From the NCBI RefSeq assembly GCF_026914185.1, contig NC_070572.1, positions 1,426,001 to 1,490,000 on the forward strand: a stretch of 64,000 nucleotides of DNA, written 5' to 3'. Source of the DNA: Puccinia triticina. Its lineage: Eukaryota; Basidiomycota; Pucciniomycetes; Pucciniales; Pucciniaceae. Position 1 is the first letter of the stretch. Every line of letters begins with the position of its first letter. The notes beneath the pieces were generated by a model. It was not told the origin of the DNA and ran no database searches. It saw only the letters and a program-made list of their open reading frames with translations. Positions 1 through 64,000 of this stretch are shown in pieces. The position numbers and the translations under genes were made by a program.

Positions 1-290
1 GAGCTTACACTCCCTTCAATGTCTGGTACAACTCAATCATTGTTACAGGTTCCCTACCATGGTCAAGTTGTACCAGGCATTAGGAGGAGTCCACACTCCT
101 TTTGATGGCTGGGTTGTACCAGTCATTGAGAGGAGTGTCCCCTCCCTTTGATGGCTGACACAACTCTGCTATCAAAGGAAGTATGTATGCACTCCTCTTG
201 ATGGCAGGGTTGTCCTGGCGATTGAGGAGTCACTTCCAATGATGGTCAGTACAGCTCAGCCATCAAAGGGAGTTACCCACATTGATAGCC
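1..290. repeat. Degenerate tandem repeat, about 65-bp unit
   Basis: Variants of a unit containing 'TTTGATGGCTG', 'GTTGTACCAG' and 'ATTGAGAGGAGT' recur about four times, with gaps and some inverted fragments. No reading frame stands out. It looks like an old minisatellite or the end of a decayed element that continues left of the window. Confidence 0.5.
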
Positions 291-540
291 TAGCTGCGCA
301 CAGGCCATCTGTAACAAGGGCCAGCAATGTCACAAGGTTGTTTGATAACTTCTACCCTAATGCTGGGACAAATGTGAGGGTGGGCATGGGCAACAACCAG
401 ACTTAGGGAAGCTACACACATGTAGAAATCTTGGATTGCAGAATGGGGGGACACTTCTGAGCTGGTGAGACTACAGACTCCAACAGATGACCTTTCCATA
501 AGCATTTTTTCCGCATACCAGAGCATGACTCTCAAAAATG

Positions 541-1015
541 ATATTCTTGTGATCTGATTGGCAGGGCAGTTCCTTTCAAGAGGTGGCCAATTATTCTAAT
601 CACTGCAGATTCTCTTGACTTTGCCATTTAGAATGAACAACTTTTACAACAAGTCACACTGTGACGGAGATGCCAACTGCTGTACTCTTGTATGTTGGAT
701 CCCCATCTTCAACCCTCAGAACTAAGACAAAGAAGATCACATTCTGGCCAACAAAAAACTTTGACATGACTGGAGGCCAGTTTAACTTGGGAGAATTTCA
801 GGTCTACTTGGATTTAAACAAAGTAAATTGTGTTACGCTATGTGTCTTTTGATCCGCTGACCACATCCAACAGACTTTGCCAGGTAAATCCCCATCAAAC
901 AAGTATACTCGCCAGGGATTCTCATGTCAAATGTCTGAAAAAATGACTGTAGCTGTACTTTCTTATATCAGTGGTAAAGATAATGGGAAGGCTTTAGCTG
1001 GACAAGAGAGCTAAA
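541..1015 (+). pseudogene. Tet-like 2OG-Fe(II) oxygenase relic (copy 1)
   Basis: Joining frames gives a fragment homologous to the gene on the minus strand at 4.0-4.7 kb. It has 'MNNFYNKSHCDGDANCCTL' with the H-x-D iron-binding motif, then 'WIPIFNP', 'GGQFNLGEFQVYLD', 'VTLCVF', and near 930 'MSEKMTVAVLSYI'. In-frame stops follow NPQN and CVF, and at least one frameshift lies near 630, so it cannot make a functional protein. The family oxidises 5-methylcytosine-type bases in characterised Tet/JBP proteins and is strongly expanded in rust fungi, where it was described together with KDZ transposons. The N-terminal half is not recognisable upstream. Assignment rests on the internal comparison and on memory of the family. 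Confidence 0.65.
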
Positions 1016-1137
1016 TCCAAAATTCTGAGGAGAAGATAGCCAGTAAGAAATAGCGTTTGAACAGTTTGTGTTTTTTTGTAATATTTCATTTTATTGTGTT
1101 TGACTGAACTTGGCAAATTCCATAATATTCTTTGAGT

Positions 1138-1392
1138 CTGTTTGATTGCACCAAGTATGACGGTGAAGACTGTCCATATGTTCTGTACATCAAATACTGG
1201 GATCACCAATTCAAATGCATCCTGTCACACAATTCATCCAGATAGTCAACAACTAATGAGGACCAGCCCTCAATGGTTCTCTGAAGCCATTGCTGAATTT
1301 TGTGATGGGATGCAATTGAATTGGTGATCCCAGTAGTTGAATTCCAGAACATATGGACAGTCTTCACTGTCATACTTGGTGCAATCAAACAG
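1138..1392. repeat. Inverted repeat with about 82-bp arms
   Basis: The arm 1138-1219 is the near-exact reverse complement of 1311-1392, sharing 'CTGTTTGATTGCACCAAGTA' and 'GACTGTCCATATGTTCTG'. About 90 bp lie between. One frame of the right arm (minus strand) reads as protein-like sequence with 'LFDCTKYDSEDCPYV' and 'YWDHQF', so the palindrome may be an inverted duplication of a coding fragment. The product is not recognised. Confidence 0.75.
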
Positions 1393-1504
1393 TTTCATTG
1401 TGCATGGCTGTCCAACCCAACAAATGTCCCATCTGTAACCATTGAGGCTTAAGCCCAGGGATATCAGAAATCTTGATATAAAATATTCCATAATTCATTT
1501 TCCT

Positions 1505-1605
1505 TCCTAAAACTGGTGGAGCAATGATAAAAACTGGCAGAGCAATAAAAAAACTGGCAGAGCAATGAAAAAACTGGCAGAGCAATGAAAAAACTGGTGG
1601 AGAAA
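1505..1605. repeat. Tandem repeat, about 22-bp unit
   Basis: About five copies of a unit close to 'AAAAACTGGCAGAGCAATG'. It creates spurious reading frames on the minus strand. Confidence 0.85.
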
Positions 1606-2289
1606 TGGCTACACACGGCTATCTCAATACAAAAAAAAACAAGAAAAGCCAGGATTCTGCCTAATGTATAGATGCATGAAGGAAGAAGACAAGCAAAAGA
1701 GCCAACACATAGAAAACACATAAAAAGTCACATGCAGGGAGAAAGGGTTGAAACTCAACAAAAGAAATTAAGGTCCCACAGGGAATAATAGATAAAGTCA
1801 CAGGAGTGAAAGGTTTGAAAAACAACAGAAGGAGCCACAGGTAAAAATAGATAAAAAATTAAGTGCGGTGAGAAGAGTGAGGAGTGTGCAAAATCCTGTT
1901 CCAAGATGAGGGGTTGTCCCGGTCCAGGTTTTGGTGAAAGAAAATGACCCTTTCATGTGTCTAGTTTCTTGTGTCTGGTTCCATAACTACAACAAATATA
2001 TACGTCTGCGCCCTGGTGTGGAATCTTGCGCATGGTTTCTTCTGCTCCGTAAAAAGGCCTTTGAGCAGTGTAGCAAGCAGATTCTTATTGCCAATGTGGA
2101 GTAGACAAGGGTTTGTGGTGTCCCACTTAATGGCTGGTTGATCATCCACCAGGCTGCATTGATCAGAGCACATATGTGTAAGTCAATGGAATGGGGAAGT
2201 CAAAGAGGAAGTAGTAATTTACCTCTTCAGCTTTTGAACAAAGACATTCAGTTTTACACTGTATCACATCTTGTTGTGGTGGGAGTTTA

Positions 2290-2490
2290 AGGGGTGAGGT
2301 GGTGTAGCAGTGGGGGGGCAGGGGTATCAAGGGTATTGGATGCTCTGGTGGGTGGCTGGGGTATTACAAATGTATTATCAACAATGAAAATCCAATTAGG
2401 CAATGGAGGGTATGATGCTCTGGGGGGGGGGGGGGGGGGGGGGAAGGACCCCGGAAAGCCCCGACCAAGCCGCCTCATGTAATTTTTGCT
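2290..2490. repeat. G-rich repeat with a 22-G homopolymer
   Basis: An uninterrupted run of 22 G lies at 2422-2443. The segment just after it ('GGACCCCGGA', 'CCAAGCC', 'CTCATGTAA') recurs in opposite orientation near 28530-28580, also next to a G run. The two are probably ends of the same undefined repeat family. No coding sequence is supported. Confidence 0.5.
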
Positions 2491-3113
2491 AATTCTGGGT
2501 TTTGGATACGTGGGGAAATTGAGTTTTTCCCAATTGAATCCTATTTGGATACGTAGTACATGAGGAGGACTTTCACAATATTGTTCAAGAACCCTGTTAG
2601 ATATATCCTGGAACATTAACCTCAAAACATGCTGAAGTCATGATGAATTTATGTTGAGATGATGCTTAATTGAGCTTGAGCCATGTCGGAAAGGGGTTGG
2701 AGTCAACTTGAAACCAACTCCAACTTGACTAGAGGCTTTAGTGCAGCTTTTCTAGAATGCATGTACAACTATCACACCAAGCAATTTGGGCAAATTGGCA
2801 GAAACAAAAGTCTTATACAGGTTATAACATATGCCTCAAATTTCAGATGGCTTCACTCCTTTTTACCCTACTGGCCTTAAGATATTTCAATCGGTTAAAA
2901 AAACAAAAACATAGGTTGTAATGAAGAAGAGGTATGTCCACACAATTATGAGTTTTGGGATCATTTTTTGGCTGGGTTACCTGGACCATGAAGAGCTCCC
3001 TACTGCTTCAGCTAGGCACAAACCAATACCATGGGCTTTCACTAATGAAATTATAAAGCAGCATAACCCCAAGATTTGAGACATGTTTGCTAATAATCTA
3101 ACCCACTGGACAA

Positions 3114-3316
3114 AGGGGGGTTCACAATAGGATAAAAATAAAACTTTAAAGCTAATTTTAAGGCCTTTATGAACAATTTTTTAAAAAATGAAGAAGTTGC
3201 GCTGATTCTCAGGGGACACCCAGTCCTGCACATCTTGCCAGATTTTTAAAAATTTGTTGATAAAGTCCTTAGAATTGACTCTAAAATTTTATTTTTATCC
3301 TATTGTGAACCCCCCT
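3114..3316. mobile_element. Short TIR element (MITE), copy 1
   Basis: A 203-bp element starts 'AGGGGGGTTCACAATAGGAT' and ends with its inverse. The inverted arms extend imperfectly for about 60 bp. A second copy lies at 27624-27824 with the same termini and a related centre ('CATCTTGCCA'). Copy 2 is flanked by TA on both sides, as expected for Tc1/mariner-type insertion; here only the right flank is TA. No coding capacity. Confidence 0.85.
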
Positions 3317-3972
3317 ATTATAAAAATGGATTATAATCTATTTTTAATCCTTCAAGTTTCTACACAATCATTGATAACTTGGTATGTAAATTTGCAATGG
3401 ATGCATAAGAATCACAAGTACAATCTTTTTGCAAAAGAAAAGCAAGATGCAAAAATTAATTCCTTACCAAGACTGTATTAATAGAGAGTTTTACGGGATG
3501 CAACTTCTTGGGGTCTCCACAAAATATTTCCAACCACCTGGAATGATCTGCAGAAGGAAATCTCATCACCAACATGAAAGCAAGAGCTCAATATGTCAAG
3601 AAAGGTAGAGTTTTTGGCTGTTTTTGTGTCCCAGTGTATATGCACAAGGGAAATTGGAAATGTAATACATATGAGCTAAATCTGATTTTTGCCACTGCTC
3701 ATGAAAATATCTGCAAGTATCTAAACACCTAATTGAGTGATCTTTGAGAACAAAGTTTCATTTCAAAATGTGATAGCTGGGCATCCTGAAAGTACAGTTT
3801 GAGTAGTTCAAAATTTGTGTTGCATGTTGGTCAAAGTACTAACACAAGGGCTACATTTTGTGAAAGCAGCTGTGCAAAAGTGATATATTAACTGAGATAG
3901 ACAGACAACAGAGTCAGAAATGAGATATCAAGTACTCTAATTAAGGTTGAAAGTTGAAATAATGGATTCGTA
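3317..3972. other. AT-rich spacer, nothing recognised
   Basis: No convincing reading frame, repeat or RNA gene seen on either strand. Confidence 0.5.
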
Positions 3973-5985
3973 TCACTGGAGACATTGAAAAACACTCATG
4001 GGTAACGGAGAAAAAACACAAGGGAAAAATAAAAAGAGCACAAGGCAAGTGAAGAAGGCCCAGAGAGATGTAAAGAGAACAACCAACAAACAAGAGTGTC
4101 TTTCAGCATCTTCTATCTGTTGCTTCTGACCAGCTATCTTGGTAGTAGATTGAATGTAAGCAACCACCGCATTTGAAATCTTTTCAGACATCTGGCAAGA
4201 GAAACCAATCCTGGTGTACTTATCAGAAGGAGAAGCACCATCTCAAGTCTGATGTGTATCTTGGCCAGACCTGAAGACACACATTGTTACACCCACAACC
4301 TGGTTCATCTCAATGTAGACCTGGAAGTCACGGAAATGAAACTGACCGCCCAGCATATTGAAACCGTTGTTGGCCAAAATGGGATCATCTTCATTTGAGT
4401 TCCGGGGGTTGAAGATTGGAATCCAGAATACTAGCGTCCAGGTGTTGATGTCGCTGTCCTGGTGGGGTCCGTTGAAGAAGTTGTACATAGTGAACGTGAA
4501 GAAAGAGGCAAAATCAAACATGTTGTATGGGGTTGGATACTCCATGTACGCCATGGAAGGCAGGTTGCCATTTATGAGAGCTTCACAGAATTCCTTGAAT
4601 GCCCGAGGGGCTAGTTGTTCATGAAGGTGTGTAGCAATCCATTCATTAGCTTCTAGATATGCAGCAGCCTTGTCCTCAGCGTTACACCAGGAAAAAAAAG
4701 TAGTCACTTAATGGCAAGTGACATGACACAGCTTTGTTTTCAGCTCCAACACTGCTCCAATGCTGCTCCTCTCCACCAGCACATCTGGGGCTCACATGAT
4801 AGGTGTCAGGATCAAAGCACTCAATGTGAAAAAACCGGATGATGCTCAGCTTTGGCCCTGGCCCAGCTGATGCTCAGCTTTGGCCGTAGCCCAGCTGATG
4901 CTCAGCTTTGGCCCTAGCCTAGCTTATTTTCAGCTCTGGTCCTGTCCAAGCTGATTCCTATTTTTTCCCCTGGTCTGGCTCAGCTGATCCTCAGCAAGCT
5001 GAGCATCAGCTGGCCAGCTGGCCCAGGACTGGGTCAAAGCTGAGCATCAGCTGGGACAGGACTAGGAAAAGGCTGAGCAAGGACGGGTACAAATCTTAGC
5101 ATCAGCTGCGCCAGGACTAGTACAAAGCTGAGCATCACCTGGGCTAGGACGGGTCAAAAGGCTTTATTCAAATTCTGAGAGTGAGCTGGGTGAAAAAGCT
5201 GAGTATGAGCTGAGCAACAAAGCTTAGTATGAGCTGGGTACCAAAGCTGAGTATCAGCTGGACAGAAATGAGGATCAGTTGGGCTCATCAAAAACTGAAA
5301 AGGACCTCCTTGGTAAATTTTGGAAGTTGAGGAGATGGTTGGGAGATTAGGGTAGATAGTGGATACATATTGGATAGATGGTGGGTAGCTGGCTGGAGCT
5401 GGTGTAATGTCACTTGTCATCAACTGAATATTTTATTTTCCTGGTGTTATATAATGCCTTCCTAATCATTGCAGCAAGACGTCCCACAGAACAGAATTGC
5501 CCAAATCCTTCTTTCTTCATTCCTTTCCTCCAACCGCATCCCCACATCCACCCACCCATGAGAGGACCATTGTTCTGGACTTGCCCGACATACTGAGTTT
5601 GATTGAGGAAGAAACAGACGAGTTTCTCCCAACCTTGAAGTTCTTCAGATGACATGGACGAAAATTGAATTGTGGTAAATTTGCAGAAAGCCGGCTTTCC
5701 TCGGGGTGCAATGACACAGGTGCCATGAGATAGGCCCTGATAATGTGTCTGGAGGGTTTTGTTGGAGGTGAGAATCTCTTCTGGTTTTGGATCGTGTTGA
5801 CGGCTTGGCGGTACAAAGTAATAGAATGTTTTGTCATCAACGCTGGCGGATGTCTGGTCATTTTCAGGAGCTGGTGTTGATTCGTCATTGTTTTCAGGGA
5901 GGGTGAACAAGCTGTAGGCGGTTTCACGGAATCTGGCCCAACGCTTGGCGGCTCTACCAGGACAAATCTGTTTCCTGGGGCTACC
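3973..5985 (-). pseudogene. Tet-like 2OG-Fe(II) oxygenase gene split by a TIR element (copy 2)
   Basis: The N-terminal half lies at 5985-5420 ('AKRWARFRETAYSLFTLPEN', 'FFLNQTQYVGQVQNNGPLMG', 'WRKGMKKEGFGQFC'). The C-terminal half lies at about 4707-4090 ('NEWIATHLHEQLAPRAF', 'LPSMAYMEYPTPYN', 'FFNGPHQDSDINTWTLVFW' with the H-x-D iron ligands, then 'GGQFHFRDFQVYIEMN', 'VTMCVFRSGQDTHQT'). An in-frame TGA follows HQT at about 4243, and the frame then continues with 'KYTRIGFSCQMSEKI'. Between the halves, 4712-5419 is a foreign TIR element. The order and sequence agree with the long rust Tet-like oxygenases I know. The broken halves and the stop argue against function. Proline/serine-rich reading frames with good splice donors upstream may be its 5' exons. 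The hydrophobic tail after 'ERHSC' is probably not original. Confidence 0.72.
4712..5419. mobile_element. 708-bp TIR element inside the oxygenase gene
   Basis: The ends are 'TGGCAAGTGACATGACACAG' and, read inward from the right, 'TGACAAGTGACATTACACCA', a TIR of about 22 bp with a few mismatches. The interior is made of short repeats such as 'CAGCTGATGCTCAGCTTTGG' (4830-4930) and the same unit in the other orientation (4985-5280), so the element could fold back on itself. There is no coding capacity. A clear target-site duplication was not found (TTAA versus TTGA at the edges is only suggestive). Confidence 0.7.
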
Positions 5986-5999
5986 AAAAAAAGATGTCA

Positions 6000-7470
6000 G
6001 GATCTGTTATTGAAAACACAGAGCAGAAGGTGTTGTGATGTGAAGGAAAGAGGGAATATGTAGAAGGGGCCAAGTGCAAATGATGCTTGCCCCCAGAACC
6101 CCTCCCACGGATGAGAATAAAAGGAAAGGAAGAGCCGGGTGCAAATGATGCTTGCCCCCAGGACTCATAGAGAATGTTTGAATGGGAGATTGAGAAGAAA
6201 TGAGACGGGAATGAGAGGCTGGAAATTCATACTTTGCTGTTTGTGTGTTGTGCAGGGGATCAGCTGAAGGATTCTGGAGTGAATTTCTGCAAAGATTGGT
6301 GTGAGAAGGGTGCGGGGATGAGGGGTGGGCTGGCAGAGACGAATAGACAGAACCTGGAGTTATGATGGACACCTTAACTATTGGCCAGAAAGGGAAGGGC
6401 TAAGGGAGTTGCTGAGTGCAACAGCAATCATGAAATTACTCACCTGATGGAGAGTATCGAGTGCCAAAATTGCCTGAGGGACGGCTGGGAAGTGGATGGA
6501 ATGGGTTGTTTGAGCAGGCATGCGCTGTTGAGGTTGAAATGTAGGATTTTCTAATCAGCAGGGTTGTATGTAGATTGTCAACTCCAAAGAGGGGAGCAAG
6601 ATGAAGGTGAATTAAAAACACTTACGTAGAAAGGGGTGGTGAGCCATTGTTCTATCTTGAGAGAGCGGTGAGGTCCAATTGATTTGGTGGCCGAGTGGTT
6701 GGTCTTGGTGATCGCTGCGGTCAAGAGGGGTGTTTTCAGTAGACTGGTTTGTTGGTGGATGAGTAGACAGGTTGTGATAGAGGCTGCTTGACCCTGAGAA
6801 GGGTTCACAATTGCCAAAGAGGGGAAGCAATGGCTGAGAGCAATCAGGATTTATTGATGGGTGAATGATACCCACCCCCAGTGCTGAAACAGAGGAATAT
6901 TGCTGAATCAGACGATTTGGGAGTGGGTGGTGATGGTGATAGGCCTGCTGGGCTGCAGGTAAAGTGTTGCAACCGGGGTGAGCAGACGGATATTGATGAT
7001 AATCAGGGAGTTGAGGGTGGTTAGGAACCCAAGGGAGCAGCGGAGGATGGTCATTTCTGACTGGTGGCTGAGAGTTCAAGCCGAGGAGGCTGCCTGTCTG
7101 TCGAGGGGAGAAGCAATTGGGTGTCTGATTTCAGTTCAGGTAGATAGAGATTGGTCAAAAGCAATATACAATCCAAATGCAACAATTAACGGTATGGATC
7201 ATTAGATTCAAGGGAGCAACAACCAAATTGGCGATACAGTTAGCAATAGTAGGGTGGATTTACTCACCTCGCAGTACCGTGTAGTTCCGTTGACCAATCC
7301 AAGAGGGTATGGTGCGTTCGGCAAAGGTGGAAACCAGCTTCTTGACGATACAGGGCCTTTCATTGAGAGGAGGAAGACCAATGATGTGATTGATTGATCA
7401 ATTGTTTTGAGCATCCGGGGGTCCAGAAGGTTGTGTAGATAGGGTTGATAAGGAATTAACAATGGTTAGA
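6000..7470 (-). other. Possible 5' exons of a low-complexity coding region
   Basis: Three minus-strand open stretches, rich in P, S, H, Q and N, each end at a good splice donor: GTGAGTAAA at about 7268 (after 'GLVNGTTRYCE'), GTAAGTG at about 6624 (exon from about 7100) and GTGAGTAA at about 6443. A further open stretch runs 6372-6007. The spacing and donors suggest exons of one disordered protein or N-terminal region, directly upstream of the Tet-like oxygenase on the same strand. Whether they belong to that gene cannot be decided here. Confidence 0.35.
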
Positions 7471-8399
7471 TTTGAGTCTCAAGCGCAAGAAGAAAGAGGA
7501 ATCAGGTTTTCTGACATGCCTGAATTGATCTGAGTGTGGGGAGCTTGCTGACAGTTTGCACGTTGGCAATTGTCCTCCATTTGTTCGCTGAGTCCTCCTG
7601 ATTGATGGTCAGCGTTGATTGTCAAAAACGTTGGTGTCAGCGATCAGGAGGTTATACATATCTTAATGTAAATAGCAAATCAAACCTTGATTGGCCTTCC
7701 CCTACCGTTGTAAGACATCGTGAAGCGAGGTGTGGGGCAAATGACAGAGGTTGGAGTGCCTAGTTGAGAGGGTACAGCAAAGCTGCTGCTGTCCAAACTC
7801 CGAGTTTGGACTTTCGAGATGTTTCACGGTGTTTTGTGACATGTCCATGATACCTGTGCCATGCCGACACACCAAGAGTTCAACTGGTGAACCCGATGGG
7901 CAATGCATCACTGGATACAACCCTCACTCCAACTAGCAAGAAAATGGTACAGCCTGCTATCAACTGTAGTTGGAGGAGCAATTCAACCATACATGTGTAT
8001 TAGTACACACTCAAGTTTCTCTCTGGTGGCAGTGGAAATTTTGCCCCAGAGGGGCGACTACCCAAGCTCTGAAATGCATCACAAATAAAATGAAATGGGG
8101 GGCAGTTCAGCACCAAAGTTTGGAGTGAGCCCTTTGGAATTATGATGTTCCCTTTTTTTGTTTTGTGAATTGATATTGAATATTAACCACTGGATTATCT
8201 GATCCTTGATGAGATGAGAAAAGGTTGGATTTGACAGATAAGGGCCTCTTAGGATGTTTGCCTTGAATTATTTGGTGAAGGGGGGTGTTGCGCCCAACTG
8301 CTTGTATGACTGGAGGCAATCCAAGACCCTATCATTCACATCACAGTCAGTGGGGAAGAGATATCTAAATCTTGGGAGTGGATTGGTGAGTTTTGGCTC
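7470..8399. other. Spacer, no gene supported
   Basis: Only small reading frames without family resemblance. A 21-bp hairpin, 'GTCCAAACTCCGAGTTTGGA' plus one base, lies near 7793. Confidence 0.4.
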
Positions 8400-8600
8400 T
8401 TAAAAATGCTGGAGTAAGTGTGGGACTTTGGGGTTTTTTGCATCCAGAACCAGTGATGGTGATAGTTTTTTCATGTGTGGTTTCAAAGAAACGTAGGTGT
8501 CAAATCTGGGTTGTGAGACAATATTATCTGGAAAAAAACCTGGCACATCAGTTCTGATTAGATCTGCAGGGGTCTCCTGTATGGTAGTAAACACACTAAG
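8400..8600 (-). CDS. Fragment of an unrecognised protein
   Basis: A minus-strand open segment reads 'TIQETPADLIRTDVPGFFPD', 'RFDTYVSLKPHMKKLSP' and 'LQHF', then stops at 8400. The composition is normal for a globular protein and it may be the last exon of a rust gene. Upstream coding is cut by the LTR-like segment at 8624-9120. Further minus-strand fragments at 9194-9400 ('LADLIITNWSGFMFTQLCKM') could be earlier exons. Function unknown. Confidence 0.35.
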   Translation of the reverse strand, partial: LSVFTTIQETPADLIRTDVPGFFPDNIVSQPRFDTYVSLKPHMKKLSPSLVLDAKNPKVPHLLQHF

Positions 8601-8623
8601 GATTGTTTTTGAGAACCAGGCCT

Positions 8624-9120
8624 TGTAGATGGGCGGGCTACAGGTCTAAGAATGTGGGTCTGCGGCGTAGTAAGCGCGACACGCGACAATGAGTGCAACA
8701 GTAAGAAGTCTGATGATTTCGTCTGTAGTAAGAGGAATGAATGAAAACAACGAGGAAAAGAGAGGCCCTTTTATAAGGGCCGACAACAAGAGACGGAAAT
8801 CAAAATAAAAAGACCTGTTGAGGAAGTATCTCAACAGTAGGACATGATACGTACAGGATGTCGTAACAGAAATATGAAATGAAAACACTATAGGACAGAT
8901 ACTGCGCGCCTATTGCGCGTGACGTGTATACGTCAACTTCCCTAACTCCCGCGCTAGGCCGGAGTGGGAAGTAACTAGTGTACAGCGCTCATAGTATGGG
9001 CGCGTCACTCAAACCCTTGTAGCACTGCTACAGCCTGCCGGCTGAGTCTGGCATGGATGTGGGTGATACGTTTATGAGGCGTGGAGTAGTGAATCAGCTC
9101 TCCAGGGCTGAGCATCTACA
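8624..9120 (-). mobile_element. Putative lone LTR
   Basis: The segment begins TGTAGATG and ends CATCTACA, an 8-bp TG...CA inverted terminus typical of LTRs. On the minus strand it holds a TATA box ('CCCTTATAAAAGGGCC') near 8770, followed by a pyrimidine-rich stretch. No internal retrotransposon genes lie beside it and no clear 5-bp target duplication was found. It is either an old solo LTR or one LTR of a degraded element. Confidence 0.5.
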
Positions 9121-9784
9121 GTTTTTATCACGCACAGTACAAGTCATATGGGAGTGTGTGTGGGTGGGGCATTAGTCAGAAGAAGGCACGGGGTTAAAGC
9201 AGAAGCACAATAAAGCAAATTTGCAGTTCTGGTGGTTCATCAGTCACAACCAAGCACAGATGGGAAACACAGATGTTGGCAAACCTCATTTTGCACAGCT
9301 GTGTGAACATAAATCCAGACCAGTTGGTGATAATTAGGTCTGCCAAGGAGAACTCTTGTTTGGATTTGGTGGTGTGTTTGCCATCGGAGATGAAAGTCAC
9401 AAGAAGCTAAACTTGAAAATGGGAAAAAGGAAGGGAGACAGCCAACCAAAAACCCAATGAAATAAAGAAACAGACTGAGGGTGTGGGTGATTTCAATATG
9501 CATGAGTGGATAAAGATGAAAAATTATTCTTGAGAAACGGATGCAGGTGTGTGAATTTGAACTACTCATGGAGGATCTCTGAGAGTGGTGTTATACTACT
9601 CCGCATTGAGAGGAAGGCTACTTCCAGGTGAAATATGGTCTGGGAGTGTAAGAGCTAGCCTCAATAACATAACAGCTCCCCTGGAATCATGGTCAAGAAA
9701 CCATGTTGGAGGGGTGTGTGATGACTTAATGGGCAAATGAGCAGAGGGCTTGGGTTGGAACAAGGTTTGTTGGATGGTAGGGAT

Positions 9785-9824
9785 TGTGTCACACAAACGT
9801 GCGCGCGTACGTTTGTGTGAAACA
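9785..9824. repeat. 40-bp imperfect palindrome
   Basis: The left half is 'TGTGTCACACAAACGTGCGC' and the right half 'GCGTACGTTTGTGTGAAACA', with three mismatched pairs. The same palindrome is perfect at 14121-14160 and occurs imperfectly at 23670-23708. Confidence 0.85.
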
Positions 9825-10364
9825 GGTCTTTCCCCACTCTACACCACTCTGAATCCATATGTGCAACATTACATAGCTGCCGGCTTGAGTACCAAATAGA
9901 AATAAACAGAATTAAACAATCCAGTGGACAATCACACGTCCATCGGCCAAATTTGGTCAATCCCCCCTTGTTCTGCAAACCATACTGTGCCGTGATATTT
10001 CCATACAATATAGATTCAGGTGGTGTACCAAAATGATGGTAGATTACCTTGGATTTGGTTCTCAATTGCGCTTGTGCCTCCACCCTGTGTGGAGGAAGCC
10101 AAAGTGTGTAATCAACTTGATTCAAAATTCCTTTGTTGTGAAGTGGGGGTGGGACAGGGCACCCCTTTGAACAGCATACTATGAAGGGGACTGGCTATTA
10201 GATGAGGTCTGTCAGGCACAGTGCGTTGGAACAGCCACATGAGTCAAAGACCATAAGAGCCTATAGGTTCCTGCACAACATCATGCCCCCCTCCAAGCTC
10301 GCTATTGCCATCCCCAATCTACTCTGTTATCTTATAAATAAGTACCAATACATCCTCTCACTCA

Positions 10365-10823
10365 ATGCTTGATATTGTTGGTAATATCCACATGTCCTTG
10401 ACCAGAATCGGCTCAATTATAGCCATTGGTCAAGATATACATATCATAAACTGTGTAGCAAGTCCAAAGTTAGTCAAAGACATATCAGAATTCCAGACAG
10501 CACAATTCCATGTAGTACTCAAGACATCCAACTCTGCTTTTCCCCTCATGATCTTGGAAGAAGATACCCAGATTTTCATCTCCGGACGTCTTTCCCACCC
10601 ATCTCTCACTTTTCTCCCTAGGATTGAAGTTTCCTCTGGCTGTTGGATCAAGCATAAGGGCAATCTTGACCTGATCACTGAAAGAGAAGTTCAACAGGCA
10701 CTTGTGTCTGGGAGCGTGTACGTGGCAAAGGTGCTCTGGAATCGTGGAAATATGTGGAACAGTTACGTCAGGGTTGTGGATCCTACCCTTGGTAATGTAG
10801 GTGTTTGTGTTGGTTCATTTTGA
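10365..10823 (+). CDS. Hypothetical protein, possibly OB-like
   Basis: A 152-codon frame follows a TATA-like TATAAATA about 30 bp upstream. The sequence is rich in alternating hydrophobic residues ('FHVVLKTSN', 'TQIFISGRLSHPS', 'SGSVYVAKVLW'), giving the impression of beta strands. The pattern loosely recalls the Helitron OB-like proteins at 31.3 and 58.9 kb ('FEVELVTNTALTN', 'IYSIHGK'), but this is a visual impression only. It may be the first exon, since GTAATG follows 'DPTLG'. No family assignment is made. Confidence 0.4.
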   Translation: MLDIVGNIHMSLTRIGSIIAIGQDIHIINCVASPKLVKDISEFQTAQFHVVLKTSNSAFPLMILEEDTQIFISGRLSHPSLTFLPRIEVSSGCWIKHKGNLDLITEREVQQALVSGSVYVAKVLWNRGNMWNSYVRVVDPTLGNVGVCVGSF

Positions 10824-10859
10824 ACACTGATATGCACTCAAGAATTTTGCGCCCTTCAT

Positions 10860-11790
10860 CACAATGTTTGTTATACATTATCCAAAAGTGAATATTCAAA
10901 TATCCACCCGGAAGAATTGGCACGTGGCATTGAGGGCTGATCAACGGACAAGACTGGTAAGGCTGGGTTACCACCTTGGTTCTCTGACGGAGTGACAGAA
11001 TCGTATGGGTTAGAAGGGTTTTGGGTTGGGGTAGGGTTGGATAAAGCTGATGTTGTAGGATTTTGGAGACTCGAAGCTAGTTGTGCAGCGGATGCAGCGT
11101 GGTCAGATGTAGTGCGAAGCTGAGGATTGGCTGGACAATTGTCTTGTTTGTTCATCAAGTCGACAGGTTTGATGCCTGGGTTGCCCTTTTTCTTCTTTGG
11201 TGGAGGCTGCTTGGAGGCAGTTGACGTTTTTGGAGGGCAACTTGACTTGAATTTGTTGAATTTTCATCCCTTTGTCATCTGGTATTTGGCCAGTCTCTTC
11301 CCAAGCTTTAAGAGTTGATTTTGGTAGTGGATTGGTCTCAGATATCATATGTTAACCAACAGACAATCTATAAAAACGTTGACTCACTTCTCTTGGTGGT
11401 GAGCAGCAACTTTTTGAAAGACTCGGCTTCTCTCTTCAGGTGCCTAGGCAGTTTAAGCCTACGCAGGCCACGGGTAGCTTTCTGGGCTTTCTCCATATTG
11501 CGGTTAAATTCTTCAGCTGTGATTTGCTGGATTTCCGTCTCAAGGATGGGCTCATCGGGTTTGAGTGGGGCCGAGGAGCTGGCTTCACCTGATTTAAGCA
11601 AAACCTCTTGAAATGAGGGGGCTTTGTTGGTGGGAACAGGTTCGGATTGGCCTGCTCGGAAGTTGTTTTCCAGTACTGCCTGGGCTGGGGTGTGAGGGGA
11701 AGTGGGGTCATCATCCTGTTTGATGGGGGAAAAATTTGAGGACCTACTTGGGGGAGGAGTTCCAGAATCTGAGCTTGTTCCTGATCATTC
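10860..11790 (-). CDS. Hypothetical rust-type gene fragment (at least two exons)
   Basis: An exon of about 11790-11388 ends at a GTGAGTCAAC donor. It encodes a P/S-rich lead and then 'TRGLRRLKLPRHLKREAESF' and 'KKLLLTTKR'. A further coding stretch from about 11340 to 10871 reads 'TNPLPKSTLKAWEETGQIPD', then in another frame 'KKKKGNPGIKPVDLMNKQDN', followed by N/P/S-rich sequence. Charged helices next to disordered regions resemble multi-copy rust hypothetical genes. I cannot name it and the frame change suggests decay. Confidence 0.4.
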
Positions 11791-11799
11791 CGATGAGTT

Positions 11800-12418
11800 A
11801 TCACTTTGAGGAATTTGGCTTTCAGATGTGGGATCCATGTTGTGTGGGGGTTGATACGGCTTGTGATCAAAGAATTGCACTTTGGATAAGTGTTGTGGAT
11901 GGAAGGGTTCTGTGTGGAACATATTCTTGATGAGAGGCGGGAAGGAGTGGATTGAACACAGAGGGGGGCAATATATATAGCAATTACCATCCTGCTGAAA
12001 TGGGTGGAAGACTTGCAGTGAAAAAACAAATAGCCTTTGTGCACCCACAATCTACTTTTTGAATCGAGTCTCATGTAGATCTATTTGGGCAACAAAGGAC
12101 AATTACATTACATAGCACATGGAAAATCCTTTGTTTGGTGATCTTATCTTTGTAGGCAAAACTGTGATTCTGTTGGGATTTAGGCTGACCTCACCCTGTG
12201 GATCCCCACCACTTAACAAGTCCCACAGCAAAAACACTATGAGATCTTGCAGGAATCAGTTCACAGAAGATGCGATCTCACACAGATTTTTTTTTACAAA
12301 ATTCTAAAGTGGGTTGGAACCCGGTTGGAAAACAGGGACAAGTGCAGCAGAACCCAAGATTACCCAGGGGTTGTGCAACACTTCCAACTGCTTTTTGAGA
12401 ATGATCCACAAAGTGTAT
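11800..12418. other. Spacer, no gene supported
   Basis: Several overlapping small frames, none convincing. A TIR element begins at 12419. Confidence 0.4.
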
Positions 12419-14024
12419 CACGGCGCGCAAAATTGTGTCCGGAACCTAGCGCGGGTTACACAGTCTTGTAAAAGACAGATCGGAAGGGCGCGAGCTACCT
12501 CATGCATAGAATGTGTGACAGCATGTCTTGCACGCCCTTGGGTGGGCACATGTTGAGCCACCCACATCATATTGATCTCGCATTTCCCCAGTTTCAAGTC
12601 CAAAACCCTTTAGAGGTTTTGGACATGACACATCAACATAACAGCACATAACTGGACCTGGTCATGACACACAACACGTGATGGCAAACATCATCATGAC
12701 ATGTACACATGTAAGTCAATATTTTACGGTGTCACCCGTTATGTATGTAGCTCCATGGACCAGCGTACGGAAAATCAATCTTGCTCATCGTCCCCCAACC
12801 GCCGGTGGGCAAAACTAACAGCAATAAGTCAAGTTAAAATGCATAATGACAACAAAAATCTTCATTACCCAATGTGGAGTGATGAATTTCGCGAGGTGCA
12901 CTAGCAACACACTCATTTACAACATTCCCTTCAGGAATGCACCCCTCCGCCAACTAGGAACTGTTCCTGGTGAGTGAGATCGAGGTGTTCTGCAAAGATA
13001 AGCCTTCCCCAAGCTTGTACCTGCTTTCTGGGGAAGAGCGGGTACAAGGTGCTCGCCAAGGAGGGATCCTCCCCGGCAAGCAGGTGATACATACATCTTG
13101 AGGTGAGTACACCTTGTAGCTGCTTGGTGTGAAGGAAAAGTTCTTGGTCAGCAAGGACAGCGTTAAGGTGGCATCCACCCCGCCACACTCTCTTACAAGC
13201 CGGCATCCTTGCCGCCGTTGTTTTCGTCGGTAAGAAGGTATACGACCTCAAAGCTTTTCCAAGGCATCGTCGGCAAGCGGGTTTGGCCCGGTCGCCGGCT
13301 AGCGACCCGCTTCATGGCAATGTCTTCTTCTGTGAAAAGATAATATGTCCTTACACCCGTGGTTATAGAAAATTTATCCCAACAAGCGGGTACACCTAGC
13401 TTAGCTTGTCAAAAAGTGTACGCCACTCTCGCCGGCAATGTCTTCTTGGGTGAGAAGGGTCAAGTTGCTCGTGCCTTCTGGCCATTCCTTCCAAAAGGAA
13501 TAGGTACGTAGTGGGTAAGATGGGTGTTTCATTACTTGTCACAGATGGTTGCTCTTGGTAACCGCTACATAAGGATTGACCCATTCAATATGCACTTCAA
13601 TGGACTTATTGTTGCTAGTTTCGGCAACGCGTTGATGACCGCAACCATGTAAATATGTATTGTACATGGGTGTCATATGATCATTAGGCTTCCTTTCTGT
13701 CAAGGCGGGAATTTCTGGCCTGGCCAAAAGTTGAGTGCGTCATGACAGATTATGACGCATCATGTCAGATCATGTTGGGTGGTTGAAAGTCATATGTCAG
13801 AGAGCCAGCTGTGATGTGAAAATATGTACTAGTATGGTATTGTACAAGGTTTTTACCTCAACGACTGACAATCTCTGGGTGACAGGAGTAGACATGAGAG
13901 TGTGACCTGTACAGGTGCCGAACCGCAAGAGGGGTCATGTTATGTAACGGGACTCCCATGTCCTGTCAGGAGAGCAGGACTGCGTAACCCGCACCAGGTT
14001 CCGGACACAATTTTGCGCGCCGTG
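12419..14024. mobile_element. 1.6-kb non-coding TIR element with TAT target duplication
   Basis: The left end 'CACGGCGCGCAAAATTGTGT' (continuing CCGGAACC) is matched by the inverted right end, with a TIR of about 50 bp and few mismatches. Both ends are flanked by TAT (12416-12418 and 14025-14027). The 3-bp duplication and the CAC terminus suggest a non-autonomous CACTA-like element. The interior holds GC-rich short repeats around 13000-13450 and no plausible gene. Confidence 0.75.
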
Positions 14025-14120
14025 TATGCGGAACCACAAATTAAGTTGTGTTTGGTCTTACCAAACATCTCTGCCTTACATCAGCCTCTGGCTCTCTTGA
14101 GGAGTCTGCATGTGCAAAAA

Positions 14121-14160
14121 TGTGTCACACAAACGTACGCGCGTACGTTTGTGTGACACA
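14121..14160. repeat. Perfect 40-bp palindrome
   Basis: 'TGTGTCACACAAACGTACGC' is followed immediately by its exact reverse complement, with no loop. It could extrude as a cruciform. Variants lie at 9785-9824 and 23670-23708, and the first 14 bases also occur at 22816-22829. Confidence 0.95.
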
Positions 14161-14356
14161 CTGACCCAGTTTGCCCAGCCCAGATTTTCTCAAAGGCTGA
14201 CCCTCACCAAAGATTTCCCAGTACACCTCTGGCCTCTTCATAAACACTCACATGCACTGCAAGGTGCAGACAACTCCAATCAGCTCACATACTAAAGCGG
14301 ACACTTGATGTATGTCAAGCAAGTTATGTATAACAAAACACCAGACCAGAGACAAA

Positions 14357-16025
14357 CTAATCTAAATTCATGGATCTCTCCCTGCTCGGACCAGCTTGTC
14401 CACCTGGAGTGTCGTTGTTTGACCCACCGCTTGGTCGTGCCACGGGTTGGGGGGTTAGGGTCATCAACTTATTGATCTCCTTGGCAAGGTTTAAGACAGA
14501 AAAGGCCGGTGTTTCGGATACTGTATCCCGGTCGAATTTGCATAAACCTTCCCTCCACGCCTTGTTGTAGCAATCAACTGGAAGATTACGTGGAACTCAA
14601 TCAATGCCTTTCTTCTTGCTGAACGTTGATCTTGCTTGTCCATAGATGTCCTGGTTGACGGATTTGGTCTTGTGATGTGTGGCTTGTGAAATTACCCTCT
14701 TGTCTAAGCCATGCAACACAGTTGAAAGTGAGTCGGCCCTCCATACCGGGGACACTCTAACAGGCCAATCACCTGGCTTGTCGCCATCTTTGATTTCGGA
14801 ATGAGTATCTTTGTTGACAAGGACAACAGCAAGTTGATGATTGTTGGGGAAAAGTTTGGACGCCATAGTGCACCGGTTTTCACAGATCTGGAAGATAGAT
14901 ACGTATAGGTGTTAATGAGGCTGGTACTTAAACTTTTTTGTACAAATAAACTCACTTTCTTACGCCACCATGTGTATTGAGCCTTGTTCAACTTGACCTT
15001 TTTCTGAGCCTGATAAGTGTTGACATCGACGTTGCCATATTGTTGAATCTCTTGGCATTTACCCTGCAGCCATCGCTGGATTATTGCTTGCGCCTATCCG
15101 GCATCTTGGTCGCTTAATTTCATTGACAGACTCAGCCATTCTACCGACTTTCTGGCCATCACCTCCACGACTGCGGTGGTCCACAAAGAAGTGTCCATTG
15201 GCCTTGCAGTCCAATCAAAAGTCATCCGAGAAATTCCGGCAGCGGCCAACTCCCTCTCCACCGCACTCTTCATCTGAAGGCTGATTGGGCGACTTCCCCG
15301 AAGATCACCCTTCTTAGAAGCAGGTGTGAACGGGGGTGGTTGGATATTTTTACAATTTCAGATTCGGCTCAGGAGACAAAGTAATCCTGTTCTGCAACTG
15401 GTTTGTCGCGGAGGGAATCACAAAGCGTGTCTAGTTGCTTAATGATGAACTGCGCACACCGTTCAACCCAACACTGGGAATCCTTCTCTCAATCGGACGG
15501 AGGTGGCGGAAAATCTTGAGGCTTGTTGGGACCACCCAGAAAATACTTGACAAAGTACTGAACTCCTCGTGCGTATGGTTCAAAATGATTCACAGTTGTA
15601 TTTTGTTGTGCCATACCTCTGACTCGACGCTTGGTTTGTTTTTTCCCTGAAGCTTTGGCGGCTTCCGCTTTATTGAGTTGGGCTTGAGTTGCCAAAAACT
15701 TTGGCGCAAGTTGTGGTTCCCTTGGCTAGGGTGCTGGCTCAGTCGCATTATTGGAAGGCTTGCCTGAAACAGGTGTGTTCAAACATATCAACAGCCATTC
15801 ACAACAGGATCAAGACATTAAATTCAACTCACCACCTGATGCCGCGGCATCATCAGTGTCCATTGGAGTTGTACTAGCCTGCTCCTTGAACTTAGGGATC
15901 AGGCCAGAAACCACAGATGCGATTAATGCTTCTTCCTCTGACAGCGGTGGCTGGGATTCACCAGAATTGTTTTGAGAAGTTGGGTCACTGCCGCCAGAAG
16001 GATCGTTGGTTTCATTGGGGGCCAT
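14357..16025 (-). pseudogene. Rust-type multi-exon hypothetical gene, decayed
   Basis: It starts MAPNETNDPS at 16025; exon 1 ends at a GTGAGT donor at 15832. Downstream come 'GKKQTKRRVRGMAQQ', 'CDSLRDKPVAEQDYFVS', 'KSAVERELAAAGISRMTFDW', 'IIQRWLQGKCQEIQQYG' and 'LNKAQYTWWRKK'. A GTGAGT...TTCCAG intron follows (about 14955-14898), then 'MASKLFPNNHQLAVVLVNKD', 'GDWPVRVSPVWR', 'LPVDCYNKAWREGL' and a P/S-rich tail. In-frame stops fall after PPPPSD, YFVS (probably W), DQDAG and KKKGID, so it is not functional as it stands. I recognise the arrangement from multi-copy proteins of Puccinia but know no biochemical role. Confidence 0.55.
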
Positions 16026-16029
16026 TATA

Positions 16030-16980
16030 AAACAAATAGACAACTCAGAAATTCTGGACTAAAGTATGTAAGGGTTGATGGGGGCCCAAGGCAGAGAATT
16101 TAAAATAATGGAACTCAGGGGATGTTGGAGCCAAATTGGTGGGACCCAGGTATGGTGGACTAAATATGAATATATATATAATATATATACAATGAGAGTT
16201 GAAAACAAGTGCAAGCCAGATCATGTCCTGCTAAGATTTATGATATAATATCACAGTATTCCATATTAACTTCGCCTTTCAGGACTGGTGACTGTACAAA
16301 TGTTTGGTACTGCAACACCATCCCTGTCCCTTTCTCTTATGTAAATCAAAGACCCTCCCAACCCTACATGCAATAATACATAATCAAGATTTAGCATCAG
16401 ATACAGGACCAGGCAATTTAAGCTGTGCTTACAGATGTCCCCAATCCAACAACACTGATTGTTTCGGTTGTAATTCCAAAGGTACCACGTGGTAAAGTTT
16501 CATGTCAGCTGGGGGCAGGTGACGTGAAGGAACAATGCTTGAAACTGTGGTGCTATTCTGGCACAACTTTTGTGCTATGCCGCCCATTCTGCTGTATGCA
16601 TTTACAGACTGCACGCTGCGCAAGACTCATTCAGCTCCTGATCTTCCTACATAAATAGCTGAACTTCACAGCTCAGGACTATCGTATGTTGAGGAACATA
16701 CCCAGCAACACATATTGACACCCTCAGTCTCAGGCCTGAGAGCGTCCACCATTGTCTCTGTAAGAGCATCTCCACCGGACTCGCTAAAGGGGGACTCGCG
16801 ACCCCAATTTAGCAAGTCGGGCCAGTTTTTGGGGTCGAACAGACTTGCTTCCCGATTCGCCAAATGCCTTCCGAGTCCCCTCAACTCGCCAACCTCCACT
16901 TGTGGCGAGTCTGCTCCAACCCAACACTTGGCCCTCTTGGGGAGCACCTTGCACCCCACGCACACTACACCGCGCGCCAC
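16030..16980. other. Spacer with AT dinucleotide tract and a MITE-like start
   Basis: An (AT)-rich tract lies near 16167-16192. Near 16760 'GAGCATCTCCACCGGACTCG' resembles the termini of common TIR elements, but the matching inverted end was not found. No gene supported. Confidence 0.4.
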
Positions 16981-16989
16981 ATACATTGC

Positions 16990-17140
16990 CTAGTACTGAC
17001 CAGTCATCAATACCCACAACCCATCAATACTAATGACCGGACATCCTATCAATGACCGGTCATTGATACTATTTTGACCGGTCATCAATAGGTCATTGAT
17101 AGGATGGCAGGTCATCAATACTAATGACCGGTTTTCTGAC
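16990..17140. repeat. Clustered GACCGGTCAT repeats
   Basis: The palindromic core TGACCGGTCA and its variants, separated by CAATA/ATCAATA, occur about seven times in both orientations within 150 bp. Confidence 0.8.
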
Positions 17141-17194
17141 CTACACGCGGCGGGACGGCCTTCTGGCAGGGCAGGTGCGCTGTGCATGCTCGCT

Positions 17195-17265
17195 GCCCGT
17201 GCTTAGTGGTTACACTGGAGCTTGCGGCGGGAGCCGCTACTCACAGGTTCGACACTATACTGCGG
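17195..17265 (+). other. Possible tRNA-derived SINE head
   Basis: 'CTTAGTGGTTACACTGG' resembles a tRNA D-arm/A box, and 'CAGGTTCGACAC' about 45 bases downstream resembles a B box, a spacing that fits RNA polymerase III internal promoters. The acceptor stem does not pair convincingly, so a functional tRNA is unlikely. Confidence 0.25.
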
Positions 17266-19775
17266 CGCCGAGGGGAATCCCGAGAACCCGGGAGGCGAAC
17301 TCCAAGACTCCTGTGTGGGGGTTGGGGGGAAGGTGTGGTCCCCAGTCCGCTAGGGATTCCCCTCATGGAATTGCATTGGCTTGAGGTCCCCTGAGAGGGA
17401 TCCCAAGGGCCGAATCCCAGGAGACCCTAATTTCAGACACAGAGGTCGCATTTGGGAGGAGAGTTAAAAGGGCGAGTCCGCCTCAAGGTCCCTGTGTCTT
17501 TGCAAGCATGAGTACTGGCCATCAAGTGGAGGGAAGGCCCATCTGGATGACCAGAGAAGGGGACTGCACAGCTCATTCATGTATGTACATATACATATAC
17601 ATACATGTTCTGAGCAGAATATGGCCTGAGTCAATGAGCCATGCTAACGTGAGTACATACTATCGGAATGAGCAGTACAAGTGGTGGGCCATTTTTCAGA
17701 GTGGAGTTGGAATGGAGACTGAACTGGAGCCTACCCCCAGTTGACATGAAAATCTTCCTGGTGCACTCTGATGCTTGAGCATTGCAGCATGTCCAATGAT
17801 GGATCCCGTGTCAATCACTACTACAGCCTCCCAATCTGCCCGCACCAGCCTGCAATTCAGATCCGGATATTCTCGGTATGGATCTTCATTACTTTGTACC
17901 TCTTTAAAAGGTTTGACGATGACCCAAGTTTTTCCTTCTATTTGTCCTGATATGAAAATACTTTCAATTTCGCCAAAACTTTGGTCTTTGCCCAGGAAGA
18001 ACTCCACCAGACTATTTCCTTTGTGGCTCTTGCAGGTGGTGTAACACTTCCAATTGATTTCAAAGGCTTTCTGGCTGACCACACTGGGGCTCAGTGCTGG
18101 TTGATCACTACCTAGCTTCCCCCTAGAAGTCATTTTCCCCGCAACAGCACGTTTCCATTTGTTCAACAGGGGCGCATCCAGCTCAATACCTTCTTCCTTG
18201 CCGTTGTATTCCTTGCCTGCCGCAATGTGTAATTGATCATATCTTGCGTGGGTACTGAGAAGGATTTGGAAATTGGAGTTGACATGCCACTTTGTCAAGA
18301 TGGTCTTGGGGATCTTGTCTGTGCACATTTGAATTTTTTTGCTTGGTCAGTAATGTACCATTATCAATATCCCATAAAGAAAGCATTACAAGCACATACC
18401 ACAATGACAATTGGTTGGGATTTGCTGTAGTATTCCGTTTACCCTTTCTTGAGCCCATGCAGCTGTTGATTGAGGTGGGCCAAACCTTAAGATGACCGCT
18501 GTGTCAGGTGAAGGTTTGGTTTGCTAGTTTTGTGAGGCCAATTATCTTGCAGGCATTTGCAATAGCTCATCAACAGGTCATCAAGCTCAGAAAGATCCTT
18601 TGATTTGATCATTGGGAGGGTGAAAAACTGAGCGATTTTGGAAAGAAGAGTTGTTGATTGAAAACGGAGAAGAAACGTGTGTCCTTTCCTGCTCAATCTC
18701 TGAGCCATTATCTGGTTTAGTCCAGAGAGGAATCAAGGCTATAGTATAGTATAGTTTGTAGAGGATCAACCATTCTGCAGCCTTCAAAGATCCATTCAAA
18801 GATCCATGGTTAGCTGCCCCCAGATTCTGTGGCACACGATCAACCCAAGAAGGCACTGTGGTGTGTCTGATTGTTGTTCTAACCACATCAAGCTCTTCTG
18901 GAGTTAGCCTGATTGCCTTGTGGTCTGTGTCCTTCTCCGTCTCAGGCACTATCTCCATTCTTCTCCCCCTGGCAGTTTGGTCACTTTCACCAGAAGAAGA
19001 TTCATCAGAGCCATGGTGCATGGATTTGGATGATTTCTTCCTACCCCGAAGTCTGTAGGAGTGACTTGATGCGGTACTTGACTCTTTGGAGCTTTCAGTT
19101 TGGGAACTGGAATCAGATGACTGCTCGGTGCAACTGGGTCCCTGCTGTTGGGTGGCAGTACGTGAGCTTGTTGCTTTGTCCGTGGGGATCATGCGCAGCC
19201 GTTTATTTTGTTGGTTTGTAGTAGAGCTCTCTGGACTAGAATCACGTTTCCTCTTTCCTTTTCCCTTGTTTGGGTATTCCTTTGGCTTTGGACCATACAT
19301 GTCTGTGTAGGGAGGTTTGGTGTAAGACTGATCATTCTGCCAAGCTTTGTCCTTCTCTTTGATCTTCTTCAGCTCCTGCCCAACTGCAGGCAGTGAAAAG
19401 AATCGCATGCTGTGGTCCATCAGATCACCCAGCACCAATGCATGCGTCAACACACAATACGTAAGATCATTCAGAACACTCCATCTTGCTCCATGCTCTT
19501 TCACAAGTGCCTTCCTGTCGGTAAGACTTTGACTTTCCAGCCATGCAGATGCATGGGCAAGGTGCTTGACATGTGTGCAGAGTGGAAACTTGGACTTGTT
19601 GATTTCTTCTATGTTATTCTTTTCCAATAGGCAAAATGAGCAAAGGAGGGTTGCTTGGTGCCCCCCAAATCCTGCTGCCTTTCGGAGAGCAGGAAGGTCT
19701 GCAATAAGTGGAAAGATGGCCGCTCTTAGGGTATGTCTGTTTGGGTGGGAGCAGTTGTCTTGAAGAAGCAACCAG

Positions 19776-20670
19776 CACTGCAAGAAAAACTCTAGAAACT
19801 GCTTGCAGTTGAGATGCAGCAAGCTTCAATCAAGCTTCAGCTCAAGCTGAAGTCAAGCACCCAAATTCCGTGCTGGTGCACCTTGAGTGTGTAACTTGTT
19901 CAGCATCTCCATGTTGAACATGCTGTAGTGCTCATGCAGGCTGAGGCAAATGAGCATCCCCCTGAGCACCCTTTTATTTTATTTTATTAAAAACTCCATG
20001 CACCATTGAATCCAGCCAGAATAACATAAAAATGCTTTGTACACATGAAAGGGATATGTACAGATGAAAGAAATATGTACACATGAAAGGGGAATGTGAG
20101 GAGGTGTATTAATACATAAAAGGGATATATGTACACATGATGAAAGGGGTATGTATGCATGAAAGGGGTATTTATGCATGAAAGGGGTATGTGCAGTAAG
20201 GGGTATTTGCACATGAAAGGGATATGTAAACATCAAAGGGGTATGTAAACCTGAATGATAAAAGGGGTATTAAAAGGGATTTAAAAAACTCAAAGGGGAC
20301 ATGTAAACATGAAAGGGTCATGAACACATGATGAAAGGGGTATGTACACATTTTGAAAGGGATACATGCACATGAAAGGGATATACAAACATGAAAGGGG
20401 TATGTGCACATAAAGGGCTATGTACACATTATGAAAGGGGTGAATGCATACAAAAGGGATATATGCACATGAAAGGGGTATGTGCACATGAAAGGGGTAT
20501 TTGCACAGGTATCAACTCCTGTACTTAGTTTTTTGTACCTTAGACTCACTCTTGCATAAATTAGACAATGTTCATGGAATCAACCAGTGCTTGATTCCTG
20601 CATGAGTTACAGCTTGCCTTGAGCTCATGCATCTCAACTGCAAGCAGTTTCTAGAGTTTTTCTTGCAGTG
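19776..20670. mobile_element. 895-bp CACTA-like MITE nested in the transposase gene
   Basis: The TIRs are identical for 43 bp, beginning 'CACTGCAAGAAAAACTCTAG'. The flanking CAG (19773-19775 and 20671-20673) is a 3-bp target duplication. Removing the element and one CAG restores the transposase frame across FW...LLLQDNCSHPN. CAAGCTTCA-type subterminal repeats follow the left TIR. The interior is a minisatellite. There is no coding capacity, so movement would need a transposase supplied elsewhere. Confidence 0.93.
20030..20515. repeat. Minisatellite of about 18 bp inside the CACTA-like MITE
   Basis: More than twenty variants of 'CATGAAAGGGGTATGTACA' in tandem. It explains the repetitive 'PFHVCISLSC'-type reading frames on the minus strand, which are not genes. 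Confidence 0.95.
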
Positions 20671-21779
20671 CAGTTGTCCAAAAGATTTGGAGCTCTTCAA
20701 CTAATTGTTGCAAAAGATGGTTTATTTGTTCCAGGCTGGGCTCTTTGGGGCCAGGAATGATCCCAAAAAGGTAGATGTTTTCTAGTTTGTAGTGGTGGGT
20801 TGGTGGAAGATTTAAGCACACCAGAGTAATTGCCCCCAACGAGTTTTTCTTCCCAAGATTCGAAGTTCCACCTGCATTGAACCAGTCAAGGTAAAGGCTG
20901 AATACAAGATTCCCAGAGGTTTGGGTGAACATACCTTCCCTGGTCGTTGTTGGGGAATTCTTGCCAAACATCTTCCATTGCCTGATCGGGAGTTCTGTTT
21001 GTTGCAGCCAAGCTGGAATCTAGCAAGGTCTCAAAGTTTTGATTCAGAAGGCGATTCTTCAGCCAAGATTCCAAAGTCACGTAATTGAATGTTTGGCCTG
21101 GTCTCTTCTGACCGGCGGAGTTAGTACGCCAGAGATATTGATTACATCTGGGAATTATGTCTTGTGACTTGGTCAACTTCTCATATTTTTGGTACTTGGA
21201 TAAGAAGGGCTTGGTACATCTTGTCTCCTTTGAAACATTCGGATACAATGCAAAGCATTTTTGGCAACATACACAAGAAATCAGAACCGGCTTCAGTCCA
21301 AGTCGATGAAATACCGCATCACTTGAAATTGGTATTGCTTGGACAATAGGGGTGGGATCTATGGTGATCCCATGCAGTGATCCCCATGTATTTGCAAGAA
21401 GTACTACGTTTTCTCGAGCCGATAACAGCAAAGATTTTGCAGCCTCTTTACTCATTTTACCATTGAATACTGCATGCGTCATTTGAATCATCACCTGCAT
21501 ACAAAAGTCTTCCTCCAAAAACAGCGGACCTGGTGCAACTTGTGTATCTGATTGAGAAGGGGCTGCAGCAGACTGATAGAGCCGGTTTCCAGCAAATACA
21601 ACCAAAGAGACTGATTCAATATGCAATTTAACTCACTTCTGTTGCATTCGAGTTTTCTTGATGTTTTTCGAGCTGTCCCTATTTCTTGCGTGCAGATCTC
21701 TGAGCTTCTTTCCTCTGGTGCTCCTGGTAAACTTGTCGTGACAATACTCTCCCAGGTACTACCCCTCCCCCCTCCCATG

Positions 21780-22436
21780 TATGTTTGGCTTTGTCACAAG
21801 AGTGATATAAGCAGGTACAGACATACGGACTCATTGTGGTGCTTTGAGAAGTGAGTGAGCGGGTTTAGATTGGGAAAGTGTTTTGGGAGTGTGAGGGGTT
21901 CAGTTGGATTAGGGGCAGCTTAGCTTTTAAAACCATCTGAATGGTCCGGCAAATCTGCTGGAAGAATTGGGGAGATACCATGTTTGGATCCTCTGTGTGT
22001 CACTTGTGCAATAACATGTATTCTTAATTGTATTCCAAAACAAACATGTGATGTGCTCAATTGGATGCATGCCGGGTGAATCACCTGATTATCATGATGA
22101 AACAAATATTACCATTCAAATCTGAGTAGTTGAGTCATGCAGCTCTGTCATTGTGTAGTGAATGAAGGATGTGTGTTTTTGTTTGGATGCTGATATCATG
22201 ACACCTTATGCTGGTATATACACAGCACGGGCTCAGAAGTTTGAACCAGCTTGATACGGGGGGCTGTTCCCCACCTAAAAATCCCTGCCACAGTTGAGCA
22301 AGTGTGACCTTCACATATAAATAGAGCTCACTTTCAAGCAAAACACAGCCATCCGCCATAGAAACACATCCATTTATCACCAGCTCAGGATCTGTCAGAT
22401 ATGCCAAACACTTTTACTATTATTAAATTTACTTGA
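21780..22436. other. Spacer, no gene supported
   Basis: Small overlapping frames only. Confidence 0.4.
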
Positions 22437-22690
22437 TTGCAATTGGAGTGGCTCAAAGATATGCAAGCTGTTGTTGATAGAACTTTGGAAGAAGTAGAGC
22501 CAGATCCAGCTGAGAATCCAGCTCGCGCCAACCATAGCTGGGAATGGCAGGGACATATAGTCCTCCAAGGCCAACTGGACAGTAGTGCACCTGACCATAA
22601 CATCCTGGTAGCAGCCGTTCCCAATTTGATGGTATGCTGGAATGCCCGAAGAAACAGATTTGGACTAGGTATGCAGTTTTCCATCACTGT
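22437..22690 (+). CDS. Hypothetical protein fragment
   Basis: The plus-strand frame reads 'LEWLKDMQAVVDRTLEEVEP', 'ANHSWEWQGHIVLQGQL' and 'VCWNARRNRFGLG', which is acidic and amphipathic and more protein-like than the antisense frame. GTATGCAG after 'FGLG' could be a splice donor. No family recognised. Confidence 0.35.
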
Positions 22691-22815
22691 TGTTAAAATT
22701 TCTTATCTCAGGCTTGTTTATGCAACTGCTGAGCTGCATGCATGTACCAAAGTAAAAGCTGTACACGTTTGCATGCTCAGACAAACTCCAGCCTAGTGAC
22801 ATCCCATTCAACAAA

Positions 22816-23708
22816 TGTGTCACACAAACATTGTGGTAGACGCTTTAGTTCTGGATGGAAAAATTCAAAAAATTCTAGTTTACATATGTAGTGTTACATT
22901 ACACCATCTAGTGATACACACACTCCCTTTGGTTTACATACACAGTTTCACAAAACTGCATGTATATAGCTTACATACTACCCTTTTACATATATATGTG
23001 TGTATATATGCGGCTACGTAGCAACCAGCCAGCCTCAGATGTGGCTGTGTAGCAACCACAAGCCACTTATTACAGTATCCTAGCAATCACAAGCCACATT
23101 AATAAAGTGGCATAGTAACCATGGGGCTGTGCAAGTCACTCAAGCAAACTACACAGCAATACAGAAAGCTGTGCAGGTCACTTGAGAAGACTCCATAGCA
23201 GCCAGAGGGCTGTGTAAGCCACACTTGTAACTAGATCACCAGCTAAATTTGCTCATGTATACACTGCCACACTGTACATAGCTGTATTTGCAAAGCATTT
23301 GTAAAGGCACACCAGCCAAAACCCCTCATGTACATAGACCACCAGCACAAATGCCTCACATTTTCCTATATAAGGAGGGGCTCTCTCTTCCTTTTCCCCC
23401 CATCAAATCAAGGAGATCATTCCCCCCACAAGATTCAAATAAATTGTCACCCTCACACTCTCCGCCACATCATAAAATACTAGCTTTATATCTTGCAATA
23501 CACAGTACATTGTGAGCCACTTGTGAGAAAAGTATTCAACTACACTAGACCACTTTCTTCTTGCTTCCAGCCTAGCTGGGGGTGTTGTCAGTCTTTGTCT
23601 TTCAGAGAAGCAGGGGTTTCCCCACACATACTTCTCTGAATTCAGCCATAAGAGGTGCAAACCGCTTTTGGAGTCTCACAACGTATGCGCGTACGTTTGT
23701 GTGACACA
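22816..23708. mobile_element. Candidate TIR element with TGTGTCACACAAAC ends
   Basis: 'TGTGTCACACAAAC' at 22816 is matched in inverse orientation by 'GTTTGTGTGACACA' ending at 23708. The right end is itself an imperfect palindrome of the 40-bp family. The 893-bp interior is non-coding and includes short repeats around CCACAAGCCACTTA (23030-23220). No target duplication was recognised, so the pairing of these two ends is tentative. Confidence 0.4.
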
Positions 23709-23927
23709 ACACTCCCCCCCTGGGCCACACTCTTGCATATTCCAACTGTACACACATCCCCCTTGTATCTTGGTGAACTGAATGATTGGATCCCCAGGAT
23801 CCCTTGTCTACACAGATGCACACTCATCAACGTGAATCCACGGCACCCAGTGTTCCCACTACGTTTAGCATAAATAAGTGATAAAGACCACTCCAACCAG
23901 CGTCTCCCCCTCCTCAGATCATCAAAA

Positions 23928-25060
23928 ATGGCAGCACAATCTTCCACCATACCATCCTTCCAAAAAAATGGCAAACCCCACGCTGGAGTTCGCAAACTCA
24001 ATAGCCTATATTCAACAATCCTTCCGAAGTCCACTTCACCTCTGTGCCGTAGTATATATTCCTTAACTCAGACACTGTTAGAGCTGAATTTGAAAATACC
24101 ATCCAATAATTGGATGCAGACTCCCTCTCAAGACCATCTCAACATTGCTGATTCACTCCTTGACTCTATTTTGCTACACCCAATCAACCCTGTCCCACCG
24201 ACTGCCCTTACCAAAGTATCAGAGAGGATTCCTCCAATCTGTAGGATATTATTCCTTCGAGACCTAGAGCGTGCCAACTTTCCTGGTTGGACATTTGCCT
24301 GGGACCGACCCTGGGAGAGCCAATGGAACCAACTCCTCTCAAAGTTTATCCTCAAACATTGGCAGAATGCCTCCTGCGCTGGAGCGTTTAAAGCATTCCA
24401 CATCAATCCTAACAATTCTTTAGATGAGATCCTCCGGATTGGTATTTTACACCGCTGGTTCCTTGGTTGCCAGGAAGGTGTTTGATTGGGTCGGTTTTCT
24501 GCGCTGCAAAGGAATAAGAAGAAGAAATCTGAAAAGAAATGCAAGCTACGATCACAAGTAAGGAATTTACTGAAGGTCAACTGGAGCTGCGCTGTTTTTT
24601 AACATAATTTTCCTTTTAATCTTCAGCTGCAGAAAGACAGACAGGACATCATCTCAAAACTTTCACCATTGGTAATTGAGATGGAGCTCTTCGATAACAT
24701 CCCATGCTGTTCTGAGACCGAGGCTTTCCCAGACAAGACACTCAAAAGAATCTCCCTGCCCTGGCAATCAGAAGATTTCAACACCCTGGCACGTCAACTT
24801 GATGTCAATCACATCCACCAAACCCACAATACCAAAGGACAACACTTTATAGACTCCTTCAATCTTGAAAAAAAGCGTGCTTTGCCAACATCTTCAACCT
24901 CAACAGCACCTTTCTGCAGTATTCCACGCCACCTCCCTCGCAACTGTTATATTGCAGTCGAATATCTAGCCACCTTGTCTGATGTCAACACAAAAGTGCT
25001 CGACCCCAAGCCAGAAATAAATTCTCCAAAGTTATTGTCTTTGACTAAAGGTTGCTGTAA
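23928..25060 (+). pseudogene. Rust-type hypothetical gene with one intron and a stop
   Basis: Exon 1 (23928-24557) encodes MAAQSSTIPSFQKNG..., then 'FLRDLERANFPGWTFAWDRP', 'SKFILKHWQNAS', 'EILRIGILHRWFLGCQEGV', an in-frame TGA (24483), and a lysine-rich stretch. A 69-bp intron (GTAAGG...CTTCAG, 24558-24626) joins in phase to exon 2, 'LQKDRQDIISKLSPLVIEME', 'CCSETEAF', 'LPWQSEDFNTLARQLDVNHI' and 'SIPRHLPRNCY', followed by a GTAAGTAC donor at about 25056. The pattern (RWF motif, basic stretch, CCSETE, final PRxLPxxCY) matches a multi-copy hypothetical family I recall from rust genomes. No biochemical function is known to me. The TGA makes this copy doubtful. Confidence 0.55.
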
Positions 25061-25214
25061 GTACATGATATTCTCATCACAACCTAATTTAATATGTTGC
25101 TCATTAGAAACTGTGAAACTGTGCAAACTGGTAATCATCATTTCCATGTGATGGTACACTCAGCCTGAATATCAAAACAAAATTCCACCAAAAAAAACAA
25201 GTAAGTCAACAACT

Positions 25215-27615
25215 TCACCTCTAGATATGAGGAAAGAAAAATTCATACAATGCCAATTCCCCCTTCCTGTTTTTCACTTGGTGTATATTCATTTCCAGTG
25301 TTCCTTGTACATAGTACCGGTAGACATGAACTTCGCTGGTTTGGCCAAGGCAATAAAGACAATCCACAGCTTGAGCCTCCATTGCCGGATTGCAATTTGG
25401 TTCCTTCAAGATCCAAATTATCATCAGATCATGTAATTCTATCAGAAAATGCTTATTATCACCATCACATACACATTCTGAGCACACCACAAATCAATTC
25501 CTACCCCGGCTGCTTGTATTGAACCAAGGAGGATGTTGCAGTTTGGATCAGATCAAAATCAAGCCAGGTTTTCATCTTGTTTTCTCAAAGCCAAGCTCTC
25601 TACAAGCCATGTAGAACCAAGCTGTTTCTCTTGGAGTGCTTTTTCAATTCTTGGTTAATTGATACATACATTTCATCAGTGTTATGTTTCTTCTGTTTGA
25701 ATGCAAGACAATATACAGTAAAACTTACATCTCAAGATAGGCAACAAAGCTTGAGAATATTACTGCCTTGGGTCTTTGAAGACCTCATTTGCCTTGCAAG
25801 AATTCTTTAGGTTCTCCACAAGATGCACTGGTTTTGCAGAGTCTTGCCATCACCAATTCCATGTAAAATGAATTTCATGCCGTGCAAAGATTGGGTGATT
25901 ACAGAATTGCCGAATCATGGTCAGCTGTCGGAAGAATTCTGTGGAATCCCACGGCTTGCCAGACAATCGAAGTCTTCCAAAGCACTGAATGAATGTTTGA
26001 TGAAATCCGCTAGACAAATCCTCCCACGGTTTACCCAAGCTCACAATTACAACTTTTTCTACCTTAATGGAAGGAAGGCTCAAGAGTTCATCCTTTGTTC
26101 GCCTTAAGCACATAGTTTCCATCAACCTATTCATTGTTGTGATTGCATCCTGCAAACCAACATTCATTGCGGGGATAAGGTGCTTCTTCCAGACCCATTC
26201 CTGGTCCCAAGGTAAAATCTTCAGCAACAAGATCAAGCTCTGGACATTGGCCAGCCTGTTCTGAAATGGTGTGCCGGTAAGACACAGAATGAATTTTGAT
26301 TGAAGTTTCTGAATGTTGACAGTCTGGTTGGCAGTTGGATTGCGTATCATACTACATATTTTATACAGTCAGAATGACATGAATTGATGACAAGTGATAT
26401 AAGCTTAGTGCGACTTACTGAGCCTCATCCAAGACTATTCTGAACCAACACACATCCAGTGATTCAATTGTGATTTGATTGGTGTGAAGTGGGTTTCCTG
26501 ATGTTCCAACCATCTCATAGGTTGTCAGAACAACAAGTGAGGACAAGAGATCTTCTTGTTGAATCTGCCTTCGCTCTCTTCCGTGAAAAATACAGTAAGG
26601 CAAAGCTCCCTTGACCAAGTGGATCTTCTTGTTTTCCCAGTTCAACAAGGTATGGACAAATGACAAGCGTTGCAGCAGATTGAACAGGGAGATTTTGGAC
26701 ACTGTCAATCTGAGATTTCTTGGCTAAATGACTGGTAGCTAGAATAAGGGCCAGTGTGGTTAACGTTTTTCCTAATCCCATATCATCAGCAAGTAGGGAT
26801 CCTCGGCTAGAGTATTCTTCCATTTCCCCAAACTGTAGGTCAGATGGGTTGCAACTTTGACGTATCCAATTGTTGATAGGATCTTTCCACAGCTTGTAAA
26901 TTCTATTACGTTCAGTTGAATCGTTATTCTTCAGAAACTGCAGGGCCGTGTGTTGATGGTCCTTCAAGCTAGTTACACAGTTCCTGAGTATTATATTTGA
27001 GGAACCACCAACATCCTCCAGAATCCTGTTATAATTCGGAACAGAGGTAGTTTGGGGAATGTTGAAAAAGACACTAGAATTGTAGTTCCAGATGGGCAAG
27101 AGATTGACTTGGGCATTTGAAAAAGCAGTTGAAACATGGGTTTTGTTTGAAGCAAGACTGAATATGCACCCTCTCAGTTGGGGATTGTTACTGATTTGGG
27201 TTATAAAGAAAGCTTTAACTTTGATGAGTGATGTTTCTGAAGAGTTCATTTCCTCTTCCGTTATTGGTGTCAAACAGGTACCCACAGGACCTAGCAATGG
27301 ACCAAGGAAGTCGCTTTGAACTTTACTGAGATCTCCGACCAGCTGCTTGGGTGCACACCACACATGAACTCGGCGTGTTCCTTGCTGCAGGAATGCCTGT
27401 TGTGGTTGATCAGGAAAAGAAGCCTGAGTGTGGGAAGTAATAGGTATGATGAATTGACCGAGGCATAGTATGTTTGACATGACCGAGAAGGAGTCGGAAA
27501 GACTAGAGCTGAATAGTTTTGAAAAGCAGGGGGAGTTGAGGCATGTATGGTATGCGTCTGTTTGGTACCTCTCTGTTATATAGTTTCCAAAATCATGGAA
27601 TGCCCCTGACAACAT
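25215..27615 (-). pseudogene. SNF2-family (Rad5/Rad16-like) helicase pseudogene
   Basis: Starts MLSGAFHDFG at 27615. Walker A is 'LLADDMGLGKTLTTLALI' (about 26.8 kb), followed by 'AATLVICP'. A one-base frameshift lies near 26645, then 'LTTYEMVG' and 'RIVLDEA'. An intron (26418-26352, GTAAGT...GTAG) splits motif II, and splicing gives DEAH followed by MIRNPTANQ. Motif III region is 'CLTGTPFQNRL', then 'CLRRTKDELL' and 'RQFCNHPIFAR'. The helicase C-terminal lobe survives as 'RPKAVIFSSFVAYLE' (25.75 kb), 'NCNILLGSIQAAGV' with preceding stops (25.5 kb), and motif VI 'QAVDCLYCLGQTSEVHVYRY', where the usual QAVDRLYRLGQ arginines are both cysteine. The family remodels chromatin or acts in DNA repair. 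Frameshift, stops and the lost arginines show decay. Confidence 0.88.
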
Positions 27616-27623
27616 CTTGCAAT

Positions 27624-27824
27624 AGGGGGGTTCACAATTGAAATTAGTAAAACTTTAGGACCCATTTTATCCTGTTTATGAACATATTTTTGAAAAGTTG
27701 ATAAATTGCACTGATTGATCAGTCACATCTTCTGCTGGACATCTTGCCAAAATTTTAAAATTGTGTTCATAAAGGCCTTAAATTGACCTCCAAAGTTTTA
27801 AATTATTCAATTGTGAACCCCCCT
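27624..27824. mobile_element. Short TIR element (MITE), copy 2
   Basis: The 201-bp element runs 'AGGGGGGTTCACAATTG'... to its inverse, flanked by T at 27623 and A at 27825 (TA target when one base of each terminus is counted as target). It is homologous to 3114-3316 along its length. It lies 9 bp upstream of the SNF2 pseudogene start. Confidence 0.88.
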
Positions 27825-27829
27825 AATAC

Positions 27830-29589
27830 ATATCCTCCTATGCTTAATCTTAAATATTAACTGCGCATGCAGGGCACCATATCTGATATTGATGTAACCT
27901 ACAAATTTTGGCAAACAAACATCAGCACCTCTTTGATTGGGATATTTGATGAATCAACTGCCTCTTTGGTTTGAAAGACTCAAACCAGGAAAAGCAGTTC
28001 AGGATTTTGCTCCTGATTGTCATACTCTTGAAGATACCGTTGTACATAGCTCATCAAACAAGGTTAGGGGACCTGTCGCATACTTCTTCTTTGTGATTCT
28101 TTGGTACCTGAAGATATGGTCACACGTGCACTAATAATGGCTAGCTGAGCCCACACACTTCCTTTTGAAGGGTATTCCCCCTAATAGTATACAAAAGGTG
28201 TTTCTCCAGAAACCAGCAGGGATATGAGTTGAAAACCCGCATGAGCCGCATCATGTACATACAACATATTAAAATATTGGTTTCAAGGAATGCATATCCT
28301 CACATTGGGCTAAGTTCAGAAACCATCTCTGGTACTTTCTACACATACATTACACAATATATCCACTTTTGTTCAACCAAATATCAGAATAAATTGAGTC
28401 AGACGTGAACTTGGCTTCAAACCAGCATGTAATTGAGATCCAACCAAATCTATGACCGAGTTCAGAGATGGCACTTGCACGCAAGTGCTGAGCAAACTCC
28501 CATGGTGAAATGTCCCCTGGATACGTGTTACATGAGATGGCTTGGTAGGGGCTCTTCTCCGGGGTCCTGGGGCGGGGGGGGGTTTAATGGGCTGGTGGGG
28601 GTTTGACAAATATATCACAGCAAAAGAAATTACATTAAGAGCTGGTGGGGTGCTGGGGTAGGGGAGTGAAGCCCCCCCTTTTATAAGCAAGCATAGCAGA
28701 CGGTCTGCAGAGCAGTTGCCCAGACCCCCTAGCGTGTGAGTGGGTGGGCTAGGTTTGGCCGCGTGGGTGCACGGGCTAGCAGGGGGGGGTCCATGCCTAC
28801 TCCCCTTTGGTCCACTGGGACTTGTTTCCTCCTAGACATGGACCATTGCTTCACCAATCAGCTTGTCATGTTCCACACAAACTAACGGGACATGGTGGCG
28901 CCTGCCGCACATGCGGAAACAGTGACTTGGCTTGCGCCCTTCCACTTCAAAGGGTAGATCACTACCAAGATGGATGAATTTGTGATGTCATATATTGATC
29001 AATATAGCGTATATTGAGCAATTTATATTGATCAATTTTTTTTTATTCCTCTTGATACCTTTGTCTGTGTTCCATGTCTCCTTAATACTCTTCTATAATC
29101 TCTCTCCTTCCCCCTGTATTTGCTTCAAGCCACAGGAATCTTGTTTTTTTTGCCTGATAACATTCATAAATTTCTACATACACCATTCAATTCTTCATGA
29201 AAAAAAGACATTGCAAGTTTTAGGATTAATCCAGGGTGGCTGAGGGGTCTCAATTTTTTTTTCTTTTTTTTTTACTTCAACAATTGATGTTATCAGAAGT
29301 CTCCAAATCTACTTTTTTTCAAGAAAGGAAAAACATTGACCTCTGACCTCTCTCATGATACCATCCTGCACACACATTGTTAATTTGGTTGGTTTAACTT
29401 CCTGAAGATTATATTTCACATCATACTTGAAGTGCTACATGCATAGAAGGCCTTTTTGAAATTAGTTTACCATGGTTTAGCATTTTTGTGCCAGGTTCTT
29501 TTTTTTATCTACTTTTGTCAACCACAGATTAATGAGGAATATTTCCACATAAAATTTCTTCGGACAATTGTAATTCTGCATAGAAAACC
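27830..29589. other. Spacer with a G-rich repeat, no gene supported
   Basis: The segment around 28530-28690 shares a repeat with 2290-2490 in the opposite orientation. Poly-T tracts occur at 29030-29300. No convincing coding sequence on either strand. Confidence 0.4.
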
Positions 29590-29892
29590 CAGAAATATTG
29601 TGTTTGGGGTCACATCCATTATGCAGCAGCTACAATCTAATCAGTTGCGAAATATCACAACAGTTTCTTGGTGTTTCTGCCACTATATCTCATCGCAGCA
29701 TGGGAATCCTTCTGCCATATGGTTACCAAAATGTTAAGAGGCCCCCAAAGATTCATTATGTACCTTTAATCACCACAAAACTCCCAAATGTACAAGCTAC
29801 AGTCTGATGAGTTCCAAAATATCACTACTTTGGTAGTTTCTTGGTGTTTCTGCCCCTATATCTCATCCCAGCGTGGGAATCATTCTGCCATA
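29590..29892. repeat. 173-bp satellite, left remnant of the array
   Basis: About 1.8 monomers containing 'TTTCTTGGTGTTTCTGCC', 'TCTCATCCCAGCGTGGGAAT' and 'TTCTGCCATA'. The array is cut at 29892 by the Helitron and continues in register at 42264. Confidence 0.93.
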
Positions 29893-30119
29893 TCCAAGTT
29901 TACTAAAGACAGCCAATCACGAAAACAAAGATCAAGGGTTCCCCCTGCAACTTATACAAAATAAAGAAAAGGGATTTGCCCACGCCATAACTCCAAAACC
30001 AAGCCTTCATCAACAAAAGCCCAGCACCCATCCCCGGCTAGCAAGGCTTAAAGTACTGGGTGGTTGACCCCCAGCGCGCCGCAAGGGCAATTGCAAAGGG
30101 GGGCCAACAAGTATATAGA

Positions 30120-30335
30120 CTCTCAAACCGTGCAAATGCAACGGCGGAGGGGATTGGTCACAGCCCTTGCTGGAAATGCAGCATGGGCAAGCCCCTCAAA
30201 CCGAGCAAATGCTACGGCGGAGGGGCTTGAGAATGAGCCCCGCTGGAAATGCAGCGAGGGAACGCCCCCCAAACCGCGCAAATGCTACGGCGGAGGGGCT
30301 TGAGCATGATCCCCGCTGGAAATTCAGCAAGGGAA
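30120..30335. repeat. 73-bp tandem repeat in the Helitron 5' region
   Basis: Three copies, starting CAAACCG at 30124, 30197 and 30270, each with 'CAAATGCTACGGCGGAGGGG' or a close variant. A single similar unit (CGCGCAAATGCAAC) lies near 57551 in Helitron B. Confidence 0.9.
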
Positions 30336-31266
30336 TCACCTGCCGAAGCTACTGCCCGCCCCAACCAACCCCGCTTTATACTTGACATCCAACCAGTTTC
30401 ACCGCCCCCCCAACATCAAGTTCGCAATCGGCTTGAAGACAACCATCCCTGCCGCGAAGCCACCCCCCTCAAAATACCCCTACACCATGGCAATGCAATG
30501 TTAACCCGCCGTTGGCCGCCGTTTACACCGAGGTACAATACACACGCAAGACCACCGTAGACGTCATTACCGCCCTTTACCCAGCCACCTTACAACAGTA
30601 GGCAAGCTCGTAGAAGACCCTCAACTCGCATCCAACCAACCACAGAGGCGCCACCACCATAATTCCGATCGCTCTTCACGGTCTCGCACAATAATTTTTC
30701 ATGGGGTCGCATCCTGAGAAAAGGGTTGATAGACGTTGCCGCCTGGGCCGCCGCTTGTTGTTGAGTTGTAACCTGGCGCCTTGCCCTTGGTTTCTGTATT
30801 ATCCGACCAAACCGTCCGACCAGACAACATCCACCTCTCACATCGCCAGAATCACCTGCTCACCCAAACCAGCCAACCACCCTATCTACCAAAACTCCAG
30901 CCAGAACAATCTAACCAATCGGTCCCGCCGCATTTCAATCACAACCGAACTGACCAAGCGCATGACCATTGTTAGTATGACTTATGATATAAATACTCCT
31001 TCCGCTCCTGATACCGCACCCACTTTCATCCACTTACCAAAGTCCTTTCTCCCCATCAAACCCATCACACTGCAACCGATCCCGACCCGCAAATTAACTT
31101 CAGCTCAATTACCTTGACCAAATCAACACATCCCCCTGGCTATCGTAGCAGAATACTGTGCGTGTTATCTTTATCCGTGCCCGAGGTCCTGTATTCATTC
31201 CCGGCTAACACAAACATCGCAAGCAGGATTTGACCACCGCACTTGTCCAAACCCCTCCCCGCCACA

Positions 31267-33498
31267 ATGAATTCCACGCGAGCCCCGAACCACCCCGTTA
31301 CCTACTCAAGTCACTTTGAACCGTTGGCAGAGGTACGCACCAAATTTACTCCGCTGTGTTATCCGTGCTTACCAATTTTGCAGTCAAACTTCGATAGCGT
31401 CCGGGCAAATCAATACGGATTTGTCAAAACTCCAAGCTTTCTCCAATGTGGAGGTACGAACGAAGATAAAGACAAAAATTTCGAGGTTGAACTTGTTACC
31501 AATACCGCCCTCACCAACGTGCTTGACCCCGACTTTATTTACTCTATCCATGGTAAGATGATCGCGCCTAATGACGGTTCACCACCCACCTTGAGTTACA
31601 ACCACAAAGTCGTCACTCAAATATGTCCAAGTGGAGAGGATCAGCCTAGCTTCTTAAATAAGACCTTCATCACAGGGCTTGGTATGATTACTTTGCGCCA
31701 AGAAGTTGTTTCCGATGTCGCCAACACGGGTGCAAGCTTAGAGGTTATTGTTTCGCATTCTGATTGGGATTCCGAGGTAACATTTCATCACTTCACTTCA
31801 GTCTCCACTCCACGTTATCAATTGACATGATAATCAATCATTAACCGTTGTTATTCTCACAGAATCGATGCCTTAAGAATTTCAACATGAAATATGTGGT
31901 TCTTGGTACAAAAAACTTGATCAAGACGCATAGCCTTTATGTCGTCGGGCGAGAGGTCGAGATAATAGGTCGCCTCGTTGACTTCGATATGGAAAATAAT
32001 ATGGCTATTGTTTTGGTACGCCATGACATTGACACTCACGAAGCTGTCTTCTGGCGATTAACCTTTCTGTAAACAGGTCTCCCACGTCAGCGTCACAAAC
32101 GGTCACCAATTGGGAAAATTTAAAGCTCCAGGGATCAATGCGTCTTTGCCCGGGCCAGGAGACTCCAAAAAAAAACTGTCAGTAGATATTAACTCATCCA
32201 CGATGTGGTAAGCCAATCCTGAATATGGCACCAAAATCAAAAGTCTTTTCACCTCAATATAAACCTCTCTGGAATACTCAAGCACCCACCTCCCTTAAGG
32301 ATCAAGGCCAGGACAGCTCATACCCATCAACAGGCCCCCCTTTCTCTCTTCACCCTTTTTCCCCACCTTCTGGATACCCACCTACACCAACTCAGTATTT
32401 CTCAGGCTCCCAGCTAGGCACAAGTGGGAGAAAGTCACCCATCAGACAGAGCCAGACTATTAGGAAAGACCCTGGACATTGACCATCTTTTCTTCCCTTC
32501 CCAAACCAGCATAACAACCCCAATTAGGATTAGCCACACATGTAATAACCATAGAGATCCCATCTTGGTTACCCCTTGTCCCCTTTGGTTTCAGCCCTTC
32601 CCTTTTCAGACTCTCATGTGATATGTAAACCCTTGTTGTGATGTTTCATTGTCTCTCCACATTTCAGCCTCTTCTCAGAACTTCCCATCTCCATAGTAGT
32701 TTCAGCCTCAGCCCCTTGATTGAGAATTTTCACTGTTTCATCTTTTCTTCCAACCACAACTCAGCCCCATAATATTTTGTATATAGTCTGCCCTCTTTGG
32801 CCCTACCTTTTGTCCCCCATCAGATCCTGTCCCAGCAATCCAGATCACTGGTCACCATTCACTAGCCTAGCTTATGCCATTAAATCAGAGTGGACAAGCT
32901 TGATAAGTCTATGCCAAATATATCAGGTTGGACAGACTTTACATTACCTTTACCTTGCTATTAGATTAGTAGAAAGTAAACCCTTAGACATACCTCAAGA
33001 ATCTCCATAGCCACACCTTTCCTTAAGAGTCCATACTCTTATATTCTTTTTCTTGTTCCCCTGAGAGGCAGCCCTTCAAGCACCAAATCCCTCTCAAGCT
33101 CTATTCTTCCCTCAGAGTAGTTCCACAACGAGTTGAAACTGACTTGATATTTGACCACTCCCAGGACAAAGTTTTCTCCAAAGGTGTCAGGCAAAGTCAA
33201 TGCTCCCAACAAATTACCTTTAGCTGGCACATCGAAAGTTGCAAATCAATCCGTCTTCTCTAAGTCGGCCAAAACTTCTCTTGGCATCAGGTCAGACTCG
33301 ATCACGACCCCAACCAAGGGAAAGCAGAAAGCTGTTGAGCCCTCGGACGACGAAGAGGAGCACTTATTTGACGATGGGATTGACAACGAGGTCAATCAAG
33401 ACGATGAGCCAAACAACGCACCCGAGACCCCACCCAAACGGGGCCGTCCTCGCAAATCGATTATCCAAGAAGCCGCGAAACGCATGAAGAAGTTTTAA
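31267..33498 (+). CDS. Helitron accessory gene 1: OB-like protein with AT-hook (copy A)
   Basis: Five exons predicted: 31267-31332, 31384-31776, 31863-32015, 32077-32177 and 33165-33498, giving about 348 aa with no stop. The middle is beta-rich ('FEVELVTNTALTNVLD', 'IYSIHGKMIAPNDGSP', 'KNLIKTHSLYVVGREVEIIG', 'NNMAIVL'), reminiscent of oligonucleotide-binding folds. The C-terminus is acidic (EPSDDEEE) and then has an AT-hook, 'PPKRGRPRKSIIQEAAKRM'. The exon lengths 66, 393 and 153 match those of the copy in Helitron B (66, 402, 153), which strongly supports the model. The GTCAGT donor of intron 4 is less certain; that intron contains a putative solo LTR. ATG 31267 is chosen by alignment with copy B (shared 'PNHPV'). 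A single-strand-binding helper role is inferred, not shown. Confidence 0.75.
32204..33127. mobile_element. Putative solo LTR in intron 4 of accessory gene 1
   Basis: A 924-bp insertion relative to the copy in Helitron B starts TGTGGTAAGCC and ends GTAGTTCCACA (TGTGG...CCACA termini). ACGA flanks both sides (32200-32203, 33128-33131). It is pyrimidine-rich and non-coding. A 4-bp rather than 5-bp match leaves some doubt. Confidence 0.55.
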
Positions 33499-34575
33499 GT
33501 TCACCGTGATGCGCCGATCATTTTGTCTCCCCCCCACCCCCCTGTTGACATGCACGACGGTCTCGGCCGAACTGTACTCAACGGGGAGCTTCGACTTGTG
33601 TTGACATGTCCGAAATTGTTGTCTTTCCTTGCCTGATCGACCACCGTTGTGATTACCTTGTGAATAGCAAAACACGTCCTCATCTGATTACACGACCGGA
33701 TCCTTCCAGTCGTGACTTGTTGCAAAACACCTTTTTGTCTATGCTCAATGCGCAGACGCGTCAAGTTGACACGCGTGCAAGCCTTGATCCCCCCACTGCT
33801 AAAACGCCAACCCATAATTGACGTCAAACTTTGTTCGCTTAGCACATTCAACGCCGTTGATGACTCTCCTCAAACAGTAAATTACACAATAGCGGAGTCC
33901 AGTCACTCATTTTGACGCTCCCACTCCGGCAGTTGTTATGTTGAATCTCAACAGGAGTCGATGATGTCGAATACCATCAAGGAAAGAAAATCTTCAGCAA
34001 CACCTTCTGGCTCCCCCTCGAGTCGACTCTGATCTGTAGCATACTGACCGTCGGCAATAACAAGACTCATCCGGAGAACATTTTTGTGAGTCAACCTGTA
34101 AGCGTGATACGTTCAATACTATTCACACTTGATCAGGTGAACTTATCGTTGCAAGTCATAACAGATCGTCAAGCTACGATTATCGCCTTGGGCAAAAAGC
34201 CTTACAATACATAAATGTCGTTTGTAGGTGGGTCTGAGTGTTTTTATATCCCAAAGAACTGTTGTGAGCTTATGCCGCTCGGTTTGCTTGGCACTCCGGT
34301 CAAATTCAAGGCATGCAAAGTTGAGTCGGATAACTGACAAAAATACATTATTCTGATCATGCCTCGCAGAAGATGCATTGACCCAACGGTTGTCTGCCGT
34401 TAAGCTCGATCGGTTCGAAAACAAGCTGCGGTCTGATCGTCTGACGTAGTGATTTACTCGCCTGGTGACTGATACCACGTAAGTTCTCACCTGCCTGAAT
34501 CTTAACAACTTTCAAATTTTCCCCTCCTGATTGACCCCGAACGCTTTGTCCCAAAACCCTTAATCCCAAGCCCGA
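33499..34575. other. Helitron A spacer between accessory gene 1 and Rep-helicase
   Basis: GC-balanced, with scattered small frames in both directions (for example 34143-34508 minus) that have no recognisable homology. It presumably holds the 3' end of gene 1 and the Rep-helicase promoter. Confidence 0.4.
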
Positions 34576-37500
34576 ATGATTGAAACGAAGGGTAAAGTCC
34601 GGAACAGTACTCATCCATCGTACAAGGCTTCATTGCGCAACTGTTCTTCTTATTGCGTCCCGCACAATCTGGGACCATGTACTCATGAGTGTACCAAATG
34701 CGGTGCCCTCCACTTTAAGGACGAATGTACTGTTGCCGATCAGTCAAAAGCTGCGACATCTTACTCAATGTGCTGTCAAAAAGACAAGGTAACCTTACCA
34801 TCAACTGACTCCTCGGCCCGCGATTATCCAACCTTTATGCAAAAGCTTCTCGAATCTGCGGACGGAAGTTAGTGCCTGCATTTGTTTTATCCGAATTTGA
34901 TGCTGATTACCATCTTTCGTCAGAATCAAGAGCTTATCAAGGTTCAATAAGGATGTACAACAACGCGCTTTTGTTCACTTCCCTCGGGGCAAATATCGAT
35001 CCTTCGGTTCAAGGTCCTTTTGGCATTAACGCTTTCAAGATATCCGGCGCCTTGACCCATAAGATTTCAAGCATCGAACCTCCGAAAGGGACCGACCCGG
35101 GCTTTGCCCAAATTTACGTTGTCGGCGATAAGGGTCTTGGTGAGGCTCAATACCGAGTCGCCAAGGCTCAAGGTCGCGCGGGGAACACGGGGAGGGGATC
35201 AACAATGGAGCCTGGATTGATTTTGAAACTCATACAATTTTTGTCGGCGAACAATCCCTACGCCAAAGTTTTCCGGTCGGCGAAGGACATTCTTGAACGA
35301 CGGAACGCCTTGACATTAAAACTCCAAGGTGTTTCAAAAGCCGGTGCAGACCCGAAGCAATACAACTGCCCGACCGCTAACGAAGTGGCCATCGTCGTCC
35401 AGGGCTCCGGAAATATTATTAAACCTCGACAAATCCTCCTTCATCGCAAAGACAACAGCCTCAAATCAATATCTGATACTCACTCTTCGTACTTCCCAAT
35501 GAGGTACCCCATCTTCTACCCCTTAGGGGAACAGCAATGGGATAATTTATTCTGCACTTCGACTGAAAGAGGTTTGTCTTGACCATCCCGCCCGTGGTAT
35601 TGTTGAGTACTATTAATGCTTTCTTTGATCTTTCCAGTCAAAAAAAGAAAAGTTGGCCCGCTGGAGTGGTTCGCGTTCATGCTTTTCAAGCGAAAGTCAA
35701 GATTTTCTCCAATCTTGTTTGGCCGGTCTCTCCTTCAAGAAATCCTGGTCAACATGTGTGTCTGCGTTGAGAGGCAAAGATTGAAATTTATCGTCAGCAA
35801 TCAAGCAAAGCTCAAAGTCGGTACGTATACTCGCCTGTTGAAGAGTCTCGAAAACCAGGCTACCATTACCGGGAGGTGCGTGATTCTCCCCGCAACATTC
35901 ATTGGGAGTCCTCGTGGCATGGAGCAGCTTTACCACAATGTGATGGCCATCACGAGGAAGTTTGGGCCCCCTTCACTGTTCATAACAATGACCGCCAACC
36001 CAAAGTGGCCGGAAATAATTGCCGAAATCCCAAAGGACAACAACCCAGTGGATCACCCGACCTTGGTAACTCGGGTTTTTTACCTGAAGATGTGCTATTT
36101 GCTTTATGTTTTGATCAAGATGGATCAGCTAGGCCGCGTCATCGCCTTCGTTTTCACAATAGAATTCCAGAAGCGCGGCTTGCCTCACCTTCATTTGATG
36201 TTAACCTTAGACGAGCGGGACTGACCAACAACCCCAGAAGCCATTGACAAGATAGTTTCAGCCGAAATTCCAAACCCAGAATCTTCTCCAATTCTGCACG
36301 GTTTGGTGACTGAGTTCATGCTTCATGGGCCATGCACAAACCAGCCGTGTTGGAAAGGATCATCTTGCAAGTATGGATTCCCAAAACCGTTCTCCGACAG
36401 AACAATTAACATCGATGAAGCTTATCCAGCTTATTGCCGAAGGGATACTGGCCGTTCTGTCACAAAACACACTTCAACTTTCAACAACGGGCATGTGGTG
36501 CCGTATTGCCCTTATCTCACGCGCGCGTTTTGCTGCCATATAAACGTCGAAATCCCCGCAAACACGGCCGCAATCAAATACCTATATAAATATATAACGA
36601 AAGGGCATGACAGACTCTCGATGACCTTGAGCAGTGATGACAAGGTTCAATCATATGTTGATGGCAGGTACATCAGCCCCCCTGAAGGTGAGCATTCCTT
36701 TTCACGAAGGCGACTTTACATAGGCTAACATGAGTTGCTGTAGCTTGTTGGCGTCTGTTTAAGTTCCCCCTGTCAGGAAGGTCGCCCGCTGTCACGAGGC
36801 TCAATATTCACGACAAAGACAAGCAGTTAGTTTATTTCGAAGGCAAGGAGGGACTTGAAGGTCAAATAAATAGCGGAAAAGCAGTCCAGACCAGCCTTAC
36901 GCAGTTCATGAAGCTCAATGAGGAAGACGCTGTTGGGGCGGACGGTCGGAAGGCTCGAACTTTATCTTATGAGGAAATTCCTGCATATTTCTCATGGAAT
37001 AAGGCGAAGAAAGAGTGGATCCCAAGGAAAACAAAGGTAGACGTGGTCGGGCAAATTTTCTCGGTCTCCTATCTTGCGGGGGAGAAGTACTACCTTTGAG
37101 TTTTACTGTTGCATCGGAAGGGCTACACGTCATTTGAAGATCTCAGGACAGTCAACGGTGACCTGTGTGACGATTATCAATCAGCGTGCAATGAGCTGGG
37201 TCTATTAGTTAATGACTTTCTTTACAACGAGGCCTTGAACGAAGCATCTTTTGTCCAGTCAGGCTACCAGCTTGCCATGTACTTCGCAATGATGTGTGTG
37301 CATTCACCCCCATCTGCACCTATGGTTTTGTTCGAGAACCATTACATGAATTTCACGGATGATTGTTGCCGAGTCAACATGTTGAAGCGTCACAGCCGTC
37401 AACTTGAGAGTCCCAAACGACGCGTATTAGCTCTTTTCCGCCTCAAGACGCTGATTCAAGGCATGGGATCGTCTATGTTGTTGTGCGGTTTGAAAACTAC

Positions 37501-39016
37501 GAGGAAGGAACGTAGGCTGCTTGCCACGATTGAAGCGGAGAAATCTGGAGTAGAAGACCCCGATTATATCCGGCAAAGGCTCAATCGGAACATAAGCTCT
37601 TTCAACCGACGTCAGCAGATCTTTTTCAACGCGGTTGACAGCGCTATGAGACATAGAAAGCCGAAATGCTTCTACCTCGACGGCCCTGGTGGCACCGGCA
37701 AGACCTTCCTGCTAAATACAATTATTGATAGGGCGGATCTTGCTGCGGTGAAGATGACTGTTGTAGCCTCGTCGGGAGTGGCTGCCCTCCTACTCAAGCA
37801 CGGCCGAACCGCGCATTCAGGGTTCAACATTCCAATCGATGTGGGCGAAGACGCCGAGTGCAGCGTTGAGCCCAATACCATCCTCGGCGAATGGCTTCGC
37901 GACACTTGCTTGGTTATTTGGGAAAAAATTGTCACCATACACAAAAATGCGGTCAATGCTGTCAACAAAACATTGAAACGCTTGCGCGAATCGGAGTTGG
38001 AATTTGGTGGGAAAGTGGTCATATTCTCTGGCGACTTTTGCCAAATCCTTCCTGTTGTTAAGTACAACAAATTCCCACCAGCCCACCTTGCAACAATCAA
38101 GTTGTCATCGATCTGGGAGTCAACAGACAAATACGCGTTGACAAAGAACATGCGCCTCGCAGAAGGTCCGGACCGTGTTTTGAGTCAACGCAACAAGACG
38201 TTCAGCAAGAATTTATTGCTTCTCGGCAAGGGTAGAAGGCAGAAAAATGACTTCAGCGTGGTCGATTTGACCGGCATAAACGTAATTTCACTCGCAAGCG
38301 CGCAGCAAATGCGGGCAGAATTGATTTTGTTTGTATACAGTGATCTCCGGAAGACCCGCAAAGAAGGGTTGACTGCATCCGTCAACTATCTCAACAAGCG
38401 GTGTATTTTGTCGCCGCTTAACCGTGACGTACGAAAAATTAATGAAGAAGTCTTGTCAGCTCTCCCCGGCAGGTCAATTATTATAAAATCACTTGACACG
38501 CCTGATCCAAATGCTTTTGGTTCTCTCCCTGAGGAGTGTCTCAATAAGATTTCCATATCCGGTTTCCCCAAGCACGAATTGGTTATTAAGGTTGGGATGC
38601 CGTTGGTAATAATCAGGAATATGGCAATGGAGAAAGGTGTATGCAACGGCTCTCGGATAGTTGTCGAAGACGTCTCGACCGGGTATATCATTGGGAGGCT
38701 AATGTCGGGGCCATTCGCGGGCAACATTGTCACATTGCCGCGTGCAAAGCTTCATAATAAGGGTGATGCAAGATCGGGCCTGTCCTTCTTCCGTTATCAG
38801 TTCCCGGTGGCTCCTGCTTATGCGATGTCGGTGAACAAGAGTCAAGGCCAGACTCTAAAGAAAGTCGGTGTTTACATGGAAACAGACGTATTTTCTCATG
38901 GACAACTTTATGTTGCCTTGTCAAGGGTGTTGGATGTTAATAACCTACTGGTTGTGAAGCCAGCTGCACGTGCAGGCGTCATGAATGTGGTTCACAAGTC
39001 CATTTTTGGTTTTTAA
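34576..39016 (+). pseudogene. Helitron Rep-helicase (HUH endonuclease plus Pif1-like helicase), mutated
   Basis: Four exons: 34576-34867, 34924-35571, 35638-36687 and 36744-39016; all three introns join in phase. Exon 1 has a cysteine-rich segment ('CTHECTKCGALHFKDEC'). Exon 2 is the Helitron-like N domain ('FTSLGANIDPSVQGPFGINA', 'QYNCPTANEVA'). Exon 3 has 'LFITMTANPKWPEI', the HUH motif 'GLPHLHLML' and the tyrosine helix 'KYLYKYITKG'. Exon 4 is the helicase: Walker A 'DGPGGTGKTFLLNT', 'GGKVVIFSGDFCQILPVV', 'YAMSVNKSQGQTLKK' and 'LYVALSRV'. Helitron Rep-Hel nicks and unwinds DNA for rolling-circle transposition. Stops: TGA at 36222 (after LDERD) and TGA at 37097 (YYL*VLL). Walker B reads VIWEKI where family members have a DE pair. 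These changes suggest loss of function. Confidence 0.9.
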
Positions 39017-39838
39017 GGTGAGGCACGGTTTTCAATTTTCCGTTTGTTATTGCGTGATGAACTCATGTTGCTCTGGCCGAATGTCAATTGCCCAGATCTT
39101 GACCAGATTTGATCAAAAACGTCACAGGTTTGACACTTCCCCGACCTAAAGGATTCTTTTGATGACACTCTGGCTAATGGAACTCGGTGTATTCATTCTG
39201 GATAACGTGTGTTGTTTGTTAAGGCTGAACTCATGTTTTGTTGATGTTGATCCGATCGTTTGATACGGCTGAGTTTTGCCCTAAGGCTAACCTCGTCTTG
39301 ATAGCAATAGTGGTTAAAGGAGAGTGTGAAATTGAACTCCCAGGGTCTCCTATAATATCACTTGAAATTTGTTATCTGGCTGTGGGCTCAACACCAAACT
39401 TCTCCGAGCGCATGGATCAATTGCTGTTTGATTATTTGTCTGTCTGGTCGGTTCTCAATTGCTCTGAATCATGACGGCGGAGCCAACCTTTCATAACATT
39501 GAAGGTGATTTAGTTAGTTGTCCGGGACACAAATGGGTATTTGTGGAATGACTCAAGGTGTTTCATTTAATATTTCGTTATCAAATTTGTTGCATTTATC
39601 GCAAGGGGTATTGCTATTTACGTTGGACATAAGGCTGCAACTGTCTGGAGGCATCGGGTCAAGGTAAAAATGATAATGACAAATGGCCTGCAGCAATTCG
39701 GGCTAAATGTTCAGGTTTGTTGGCATACCAGAGCAATTCTGCTAGACGGGGGAAGAAGAAAAACAATCTCAGGCATGATAAGGCGGGCCTGATGTGAATT
39801 GTTCATGCAAAGACGAATCAGAATTTGATGGCGTTGAT
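39017..39838. other. Helitron A spacer between convergent genes
   Basis: A 78-codon plus-strand frame at 39238 has no recognisable homology. Otherwise nothing seen. Confidence 0.4.
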
Positions 39839-40690
39839 TCACCCTTGGCGAACCTCACCGTGCTGAATTACCTGTGAAGTCAAGGTTTGAAATGAGTACC
39901 GGGAGCGCTGATTGCATTTGCTGATGACTCACCTCGACCCTCATAATCTTATCAGCTTTTTCTGGTGCTGTTAGATATCCTCGGAATCGGACTTCTACCC
40001 CCGGCATATAGCCTCCCCTCAATTGAACTGGCGCGTCGGAATGAGTCATCACGAGCCGCAAGTTTACGCCAATCGGGGTGTCCTGTACGATGGTCGTGAG
40101 CATATGTGGTTTGTAATTTGAAGTAATGATAGGTGTTACCTGTAATCTGATATTAATAATAAGTTCGTGTTGCGCTATAACAGTATCTTCCTTGTCCGTT
40201 GTCTCAATGACATCAGTTACACGTCTGACGCCAATTACAATCATCCGGTTAATGAGGTATCCGCAAAGAACGGGGGAGCGGGCTCGAGCGAGGAGCGGGT
40301 TAATCTGCCACGTCATTCCGTCAAAATGATCATATTCTATCGACCCACGAACTATGTAAGTTGTCCCCGCCTGAAGGTTGTGGCCGAATTCTTCAAGACA
40401 AGGAGCAGTTAATTCAATGGGCTCTTTTGGGATGTCAGGATACAGGTTCAAATATTGGGAAAGGACTGTACGGCGCGGCTTTATCTCGACGGTATAGTTT
40501 ATGATAGGTTCGCCGCCCGCTAATTCCACTCGCGCCTGTGAAATGGGATTGGTTAGATCAAGAATTTGCATGTATCTTTGGTGCTTACAATTTGCAAAAT
40601 CTTGACTGCGCCTTTGAATGTCAGCTTGTGCGGAGACTCGTGGTGCAAAATCTCTATGAAACTATCGGGTTCTGGTCGGTGGTAAGGCAT
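39839..40690 (-). CDS. Helitron accessory gene 2: beta-rich protein (copy A)
   Basis: Predicted exons on the minus strand: 40690-40589, 40535-40140, 40082-39933 and 39871-39839, about 226 aa, all with GT-AG borders. Shared with copy B are 'FGHNLQAGTTYIVRGSI', 'DGMTWQINPLLA', 'AQHELIIN' and 'LRGGYMPGVEVRFRGYL'. Exon sizes 102/396/150 match copy B (102/393/150). The alternating hydrophobic pattern suggests an OB-type beta barrel; no catalytic motif is visible. The true start may lie further upstream, since open sequence ('INPQVQNNRAQ') precedes the chosen ATG and resembles the region upstream of copy B. The last exon is short and less certain. It converges on the Rep-helicase. Confidence 0.7.
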
Positions 40691-42238
40691 CTGTGCGCGG
40701 TTGTTTTGAACTTGTGGGTTTATGGCGACTTCGCAGAGGATGGTTGTTGGGTGATGATTTATGTAGACTAGCTAACCATCCGCCGTGAGCCTTCTTTATA
40801 ACTCGAATAAGGGCACGCTGGACCCCAGGTTGGTCATATTCGTTGAGGTTGAATTTGCAATCCGGGCGGTCTGTGAGACAATGTATTGTTGAGTTTTGTC
40901 TGGACTGGGCAGGGCAAAGTTAACGAGTTGAGGCCGTTTCTCTCAGCGAACCGGGCCAGCTGACGGCGAGTCGGACTTGGGCCAAACCGGGGTTGGTTAC
41001 AATCAGTGGTCCTTCGAGGCCCTTGTGTTTGCCGTTGATTTTCTTGCTGTGAGTCATTATTATGGCTGTGTGCGCGTGCGGAGGGCTGATGTGATGGGCG
41101 GGGGCGAGTGTGCTGATGATCCGTGGTGTCAAGAATCTTTTTTTGGGATAAAGTCGGGGTGGAGCCGGAGCTTAGCGTTCTTTTTCAATTGCGCTGAGGA
41201 CCGCGGAGGGTTGGGTAACGTGTTGGTAACCGGTGTTGATCGATTCATGGCTACCTGAGGTGAGATCCTTTCGTGATGAGCATGCGAGCTCGGCTGTGGC
41301 GGAGCTGGTTTGGGACTTACACTCTGCAGTGAATGTCGCCATGGTAACGCGCCCAGTTGGGTGTGTGTTGTCCTACGCCGTCTTTCAGCCCTGCTGGTTT
41401 TGAATATGAGGTTAGTGTTATTGTACCTCACATTCATTTCGCGTGTGGGATAGACATCCCTGGGACCGCCTGAGCAAGGTTTAATTTCTATGACGTTTTT
41501 CTGGATTACTCATAGTCAAAGCGATCTTTAGGGGGTGTGGCATCCGTGTTAAAAAACCTATTTTGTGACTCAAGTCGGTATTTGGGTGTGAGCCCAATAT
41601 TTCCTGTTTAATGTGGTTTGCTGTTCAACAAGTTGATTCCGAGAATTACTCCGGGGGGTCAATTTTGATTGGTGCGCGTTTTTATAGGTGGTCCGCGTGT
41701 GTGATGGATTATGGTGGTGGCAGGCGATGAAGGGCAAAGCTCACGTTTGGCCCGGTTTTGATTCGACAAAATGACTCATTTGCTTAAGAAATGTGCCAAG
41801 CCCTTGACAAGTTATTTGGCGGCGATTGGGGTTTGTCTTAGTTCTGGGGGAGTTTTTTGTAGTTAGCATTGCGCACGCGTAATACTTTCTGCAATCATCT
41901 TGAGCTGATTTGGAGCACACATGTCTTTGTGTTTTGTGGACTCCCAAGGAGTTGCCCAAGGAGGGCTGGTATGGTATGGGTAACCTGGTTGGATTTCTGC
42001 ATTCCTGGGTTATATTTCACGAATCCTGAGAATTAGACAAAGGGTCTGCATTATGGACTGGGCAAGTATGAAGCAAGGATAGACTCAACCACAAGGGTGA
42101 AATTTAATTTGAGTCTGGGGTAACTTTGTGTTACTGTGTATTGATCAAGTGGCAATTTGTTTTCATGTGTGGAGGGGTTCTGACGTGTCCATGGGGCTGC
42201 CGGGGGTGTACTGGTGGCATCCAAATATCATCCCTGCA
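40691..42238. other. Helitron A 3' region without a clear gene
   Basis: Small minus-strand frames, including a basic one (41129-41437) and 'YDQPGVQRALIRVIKKAHGG' near 40.8 kb, may be 5' exons of accessory gene 2. Nothing firm. Confidence 0.35.
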
Positions 42239-42263
42239 GCGGCGCAGCCGCCTTGACCTCTAG
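42239..42263 (+). other. Helitron 3' terminal hairpin and CTAG
   Basis: GCGGC (42239-42243), loop GCA, GCCGC (42247-42251), spacer CTTGACCT, CTAG (42260-42263), then host T. This is the canonical Helitron terminator arrangement (hairpin about 10 bases before CTRR). Confidence 0.92.
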
Positions 42264-44133
42264 TCGTTACCAAAATGTCAATAGGCCCCCAAAATTTCAT
42301 TATGTACCTTGAATCCCCACAAAGCCCCCAAATGTACAAGCTACAGTCAGATCAGTTCCCAAATATCACTACTTTGGTAGTGTCTTGGTGTTTCTGCCCC
42401 TATATCTCATCCCAGCGTGGGAATCCTTCTGCCATACAGTTACCAAAATGTTTAGAGGCCCCCAAAGATTCATTAAGTACCTTTAATCACCACAACACCC
42501 CCAAATGTACAACCTACAGTCTGATCAGTTCCCAAATATCACTACTTTGGTGGTTTCTTGGTGTTTCTTCCACTAAATCTCATCCCAGCGGGGGAATCCT
42601 TCTGCCATATGGTTACCAAAATGTCAATAGGCCCCCAAAAATTCATTACGCGCCTTGAATCACCACAAAACCCCCAAATGTAGAAGCTACAGTCTCATCA
42701 GTTGCCAAATATCACTACTTTGGTAGTTTCTTGGTGTTTATGCCCCTATATCCCATCCCAGCATGGGAATCCTTCTGCCATATGGTTACCAAAATGTCGA
42801 TAGGCCCCCAAACTTTCATTATGTACCTTTAATCACCACAAAACCCCCAGATGTAGAAGCTACAGTCTGATCAGTTCCCAAATATCACTACTTTGGTAGT
42901 TTCTTGGTGTTTCTGCCCCTATATCCCATCCCAGCGTGGGAATCCTTCTGCCATATGGTTACCAAAATTTTTACAGGCCTCCAATGATTCATTATGTACC
43001 TTTACTGACCACAAAACCCCCAAATGTTGCAGCTAGAGTCTGATCAGTTCCTAAATATCACTACTTTGGTGGTTTCTTGGTGTTTCTGCCACTATCCAGT
43101 GTGGGAATTCCTCCGCCATATCGTTACCACAATGTTTACAAGCTCCTGGTCTGTGAAGGTACACAATGAATCTTTGGGGGCCTGTAAACATTTTGGTAAC
43201 TATATGGCAGAAAGATTACCACGCTGGGATGAGATATAGAGGCAGAAACACCAAGAAACTACCAAAGTAGTGATATTTGGGAACTGATCAGACTGTAGCT
43301 TCTACCTTTGGGGGTTTTGTGGTGATTAAAAGTACATAATGAATGTTTGGGGGCCTATTGACATTTTAGTAACCATATGGCAGAAGGATTCCCATGCTGG
43401 GATGGGATATAGGGGCAGAAACACCAAGAAACTACCAAAGTAGTGATATTTGGGAACTGATGAGACTGTAGCTTCTACATTTGGGGGTTTTGTGGTGATT
43501 AAAAGTACATAATGAATGTTCCGGGGCCTATTGATATTTTAGTAACCATATGGCAGAAGGATTCCCACACTGGGATGAGATTTAGTGGAAGAAACACCAA
43601 GAAACTACCAAAGTAGTGATATTTGGGAACTGATCAGACTGTAGCTTCTATGTTTGGGGTTTTTGTGGTGATTAAAGGTACATAATGAAAGTTTGGGGGC
43701 CTATCGACATTTTGGTAACCATATGGCAGAAGGATTCCCATGCTGGGATGGGATATAGGGGCATAAACACCAAGAAACTACCAAAGTAGTGATATTTGGC
43801 AACTGATGAGACTGTAGCTTCTACATTTGGGGGTTTTGTGGTGATTCAAGGCGCGTAATGAATTTTTGGGGGCCTATTGACATTTTGGTAACCATATGGC
43901 AGAAGGATTCCCCCGCTGGGATGAGATTTAGTGGAAGAAACACCAAGAAACCACCAAAGTAGTGATATTTGGGAACTGATCAGACTGTAGCTTCTACATT
44001 TGGGGGTTTTGTGGTGATTAAAGGTACTTAATGAATCTTAGGGGGCCTCCAAACTTTTTTGTAACCATATGGCAGAAGTATTCCCACGCTGGGATGAGAT
44101 ATAGGGGCAGAAACACCAAGAAACTGCCAAAGT
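42264..44133. repeat. 173-bp satellite array with a large inverted duplication
   Basis: Monomers run in one orientation to about 43140 and in the opposite orientation from about 43150 to 44133. Rare variants sit at mirror positions: 'CAGCGGGGGAATCC' near 42585 and its inverse near 43905; the GCGCCTTGAATCACC variant near 42650 and its inverse near 43855; AGCATGGGAAT at both 42762 and 43735. The axis is near 43250, so this is a true inverted duplication, not merely mixed monomers. Confidence 0.9.
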
Positions 44134-44167
44134 CCACAATGCAGGGAGGTTACGTTATAGATAACGC

Positions 44168-44369
44168 TGTTAAGGTCTGTTCTGTGGAGAGGAAGATGGA
44201 GTCTGGGTTCTGGGGTTCTGGGGGTTCTGGATCCAAGATGGTAGATTGCAGGATGAGGAAGAGGCTTGGATCTCCAGCCTCTCGAACCTTGAGTATGGTC
44301 CGTGACATGTACGTGTAGTCTATGTACATGTGAGTCTGCGCTGCGGAGCCCGCGCTACGGCTCATAACA
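44168..44369 (-). repeat. 3' LTR of the chromovirus (202 bp)
   Basis: Reads TGTTATGAGC...CCTTAACA on the element strand. It is nearly identical to 49419-49597 but about 23 bp longer, through two small length differences (GGTTCTG and GTGTAGTCTATGTACAT). Confidence 0.95.
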
Positions 44370-44566
44370 TTATCCCCCCTTTAATGCCCAAGCCGCCCCC
44401 TTTTCTGGTTGGTCAATGAGGAAAATAAAAAAATAAAAAATCCTCCTCTTTTGGCTCTGCATTCTGTTCCCGGGCAGCATTAAAAAACCCAGTGGGAAAA
44501 AGCTTGCCCTCTCACTTTCTTCTCCGCGTCCTCCAATGCCTGGCCGCCGCCTCCGGAAATTTCGAG

Positions 44567-47500
44567 TTAAACTCCGCTGTTCTTCAAGTTTGTCTCCGGC
44601 TCCCAAGAATTTTCCGCCGGTCCAAATCCGCGCCAGCTGACAAGGTATTGAGCCGTCCGCCCTCTCCGCCGGCTGTCCAGTATTCCGTCAACCTCCCACT
44701 CATCTCCGCCATTGACTGTAACTGGCTCGGGGGTCCGCCGCTGTCGGTGGGCGATCTTGTTGGGCTTGTGTTTGTGGAGTACTGACACGTGGAAAACTGG
44801 GTGGACTGCCTGCATGGAAAGCGGAAGGGTCAGTTTGTAAGCGGAGGTTGAAATTCTGCTAGCTATTGGGAATGGTCCAAGCCAGCGGTGTTCCAATTTG
44901 GGGCTGGGGCGTGTTGTTGAGATATTGCGCCCATCTAGCCAAACCTTGTCTCCACTGTTCCATTCCAGTGTTTTCTGCACTCCGCGGTCAAACTCGCTTT
45001 TCATGGCCTCCTGCGCCGCTTCTAGACAGTGCTTCAGTTCGTCCTGTACCTCCGCAAGCTGGCAGAGTCGCTCCGCCACTGCCGGTACACACTGTCCCGC
45101 CGATGGAATTCCGCTGTACGATGGGTTGAAACCGTAATTTGCCTTGAATGGTGACACCCCTGTTGACGTGTGATCGTTGTTGTTGTAAGCAAATTCCGCC
45201 GTTGCCAGGAGCGGAGCCCAATCGTCCTGTCGATAGCTCACAAAATGGCGGAGATATTGCTCCACCGCTTTGTTTGCGATTTCCGACTGTCTGTCTGTCC
45301 TTGGATGGTACGCCGTAGATGGTTGGAGGCGGATGCCAAGTCTGTTGTCCAATTCCTGGGTGATTTGGGATACAAAAATGCTCCCTCGGTCGGAAACAAT
45401 AGTCTTCGGAGTGCCATGGAGTTTCCAAACGTGCTCCGCCATCAGGTCCGCTAACTGCTCCGCATTCATGGACTTCCTGCAGGGGATAAAGTGTGCCATC
45501 TTTGTCAGACAGTCAACAACAGTCAGTATGCTGTCGTGGGAGCGGGATTCAGGCAGGTCTGTGATGAGATCATAGCTGATTTCCGTCCACAGCCCCGCCG
45601 GAATTGGCAGCGGCTCCAGTGTCCCAAATGGCTGTTGCGTTGAGGCTTTAACTCTTTGACAAGAATCACATCCATCCACGTATTGGTTGACAAACTTCTT
45701 CTGGCCGTTCCACACAAAACTCCGTCGGACCAGGGCGAGGGTGCGGGATCGGCCTGGGTGGCCCGCCGCTTTGGTGTTGTGTCGGCTCTTCAGGATCTTG
45801 GTCCGCAGTGCTGGGTCCGCCGGTACCACTATCTGCCCTTTGTCGTACAAGATGCCATCAGTCTCCGTGTATCTGTTCCGGTTTCCTGTGGGGGTTTTCA
45901 AGGATTCTATCCATCCGGTCAGTTGGGCATCGAGTGGGGTCAATTCTATGATTCTTGCAATGATCTCCGCATCAGCCATCGCCAGTTCATTTTCCGCTCC
46001 ATGCTCCGCGTCTATCCCCAGTACGTCTACCTCAAACCAGTGCTCCGCCTCCGCCAAGTCAATTGATTCGTCCTTGAACCAGGATTCAAACTCCAATATC
46101 TCCGCAAAAGTCCGCTCCGTGATGTTATTGGGCTTCATCAGCTGCCCAAAGGTCAGTTTTTCACCAGGGGCGGGGGCTAGGTCCGGTCTTCTTGATAGGG
46201 CATAGCCACGGGGTGGAGTTCTTTGTCTTTGTTGCAGACTTGAGACAAGACTGCTCCAAGCGCGAAGTCGGAGCAGTCACATTCCAGGATAAACGGCTTG
46301 TACGGGTCCGCAATCTTAAGTATCAGAGCGGAGGTGAAGGCGGTCTTTAGGCATTAGAAAGCGGAGTTACATTTGTAATCCCAGACAAAGGGGTGTTTTG
46401 CTTTGGTCAGGTTGTGTAGAGGTCTGGTCTTCCCCGAGAAGTGGTCAATGAACCGGCGGTAAAAGTTGGAGAATCCGATGAACCGCTGAAGTTCCGTAAC
46501 GTTCCGCGGTGCGGGCCACTCCGTCACCGCCTTCACTTTTGCGGTGTCCATTCTAATCCGGTTACACGCAATTAAGAGTCCAAGATATTCCACCTCCGGT
46601 TTTGAAAATTCACATTTCTCCGGTTTCAGCCATAATTGATGCTTGCTCAGGGTCTCCAGGATTCCGTTGACCACCGCCGTGTGATCAGAGCCTTTCTGTG
46701 TGTATACCATAATGTCATCCAGGTATGCGGCGGTGTCCTTTCCAATTTGTCCAAGGAGAATGTCCTGCATGAAGTATTGAAAGTATCCCGGCGCTCCTGT
46801 GGGTCCAAACGGCATGGTGAGCGGAGCAAATTGCCCCGCCTTGCAGATGAACGCTAGCTTATCCTCATCTCCCTCCGCCACTCGGAGGTTTCCGTAGGCG
46901 TTGCGGAGGTCCAGCTTTGTGAAGGTGTTGGCGTCTAGCAGGCTGTCAACCAGGTCCATGGTCAGCGGAAGGGGGTAGCGGTTTTTCACTGTCAGTGCGT
47001 TGAATTTTCGGTAGTCAAAACAGGGGCAAAGGTTTCCGTCCTTCTTTCCGGTGAATAGAACTGGGGCCGCCCATGGTGACGTGGTCCGCCGGATTGTTCC
47101 GCTGGCCAGTCCTTCCGCAATCAGTGTGTCGAGTGCCTGGTTCTCCGCCGGTGAAAGCGGAATGATCCGGCTTGCTTGCGGTGTGGCTCTGGGGACTAGG
47201 TCAACACGGAAGTCATACTTTCTTTGTGGCGGTAGGCTCTTAGCGCTGGATTTCCGGAACATGTCGATGAATCGATGGTAGCACTGCGGGACAAGTTCTT
47301 CGACGGTCCGTGTTGCAATAGCGACCTTTCCCGCTGCTGCTAGCCGGGCGGAAGTCGACCACAATGTCTTGGCGGCGCTAATCTCTGCCGTGTAAAGTTC
47401 TAGGAGAGAAAGGGGCTTGCCAGCTGCTTCGGAAAATGATTGCGGAGAAACTTTATCGGACTCACATTGCAGGGGCCGTAAAATACACACCCCCTTGTCA

Positions 47501-48200
47501 CAAATCCTAGCTTTCCCCATCATGGGCCCTTGGCCCTCTGTTGAGAATGTTTGCGGAGTGGAAAATACCGCCGAAGCGGCATCAAAATTGTCGGCGGGGT
47601 TGGCAGGGTTCCATTCCAGCTGCGGGGGGCAGGATTCCAGTTGGGGTACGGAGTACTATCTACGGTGAGAAAAAGCTTGCCAGCCGTTTCAGGGAGTATG
47701 GAAGAGGGTAGTCTATCAAACTCACATTGCGGGGGCGGTAAAACACACACCTCCTTGTCACAAATCCTAGCTTTCCCCATCATGGGCCCTTGGCCCTCTG
47801 TTGAGGATGTTTTCGGAGTGGACGAAGCTGTGGAGGCAGCTGCAATGTCGGAGTGGTCGGAGCGGAGTGTGCGGATGGTCCAGTCAATTTGGTGTCCGTG
47901 TTTGCGGATCCATGGCATCCCAAGGATGCCGTCGTATGTGTCTTTCAGTTGGGTGATGATGAATTTTGAAGGGCGGGGTTCTTCATTCAGGGTCAGGTCA
48001 ATCCCATATGCCGCTCGGGATGTGGATCCATCGAATCCCGACACTGTTCGCCTTGAGGCGGTGGCGTTGCGGAGTAATCCCGCGGCGGCGGCGTAGGACT
48101 TGCTCAACACATCATGGGTTGCTCAGGAATCAATCAAAAAGGAGGCAGGGGGTAAGGGGTTCTGGGGTGTGGCTCTGGGAGTTGTGATGGTGCGAGAGAT
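44567..48200 (-). pseudogene. pol: Chromovirus pol: protease, RT, remnant RNase H, integrase, chromodomain
   Basis: The protease is at about 48.13 kb: 'FLIDS' then TGA then 'ATHDVLSK', so the glycine codon of the active-site D-S-G is a stop. RT (47523-46354) has 'SPWAAPVLFTGKKDGNL', 'TKLDLRNAYGNLRVAEGDED' and 'AAYLDDIMVY'. A stop follows 'WDYKCNSAF' (46353). RNase H begins ('ILECDCSDFALGAVLSQV', 'ELHPVAY') but jumps straight to its last residues 'ALSRRPD', so roughly 100 residues are missing near 46205. Integrase has 'HNTKAAGHPGRSRTL', 'CDSCQRVKAS', 'DLITDLPESRSHDSILTVVD' and 'AYHPRTDRQSE'. The C-terminus is a chromodomain ('EWEVDGILDSRRRG', 'YLVSWRGFGPAENSWEP'), which in this clade targets integration to modified chromatin. 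A 260-bp tandem duplication lies between protease and RT. Confidence 0.93.
47420..47830 (-). repeat. 260-bp period direct duplication within pol
   Basis: 'CATCATGGGCCCTTGGCCCT' occurs at 47519 and 47779 with about 140 bp of similar flanking sequence, so the peptide MMGKARICDK is encoded twice. Confidence 0.85.
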
Positions 48201-48292
48201 GAAACATCTGGGATCAATTTCATTTCTGGTTAAAGTTTGACTAGCACCAATACTACAAGACAACTCCGCTGCGCTCAGGAAAGGCACAACCT

Positions 48293-49279
48293 TCATTCCT
48301 GAGCGCCTCCATTTTTTGACGAGTCGGCCCGGCCTTTTCCGCCTTTATCCGCTGGTCCGCCTCCGCCTATCGCCGCCATCCCTTCCACTAATTGTCGGAT
48401 CTGATCCTCCATTGCCGCAATCCTGGCGTTTCCGCGGCCTTTTCCCTTCTTGGTCGGACAGTTGCGGGAGATGTGGCCCTGCGCTCCGCAATGGAAACAG
48501 AGTCCTTACCGCATCATCCGGGCCTTCTCGGAGCCGGATAGTCGTCCGTTTAACACTGATAGGTCCATGGCGTTGGGGTTGATCTTCTGTTTAGCCGGCG
48601 CTGTTCCGGCCTCCGCTCCGCTCATCGCCGTGTCAAGCTCCAGGGCCAAGGTAGCAACCTCATTAATGGTTGTGAATGCGGTGCGGGAAACAATGAGCGC
48701 CATCAGGATGTCCCGCTTCAGACCTTGGCGGTACTGGCTAAGGAGAGTGGGGATTTCCCATCCCGCTGCGGAGGCGTGCTGGACAAAGGTGTGGGTGTAG
48801 TCCGCCACAGAACCTGTCTGCTTCAGCGCTCAGAGGGCTTGTTCCGCCTTTGCCTTCTTTTCCGGGTCAAAAAACATGCCCCGGAAGGCCGCCGTGAACT
48901 CCGCCTAGGTCAGGGTGGGTGGTTCCACTGCTGCCTGGTCAAAGAACGGGGCTGCCCACACGCCCGCGGGTCCGGTCATGTACGAGGACACAAAAAGGAT
49001 TCGTGTCGTGTCGGTCGGGAACAAGTGCTTGTTCACAGTCATATATATGCCAACCTGGCGGGCAAACATCTCCGCCACCACTCCACGCTCTCCATTGAAC
49101 TTGTCGGGTTGAGCGATCTTGGGGGTCTTGGTTGCGGTTGGGGGAGGGGGTGGATTTGGAGTGCGGAGTGCGTCCTCCAACTTGGCCTCGGCCTGGCAGC
49201 GTTTTTCCTCCTTGTCATTGGCCTTCTTAGTGATGTCCGCCAGTTGTTGTCGGAGTTTGGCGGCTTCGGAGGCATCCAT
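48293..49279 (-). pseudogene. gag: Chromovirus gag
   Basis: Starts MDASEAAKLRQQLADITKK at 49279. A coiled, charged N-terminus is followed by the capsid-like region ('IAQPDKFNGERGVVAEMFAR', 'TRILFVSSYMTGPAGVWAAP', 'EFTAAFRGMFFDPEKKAKAE', 'VADYTHTFVQHASAAGWEI') and a CCHC zinc knuckle ('CFHCGAQGHISRNC'). Three in-frame stops: after PPTLT (about 48911), after EQAL (about 48835) and after ARMMR (about 48506). Gag forms the particle that packages element RNA. This copy is non-functional. Confidence 0.92.
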
Positions 49280-49418
49280 CGTATTGCTGTGTGATGTCAG
49301 AGCGGGATATTCAAGGTTTCGGAGTCAGGATGTTCAAGGTTTCGGAGTGAGAGTGATCTGGTTCTTGTTGGTCTGTTGGGTTCTTGGTCTTCGTCTCCGT
49401 CAAGTAGATCCTGCAATA

Positions 49419-49597
49419 TGTTAAGGTCTGTTCTGTGGGGAGGAAGATGGAGTCTGGGTTCTGGGGGTTCTGGATCCAAGATGGTAGATTGCAGGATGAG
49501 GAAAAAGCTTGGATCTCCAGCCTCTCAAACCTTGAGTATGGTCCGTGACATGTACATGTGAGTCTGCGCTGCGGAGCCCGCGCTACGGCTCATAACA
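49419..49597 (-). repeat. 5' LTR of the chromovirus (179 bp)
   Basis: TGTTATGAGC...CCTTAACA on the element strand, followed inward by 'TATTGCAGGATCTACTTGAC', the expected place of the primer-binding site. I could not assign a tRNA. Confidence 0.95.
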
Positions 49598-50080
49598 AAC
49601 GCAAAGTAACGTTAACGTAACTAAAAAATGCACATTATTGTTGAAGTTTCTTCTAACTTTTTCAAGTTGCATTAGGTGTATTTTTCCTTCTTTTTTTCTC
49701 ACTTGAGTTACGTTATCTGTTTTTTTTTATTCTTTATTTTTTAGAAAAGTTACGTTATTCACAGCAGCCGGCTCGCTTTAGAGCGAGCTGGGTTCGTACG
49801 CGCCGCAGTCGTACTGTTGGTTTACGTGTAATCCGACAGTACAGCCGCGGCGCACTGAACTGACGGAAGCAAGCTCGCTCCAGAGCTTGATTTCATTTTT
49901 TTTGTCAAAAGAAATTTACGTTACTGCCTGGCTCAGGAGGAAGGAAAAATCATAAGTTACTTTTCCTGAGCCCGGTCTTGCTTCAAGTTAAAAAAAACTT
50001 TGACTGGTGAGAAGATAACGGAAAACGTTACGTTACAAAAATTGCTTCAGATATCGTAACGTATGTAACTTCCCATTGTT

Positions 50081-50924
50081 GCCAAAGTAGTGAAATTTGG
50101 GAACTGATCAGACTGTAGCTTCTACATTTGGGGGTTTTGTGGTGATTGAAGGTACATAACAAATCTTTGGGGGCCTCCAAACATTTTGGTAACCATATGG
50201 GAGAAGGATTCCCACGCTGGGATGAGATATAGTGGCAGAAACACCAAGAAACCACCAAAGTAGTGATATTTGGGAACTGATCAGACTGTAGCTTCTACAT
50301 TTGGGGGTTTTGTGGTGATTGAAGGTACATAACAAATCTTTGGGGGCCTCCAAACATTTTGGTAACCATATGGGAGAAGGATTCCCACGCTGGGATGAGA
50401 TATAGTGGCAGAAACACCAAGAAACTACCAAAGTAGTGATATTTGGGAACTGATCAGACTGTAGCTTCTACATCTGGGGGTTTTGTGGTGATTAAAGGTA
50501 CATAATGAATCTTTGGGGGCCTCCAAACATTTTGGTAACCATATGGCAGAAGGATTCCCACGCTGGGATGAGATATAGTGTCAGAAACACCAAGAAACTA
50601 CCAAAGTAGTGATATTTGTGAACTGATCAGACTGTAGCTTCTACATTTGGGGTCTTTGTGGTGATGAAAGGTACATAATGAAAGTTTGGGGGCCTCTCAA
50701 AATTTTGGTAACCATATGGCAGAAGGATTCCCACGCTGGGATGGGATATAGTGGCAGAAACACCAAGAAGCTGCCAAAGTAGTGATATTTGGGAACTGAT
50801 CAGACTGTAGCTTCTACATTTGGCGTTTTTGTGGTGATTAAAGGTACATAATGAATCTTTGGGGACCTCCAAACATTTTGGTGACCATATGGCAGAAGGA
50901 TCCCCACGCTGGGATGAGATATAG
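50081..50924. repeat. 173-bp satellite array, right segment
   Basis: About five monomers in the same orientation as 43150-44133, continuing the array after the hAT-like MITE. It ends at the LTR of the next Ty3 element within the phrase GATGAGATATAG. Confidence 0.95.
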
Positions 50925-51237
50925 TGTCAGCCGGCTACGCAGCGCAAGCCAGCGTAACAATTATAAAAATGATTATAAATAATATTTTACAATTTTTTGT
51001 GACAGATATCTATGTAATCTGTCACATATTATTTAAATATATGATAAAGACTTAAAAAGATAATGTACATATAGATTAATAGTAATATTAATCTTTAAAA
51101 CTATTGAAAATGAGAAAAGATACTCTGTGTGGATAAGAAACTACGCACAAGTGCGCGATTAGAGAAAAGTATTGATCCGATTATAAGTTAGTTTAAATTA
51201 TTAATTATACAGTTACTAATCTATAACTAACATAAAA
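50925..51237 (+). repeat. 5' LTR (start certain, end uncertain) and leader
   Basis: 50925-51017 matches the 3' LTR. From 51018 the partner is missing because the 3' LTR is cut by the Helitron, so the LTR/leader boundary cannot be read. The leader is AT-rich with several short upstream ATGs. Confidence 0.8.
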
Positions 51238-54200
51238 ATGACTGCTCCCACTAGATCAAACAAACCCGAACTCAGCGGACTCCTCCCCGATCCAACAAGA
51301 CCGCGAGGAAGAGTTGCTCCAAGAACGCATCAAGAACATGAAGTTCAAGATGTTGAACCAAAAGGACGCACCACCTCCGATCTGGGAGAAGGATACCTCG
51401 AAGGATTTGGCGATGGATCTGGAAATACCTCCGTCCACATCCTCGGCGGCTATCCCAGCACCCCCTACAACGAACGGTACTCCGGTGCTCCAAGCCACGC
51501 CCAAAACATCATCACTCTTGGAGAAGGAGAAAGCGGTACGCCTGGTCAGAGAGCATATTGCTATCTGGAAGAAATGTCTCGAAGAGGAGTTAATCGGAGC
51601 GACCCCAAACCTCCGAGCCCTCTTATCCCAGGCGCAAGAAAGCCAAAAAACTCTCCAGAAACTTATGCCGAACGACGAGATCAAAGCGTTCGTCAAAGGA
51701 TGGAACCCTTGGACCGAGAAGAAGAAACACTTCCCAGCTCCTCCCAAAGAAGAACGATTTGGCAAGCGCCGCAGCTCGACTTCGATCAACTTCGAGAATC
51801 CTCACAAATGGAAGAAGGTCTCGGACATGCTCAAGATAGCCAAAGGTTTGTACAAGAACATAAACTAAGTAATAGTATTGTATCTACATTATTAGATTCT
51901 TTAGATGTAGTCAACTTAAATATTTCTACTTTAGATGCTAATAGTGAGTCTAACCTAAAAACAATTGTAAATAAGTTTGATTCTCTGTTATTTGATCTTA
52001 AAAAAGAATTCCATAATACTTCTTCTGAAGTATTGAATTGTATTGAGAAACCTTTGCCAATTGAGTTCCAGCCCCAACATTTGGAAATATTTAAAAGACT
52101 ACTCAGAGAAACTGAGGATCTTAAGAAAATATCTACTAGCACTGAGAATATTGTAAACAAAATATTCTTAAGTAATAAAGATATTGAGAATGATTCTTCA
52201 TATGAATTGTTGAGCAAAATTGAATCAATGATATCTTCTCATTCTGATTATGTAATATCTTCATTAAAACAAGATATTATCATAAACCAAAAGAAAAATG
52301 CAGATACTTTGGATGATATCAAAGATCTCTTGATACAACAAGGATCCCGTATGAATAATGTTGAGAATTTAGCTGAAGCCATGCACAAACAAGTTGATCA
52401 AGTCCAAATTGAATTGAAACAATTCAAATTAAATACAGAAAAAGCTTTTGCAGAGAAACCTGAACCTGTATTTACTCCAAAACCTGAACAATATACTCCT
52501 AAATTTAATAATCCTTTTATGCGTGATTCTGCTCCCCACAAAGCTCAAGATAATAAATCTGGAAATCAAACTGAGGGAGAGATACCTACAGGGCATAATA
52601 ATGGTTCACCACCTAATAATGGTCCACGTTACACCAATATTTTCAGAACTATGGATAATGCTGCTATAAATAAATTACTTCCTCCTATAAAAGATTGGCC
52701 TAAGTTCACAGGTCAAGGTGACTATGATCATATCAATTTTATCAGATATATAGATCATATGTTGAAATCTTATAGAGCAGATGATGAAATAGCAGTAGTG
52801 AGATTACCCAGATTATTTGAAGGAGTTGCTCTAGACTGGTTTGTTAATAAACAAGAAGAAGTTGGAGATCAAACTTGGGAAACTTGGAAAGAATTGATCA
52901 AAGCCAGGTTTGGCACTAGAAATTGGAGAAATGGAGTAAGACTAGCTCTAGATAATGATTTCTTTGACCCTGGACATAATGTTCCTCATGAATGGTGCTT
53001 AATTCAAAAAAGAAGAATAGACGCTATACATCCTTCTGCTACATTGGAAGAAAGGAATGATAGAATGCTTAACCAACTGAAATATACGGTACAGCATCCT
53101 ATGAGATGTAGATTAGGAAACAGATGTGTAGACCTAGCTGACTTCATTACTACTTTGGAAGAAGTAGTAGAACATATGGGTTTTAATAAGAATTCTAAAC
53201 ATAATCTAAGAGAGAAAATGATTTCTTCTCAAGAAGTGCCTAGAGAAGATAAAACCACTCCTACTAAAGACCAGGTTAGGAAGCCAACTCCTCAGCCTGA
53301 ATGTTACAATTGCGGAGAAGTGGGACATAAAAGACCTGATTGTCCTAAACCCCGTAAGAAAATTATGAATGTAGAAGGAGCAGAAGTTAATACCTCAGAT
53401 TCAGAAGAATCTGATGAGAGCTCAGGAATAAATCTGGTTATTAATGATGAGGAACCAGATTATAAAACTCTTGTTATTCAAGCTGATATAGGTAATGAAC
53501 TTCATGTCAATACCATTCATGGAGATTCTCATCTTACGCAGAAATGGCACCCTAGTATGGGAGTAGGACATGTCACAGATGCTAAGATTTTAACAAATAA
53601 ACCTGAACAAGGTAAGAACTATACTTTAGGTAAATCCAGCTACACTACTGTTCTTTTTGCTGGAACTGAGGTAAAAGCTTTACTTGACATTGGAGCTTTC
53701 TGTTCATGTACTAGCCAATCCTTCTTAGATAAATATAATTCTGAATGGAGAGAACACTTATTGCCTGTACCAAAAGCCAAATTCAGCAGTTGTAACTCAA
53801 ACATGCATCCTATAGGAATAGTTTCTATGCCTCTAATATTCCCTCACACTAAAGGATCAGTGAGACTTATTGTTGAATTTGTGGTATTGCAGGATGCTTT
53901 ATGTGATTATCTTATTCTAGGAAATGATACATTTTGTATGTACGGATTTGATATTTTCCAAAGTAAAGATAGGCATTATACTATAGGTGGTGATTGGAAG
54001 AGAAAGTTCCAAATTTGTAATATTAATTCTATTATAAGTGATCCAGTTACTAAAATAGATCCTGAAGTACAGAAACAAATGTTATGTTTTAAAGCAGATT
54101 ATTTAAATCAATCAGCTATTAATAATGAACTTAGTGACAGCCAGAAAATGGATATTTTGAAAATATGCTTTGATAATAAACAAGCATTTTGTACTTCAGA

Positions 54201-57180
54201 TGAACCTATTGGAGATATCAAAGGTCATGACATGAGTATAGAATTGACTGTACAAGCACCTTATCCCCCTATGTTAAGGAAGGCAGCTTACCCTTAAAGT
54301 CCTAAATCCAGAGAAGCTCTTGAAAATCATATCAATGAACTACTAGACCTCAGAGTTATCAGAAAAATTGGTCATAATGAACAAGTAGAAATGACTATTC
54401 CAGTTATGATAGCTTGGCATAATGATAAATCTCGAATGGTAGGTGATTGTAGAGCCTTGAATACTTATACTAAAGCAGATCATTACCCTATACCTAGAAT
54501 TGAACATGCTTTGCACAATTTATCTAAAGCAAAATACATTACTACAATGGATGTTTTGAAAGGATTTCATCAAATACCTATAGAAGAGGAAAGTCGTAAG
54601 TTTTTCAGGATAATTTGCCATCTGGGAGTATTTGAATATCTCCGTATGCCCTTTGGTATTAAGAATGCTCCCTCTCACTTTCAAAGAATGATGGATTCTA
54701 TATTTGGCCAATATATCAGACAGGGATGGATGATGGTATATATAGATGATATTATAATTTATTCTGATGACTGGGATGATCACAAAGAAAAGGTAAGAAT
54801 GATCTTAGAAAAATCCATTGAAGTAGGATTAAAAATGTCCATCAAAAAATGCAACTTTGGATATGGAGAGCTCAAAGCCCTGGGACGTATAGTGTCTGGT
54901 CTTATGTTAGCAGTAGATCAACACAAAGTGGCTGCAGTATTACTAAATCCCATGCCAAGTAATAAAAAAGAAATGATGTCTGTTTTGGGATTTTGTAGTT
55001 ATTATAGGCAATTTGTTCCACAGTTCTCTAATATTACCAAATGTTTGTATGCAGTTTGTAATGAGGATACAATATTTGAAATGACTTATGAGAGAGTGCA
55101 GGCTTATGAACAGTTGAAGAAACTATTGACTAGTGCACCAGTCTTAGCTCAACCTGATTATACTAAGCCATTTACATTGTACATTGATGCTTGCTTAGAT
55201 GGGTTAGGAGCAGCTCTTCATCAAGAATTTCTTATAGATGATCAAGTTGTTGAGAAACCTATCCTTTTCATATCTAGACAAATTAAGGATTCTGAAAGGA
55301 GGTATGGAGCTAGTCAAATGGAATGTTTAGCACTAGTTTGGGCTCTCAAAAAATTGCATTACTACCTTGAAGGTTCTAACTTTGTAGTAATCTCAGATTG
55401 TATGGCTGTTAAGACTCTAATGAACATGAAAACTCCTAATCGTCATATGTTGAGGTGGCAAATTGCAATACAGCAATACCGTGGTCATATGACTATAATT
55501 CATAAGGAAGGTAAAAAACATAAAAATGCTGACGGATTAAGTAGATGGGCTTTACCAAATACTCCGGATAATCCTGCGTATGATCCTGATGATGAAGATA
55601 TTTTTCCCATATTAGGTATTCATGTGTGTGATTTGGATGAGGCTTTTTATGACTTAGTCCGTAACAGTTATGATCAGGACTCAAACCTGTTAACACTGGT
55701 AGAGATCTTAAAAAATGATAATTGCCCCCCTGAGTTGATTTCTAGCTTACAATCTAAATTACTGGTAGATTATAAGTTAGGAAAATTTACTCTGTTGGAT
55801 GGATTGCTGTATTATAGAAATAAACACTCTAGTCTACTAGTACTCTGTGATAAAAATCAAATAGTTGATATACTAAAAGAGTGTCATGATAGTATAACTT
55901 CTGGGTATTTTTCAGAAGACAGAACACTAGAAAGGATTCGTAATACAGCTTGGTAGATCAATTGGAAGAAAGAAGCCCAAACTTATATAAAATCTTGTGA
56001 CATCTGCCAAAAAGCTAATAAGCAGACAGGAAAAAGATTTGGCCTTCTACAAAAAATTGCTGAACCTAAATCCCAATGGGAAATTATTAATATGGATTTT
56101 GTGACTGGTCTCCCTCCTGCTGGAGCTTATTCATATAATTCTGTATTAGTAATAGTAGACCGTTTCTCTAAGAGAGCACGTTTTATACCTAATCATAAGG
56201 ATGACACAGCTATGGAAATTGCTATGTTATTTTGGAACAGAATAATGTCTGATGTAGGAATCCCTAGAATTATTATTAGTGATTGAGATCCAAAATTTAC
56301 ATCTGAATTTTGGCGCAACTTACATGATATGTTAGGAACAAAACTTGCTTTTTCTACAGCTTATCACCCTCAGACTGATGGATTAGCTGAGAGAATAATT
56401 CAGACATTAGAGGATATGCTCCGCAGGTTCTGTTCATCTGGCTTTGAATTTAAGAACCAAGATGGTTATACACACGGCTGGGTTAACCTTCTACCAGCAT
56501 TGGAAATTGCTTATAACAGTAGTAAACACTCCACAACTAAAGAAGCTCCTTATGTCTTAGAGCGTGGGTGGATACCTAGAATGCCTAAAAACACTGTTAA
56601 TGACAAATTGCCATATATTCATCCAACTTCTTCAGATTTTAAGAAGATGCATGATCATGCAAGAAATTGTGTAGCAGAAGCTGTAGAATATAACAAAAAT
56701 AGGTGGGACAAAAGTCATAAAGAGCCAGAATTCAAGATTGGAGATAAGGTAATGTTATCTACAGTAAACTTCAATAATCTGGGAGGTAATAAAAAACTCA
56801 AACCTGCTTTTGTTGGACCTTTTGTTGTCAAGCAACTTCATGGGAAGAATGCAGTTGAAGTAATTCTGAGTGAAGAGCTTTCAAGAAAACACCCAGTTTT
56901 TCCAGTGAGTTTGATTAAACCGTGGGTATCAAGGCCTGGAGAATCAATAGATGTTCAACCTACTATTCCTGTGGAAGAGCTGGTTGAGAATGCAAAATTA
57001 CAAGTGCAGAAAATTCTAAGAGATAAAAAGGAACGTATCAATGGTAAGGATGTCCGTCTGTACCTTGTAAGATACAAAAATAATTCAGCAGATAAAGATG
57101 AATGGTTATCTGAAAATAATATTCCGGATGGAACTATTCATCTGCGTAATTATAGAATTTTGAAAAGATCTAAACCCTAA
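51238..57180 (+). pseudogene. gag-pol: gag-pol polyprotein, one frame with three nonsense codons
   Basis: 1,981 codons in one frame, interrupted by TAA (54295), TAG (55954, after NTAW) and TGA (56284, in the SD-DPKFTS motif, normally an arginine codon). Order: N-terminal region, capsid-like Gag ('GVALDWFVNKQEEVGDQTWE'), zinc knuckle 'CYNCGEVGHKRPDCPK' (about residues 689-702), protease 'ALLDIGAFCSC' (D-I-G instead of the usual D-T-G), RT ('DVLKGFHQIPIEEESRKF', 'MVYIDDIIIYSDDW'), RNase H ('LYIDACLDGLGAALHQE', 'MECLALVWALKKLHYYLE', 'NADGLSRW'), integrase ('CDICQKANKQTG', 'MDFVTGLPP', '[17 protein letters not shown]') and a C-terminal basic/chromodomain-like end ('[19 protein letters not shown]'). 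Only point nonsense changes and no frameshift after residue 210 indicate a fairly young copy. Confidence 0.93.
51314..51868 (+). CDS. Overlapping frame in the Gag N-terminal region
   Basis: A 184-codon frame in the +2 register is open through exactly the stretch where the gag frame reads as low-complexity S/R/G/P/E. Its own product looks more like a folded protein: 'LLQERIKNMKFKMLNQKDAP', 'KAVRLVREHIAIWKKCLEEE', 'LMPNDEIKAFVKGWNPWTEK'. It is also open upstream to a TGA that overlaps the gag ATG (ATGA). It is either the true N-terminus joined by frameshifting, a separate overlapping ORF, or the original frame after a one-base indel near 51240. Confidence 0.5.
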   Translation: MLQERIKNMKFKMLNQKDAPPPIWEKDTSKDLAMDLEIPPSTSSAAIPAPPTTNGTPVLQATPKTSSLLEKEKAVRLVREHIAIWKKCLEEELIGATPNLRALLSQAQESQKTLQKLMPNDEIKAFVKGWNPWTEKKKHFPAPPKEERFGKRRSSTSINFENPHKWKKVSDMLKIAKGLYKNIN

Positions 57181-57214
57181 ATTTTTCTATAGTCTCATCT
57201 TAAGGGGTAGGAAA

Positions 57215-57307
57215 TGTCAGCCGGCTACGCAGCGCAAGCCAGCGTAACAATTATAAAAATGATTATAAATAATATTTTACAATTTTTTGTGACAGATATC
57301 TATGTAA
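57215..57307 (+). repeat. 3' LTR, truncated by Helitron B
   Basis: Matches 50925-51017 exactly, then breaks after ...CTATGTAA. The 5' LTR continues TCTGTCACA there; here the sequence changes to TCTAAGTTTATT, the Helitron 5' end. Confidence 0.9.
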
Positions 57308-57329
57308 TCTAAGTTTATTAAAACCACAG

Positions 57330-58886
57330 TTTTACCAAAAAAAAATTCAAGGGTTACCCCTGTATTTAACAACTTTGCAGAAAAAATTCAACAAAAAATC
57401 AACTTGGTAAAATCCAATGTACAGGAGTTTCACTAATAACGATCCCCCAGCCTGTGACATGCCACAGGTGAAAAGGTCCCGGTGTTAACCCGCTCAGCCT
57501 GGCACAAATGTGCGAAGCAAAAGTCGGGGCTATGAGTTTGAGGACCTCAACCCGCGCAAATGCAACAGGGGAAGCCCTAGAGGCCCAACTCGCCAGCAAG
57601 CACATCCCTATATAAGTTAGTTCAACACCACGGCGTCAACAGCACACCCCTGCCTCTCATGCTCCGGCCCAACAACTGTTTCCACGCCAATCATAATACC
57701 AAGACCGCCACTTTGCGAGCAACCATCAGCATCACCCTGATGCATCACATAAGGCCGACCCTGCGTTTCCAAGCCCACCCTCCTCATAATCCAGCCAAAT
57801 CCCTCCACACATTCTCGCTACGTCGATTATTTCCTAGCAACTGCGCCCACGCCACCTCCTCCGGATGAACAGAAAGGTCACCTCCATTTCTCAAATCACA
57901 CAATTCCATTTCAACTTAAGACTTGCTTTTACACTTTTCCATTGCCCTCGCCTTCGTGTGCAGATTATGCATCACAATGATTTCCTGGTTCGTTTATCTT
58001 ACCGACCTATAGCACGTTGCTTGACCCACCTATAATGCAAAGAATTTAATCTAATGGCCTGACTGGACCGGACAACATGCAACCGCCGCCTTGGGCGGAC
58101 CCCTCCCACGACATTTCATCAACACTCACCATTCATCTCCTCAGCAGCCAACTAACTCAGACCAAACCTTTGCCCGACACCCACATAGCCCCTGGCAGTT
58201 CCCCGAATGCCTTCTACTTGACCAAAGCGTTTGTCCTGCCTTGCTGCATGATAAAAAAAAAAAATGTTCCTCATATCAAATGTCTCCATCACAACTGACT
58301 GGTCGCTCTTACTCTTTCCTTTGTAATTTGCCTCATTGTACAGGTCACACCCGTAATTGCCGCTTCACCTATCACAAGACAACATCAATACAATCGTCCG
58401 ACTGGTCCAGACAGAATGTAACCGGCTCTGCGGTCTGACCCCATCTCACGGACGTTTCACTCAATCTGACCATCAACCGGCACACTCGATATGTCACATT
58501 CAACCATCCTCATATTTGAGCTATAAAGTACGACTTGTCAGTGGAACTTCCTACCTCATTCTCCATCCCAATCTATTCATTCTTGCCTCCTCGTCATCTT
58601 CAATTCAAACATACCCCCCTTTCCCTTATCACCACATCACAAAATTTATTGATTAAATTTTCCGCCGCCTTGCGTAGGGTCTTCAAACTTTCTGAAAGCG
58701 TCACTTCCAACATATCAACAAACTTCCCCATTTCCTCAACCCACAGAAAACCTGTCTCACCGTTACCAGTTAGTCAACACATCTAACACCTCCCCCATTT
58801 TTATAGTCAGGTACTCACCGTACAATAATAAAGGATTGACTATTTTCTTTTTTCCACCAGTATAAAACCAAACTTCAACTTCTGTG
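57330..58886. other. Helitron B 5' region, no gene supported
   Basis: Corresponds in position to the 29.9-31.2 kb region of Helitron A. Small pyrimidine-rich frames only. Confidence 0.4.
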
Positions 58887-60106
58887 ATGGCCAGCAACCG
58901 AACTCCTAACCACCCTGTTCACTTGATCAGTCTTTTCGAGCCGCTCAACCATGTAAGGACTAAATTAACTCTAGACAGTATCAATTAATTTTTAACATTT
59001 TTCATCCAGTCTGTTCCAGAAACCGTTCGGGCCAACCAGTACGGCAATGTAAATACCAAGAGTTTTGTGTCCTGTTCTGGCGTCAACAACTCTACTCATC
59101 AAGACTACGAGGTTCATCTCACCACCAACACCGCCCTAACAAACGTTCTCGAACCCAAGACCATTTATCATTTATCGGGAAAGCTTATTGCCACCAACGA
59201 CGGAAACCCGCCAGTCGTTACTTACTCCCAACCAACAGTTACTCGCGTTTGTACTACTACCGACGATCCAATAGATCTTACTAACAAAGCGACAGTAGTT
59301 GGCCTTGGAATAGTAATTCATTGCAATGAAGTAACCACCCCGAACGAAGATCAGCCGACAAGACTTGAAGTCACAGTTCAACACAGTGACTGGTCCTCCA
59401 AGTTTAGTCAGGTCATCTTTTTGCTCCGCGATATAAATTGCCCACCGTCTGACTCTTTACCTCTCAGGACCGTTGCCACAAAACGTTTTCAGTCAAGTAT
59501 ATCATACCTTCGACCAAGAACCTTATCAAAACGCACGTACTTTATGTTGTTGGTCGCGAGGTCGAAATATGTGGCAACTTGATTGGCTTTGAGATGGACA
59601 CCCATATGGCCATTGTTCAGGTTAGTAGTTCACCGTCATAATGGTTACCTCATCTGACTTAATCCTCCTCCTCAGGTAAACGATGTCAGCATCACTTCTG
59701 GCCATCAAATTGGGAAGAATAACTTAATCGCATCTGGATCTGGTCCAAAGACTTCAGGCAAGCCAAGAAACATGTGGGTTATTTTCCTTTAATATGACAT
59801 AGTAAATGTTGCTTATAAATCCTCCCGTACAGTGTCAAGTTTTCGCCTGCAGCCAAAACTCCAAAGACAGCCGTCATGCCTCAAGTATCAAAAGATAAGG
59901 ACAGCTTCTCATCTCCAACCGCATCTTCCTCTCGCTCAAAGGGGAAGCGTAAAGCTGAACCATCAGACAATGAAGAACCCTCCAACAGTCAAACTAGCGA
60001 ATCTGACCAATCCGCTGACGAAGCGCCGCCACCAACAAAGAAAGCCCGTGGACGTCCAAGAAAGGCGATCCTCAAAGATGCTGCACGACGCCTCAAGGAC
60101 ATATGA
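58887..60106 (+). CDS. Helitron accessory gene 1: OB-like protein with AT-hook (copy B)
   Basis: Five exons: 58887-58952, 59010-59411, 59468-59620, 59676-59773 and 59833-60106, about 330 aa with no stop. Starts MASNRTPNHPV. Shared with copy A are 'VRANQYG', 'TNTALTNVL', 'LEVTVQHSDW', 'STKNLIKTHVLYVVGREVEI', 'GHQIGK' and 'KFSP'. The tail has KGKRKAEPSDNEE and the AT-hook 'KKARGRPRKAILKDAARRL'. The beta-strand pattern suggests two OB-type barrels; the AT-hook suggests minor-groove DNA binding. The end of exon 2 (GTCATC donor) was chosen because only it keeps the phase seen in copy A. It lies tail-to-tail with accessory gene 2. Confidence 0.8.
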
Positions 60107-60581
60107 GCTGCACTTAAGCCCATGTCAATCATTTCCGGTTTTCGCCGGTCGTCCCCACCTGATATGCATTGCTCTTTACGCTTCAACCACCCGCAAAGCA
60201 ATAACTCATTAAAGCGTTATTTTTTTCAAACACTGGCCAGGTGCCATCTTGTCCGAATTTTAACTCCCACTCTATCACACTTGTGTCTTGCTTTGAGGCA
60301 GACTTCATATCCCACTATTCATGTTTATTGTCTTCCCATACCTTGTCTATAGCATGCCAGATTGAACTTTCCAACTATGATTTTCCTCTACATGTACATA
60401 GATTACGCGGTTAAGCTCCTATGACATTTATGTTTGAAGCAGCAGAAATTGACCTACTTGCATCGTAATTTTGGCTCGTGTGGAAGTTCGGCGGGTGTGG
60501 GTGTCTGGCCTTATGTGCCGCAGGCACCTCCAAATACTCGCCTCAAGGCTGAAAGACGGGTACCTGCGATTGTGCGCAAGG
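60107..60581. other. Spacer
   Basis: No coding or repeat structure recognised. Confidence 0.4.
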
Positions 60582-60848
60582 GCCGAGCGCCCCCCAGCGC
60601 TCGCAGTGCTCACACTGTCGGATTTCGCGGAATCCGACAGTAGGAGCTCTGCGAGCGCTCCCCAGCGCCCCCAGCGGTCGTACAGCTACTGATGCACGAA
60701 GTCCAACAGTACAGCTCAACAGTAGCACAGTCGTACTGCTTGATTTCACGATATCCAACAGTACAACTCAACAGTAGCACAGTCGTACTGTCGGATTACG
60801 CGTAACCCGACAGTACGAGCTCTGCGAGCGCTGGGGGGCGCTTAGCCC
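60582..60848. repeat. 267-bp palindromic, GC-rich element
   Basis: The outer arms are inverted copies: 'GAGCGCCCCCCAGCGCTCGC' at the left and its inverse near 60822-60842, about 45 bp each with mismatches. Inside are perfect or near-perfect hairpins such as 'CTGTCGGATTTCGCGGAATC' (continuing CGACAG) at about 60617, and 'TCGTACTGTCGGATTACGCG' with its inverse at about 60783-60817. A similar hairpin occurs at 49802-49852. Probably a fold-back MITE inserted in Helitron B. Confidence 0.75.
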
Positions 60849-61362
60849 GCGCGGATGCGACGATAGCCTTCTAGGGGCCCAGTTGTTCATCGATCCCCAC
60901 CGCTGGATTTAGTGTGTGGCTTTATGAGCACCGTAAAGACCACCTCAAACCAGATCTATGTTTTTTCCGGCAAGCGGCCGATGTCAGCAAACCCAACATC
61001 AACATACCGACACACAAACACCCACACCCAGAGCCGAAGCTCCCAAGTCATAATGACCGGCTTCCACCCCGTCGAAATACACGCGGCGGGGGGACAACGT
61101 TGCCTCCACCGCGCACCTCAGCGCAGAGCCTTAGGGTATGGGTGAGGATGAACTTTAGTCTTAAGTAGGAATATTATGTTTGGTAGTCACGCCTTCGAAG
61201 TTGCTTTACAATAATCAAATCATGAACATGAAAAATAAGACATTTGTTTGCTTCCCACTATGTGTTTAATGTTCAATTTAACAAAGACATTGGAGTTGGT
61301 AATACGTGCTCCTATGTACTTCCCTTGAGTTTAGCTGTGAAGCGAAAGTCATTGGGAAAATA
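60849..61362. other. Spacer downstream of accessory gene 2
   Basis: Short frames only; nothing recognised. Confidence 0.4.
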
Positions 61363-62263
61363 TTAACTCTTGTGCTTGTGCATAACAAAGCCGCTTTGAC
61401 TATGGGTCGACTTTGATTTACTTTTGGTGGGTTGTGTTTCCCTCAATGTTGCCTACAATTGATAAGTGTAAGCTTTTTTGTCTGCCATCAATTGTCAAAT
61501 ATGCTTACAACAATAACTATGTTCTCATCTGACCCGCCACTGTCTATGACCAATCCGGAGAAGCCTATCTGGCTACCTGGAATGTAGGAGCCTTTCAAGT
61601 TCTCGGGCATGTCCGCTGGTAAGACTAAAACCTTTACGATGATATGCATGTCACAATCCTACAATTTGGTAATCAGTAAGTTGAAATTTACACGTGAGAA
61701 AGATAACTGACCCCAACTGTATGATTAACAACCACCTCGTGGTATGCAGTTAACTTTTTCTCATCATCCCAAATGCTTGAAATCCGGTTAATTGAACCTA
61801 TCCCGACCAAAGATAACGGTTTGGGACGAAACGCCAACTCAATTTGAGTGGTTTTCTTTGCCAGGAGAGGATTGAAATTCCATTCGTTTATTCCGTCAAA
61901 GTTACACTTGACATCTCCGTTGATAATATAGAATTCACCGGTGGCGAGGGAGTGGCCAAAATCTACTAAACACGGCGAACCCAGGTAAACTCGGCCTGAC
62001 CTCGAAGTAATTGTATCAAGAACTGATTTCCACATTTGTGGCGGTCCCTTAAGCTTTACTTCATAGCAAAGAGAATTGTCTCCGGCTGTATTAACGTACT
62101 CGAGCTGAAAGACCAGATATCAGTATCAGTAGCATTAAAATGGTATTTTCTGATAACATACATAATCTCCCAATCTCATCCCTATTTCAAACTCTAGGAT
62201 GTCTGCCGTGTTACTTTCAATAAGATAAATCGGTGAGTTGGGTTTCCGTGTAATACCGACCAT
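61363..62263 (-). CDS. Helitron accessory gene 2: beta-rich protein (copy B)
   Basis: Minus-strand exons: 62263-62162, 62104-61712, 61658-61509 and 61452-61363, about 244 aa, no stops, all GT-AG. Exon 1 is 34 codons (MVGITRKPN...). Exon 2 has 'VDFGHSLATGEFYIINGDV', 'NFNPLLAKKT' and 'YHEVVVNHTVG'. Exon 3 has 'ENLKGSYIPGSQIGFSGL', which aligns with 'QLRGGYMPGVEVRFRGYL' of copy A. The last exon is basic and serine-rich (TKSKSKSTHSQ). Exon phases agree with copy A throughout. In-frame open sequence upstream of the ATG ('NPPIQGKYIRKK') resembles that upstream of copy A, so the start is provisional. Function unknown; an OB-type nucleic-acid-binding role is inferred from strand pattern and Helitron context. 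Confidence 0.75.
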
Positions 62264-63410
62264 TTTTTTACGTATATATTTTCCTTGAATTGGAGGATTC
62301 GACGTGATTAGTTGGTGGTGTGGAGAGCTTCTCCCATTGGTGAACCATCACGCATCTTATACTCTTAGGGAGTGTTGGTTAGCGATTCGTTTTTGTGCCG
62401 GTCTGGCTAATCCGGTCAATTTTGATGGCTTGGCCAAACCATTTCTATCAGTTTGCCAACTTACTCGGTTGTGTGCAATGTTGGTCTAGCCAAAAAACGG
62501 TAACAAAAGCAAAAATAACTGGCCGGTCCCCTCTTGCTTTCTTGGCAACTAATGTATCATCTGTAGTTGGCTCATCAGTGATAATTGTGTTATCTTCATC
62601 TTATGCGCAAGTTAGTACCCAGTTCAACAATGCTTATACTCATAGTTGACCCTTCAACTACTAAGTCATTCCTCTCATGCTATCTTCGCAGCTAATGTAT
62701 CATCTGTAGTTGGCTCATAAGTGATAATGGTATTCTCTTGATCTTATGCTCGAGGTGGTATCCAGTTTCACAATGCTTATACTCATAGTTCAACCTTTGA
62801 CTAAGAAAGCATCAGCTTATAATCATCACCGGAACGGAAGACAGGTGCTCCCACTTAATGCGAAAGTTCCATTTGTATTTATGGGCATACGACAAGTAAG
62901 TGATTCCGACCTGTCCAGCTGGTTTGATTTAATGATGAATATTAATAAACTATGACGATTAACCGTTCGTGTCTACCATGTCATGCACATGCTGATTCAA
63001 GGTTGTGGTTGGTTATGCAATTTTTCCGTCAAACAAACCGGCATGAACATCTCGTCTAAGCTCGATAATGTTGACCGCTGTGAAGAGAATTAACCCTCTG
63101 ATGAGGTCATTTTACCTCTTGGTTTGATTGGTGCTCAAACCTTAATTAATCAATAAGGTTTGGTATTGATTCAAGCCGGCCTCCTGAAATATAGTGAGCC
63201 CTAGACATTCCATAGCATCTTATTTATAAACCACCTGATTATTGTTTAACCTATCTTGCAAGGGTCGACTGATACTATCCCATTAAATCAAACATTTGCG
63301 AACTCTCAGTTGAGCTGGTACGGATTATTCGTCGGACGGAAACTTTGGTCGGTTACCTTGTAGGTTGTCGCCGCCGCGTGATATTGAAGACTGACTGCAT
63401 ATGTTTTTCA
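62264..63410. other. Helitron B spacer
   Basis: A 120-bp-scale direct duplication is visible ('AACTAATGTATCATCTGTAG' near 62548 and 'AGCTAATGTATCATCTGTAG' near 62690). No Rep domain is found here, unlike the arrangement in Helitron A. Confidence 0.5.
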
Positions 63411-64000
63411 GTGGAATGACTCGTTGCGGTGAAGATGATCATCTTCCGCTGATGTTTTCTAAGCTCAGACTCGAGGAAGATGTTGCTATTGATTATATCT
63501 ATACAAACTTTTACGACTTGGGATACTGTGGACCCTGGACGCAGGCACGTTATATGGCCGAAAGATCGCTGTTTGCCGTTAATCGGAAGGCAATACAACG
63601 AATAAACAACACTCTGATGACCCGTCATCCAGGACCTCAAGTTACGCTTTCTGCGTTGGACCTTGCACCTATCCCTGGGTTTACCATGAAGACTACGCGT
63701 GACTTGTCAACAGTTACTAGGATGGAACGACCTGAAATCAACATACACTTGAAAGTCGGTTCTCCTGTGCGTTTGACGAAGGACCTTTGCTTGTCGGGCG
63801 CTCATTGTTTGCGATCGAACTTCGCACGCGGCACAAAGTTAGTCCTCCTCGGGGTTGAAAGCGGACGACTCTCGGTGATGTCGATTGCCGACGGTTGTAT
63901 TGCAAATGAGGTGTACATTTATAAGATCATGACCCATTGCGTTGACCCTGACCAACCATCAAAAGTTTTCCTTCGATATCAATTCCCAATTGTTTTGGCT
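63411..64000 (+). CDS. Helicase-like exon of Helitron B (Pif1-type C-terminal part, partial)
   Basis: The frame is open from a TTTTTCAG acceptor (63410), first ATG 63416, to the window end, 195 codons. 'SLFAVNRKAIQRINNTLM' corresponds to 'CILSPLNRDVRKINEEVL' of the Helitron A helicase, 'HLKVGSPVRLTKDL' to 'VIKVGMPLVIIRNM', and 'SKVFLRYQFPIVLA' to 'LSFFRYQFPVAPA'. The Walker A/B part would have to lie upstream, but no such sequence is seen between 62.3 and 63.4 kb. It is therefore either a truncated Rep-helicase or a separate helicase-derived gene. It is quite diverged from the Helitron A protein. Confidence 0.65.

What the first reader, a model, noticed from the sequence alone, without database searches (positions are those of the whole stretch)
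31267..63410. Two related Helitrons carry the same pair of accessory genes with conserved exon structure
Accessory gene 1 (31267-33498 and 58887-60106, OB-like with C-terminal AT-hook) and accessory gene 2 (39839-40690 and 61363-62263, beta-rich) occur in both Helitrons. They lie in opposite orientations with matching exon sizes (66/~395/153 and 102/~395/150) and no stop codons, although the proteins have diverged. Conservation of reading frames between diverged copies suggests selection, so these may be a working part of the transposon: an RPA-like single-strand binder and partner for rolling-circle replication. RPA-like genes are known in plant Helitrons. I do not know a description of this two-gene AT-hook/OB module in rust Helitrons.
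Basis: partly seen in the sequence, partly recalled or inferred. Interest (0 to 1): 0.9.

Follow-up and report, generated by a model that had tools for sequence, protein, structure and literature searches.

The report
Rust Helitrons carry SSB-like protein genes
A family of jumping genes (Helitrons) in a cereal rust fungus carries its own genes for proteins that look like bacterial single-strand DNA-binding proteins, kept intact by selection and inherited together with the transposase, so they probably help these elements copy themselves.

Summary
Both window elements are canonical Helitrons: A is 29893-42263 with an empty site in a satellite; B starts at 57308, ends 7.96 kb beyond the window and has a 99%-identical copy elsewhere. 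Both carry gene 1 (+) and gene 2 (-) with open frames and matching exon sizes. In this genome 92 of 114 gene-1 loci have a Helitron Rep domain downstream on the same strand within 15 kb. Gene-1 and Rep distances co-vary over 17 elements (Mantel r 0.94). Diverged gene-1 pairs give dN/dS 0.05-0.13; one g2B-type comparison gives about 0.2. So gene 1 is a long-standing Helitron component. A predicted structure of a gene-1 relative best matches tandem-OB bacterial SSBs (Foldseek E 3.5e-5), ahead of RPA and telomere proteins: 'RPA-like' should read 'SSB-type'. Gene 2 is probably a distant paralogue (profile E 2.5e-4); its own model failed. Named sequence homologues were only from Puccinia. DNA binding and the role in transposition are inferred.

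The parts
29893..42263 (+). Helitron A, 12,371 bp: 5' TC, 3' hairpin then CTAG, between A (29892) and T (42264)
   Evidence: joined flanks match 16 uninterrupted satellite monomers without a gap at the junction; last 25 nt 96% identical to the end of element B; a 93% copy on C14 begins at window 29891
31267..33498 (+). g1A: accessory gene 1 of Helitron A; exons 31267-31332, 31384-31776, 31863-32015, 32077-32207, 33165-33498; 358 aa; C-terminal KRGRPRK
   Evidence: its relatives P0019 and P0005 are 48% and 46% identical
34809..39016 (+). RepHel gene of Helitron A, broken by two in-frame stop codons (frames end at 36224 and 37099)
   Evidence: reading frames; Helitron_like_N at C15:1461667 and PIF1 at C15:1463604; 51-68% identical to element B piece by piece
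39839..40690 (-). g2A: accessory gene 2 of Helitron A; exons 40690-40589, 40535-40140, 40082-39933, 39871-39839; 226 aa
   Evidence: P0061 98.6% identical over 221 aa
57308..64000 (+). Helitron B, the part inside the window; the element runs on to window-equivalent 71955 (C15:1497955), 14,648 bp in all: 5' TC, 3' hairpin and CTAG, A and T flanks
   Evidence: 99.0% identical copy on C18:1755396-1770048 with different flanks
58887..60106 (+). g1B: accessory gene 1 of Helitron B; exons 58887-58952, 59010-59411, 59468-59620, 59676-59773, 59833-60106; 330 aa; C-terminal ARGRPRK
   Evidence: genome copies; homologues
61363..62263 (-). g2B: accessory gene 2 of Helitron B; exons 62263-62162, 62104-61712, 61658-61509, 61452-61363; 244 aa
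   Evidence: P0060 98.8% identical over 244 aa

Best explanation
The two accessory genes are working parts of a canonical Helitron lineage in a Puccinia genome, most likely P. triticina haplotype A. Gene 1 encodes a tandem-OB protein of the bacterial/mitochondrial SSB type, with a disordered tail ending in a short helix and, in many copies, an AT-hook. Gene 2 is a distant paralogue with probably the same two-domain plan. Proposed mechanism (inferred): after Rep nicks the element and the PIF1-type helicase peels off the transferred strand, the element's own SSB coats it, keeps it from reannealing or folding, and hands it to host polymerase and to the joining step; the tail tethers it to AT-rich double-stranded DNA or to Rep. 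Computed here: Helitron boundaries, mobility of element B with both genes on board, gene linkage, co-divergence of gene 1 with Rep, purifying selection, and a predicted SSB-type fold for a gene-1 relative. Inferred: ssDNA binding, partnership of gene 1 with gene 2, and the role in transposition.
Confidence: 0.65

Rival explanations
1. The proteins are Helitron genes with OB folds, but act as regulators or tethers (for example dsDNA or RNA binding, target choice, protection from host silencing), not as single-strand binders.
For: C-terminal AT-hook core in both window copies and in 32 of 72 longer homologues; the OB core is net acidic; rank 2 and several other Foldseek hits are editosome OB proteins, which are not classical SSBs.
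Against: Four of the five best Foldseek hits are SSBs matched over both OB units; rolling-circle transposition gives an obvious use for an SSB; the AT-hook is missing from 40 of 72 homologues whereas the OB part aligns throughout.
Confidence: 0.22
2. Host genes or gene fragments captured by Helitrons and carried as passengers.
For: Fungal Helitrons are reported to carry 'captured' genes of unknown origin (PMC4289320, section 7 read); the genes have introns; 16 of 114 gene-1 loci have no Rep domain on the same strand within about 33 kb downstream.
Against: Co-divergence with Rep, purifying selection between copies, one fixed place upstream of Rep, and no named homologue outside Puccinia in two gene-1 searches and one gene-2 search (one search scored only the 8000 candidates sharing most words).
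Confidence: 0.06
3. The elements use a plant-type RPA homologue (PHRPA) that has diverged beyond recognition.
For: RPA homologues are known in plant, zebrafish, sea anemone and Drosophila Helitrons or Helentrons (PMC4683698 and PMC6431247, passages).
Against: No RPA Pfam domain; fold ranking favours SSB (RPA 4gop rank 41, probability 0.23).
Confidence: 0.07

Closest known systems
Plant Helitron RPA-like proteins (PHRPA)
   Same: Extra ssDNA-binding-type gene carried inside Helitrons, fast evolving
   Different: PHRPAs are RPA homologues, found by their authors only in monocots and dicots (PMC4683698, passages); the rust proteins match no RPA family and resemble bacterial-type tandem-OB SSB instead, with two or three paralogues
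Deinococcus-Thermus SSB (1se8, 2fxq, 2ihf)
   Same: Two OB folds in one chain; best structural match to the gene-1 model
   Different: Sequence identity 8-14% and no family-level match; the rust protein has a long disordered tail with a basic C-terminal helix where (recalled) bacterial SSBs end in an acidic tip
Pleurotus ostreatus HELPO1 capA/capB genes
   Same: Basidiomycete genes reported only inside Helitrons, of unknown function, diverged between copies (about 45% similarity), beside RepHel (PMC4289320, section 7 and passages)
   Different: Described as captured genes downstream of RepHel without known domains; sequences not at hand, so homology was not tested
FoHeli3 extra ORF in Fusarium oxysporum
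   Same: Helitron-only ORF of unknown function upstream of the transposase
   Different: Opposite orientation, element with non-canonical Helitron2-like termini; [quoted passage not shown] homology not tested

Membership tests
Canonical Helitron (Helitron1) | Rep (Helitron_like_N) plus PIF1-type helicase | tested here: met
   A: C15:1461667 and C15:1463604; B: C15:1493844 and C15:1495780
Canonical Helitron (Helitron1) | 5' TC, 3' hairpin and CTRR end | tested here: met
   A TCCAAG...hairpin...CTAG; B TCTAAG...hairpin...CTAG
Canonical Helitron (Helitron1) | Insertion between A and T without target-site duplication | tested here: met
   A: empty site in 16 satellite monomers; B: A and T flanks at two loci with different surroundings
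RPA / plant Helitron RPA | Sequence match to RPA OB domains | tested here: not met
   no RPA family among Pfam hits of the 4 window proteins, 43 gene-1 and 4 gene-2 relatives; two other OB families (Ten1_2 E 0.12, RecO_N_2 E 0.22) each hit one of 43 members at chance level
RPA / plant Helitron RPA | RPA as nearest fold | tested here: inconclusive
   4gop_C at Foldseek rank 41, probability 0.23; not among the 50 rows
Bacterial/mitochondrial SSB | SSB-type OB fold | tested here: met
Bacterial/mitochondrial SSB | Sequence match to the SSB family | tested here: not met
Bacterial/mitochondrial SSB | ssDNA binding | not testable with these tools
   needs a bench assay
AT-hook proteins | GRP core flanked by basic residues | tested here: inconclusive
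   present in g1A and g1B and in 32 of 72 homologues over 250 aa; Pfam AT_hook on g1B 14.1 bits, below the 17.4 cut-off, and no hit on g1A

The most novel reading that the evidence does not exclude
A Helitron lineage of rust fungi acquired an SSB-type protein once, unrelated to RPA, and multiplied it into two or three paralogous tandem-OB subunits (gene 1 upstream of Rep; gene 2 in two subfamilies and a third gene in variable places). Together they form an element-specific single-strand-binding complex that replaces or excludes host RPA during rolling-circle transposition. This would be an independent acquisition of ssDNA-binding proteins by Helitrons and, as far as the searches show, the first reported in fungi.
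Probability: 0.35. Interest if true: 0.75.

Novelty: new variant of a known kind. Interest (0 to 1): 0.62.

Why it matters
How Helitrons handle their single-stranded intermediate is poorly known (recalled). A gene that sits in one fixed place beside Rep, evolves with it and looks like a replication SSB gives a concrete handle on that step. It would also show that different Helitron lineages have recruited unrelated single-strand binders. [quoted passage not shown] It also explains dozens of 'hypothetical proteins' in cereal-rust annotations as transposon genes, which helps gene counts.

Tried and rejected
Literature: searches (open-licence PMC only; I looked at listings, then passages of six papers and one section each of two of these) showed no description of this module in rust Helitrons; subscription papers and Repbase entries were not seen. 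Sequence searches for SSB/RPA relatives (Pfam, NCBIfam, PHROGs, PDB) gave nothing usable. The gene-2 structure came out at pLDDT 39.5, so no fold search was run on it. dN/dS of A against B is unusable (synonymous difference 0.79, saturated). Of the ten gene-1 pairs behind the median, seven have dS under 0.12; two of the other three (L014/L013, L014/L030) share a locus and L013 and L030 are near-copies, so there are two independent deep comparisons. The two g2A-type pairs have limits from 0.06 to 1.8 and tell nothing. The Mantel test used 17 elements and includes near-identical copies. The passenger-capture reading was set aside on co-divergence and selection. Host copies are not excluded: of the 22 of 114 gene-1 loci without Rep within 15 kb downstream on the same strand, six have one 22.6-33.1 kb downstream and 16 do not. 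Genome counts use best-scored candidates only (150 of 339 helicase, 121 of 407 gene-1 and 150 of 200 Rep candidates) and are lower bounds. One search used 115 gene-1 rows, one of which (C17:220979) is an exon-3 hit; the lists have 114. Viral fold library: machine busy, given up.

Full report
Setting. The window is G000:C15:1426001-1490000 of a 122.8 Mb, 18-contig genome. Two of its contig lengths (7,715,772 and 5,313,206) equal the contig lengths given for Puccinia triticina proteins PtA15_7A547 and PtA15_14A96 (P0096, P0097), so it is most likely P. triticina haplotype A. A published survey quotes Helitron coverage from 0.2% to 2.6%, the upper figure being P. triticina haplotype A (PMC12210899, passages).

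Elements. Helitron A is 29893-42263. It starts with TC, ends with a hairpin and CTAG, and lies between A and T. Its joined flanks match 16 uninterrupted monomers of a satellite in the same window without a gap at the junction, so there is an empty site and no target duplication. Helitron B starts at 57308 and ends at window-equivalent 71955. A copy 99.0% identical over 14,655 aligned columns sits on C18 with unrelated flanks, so B moved as one unit with gene 1, gene 2 and RepHel on board. The last 25 nt of A and B match at 96%. Pieces of RepHel of A and B are 51-68% identical; A's RepHel has two in-frame stops and is probably dead.

Genes. P. triticina database proteins match the gene-2 models almost exactly (P0060 98.8%, P0061 98.6%). 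Gene-1 searches returned 59 proteins (single query) and 65 (profile; only the 8000 candidates sharing most words were scored). Every row with a legible organism name is Puccinia (triticina, striiformis, graminis, coronata); a few rows carry no organism. Gene 2 gave 4 proteins, all P. triticina.

Linkage. Of 115 gene-1 loci, 83 lie within 15 kb of a PIF1-helicase hit, 81 of them with the helicase downstream on the same strand at a median of 5.5 kb. Random placement of 115 points gives a mean of 1.06, maximum 5 in 1000 runs. With the Helitron Rep domain (150 hits), 92 of 114 gene-1 loci have Rep downstream on the same strand within 15 kb (median 3.4 kb), and 92 of 150 Rep hits have gene 1 upstream. 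For gene 2, merging the hits by hand gives 39 loci; 21 have a helicase within 15 kb and a gene 1 on the helicase's strand within 25 kb. Of 21 g2A-type loci, 13 have a helicase within 15 kb: nine lie on the opposite strand 2.0-2.6 kb past it, three on the opposite strand 7.3-11.3 kb past it, one on the same strand. Of 18 g2B-type loci, 15 do: 13 on the same strand (eleven at 4.4-7.9 kb, two at 10.5 and 13.5 kb), and Helitron B and its copy, where gene 2 sits between gene 1 and Rep on the opposite strand.

Co-inheritance. Twenty linked elements had a gene-1 locus at hand besides the window's A, B and B's copy. I fetched Rep pieces for 14 of the 20, leaving out near-copies and one with a stop in exon 2. 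Over the resulting 17 elements gene-1 exon-2 and Rep protein distances correlate with Mantel r 0.935, p 0.0002, and nearest neighbours agree in 13 of 17. This points to one acquisition followed by joint descent.

Selection. Exon 2 of gene 1 is free of stops in 26 of 28 loci examined. The diverged readable pairs give dN/dS 0.05, 0.07 and 0.13 (two independent comparisons); the median of the 10 pairs with dS 0.05-1.5 is 0.19. The matched gene-2 core is free of stops in 21 of 23 loci, one of them a short match. Four g2B-type pairs with dS 0.47-0.51 give 0.20-0.23 with bootstrap limits between 0.09 and 0.45, but all share locus L053. The g2A-type pairs are uninformative, and one deep pair across subfamilies (L065/L043) gives 0.73, limits 0.32-1.32, near saturation.

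Gene 2. Its own structure prediction with four sequences failed. Profile comparison with gene 1 runs in register across both halves (E 2.4e-4; 2.5e-4 on re-run, against 0.024 for the best of 30 column shuffles and 0.29 reversed), although HHalign's own probability is only 43-44% and plain BLASTP with default statistics is not significant. Exons 2 and 3 are alike in size (about 395 and 150 nt). I read gene 2 as a probable paralogue.

Mechanism. The best-supported reading is an element-encoded SSB-type protein that protects and presents the displaced strand during rolling-circle transposition. Linkage, joint descent, selection and fold are computed; ssDNA binding, the gene-1/gene-2 partnership and the role in transposition are inference.

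Comparison. Helitron-borne RPA-like genes are known in plants and some animals, and a 2015 paper argues for at least three independent acquisitions of single-strand binders (PMC4683698, passages). [quoted passage not shown] The rust genes are a new variant of that known kind: unrelated to RPA by detectable sequence, SSB-like by predicted fold, and multiplied within one lineage.

Noticed in passing
L069:1201-2060 (window-equivalent 65201-66060): A third related gene upstream of RepHel in Helitron B, with exon-2- and exon-3-like parts but a broken frame. An intact piece finds 12 places in the genome, two of them B and its copy; four others lie 2.5-3.1 kb past a helicase on the same strand (compared by hand).
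   Followed up: partly
29400-29892, 42264-44125 and about 50136-50930: Satellite-like repeat with about 173-base spacing, found at many places in the genome (425 matches to the query that contains it); Helitron A is inserted in one array.
   Followed up: partly
36222-36224 and 37097-37099: Two in-frame stops in RepHel of Helitron A while both accessory genes stay open.
   Followed up: yes
32208-33164: Intron 4 of g1A is 957 nt against 59 nt in g1B, which looks like an insertion inside the intron.
   Followed up: no
63395-64060: Open frame that looks like a fragment of a second PIF1-type helicase inside Helitron B, upstream of its own RepHel; judged by eye only.
   Followed up: no
44567-49324 (-) and 51220-57180 (+): Two Gypsy-like LTR retrotransposon reading-frame sets between the Helitrons, each split over several frames; named by eye.
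   Followed up: no
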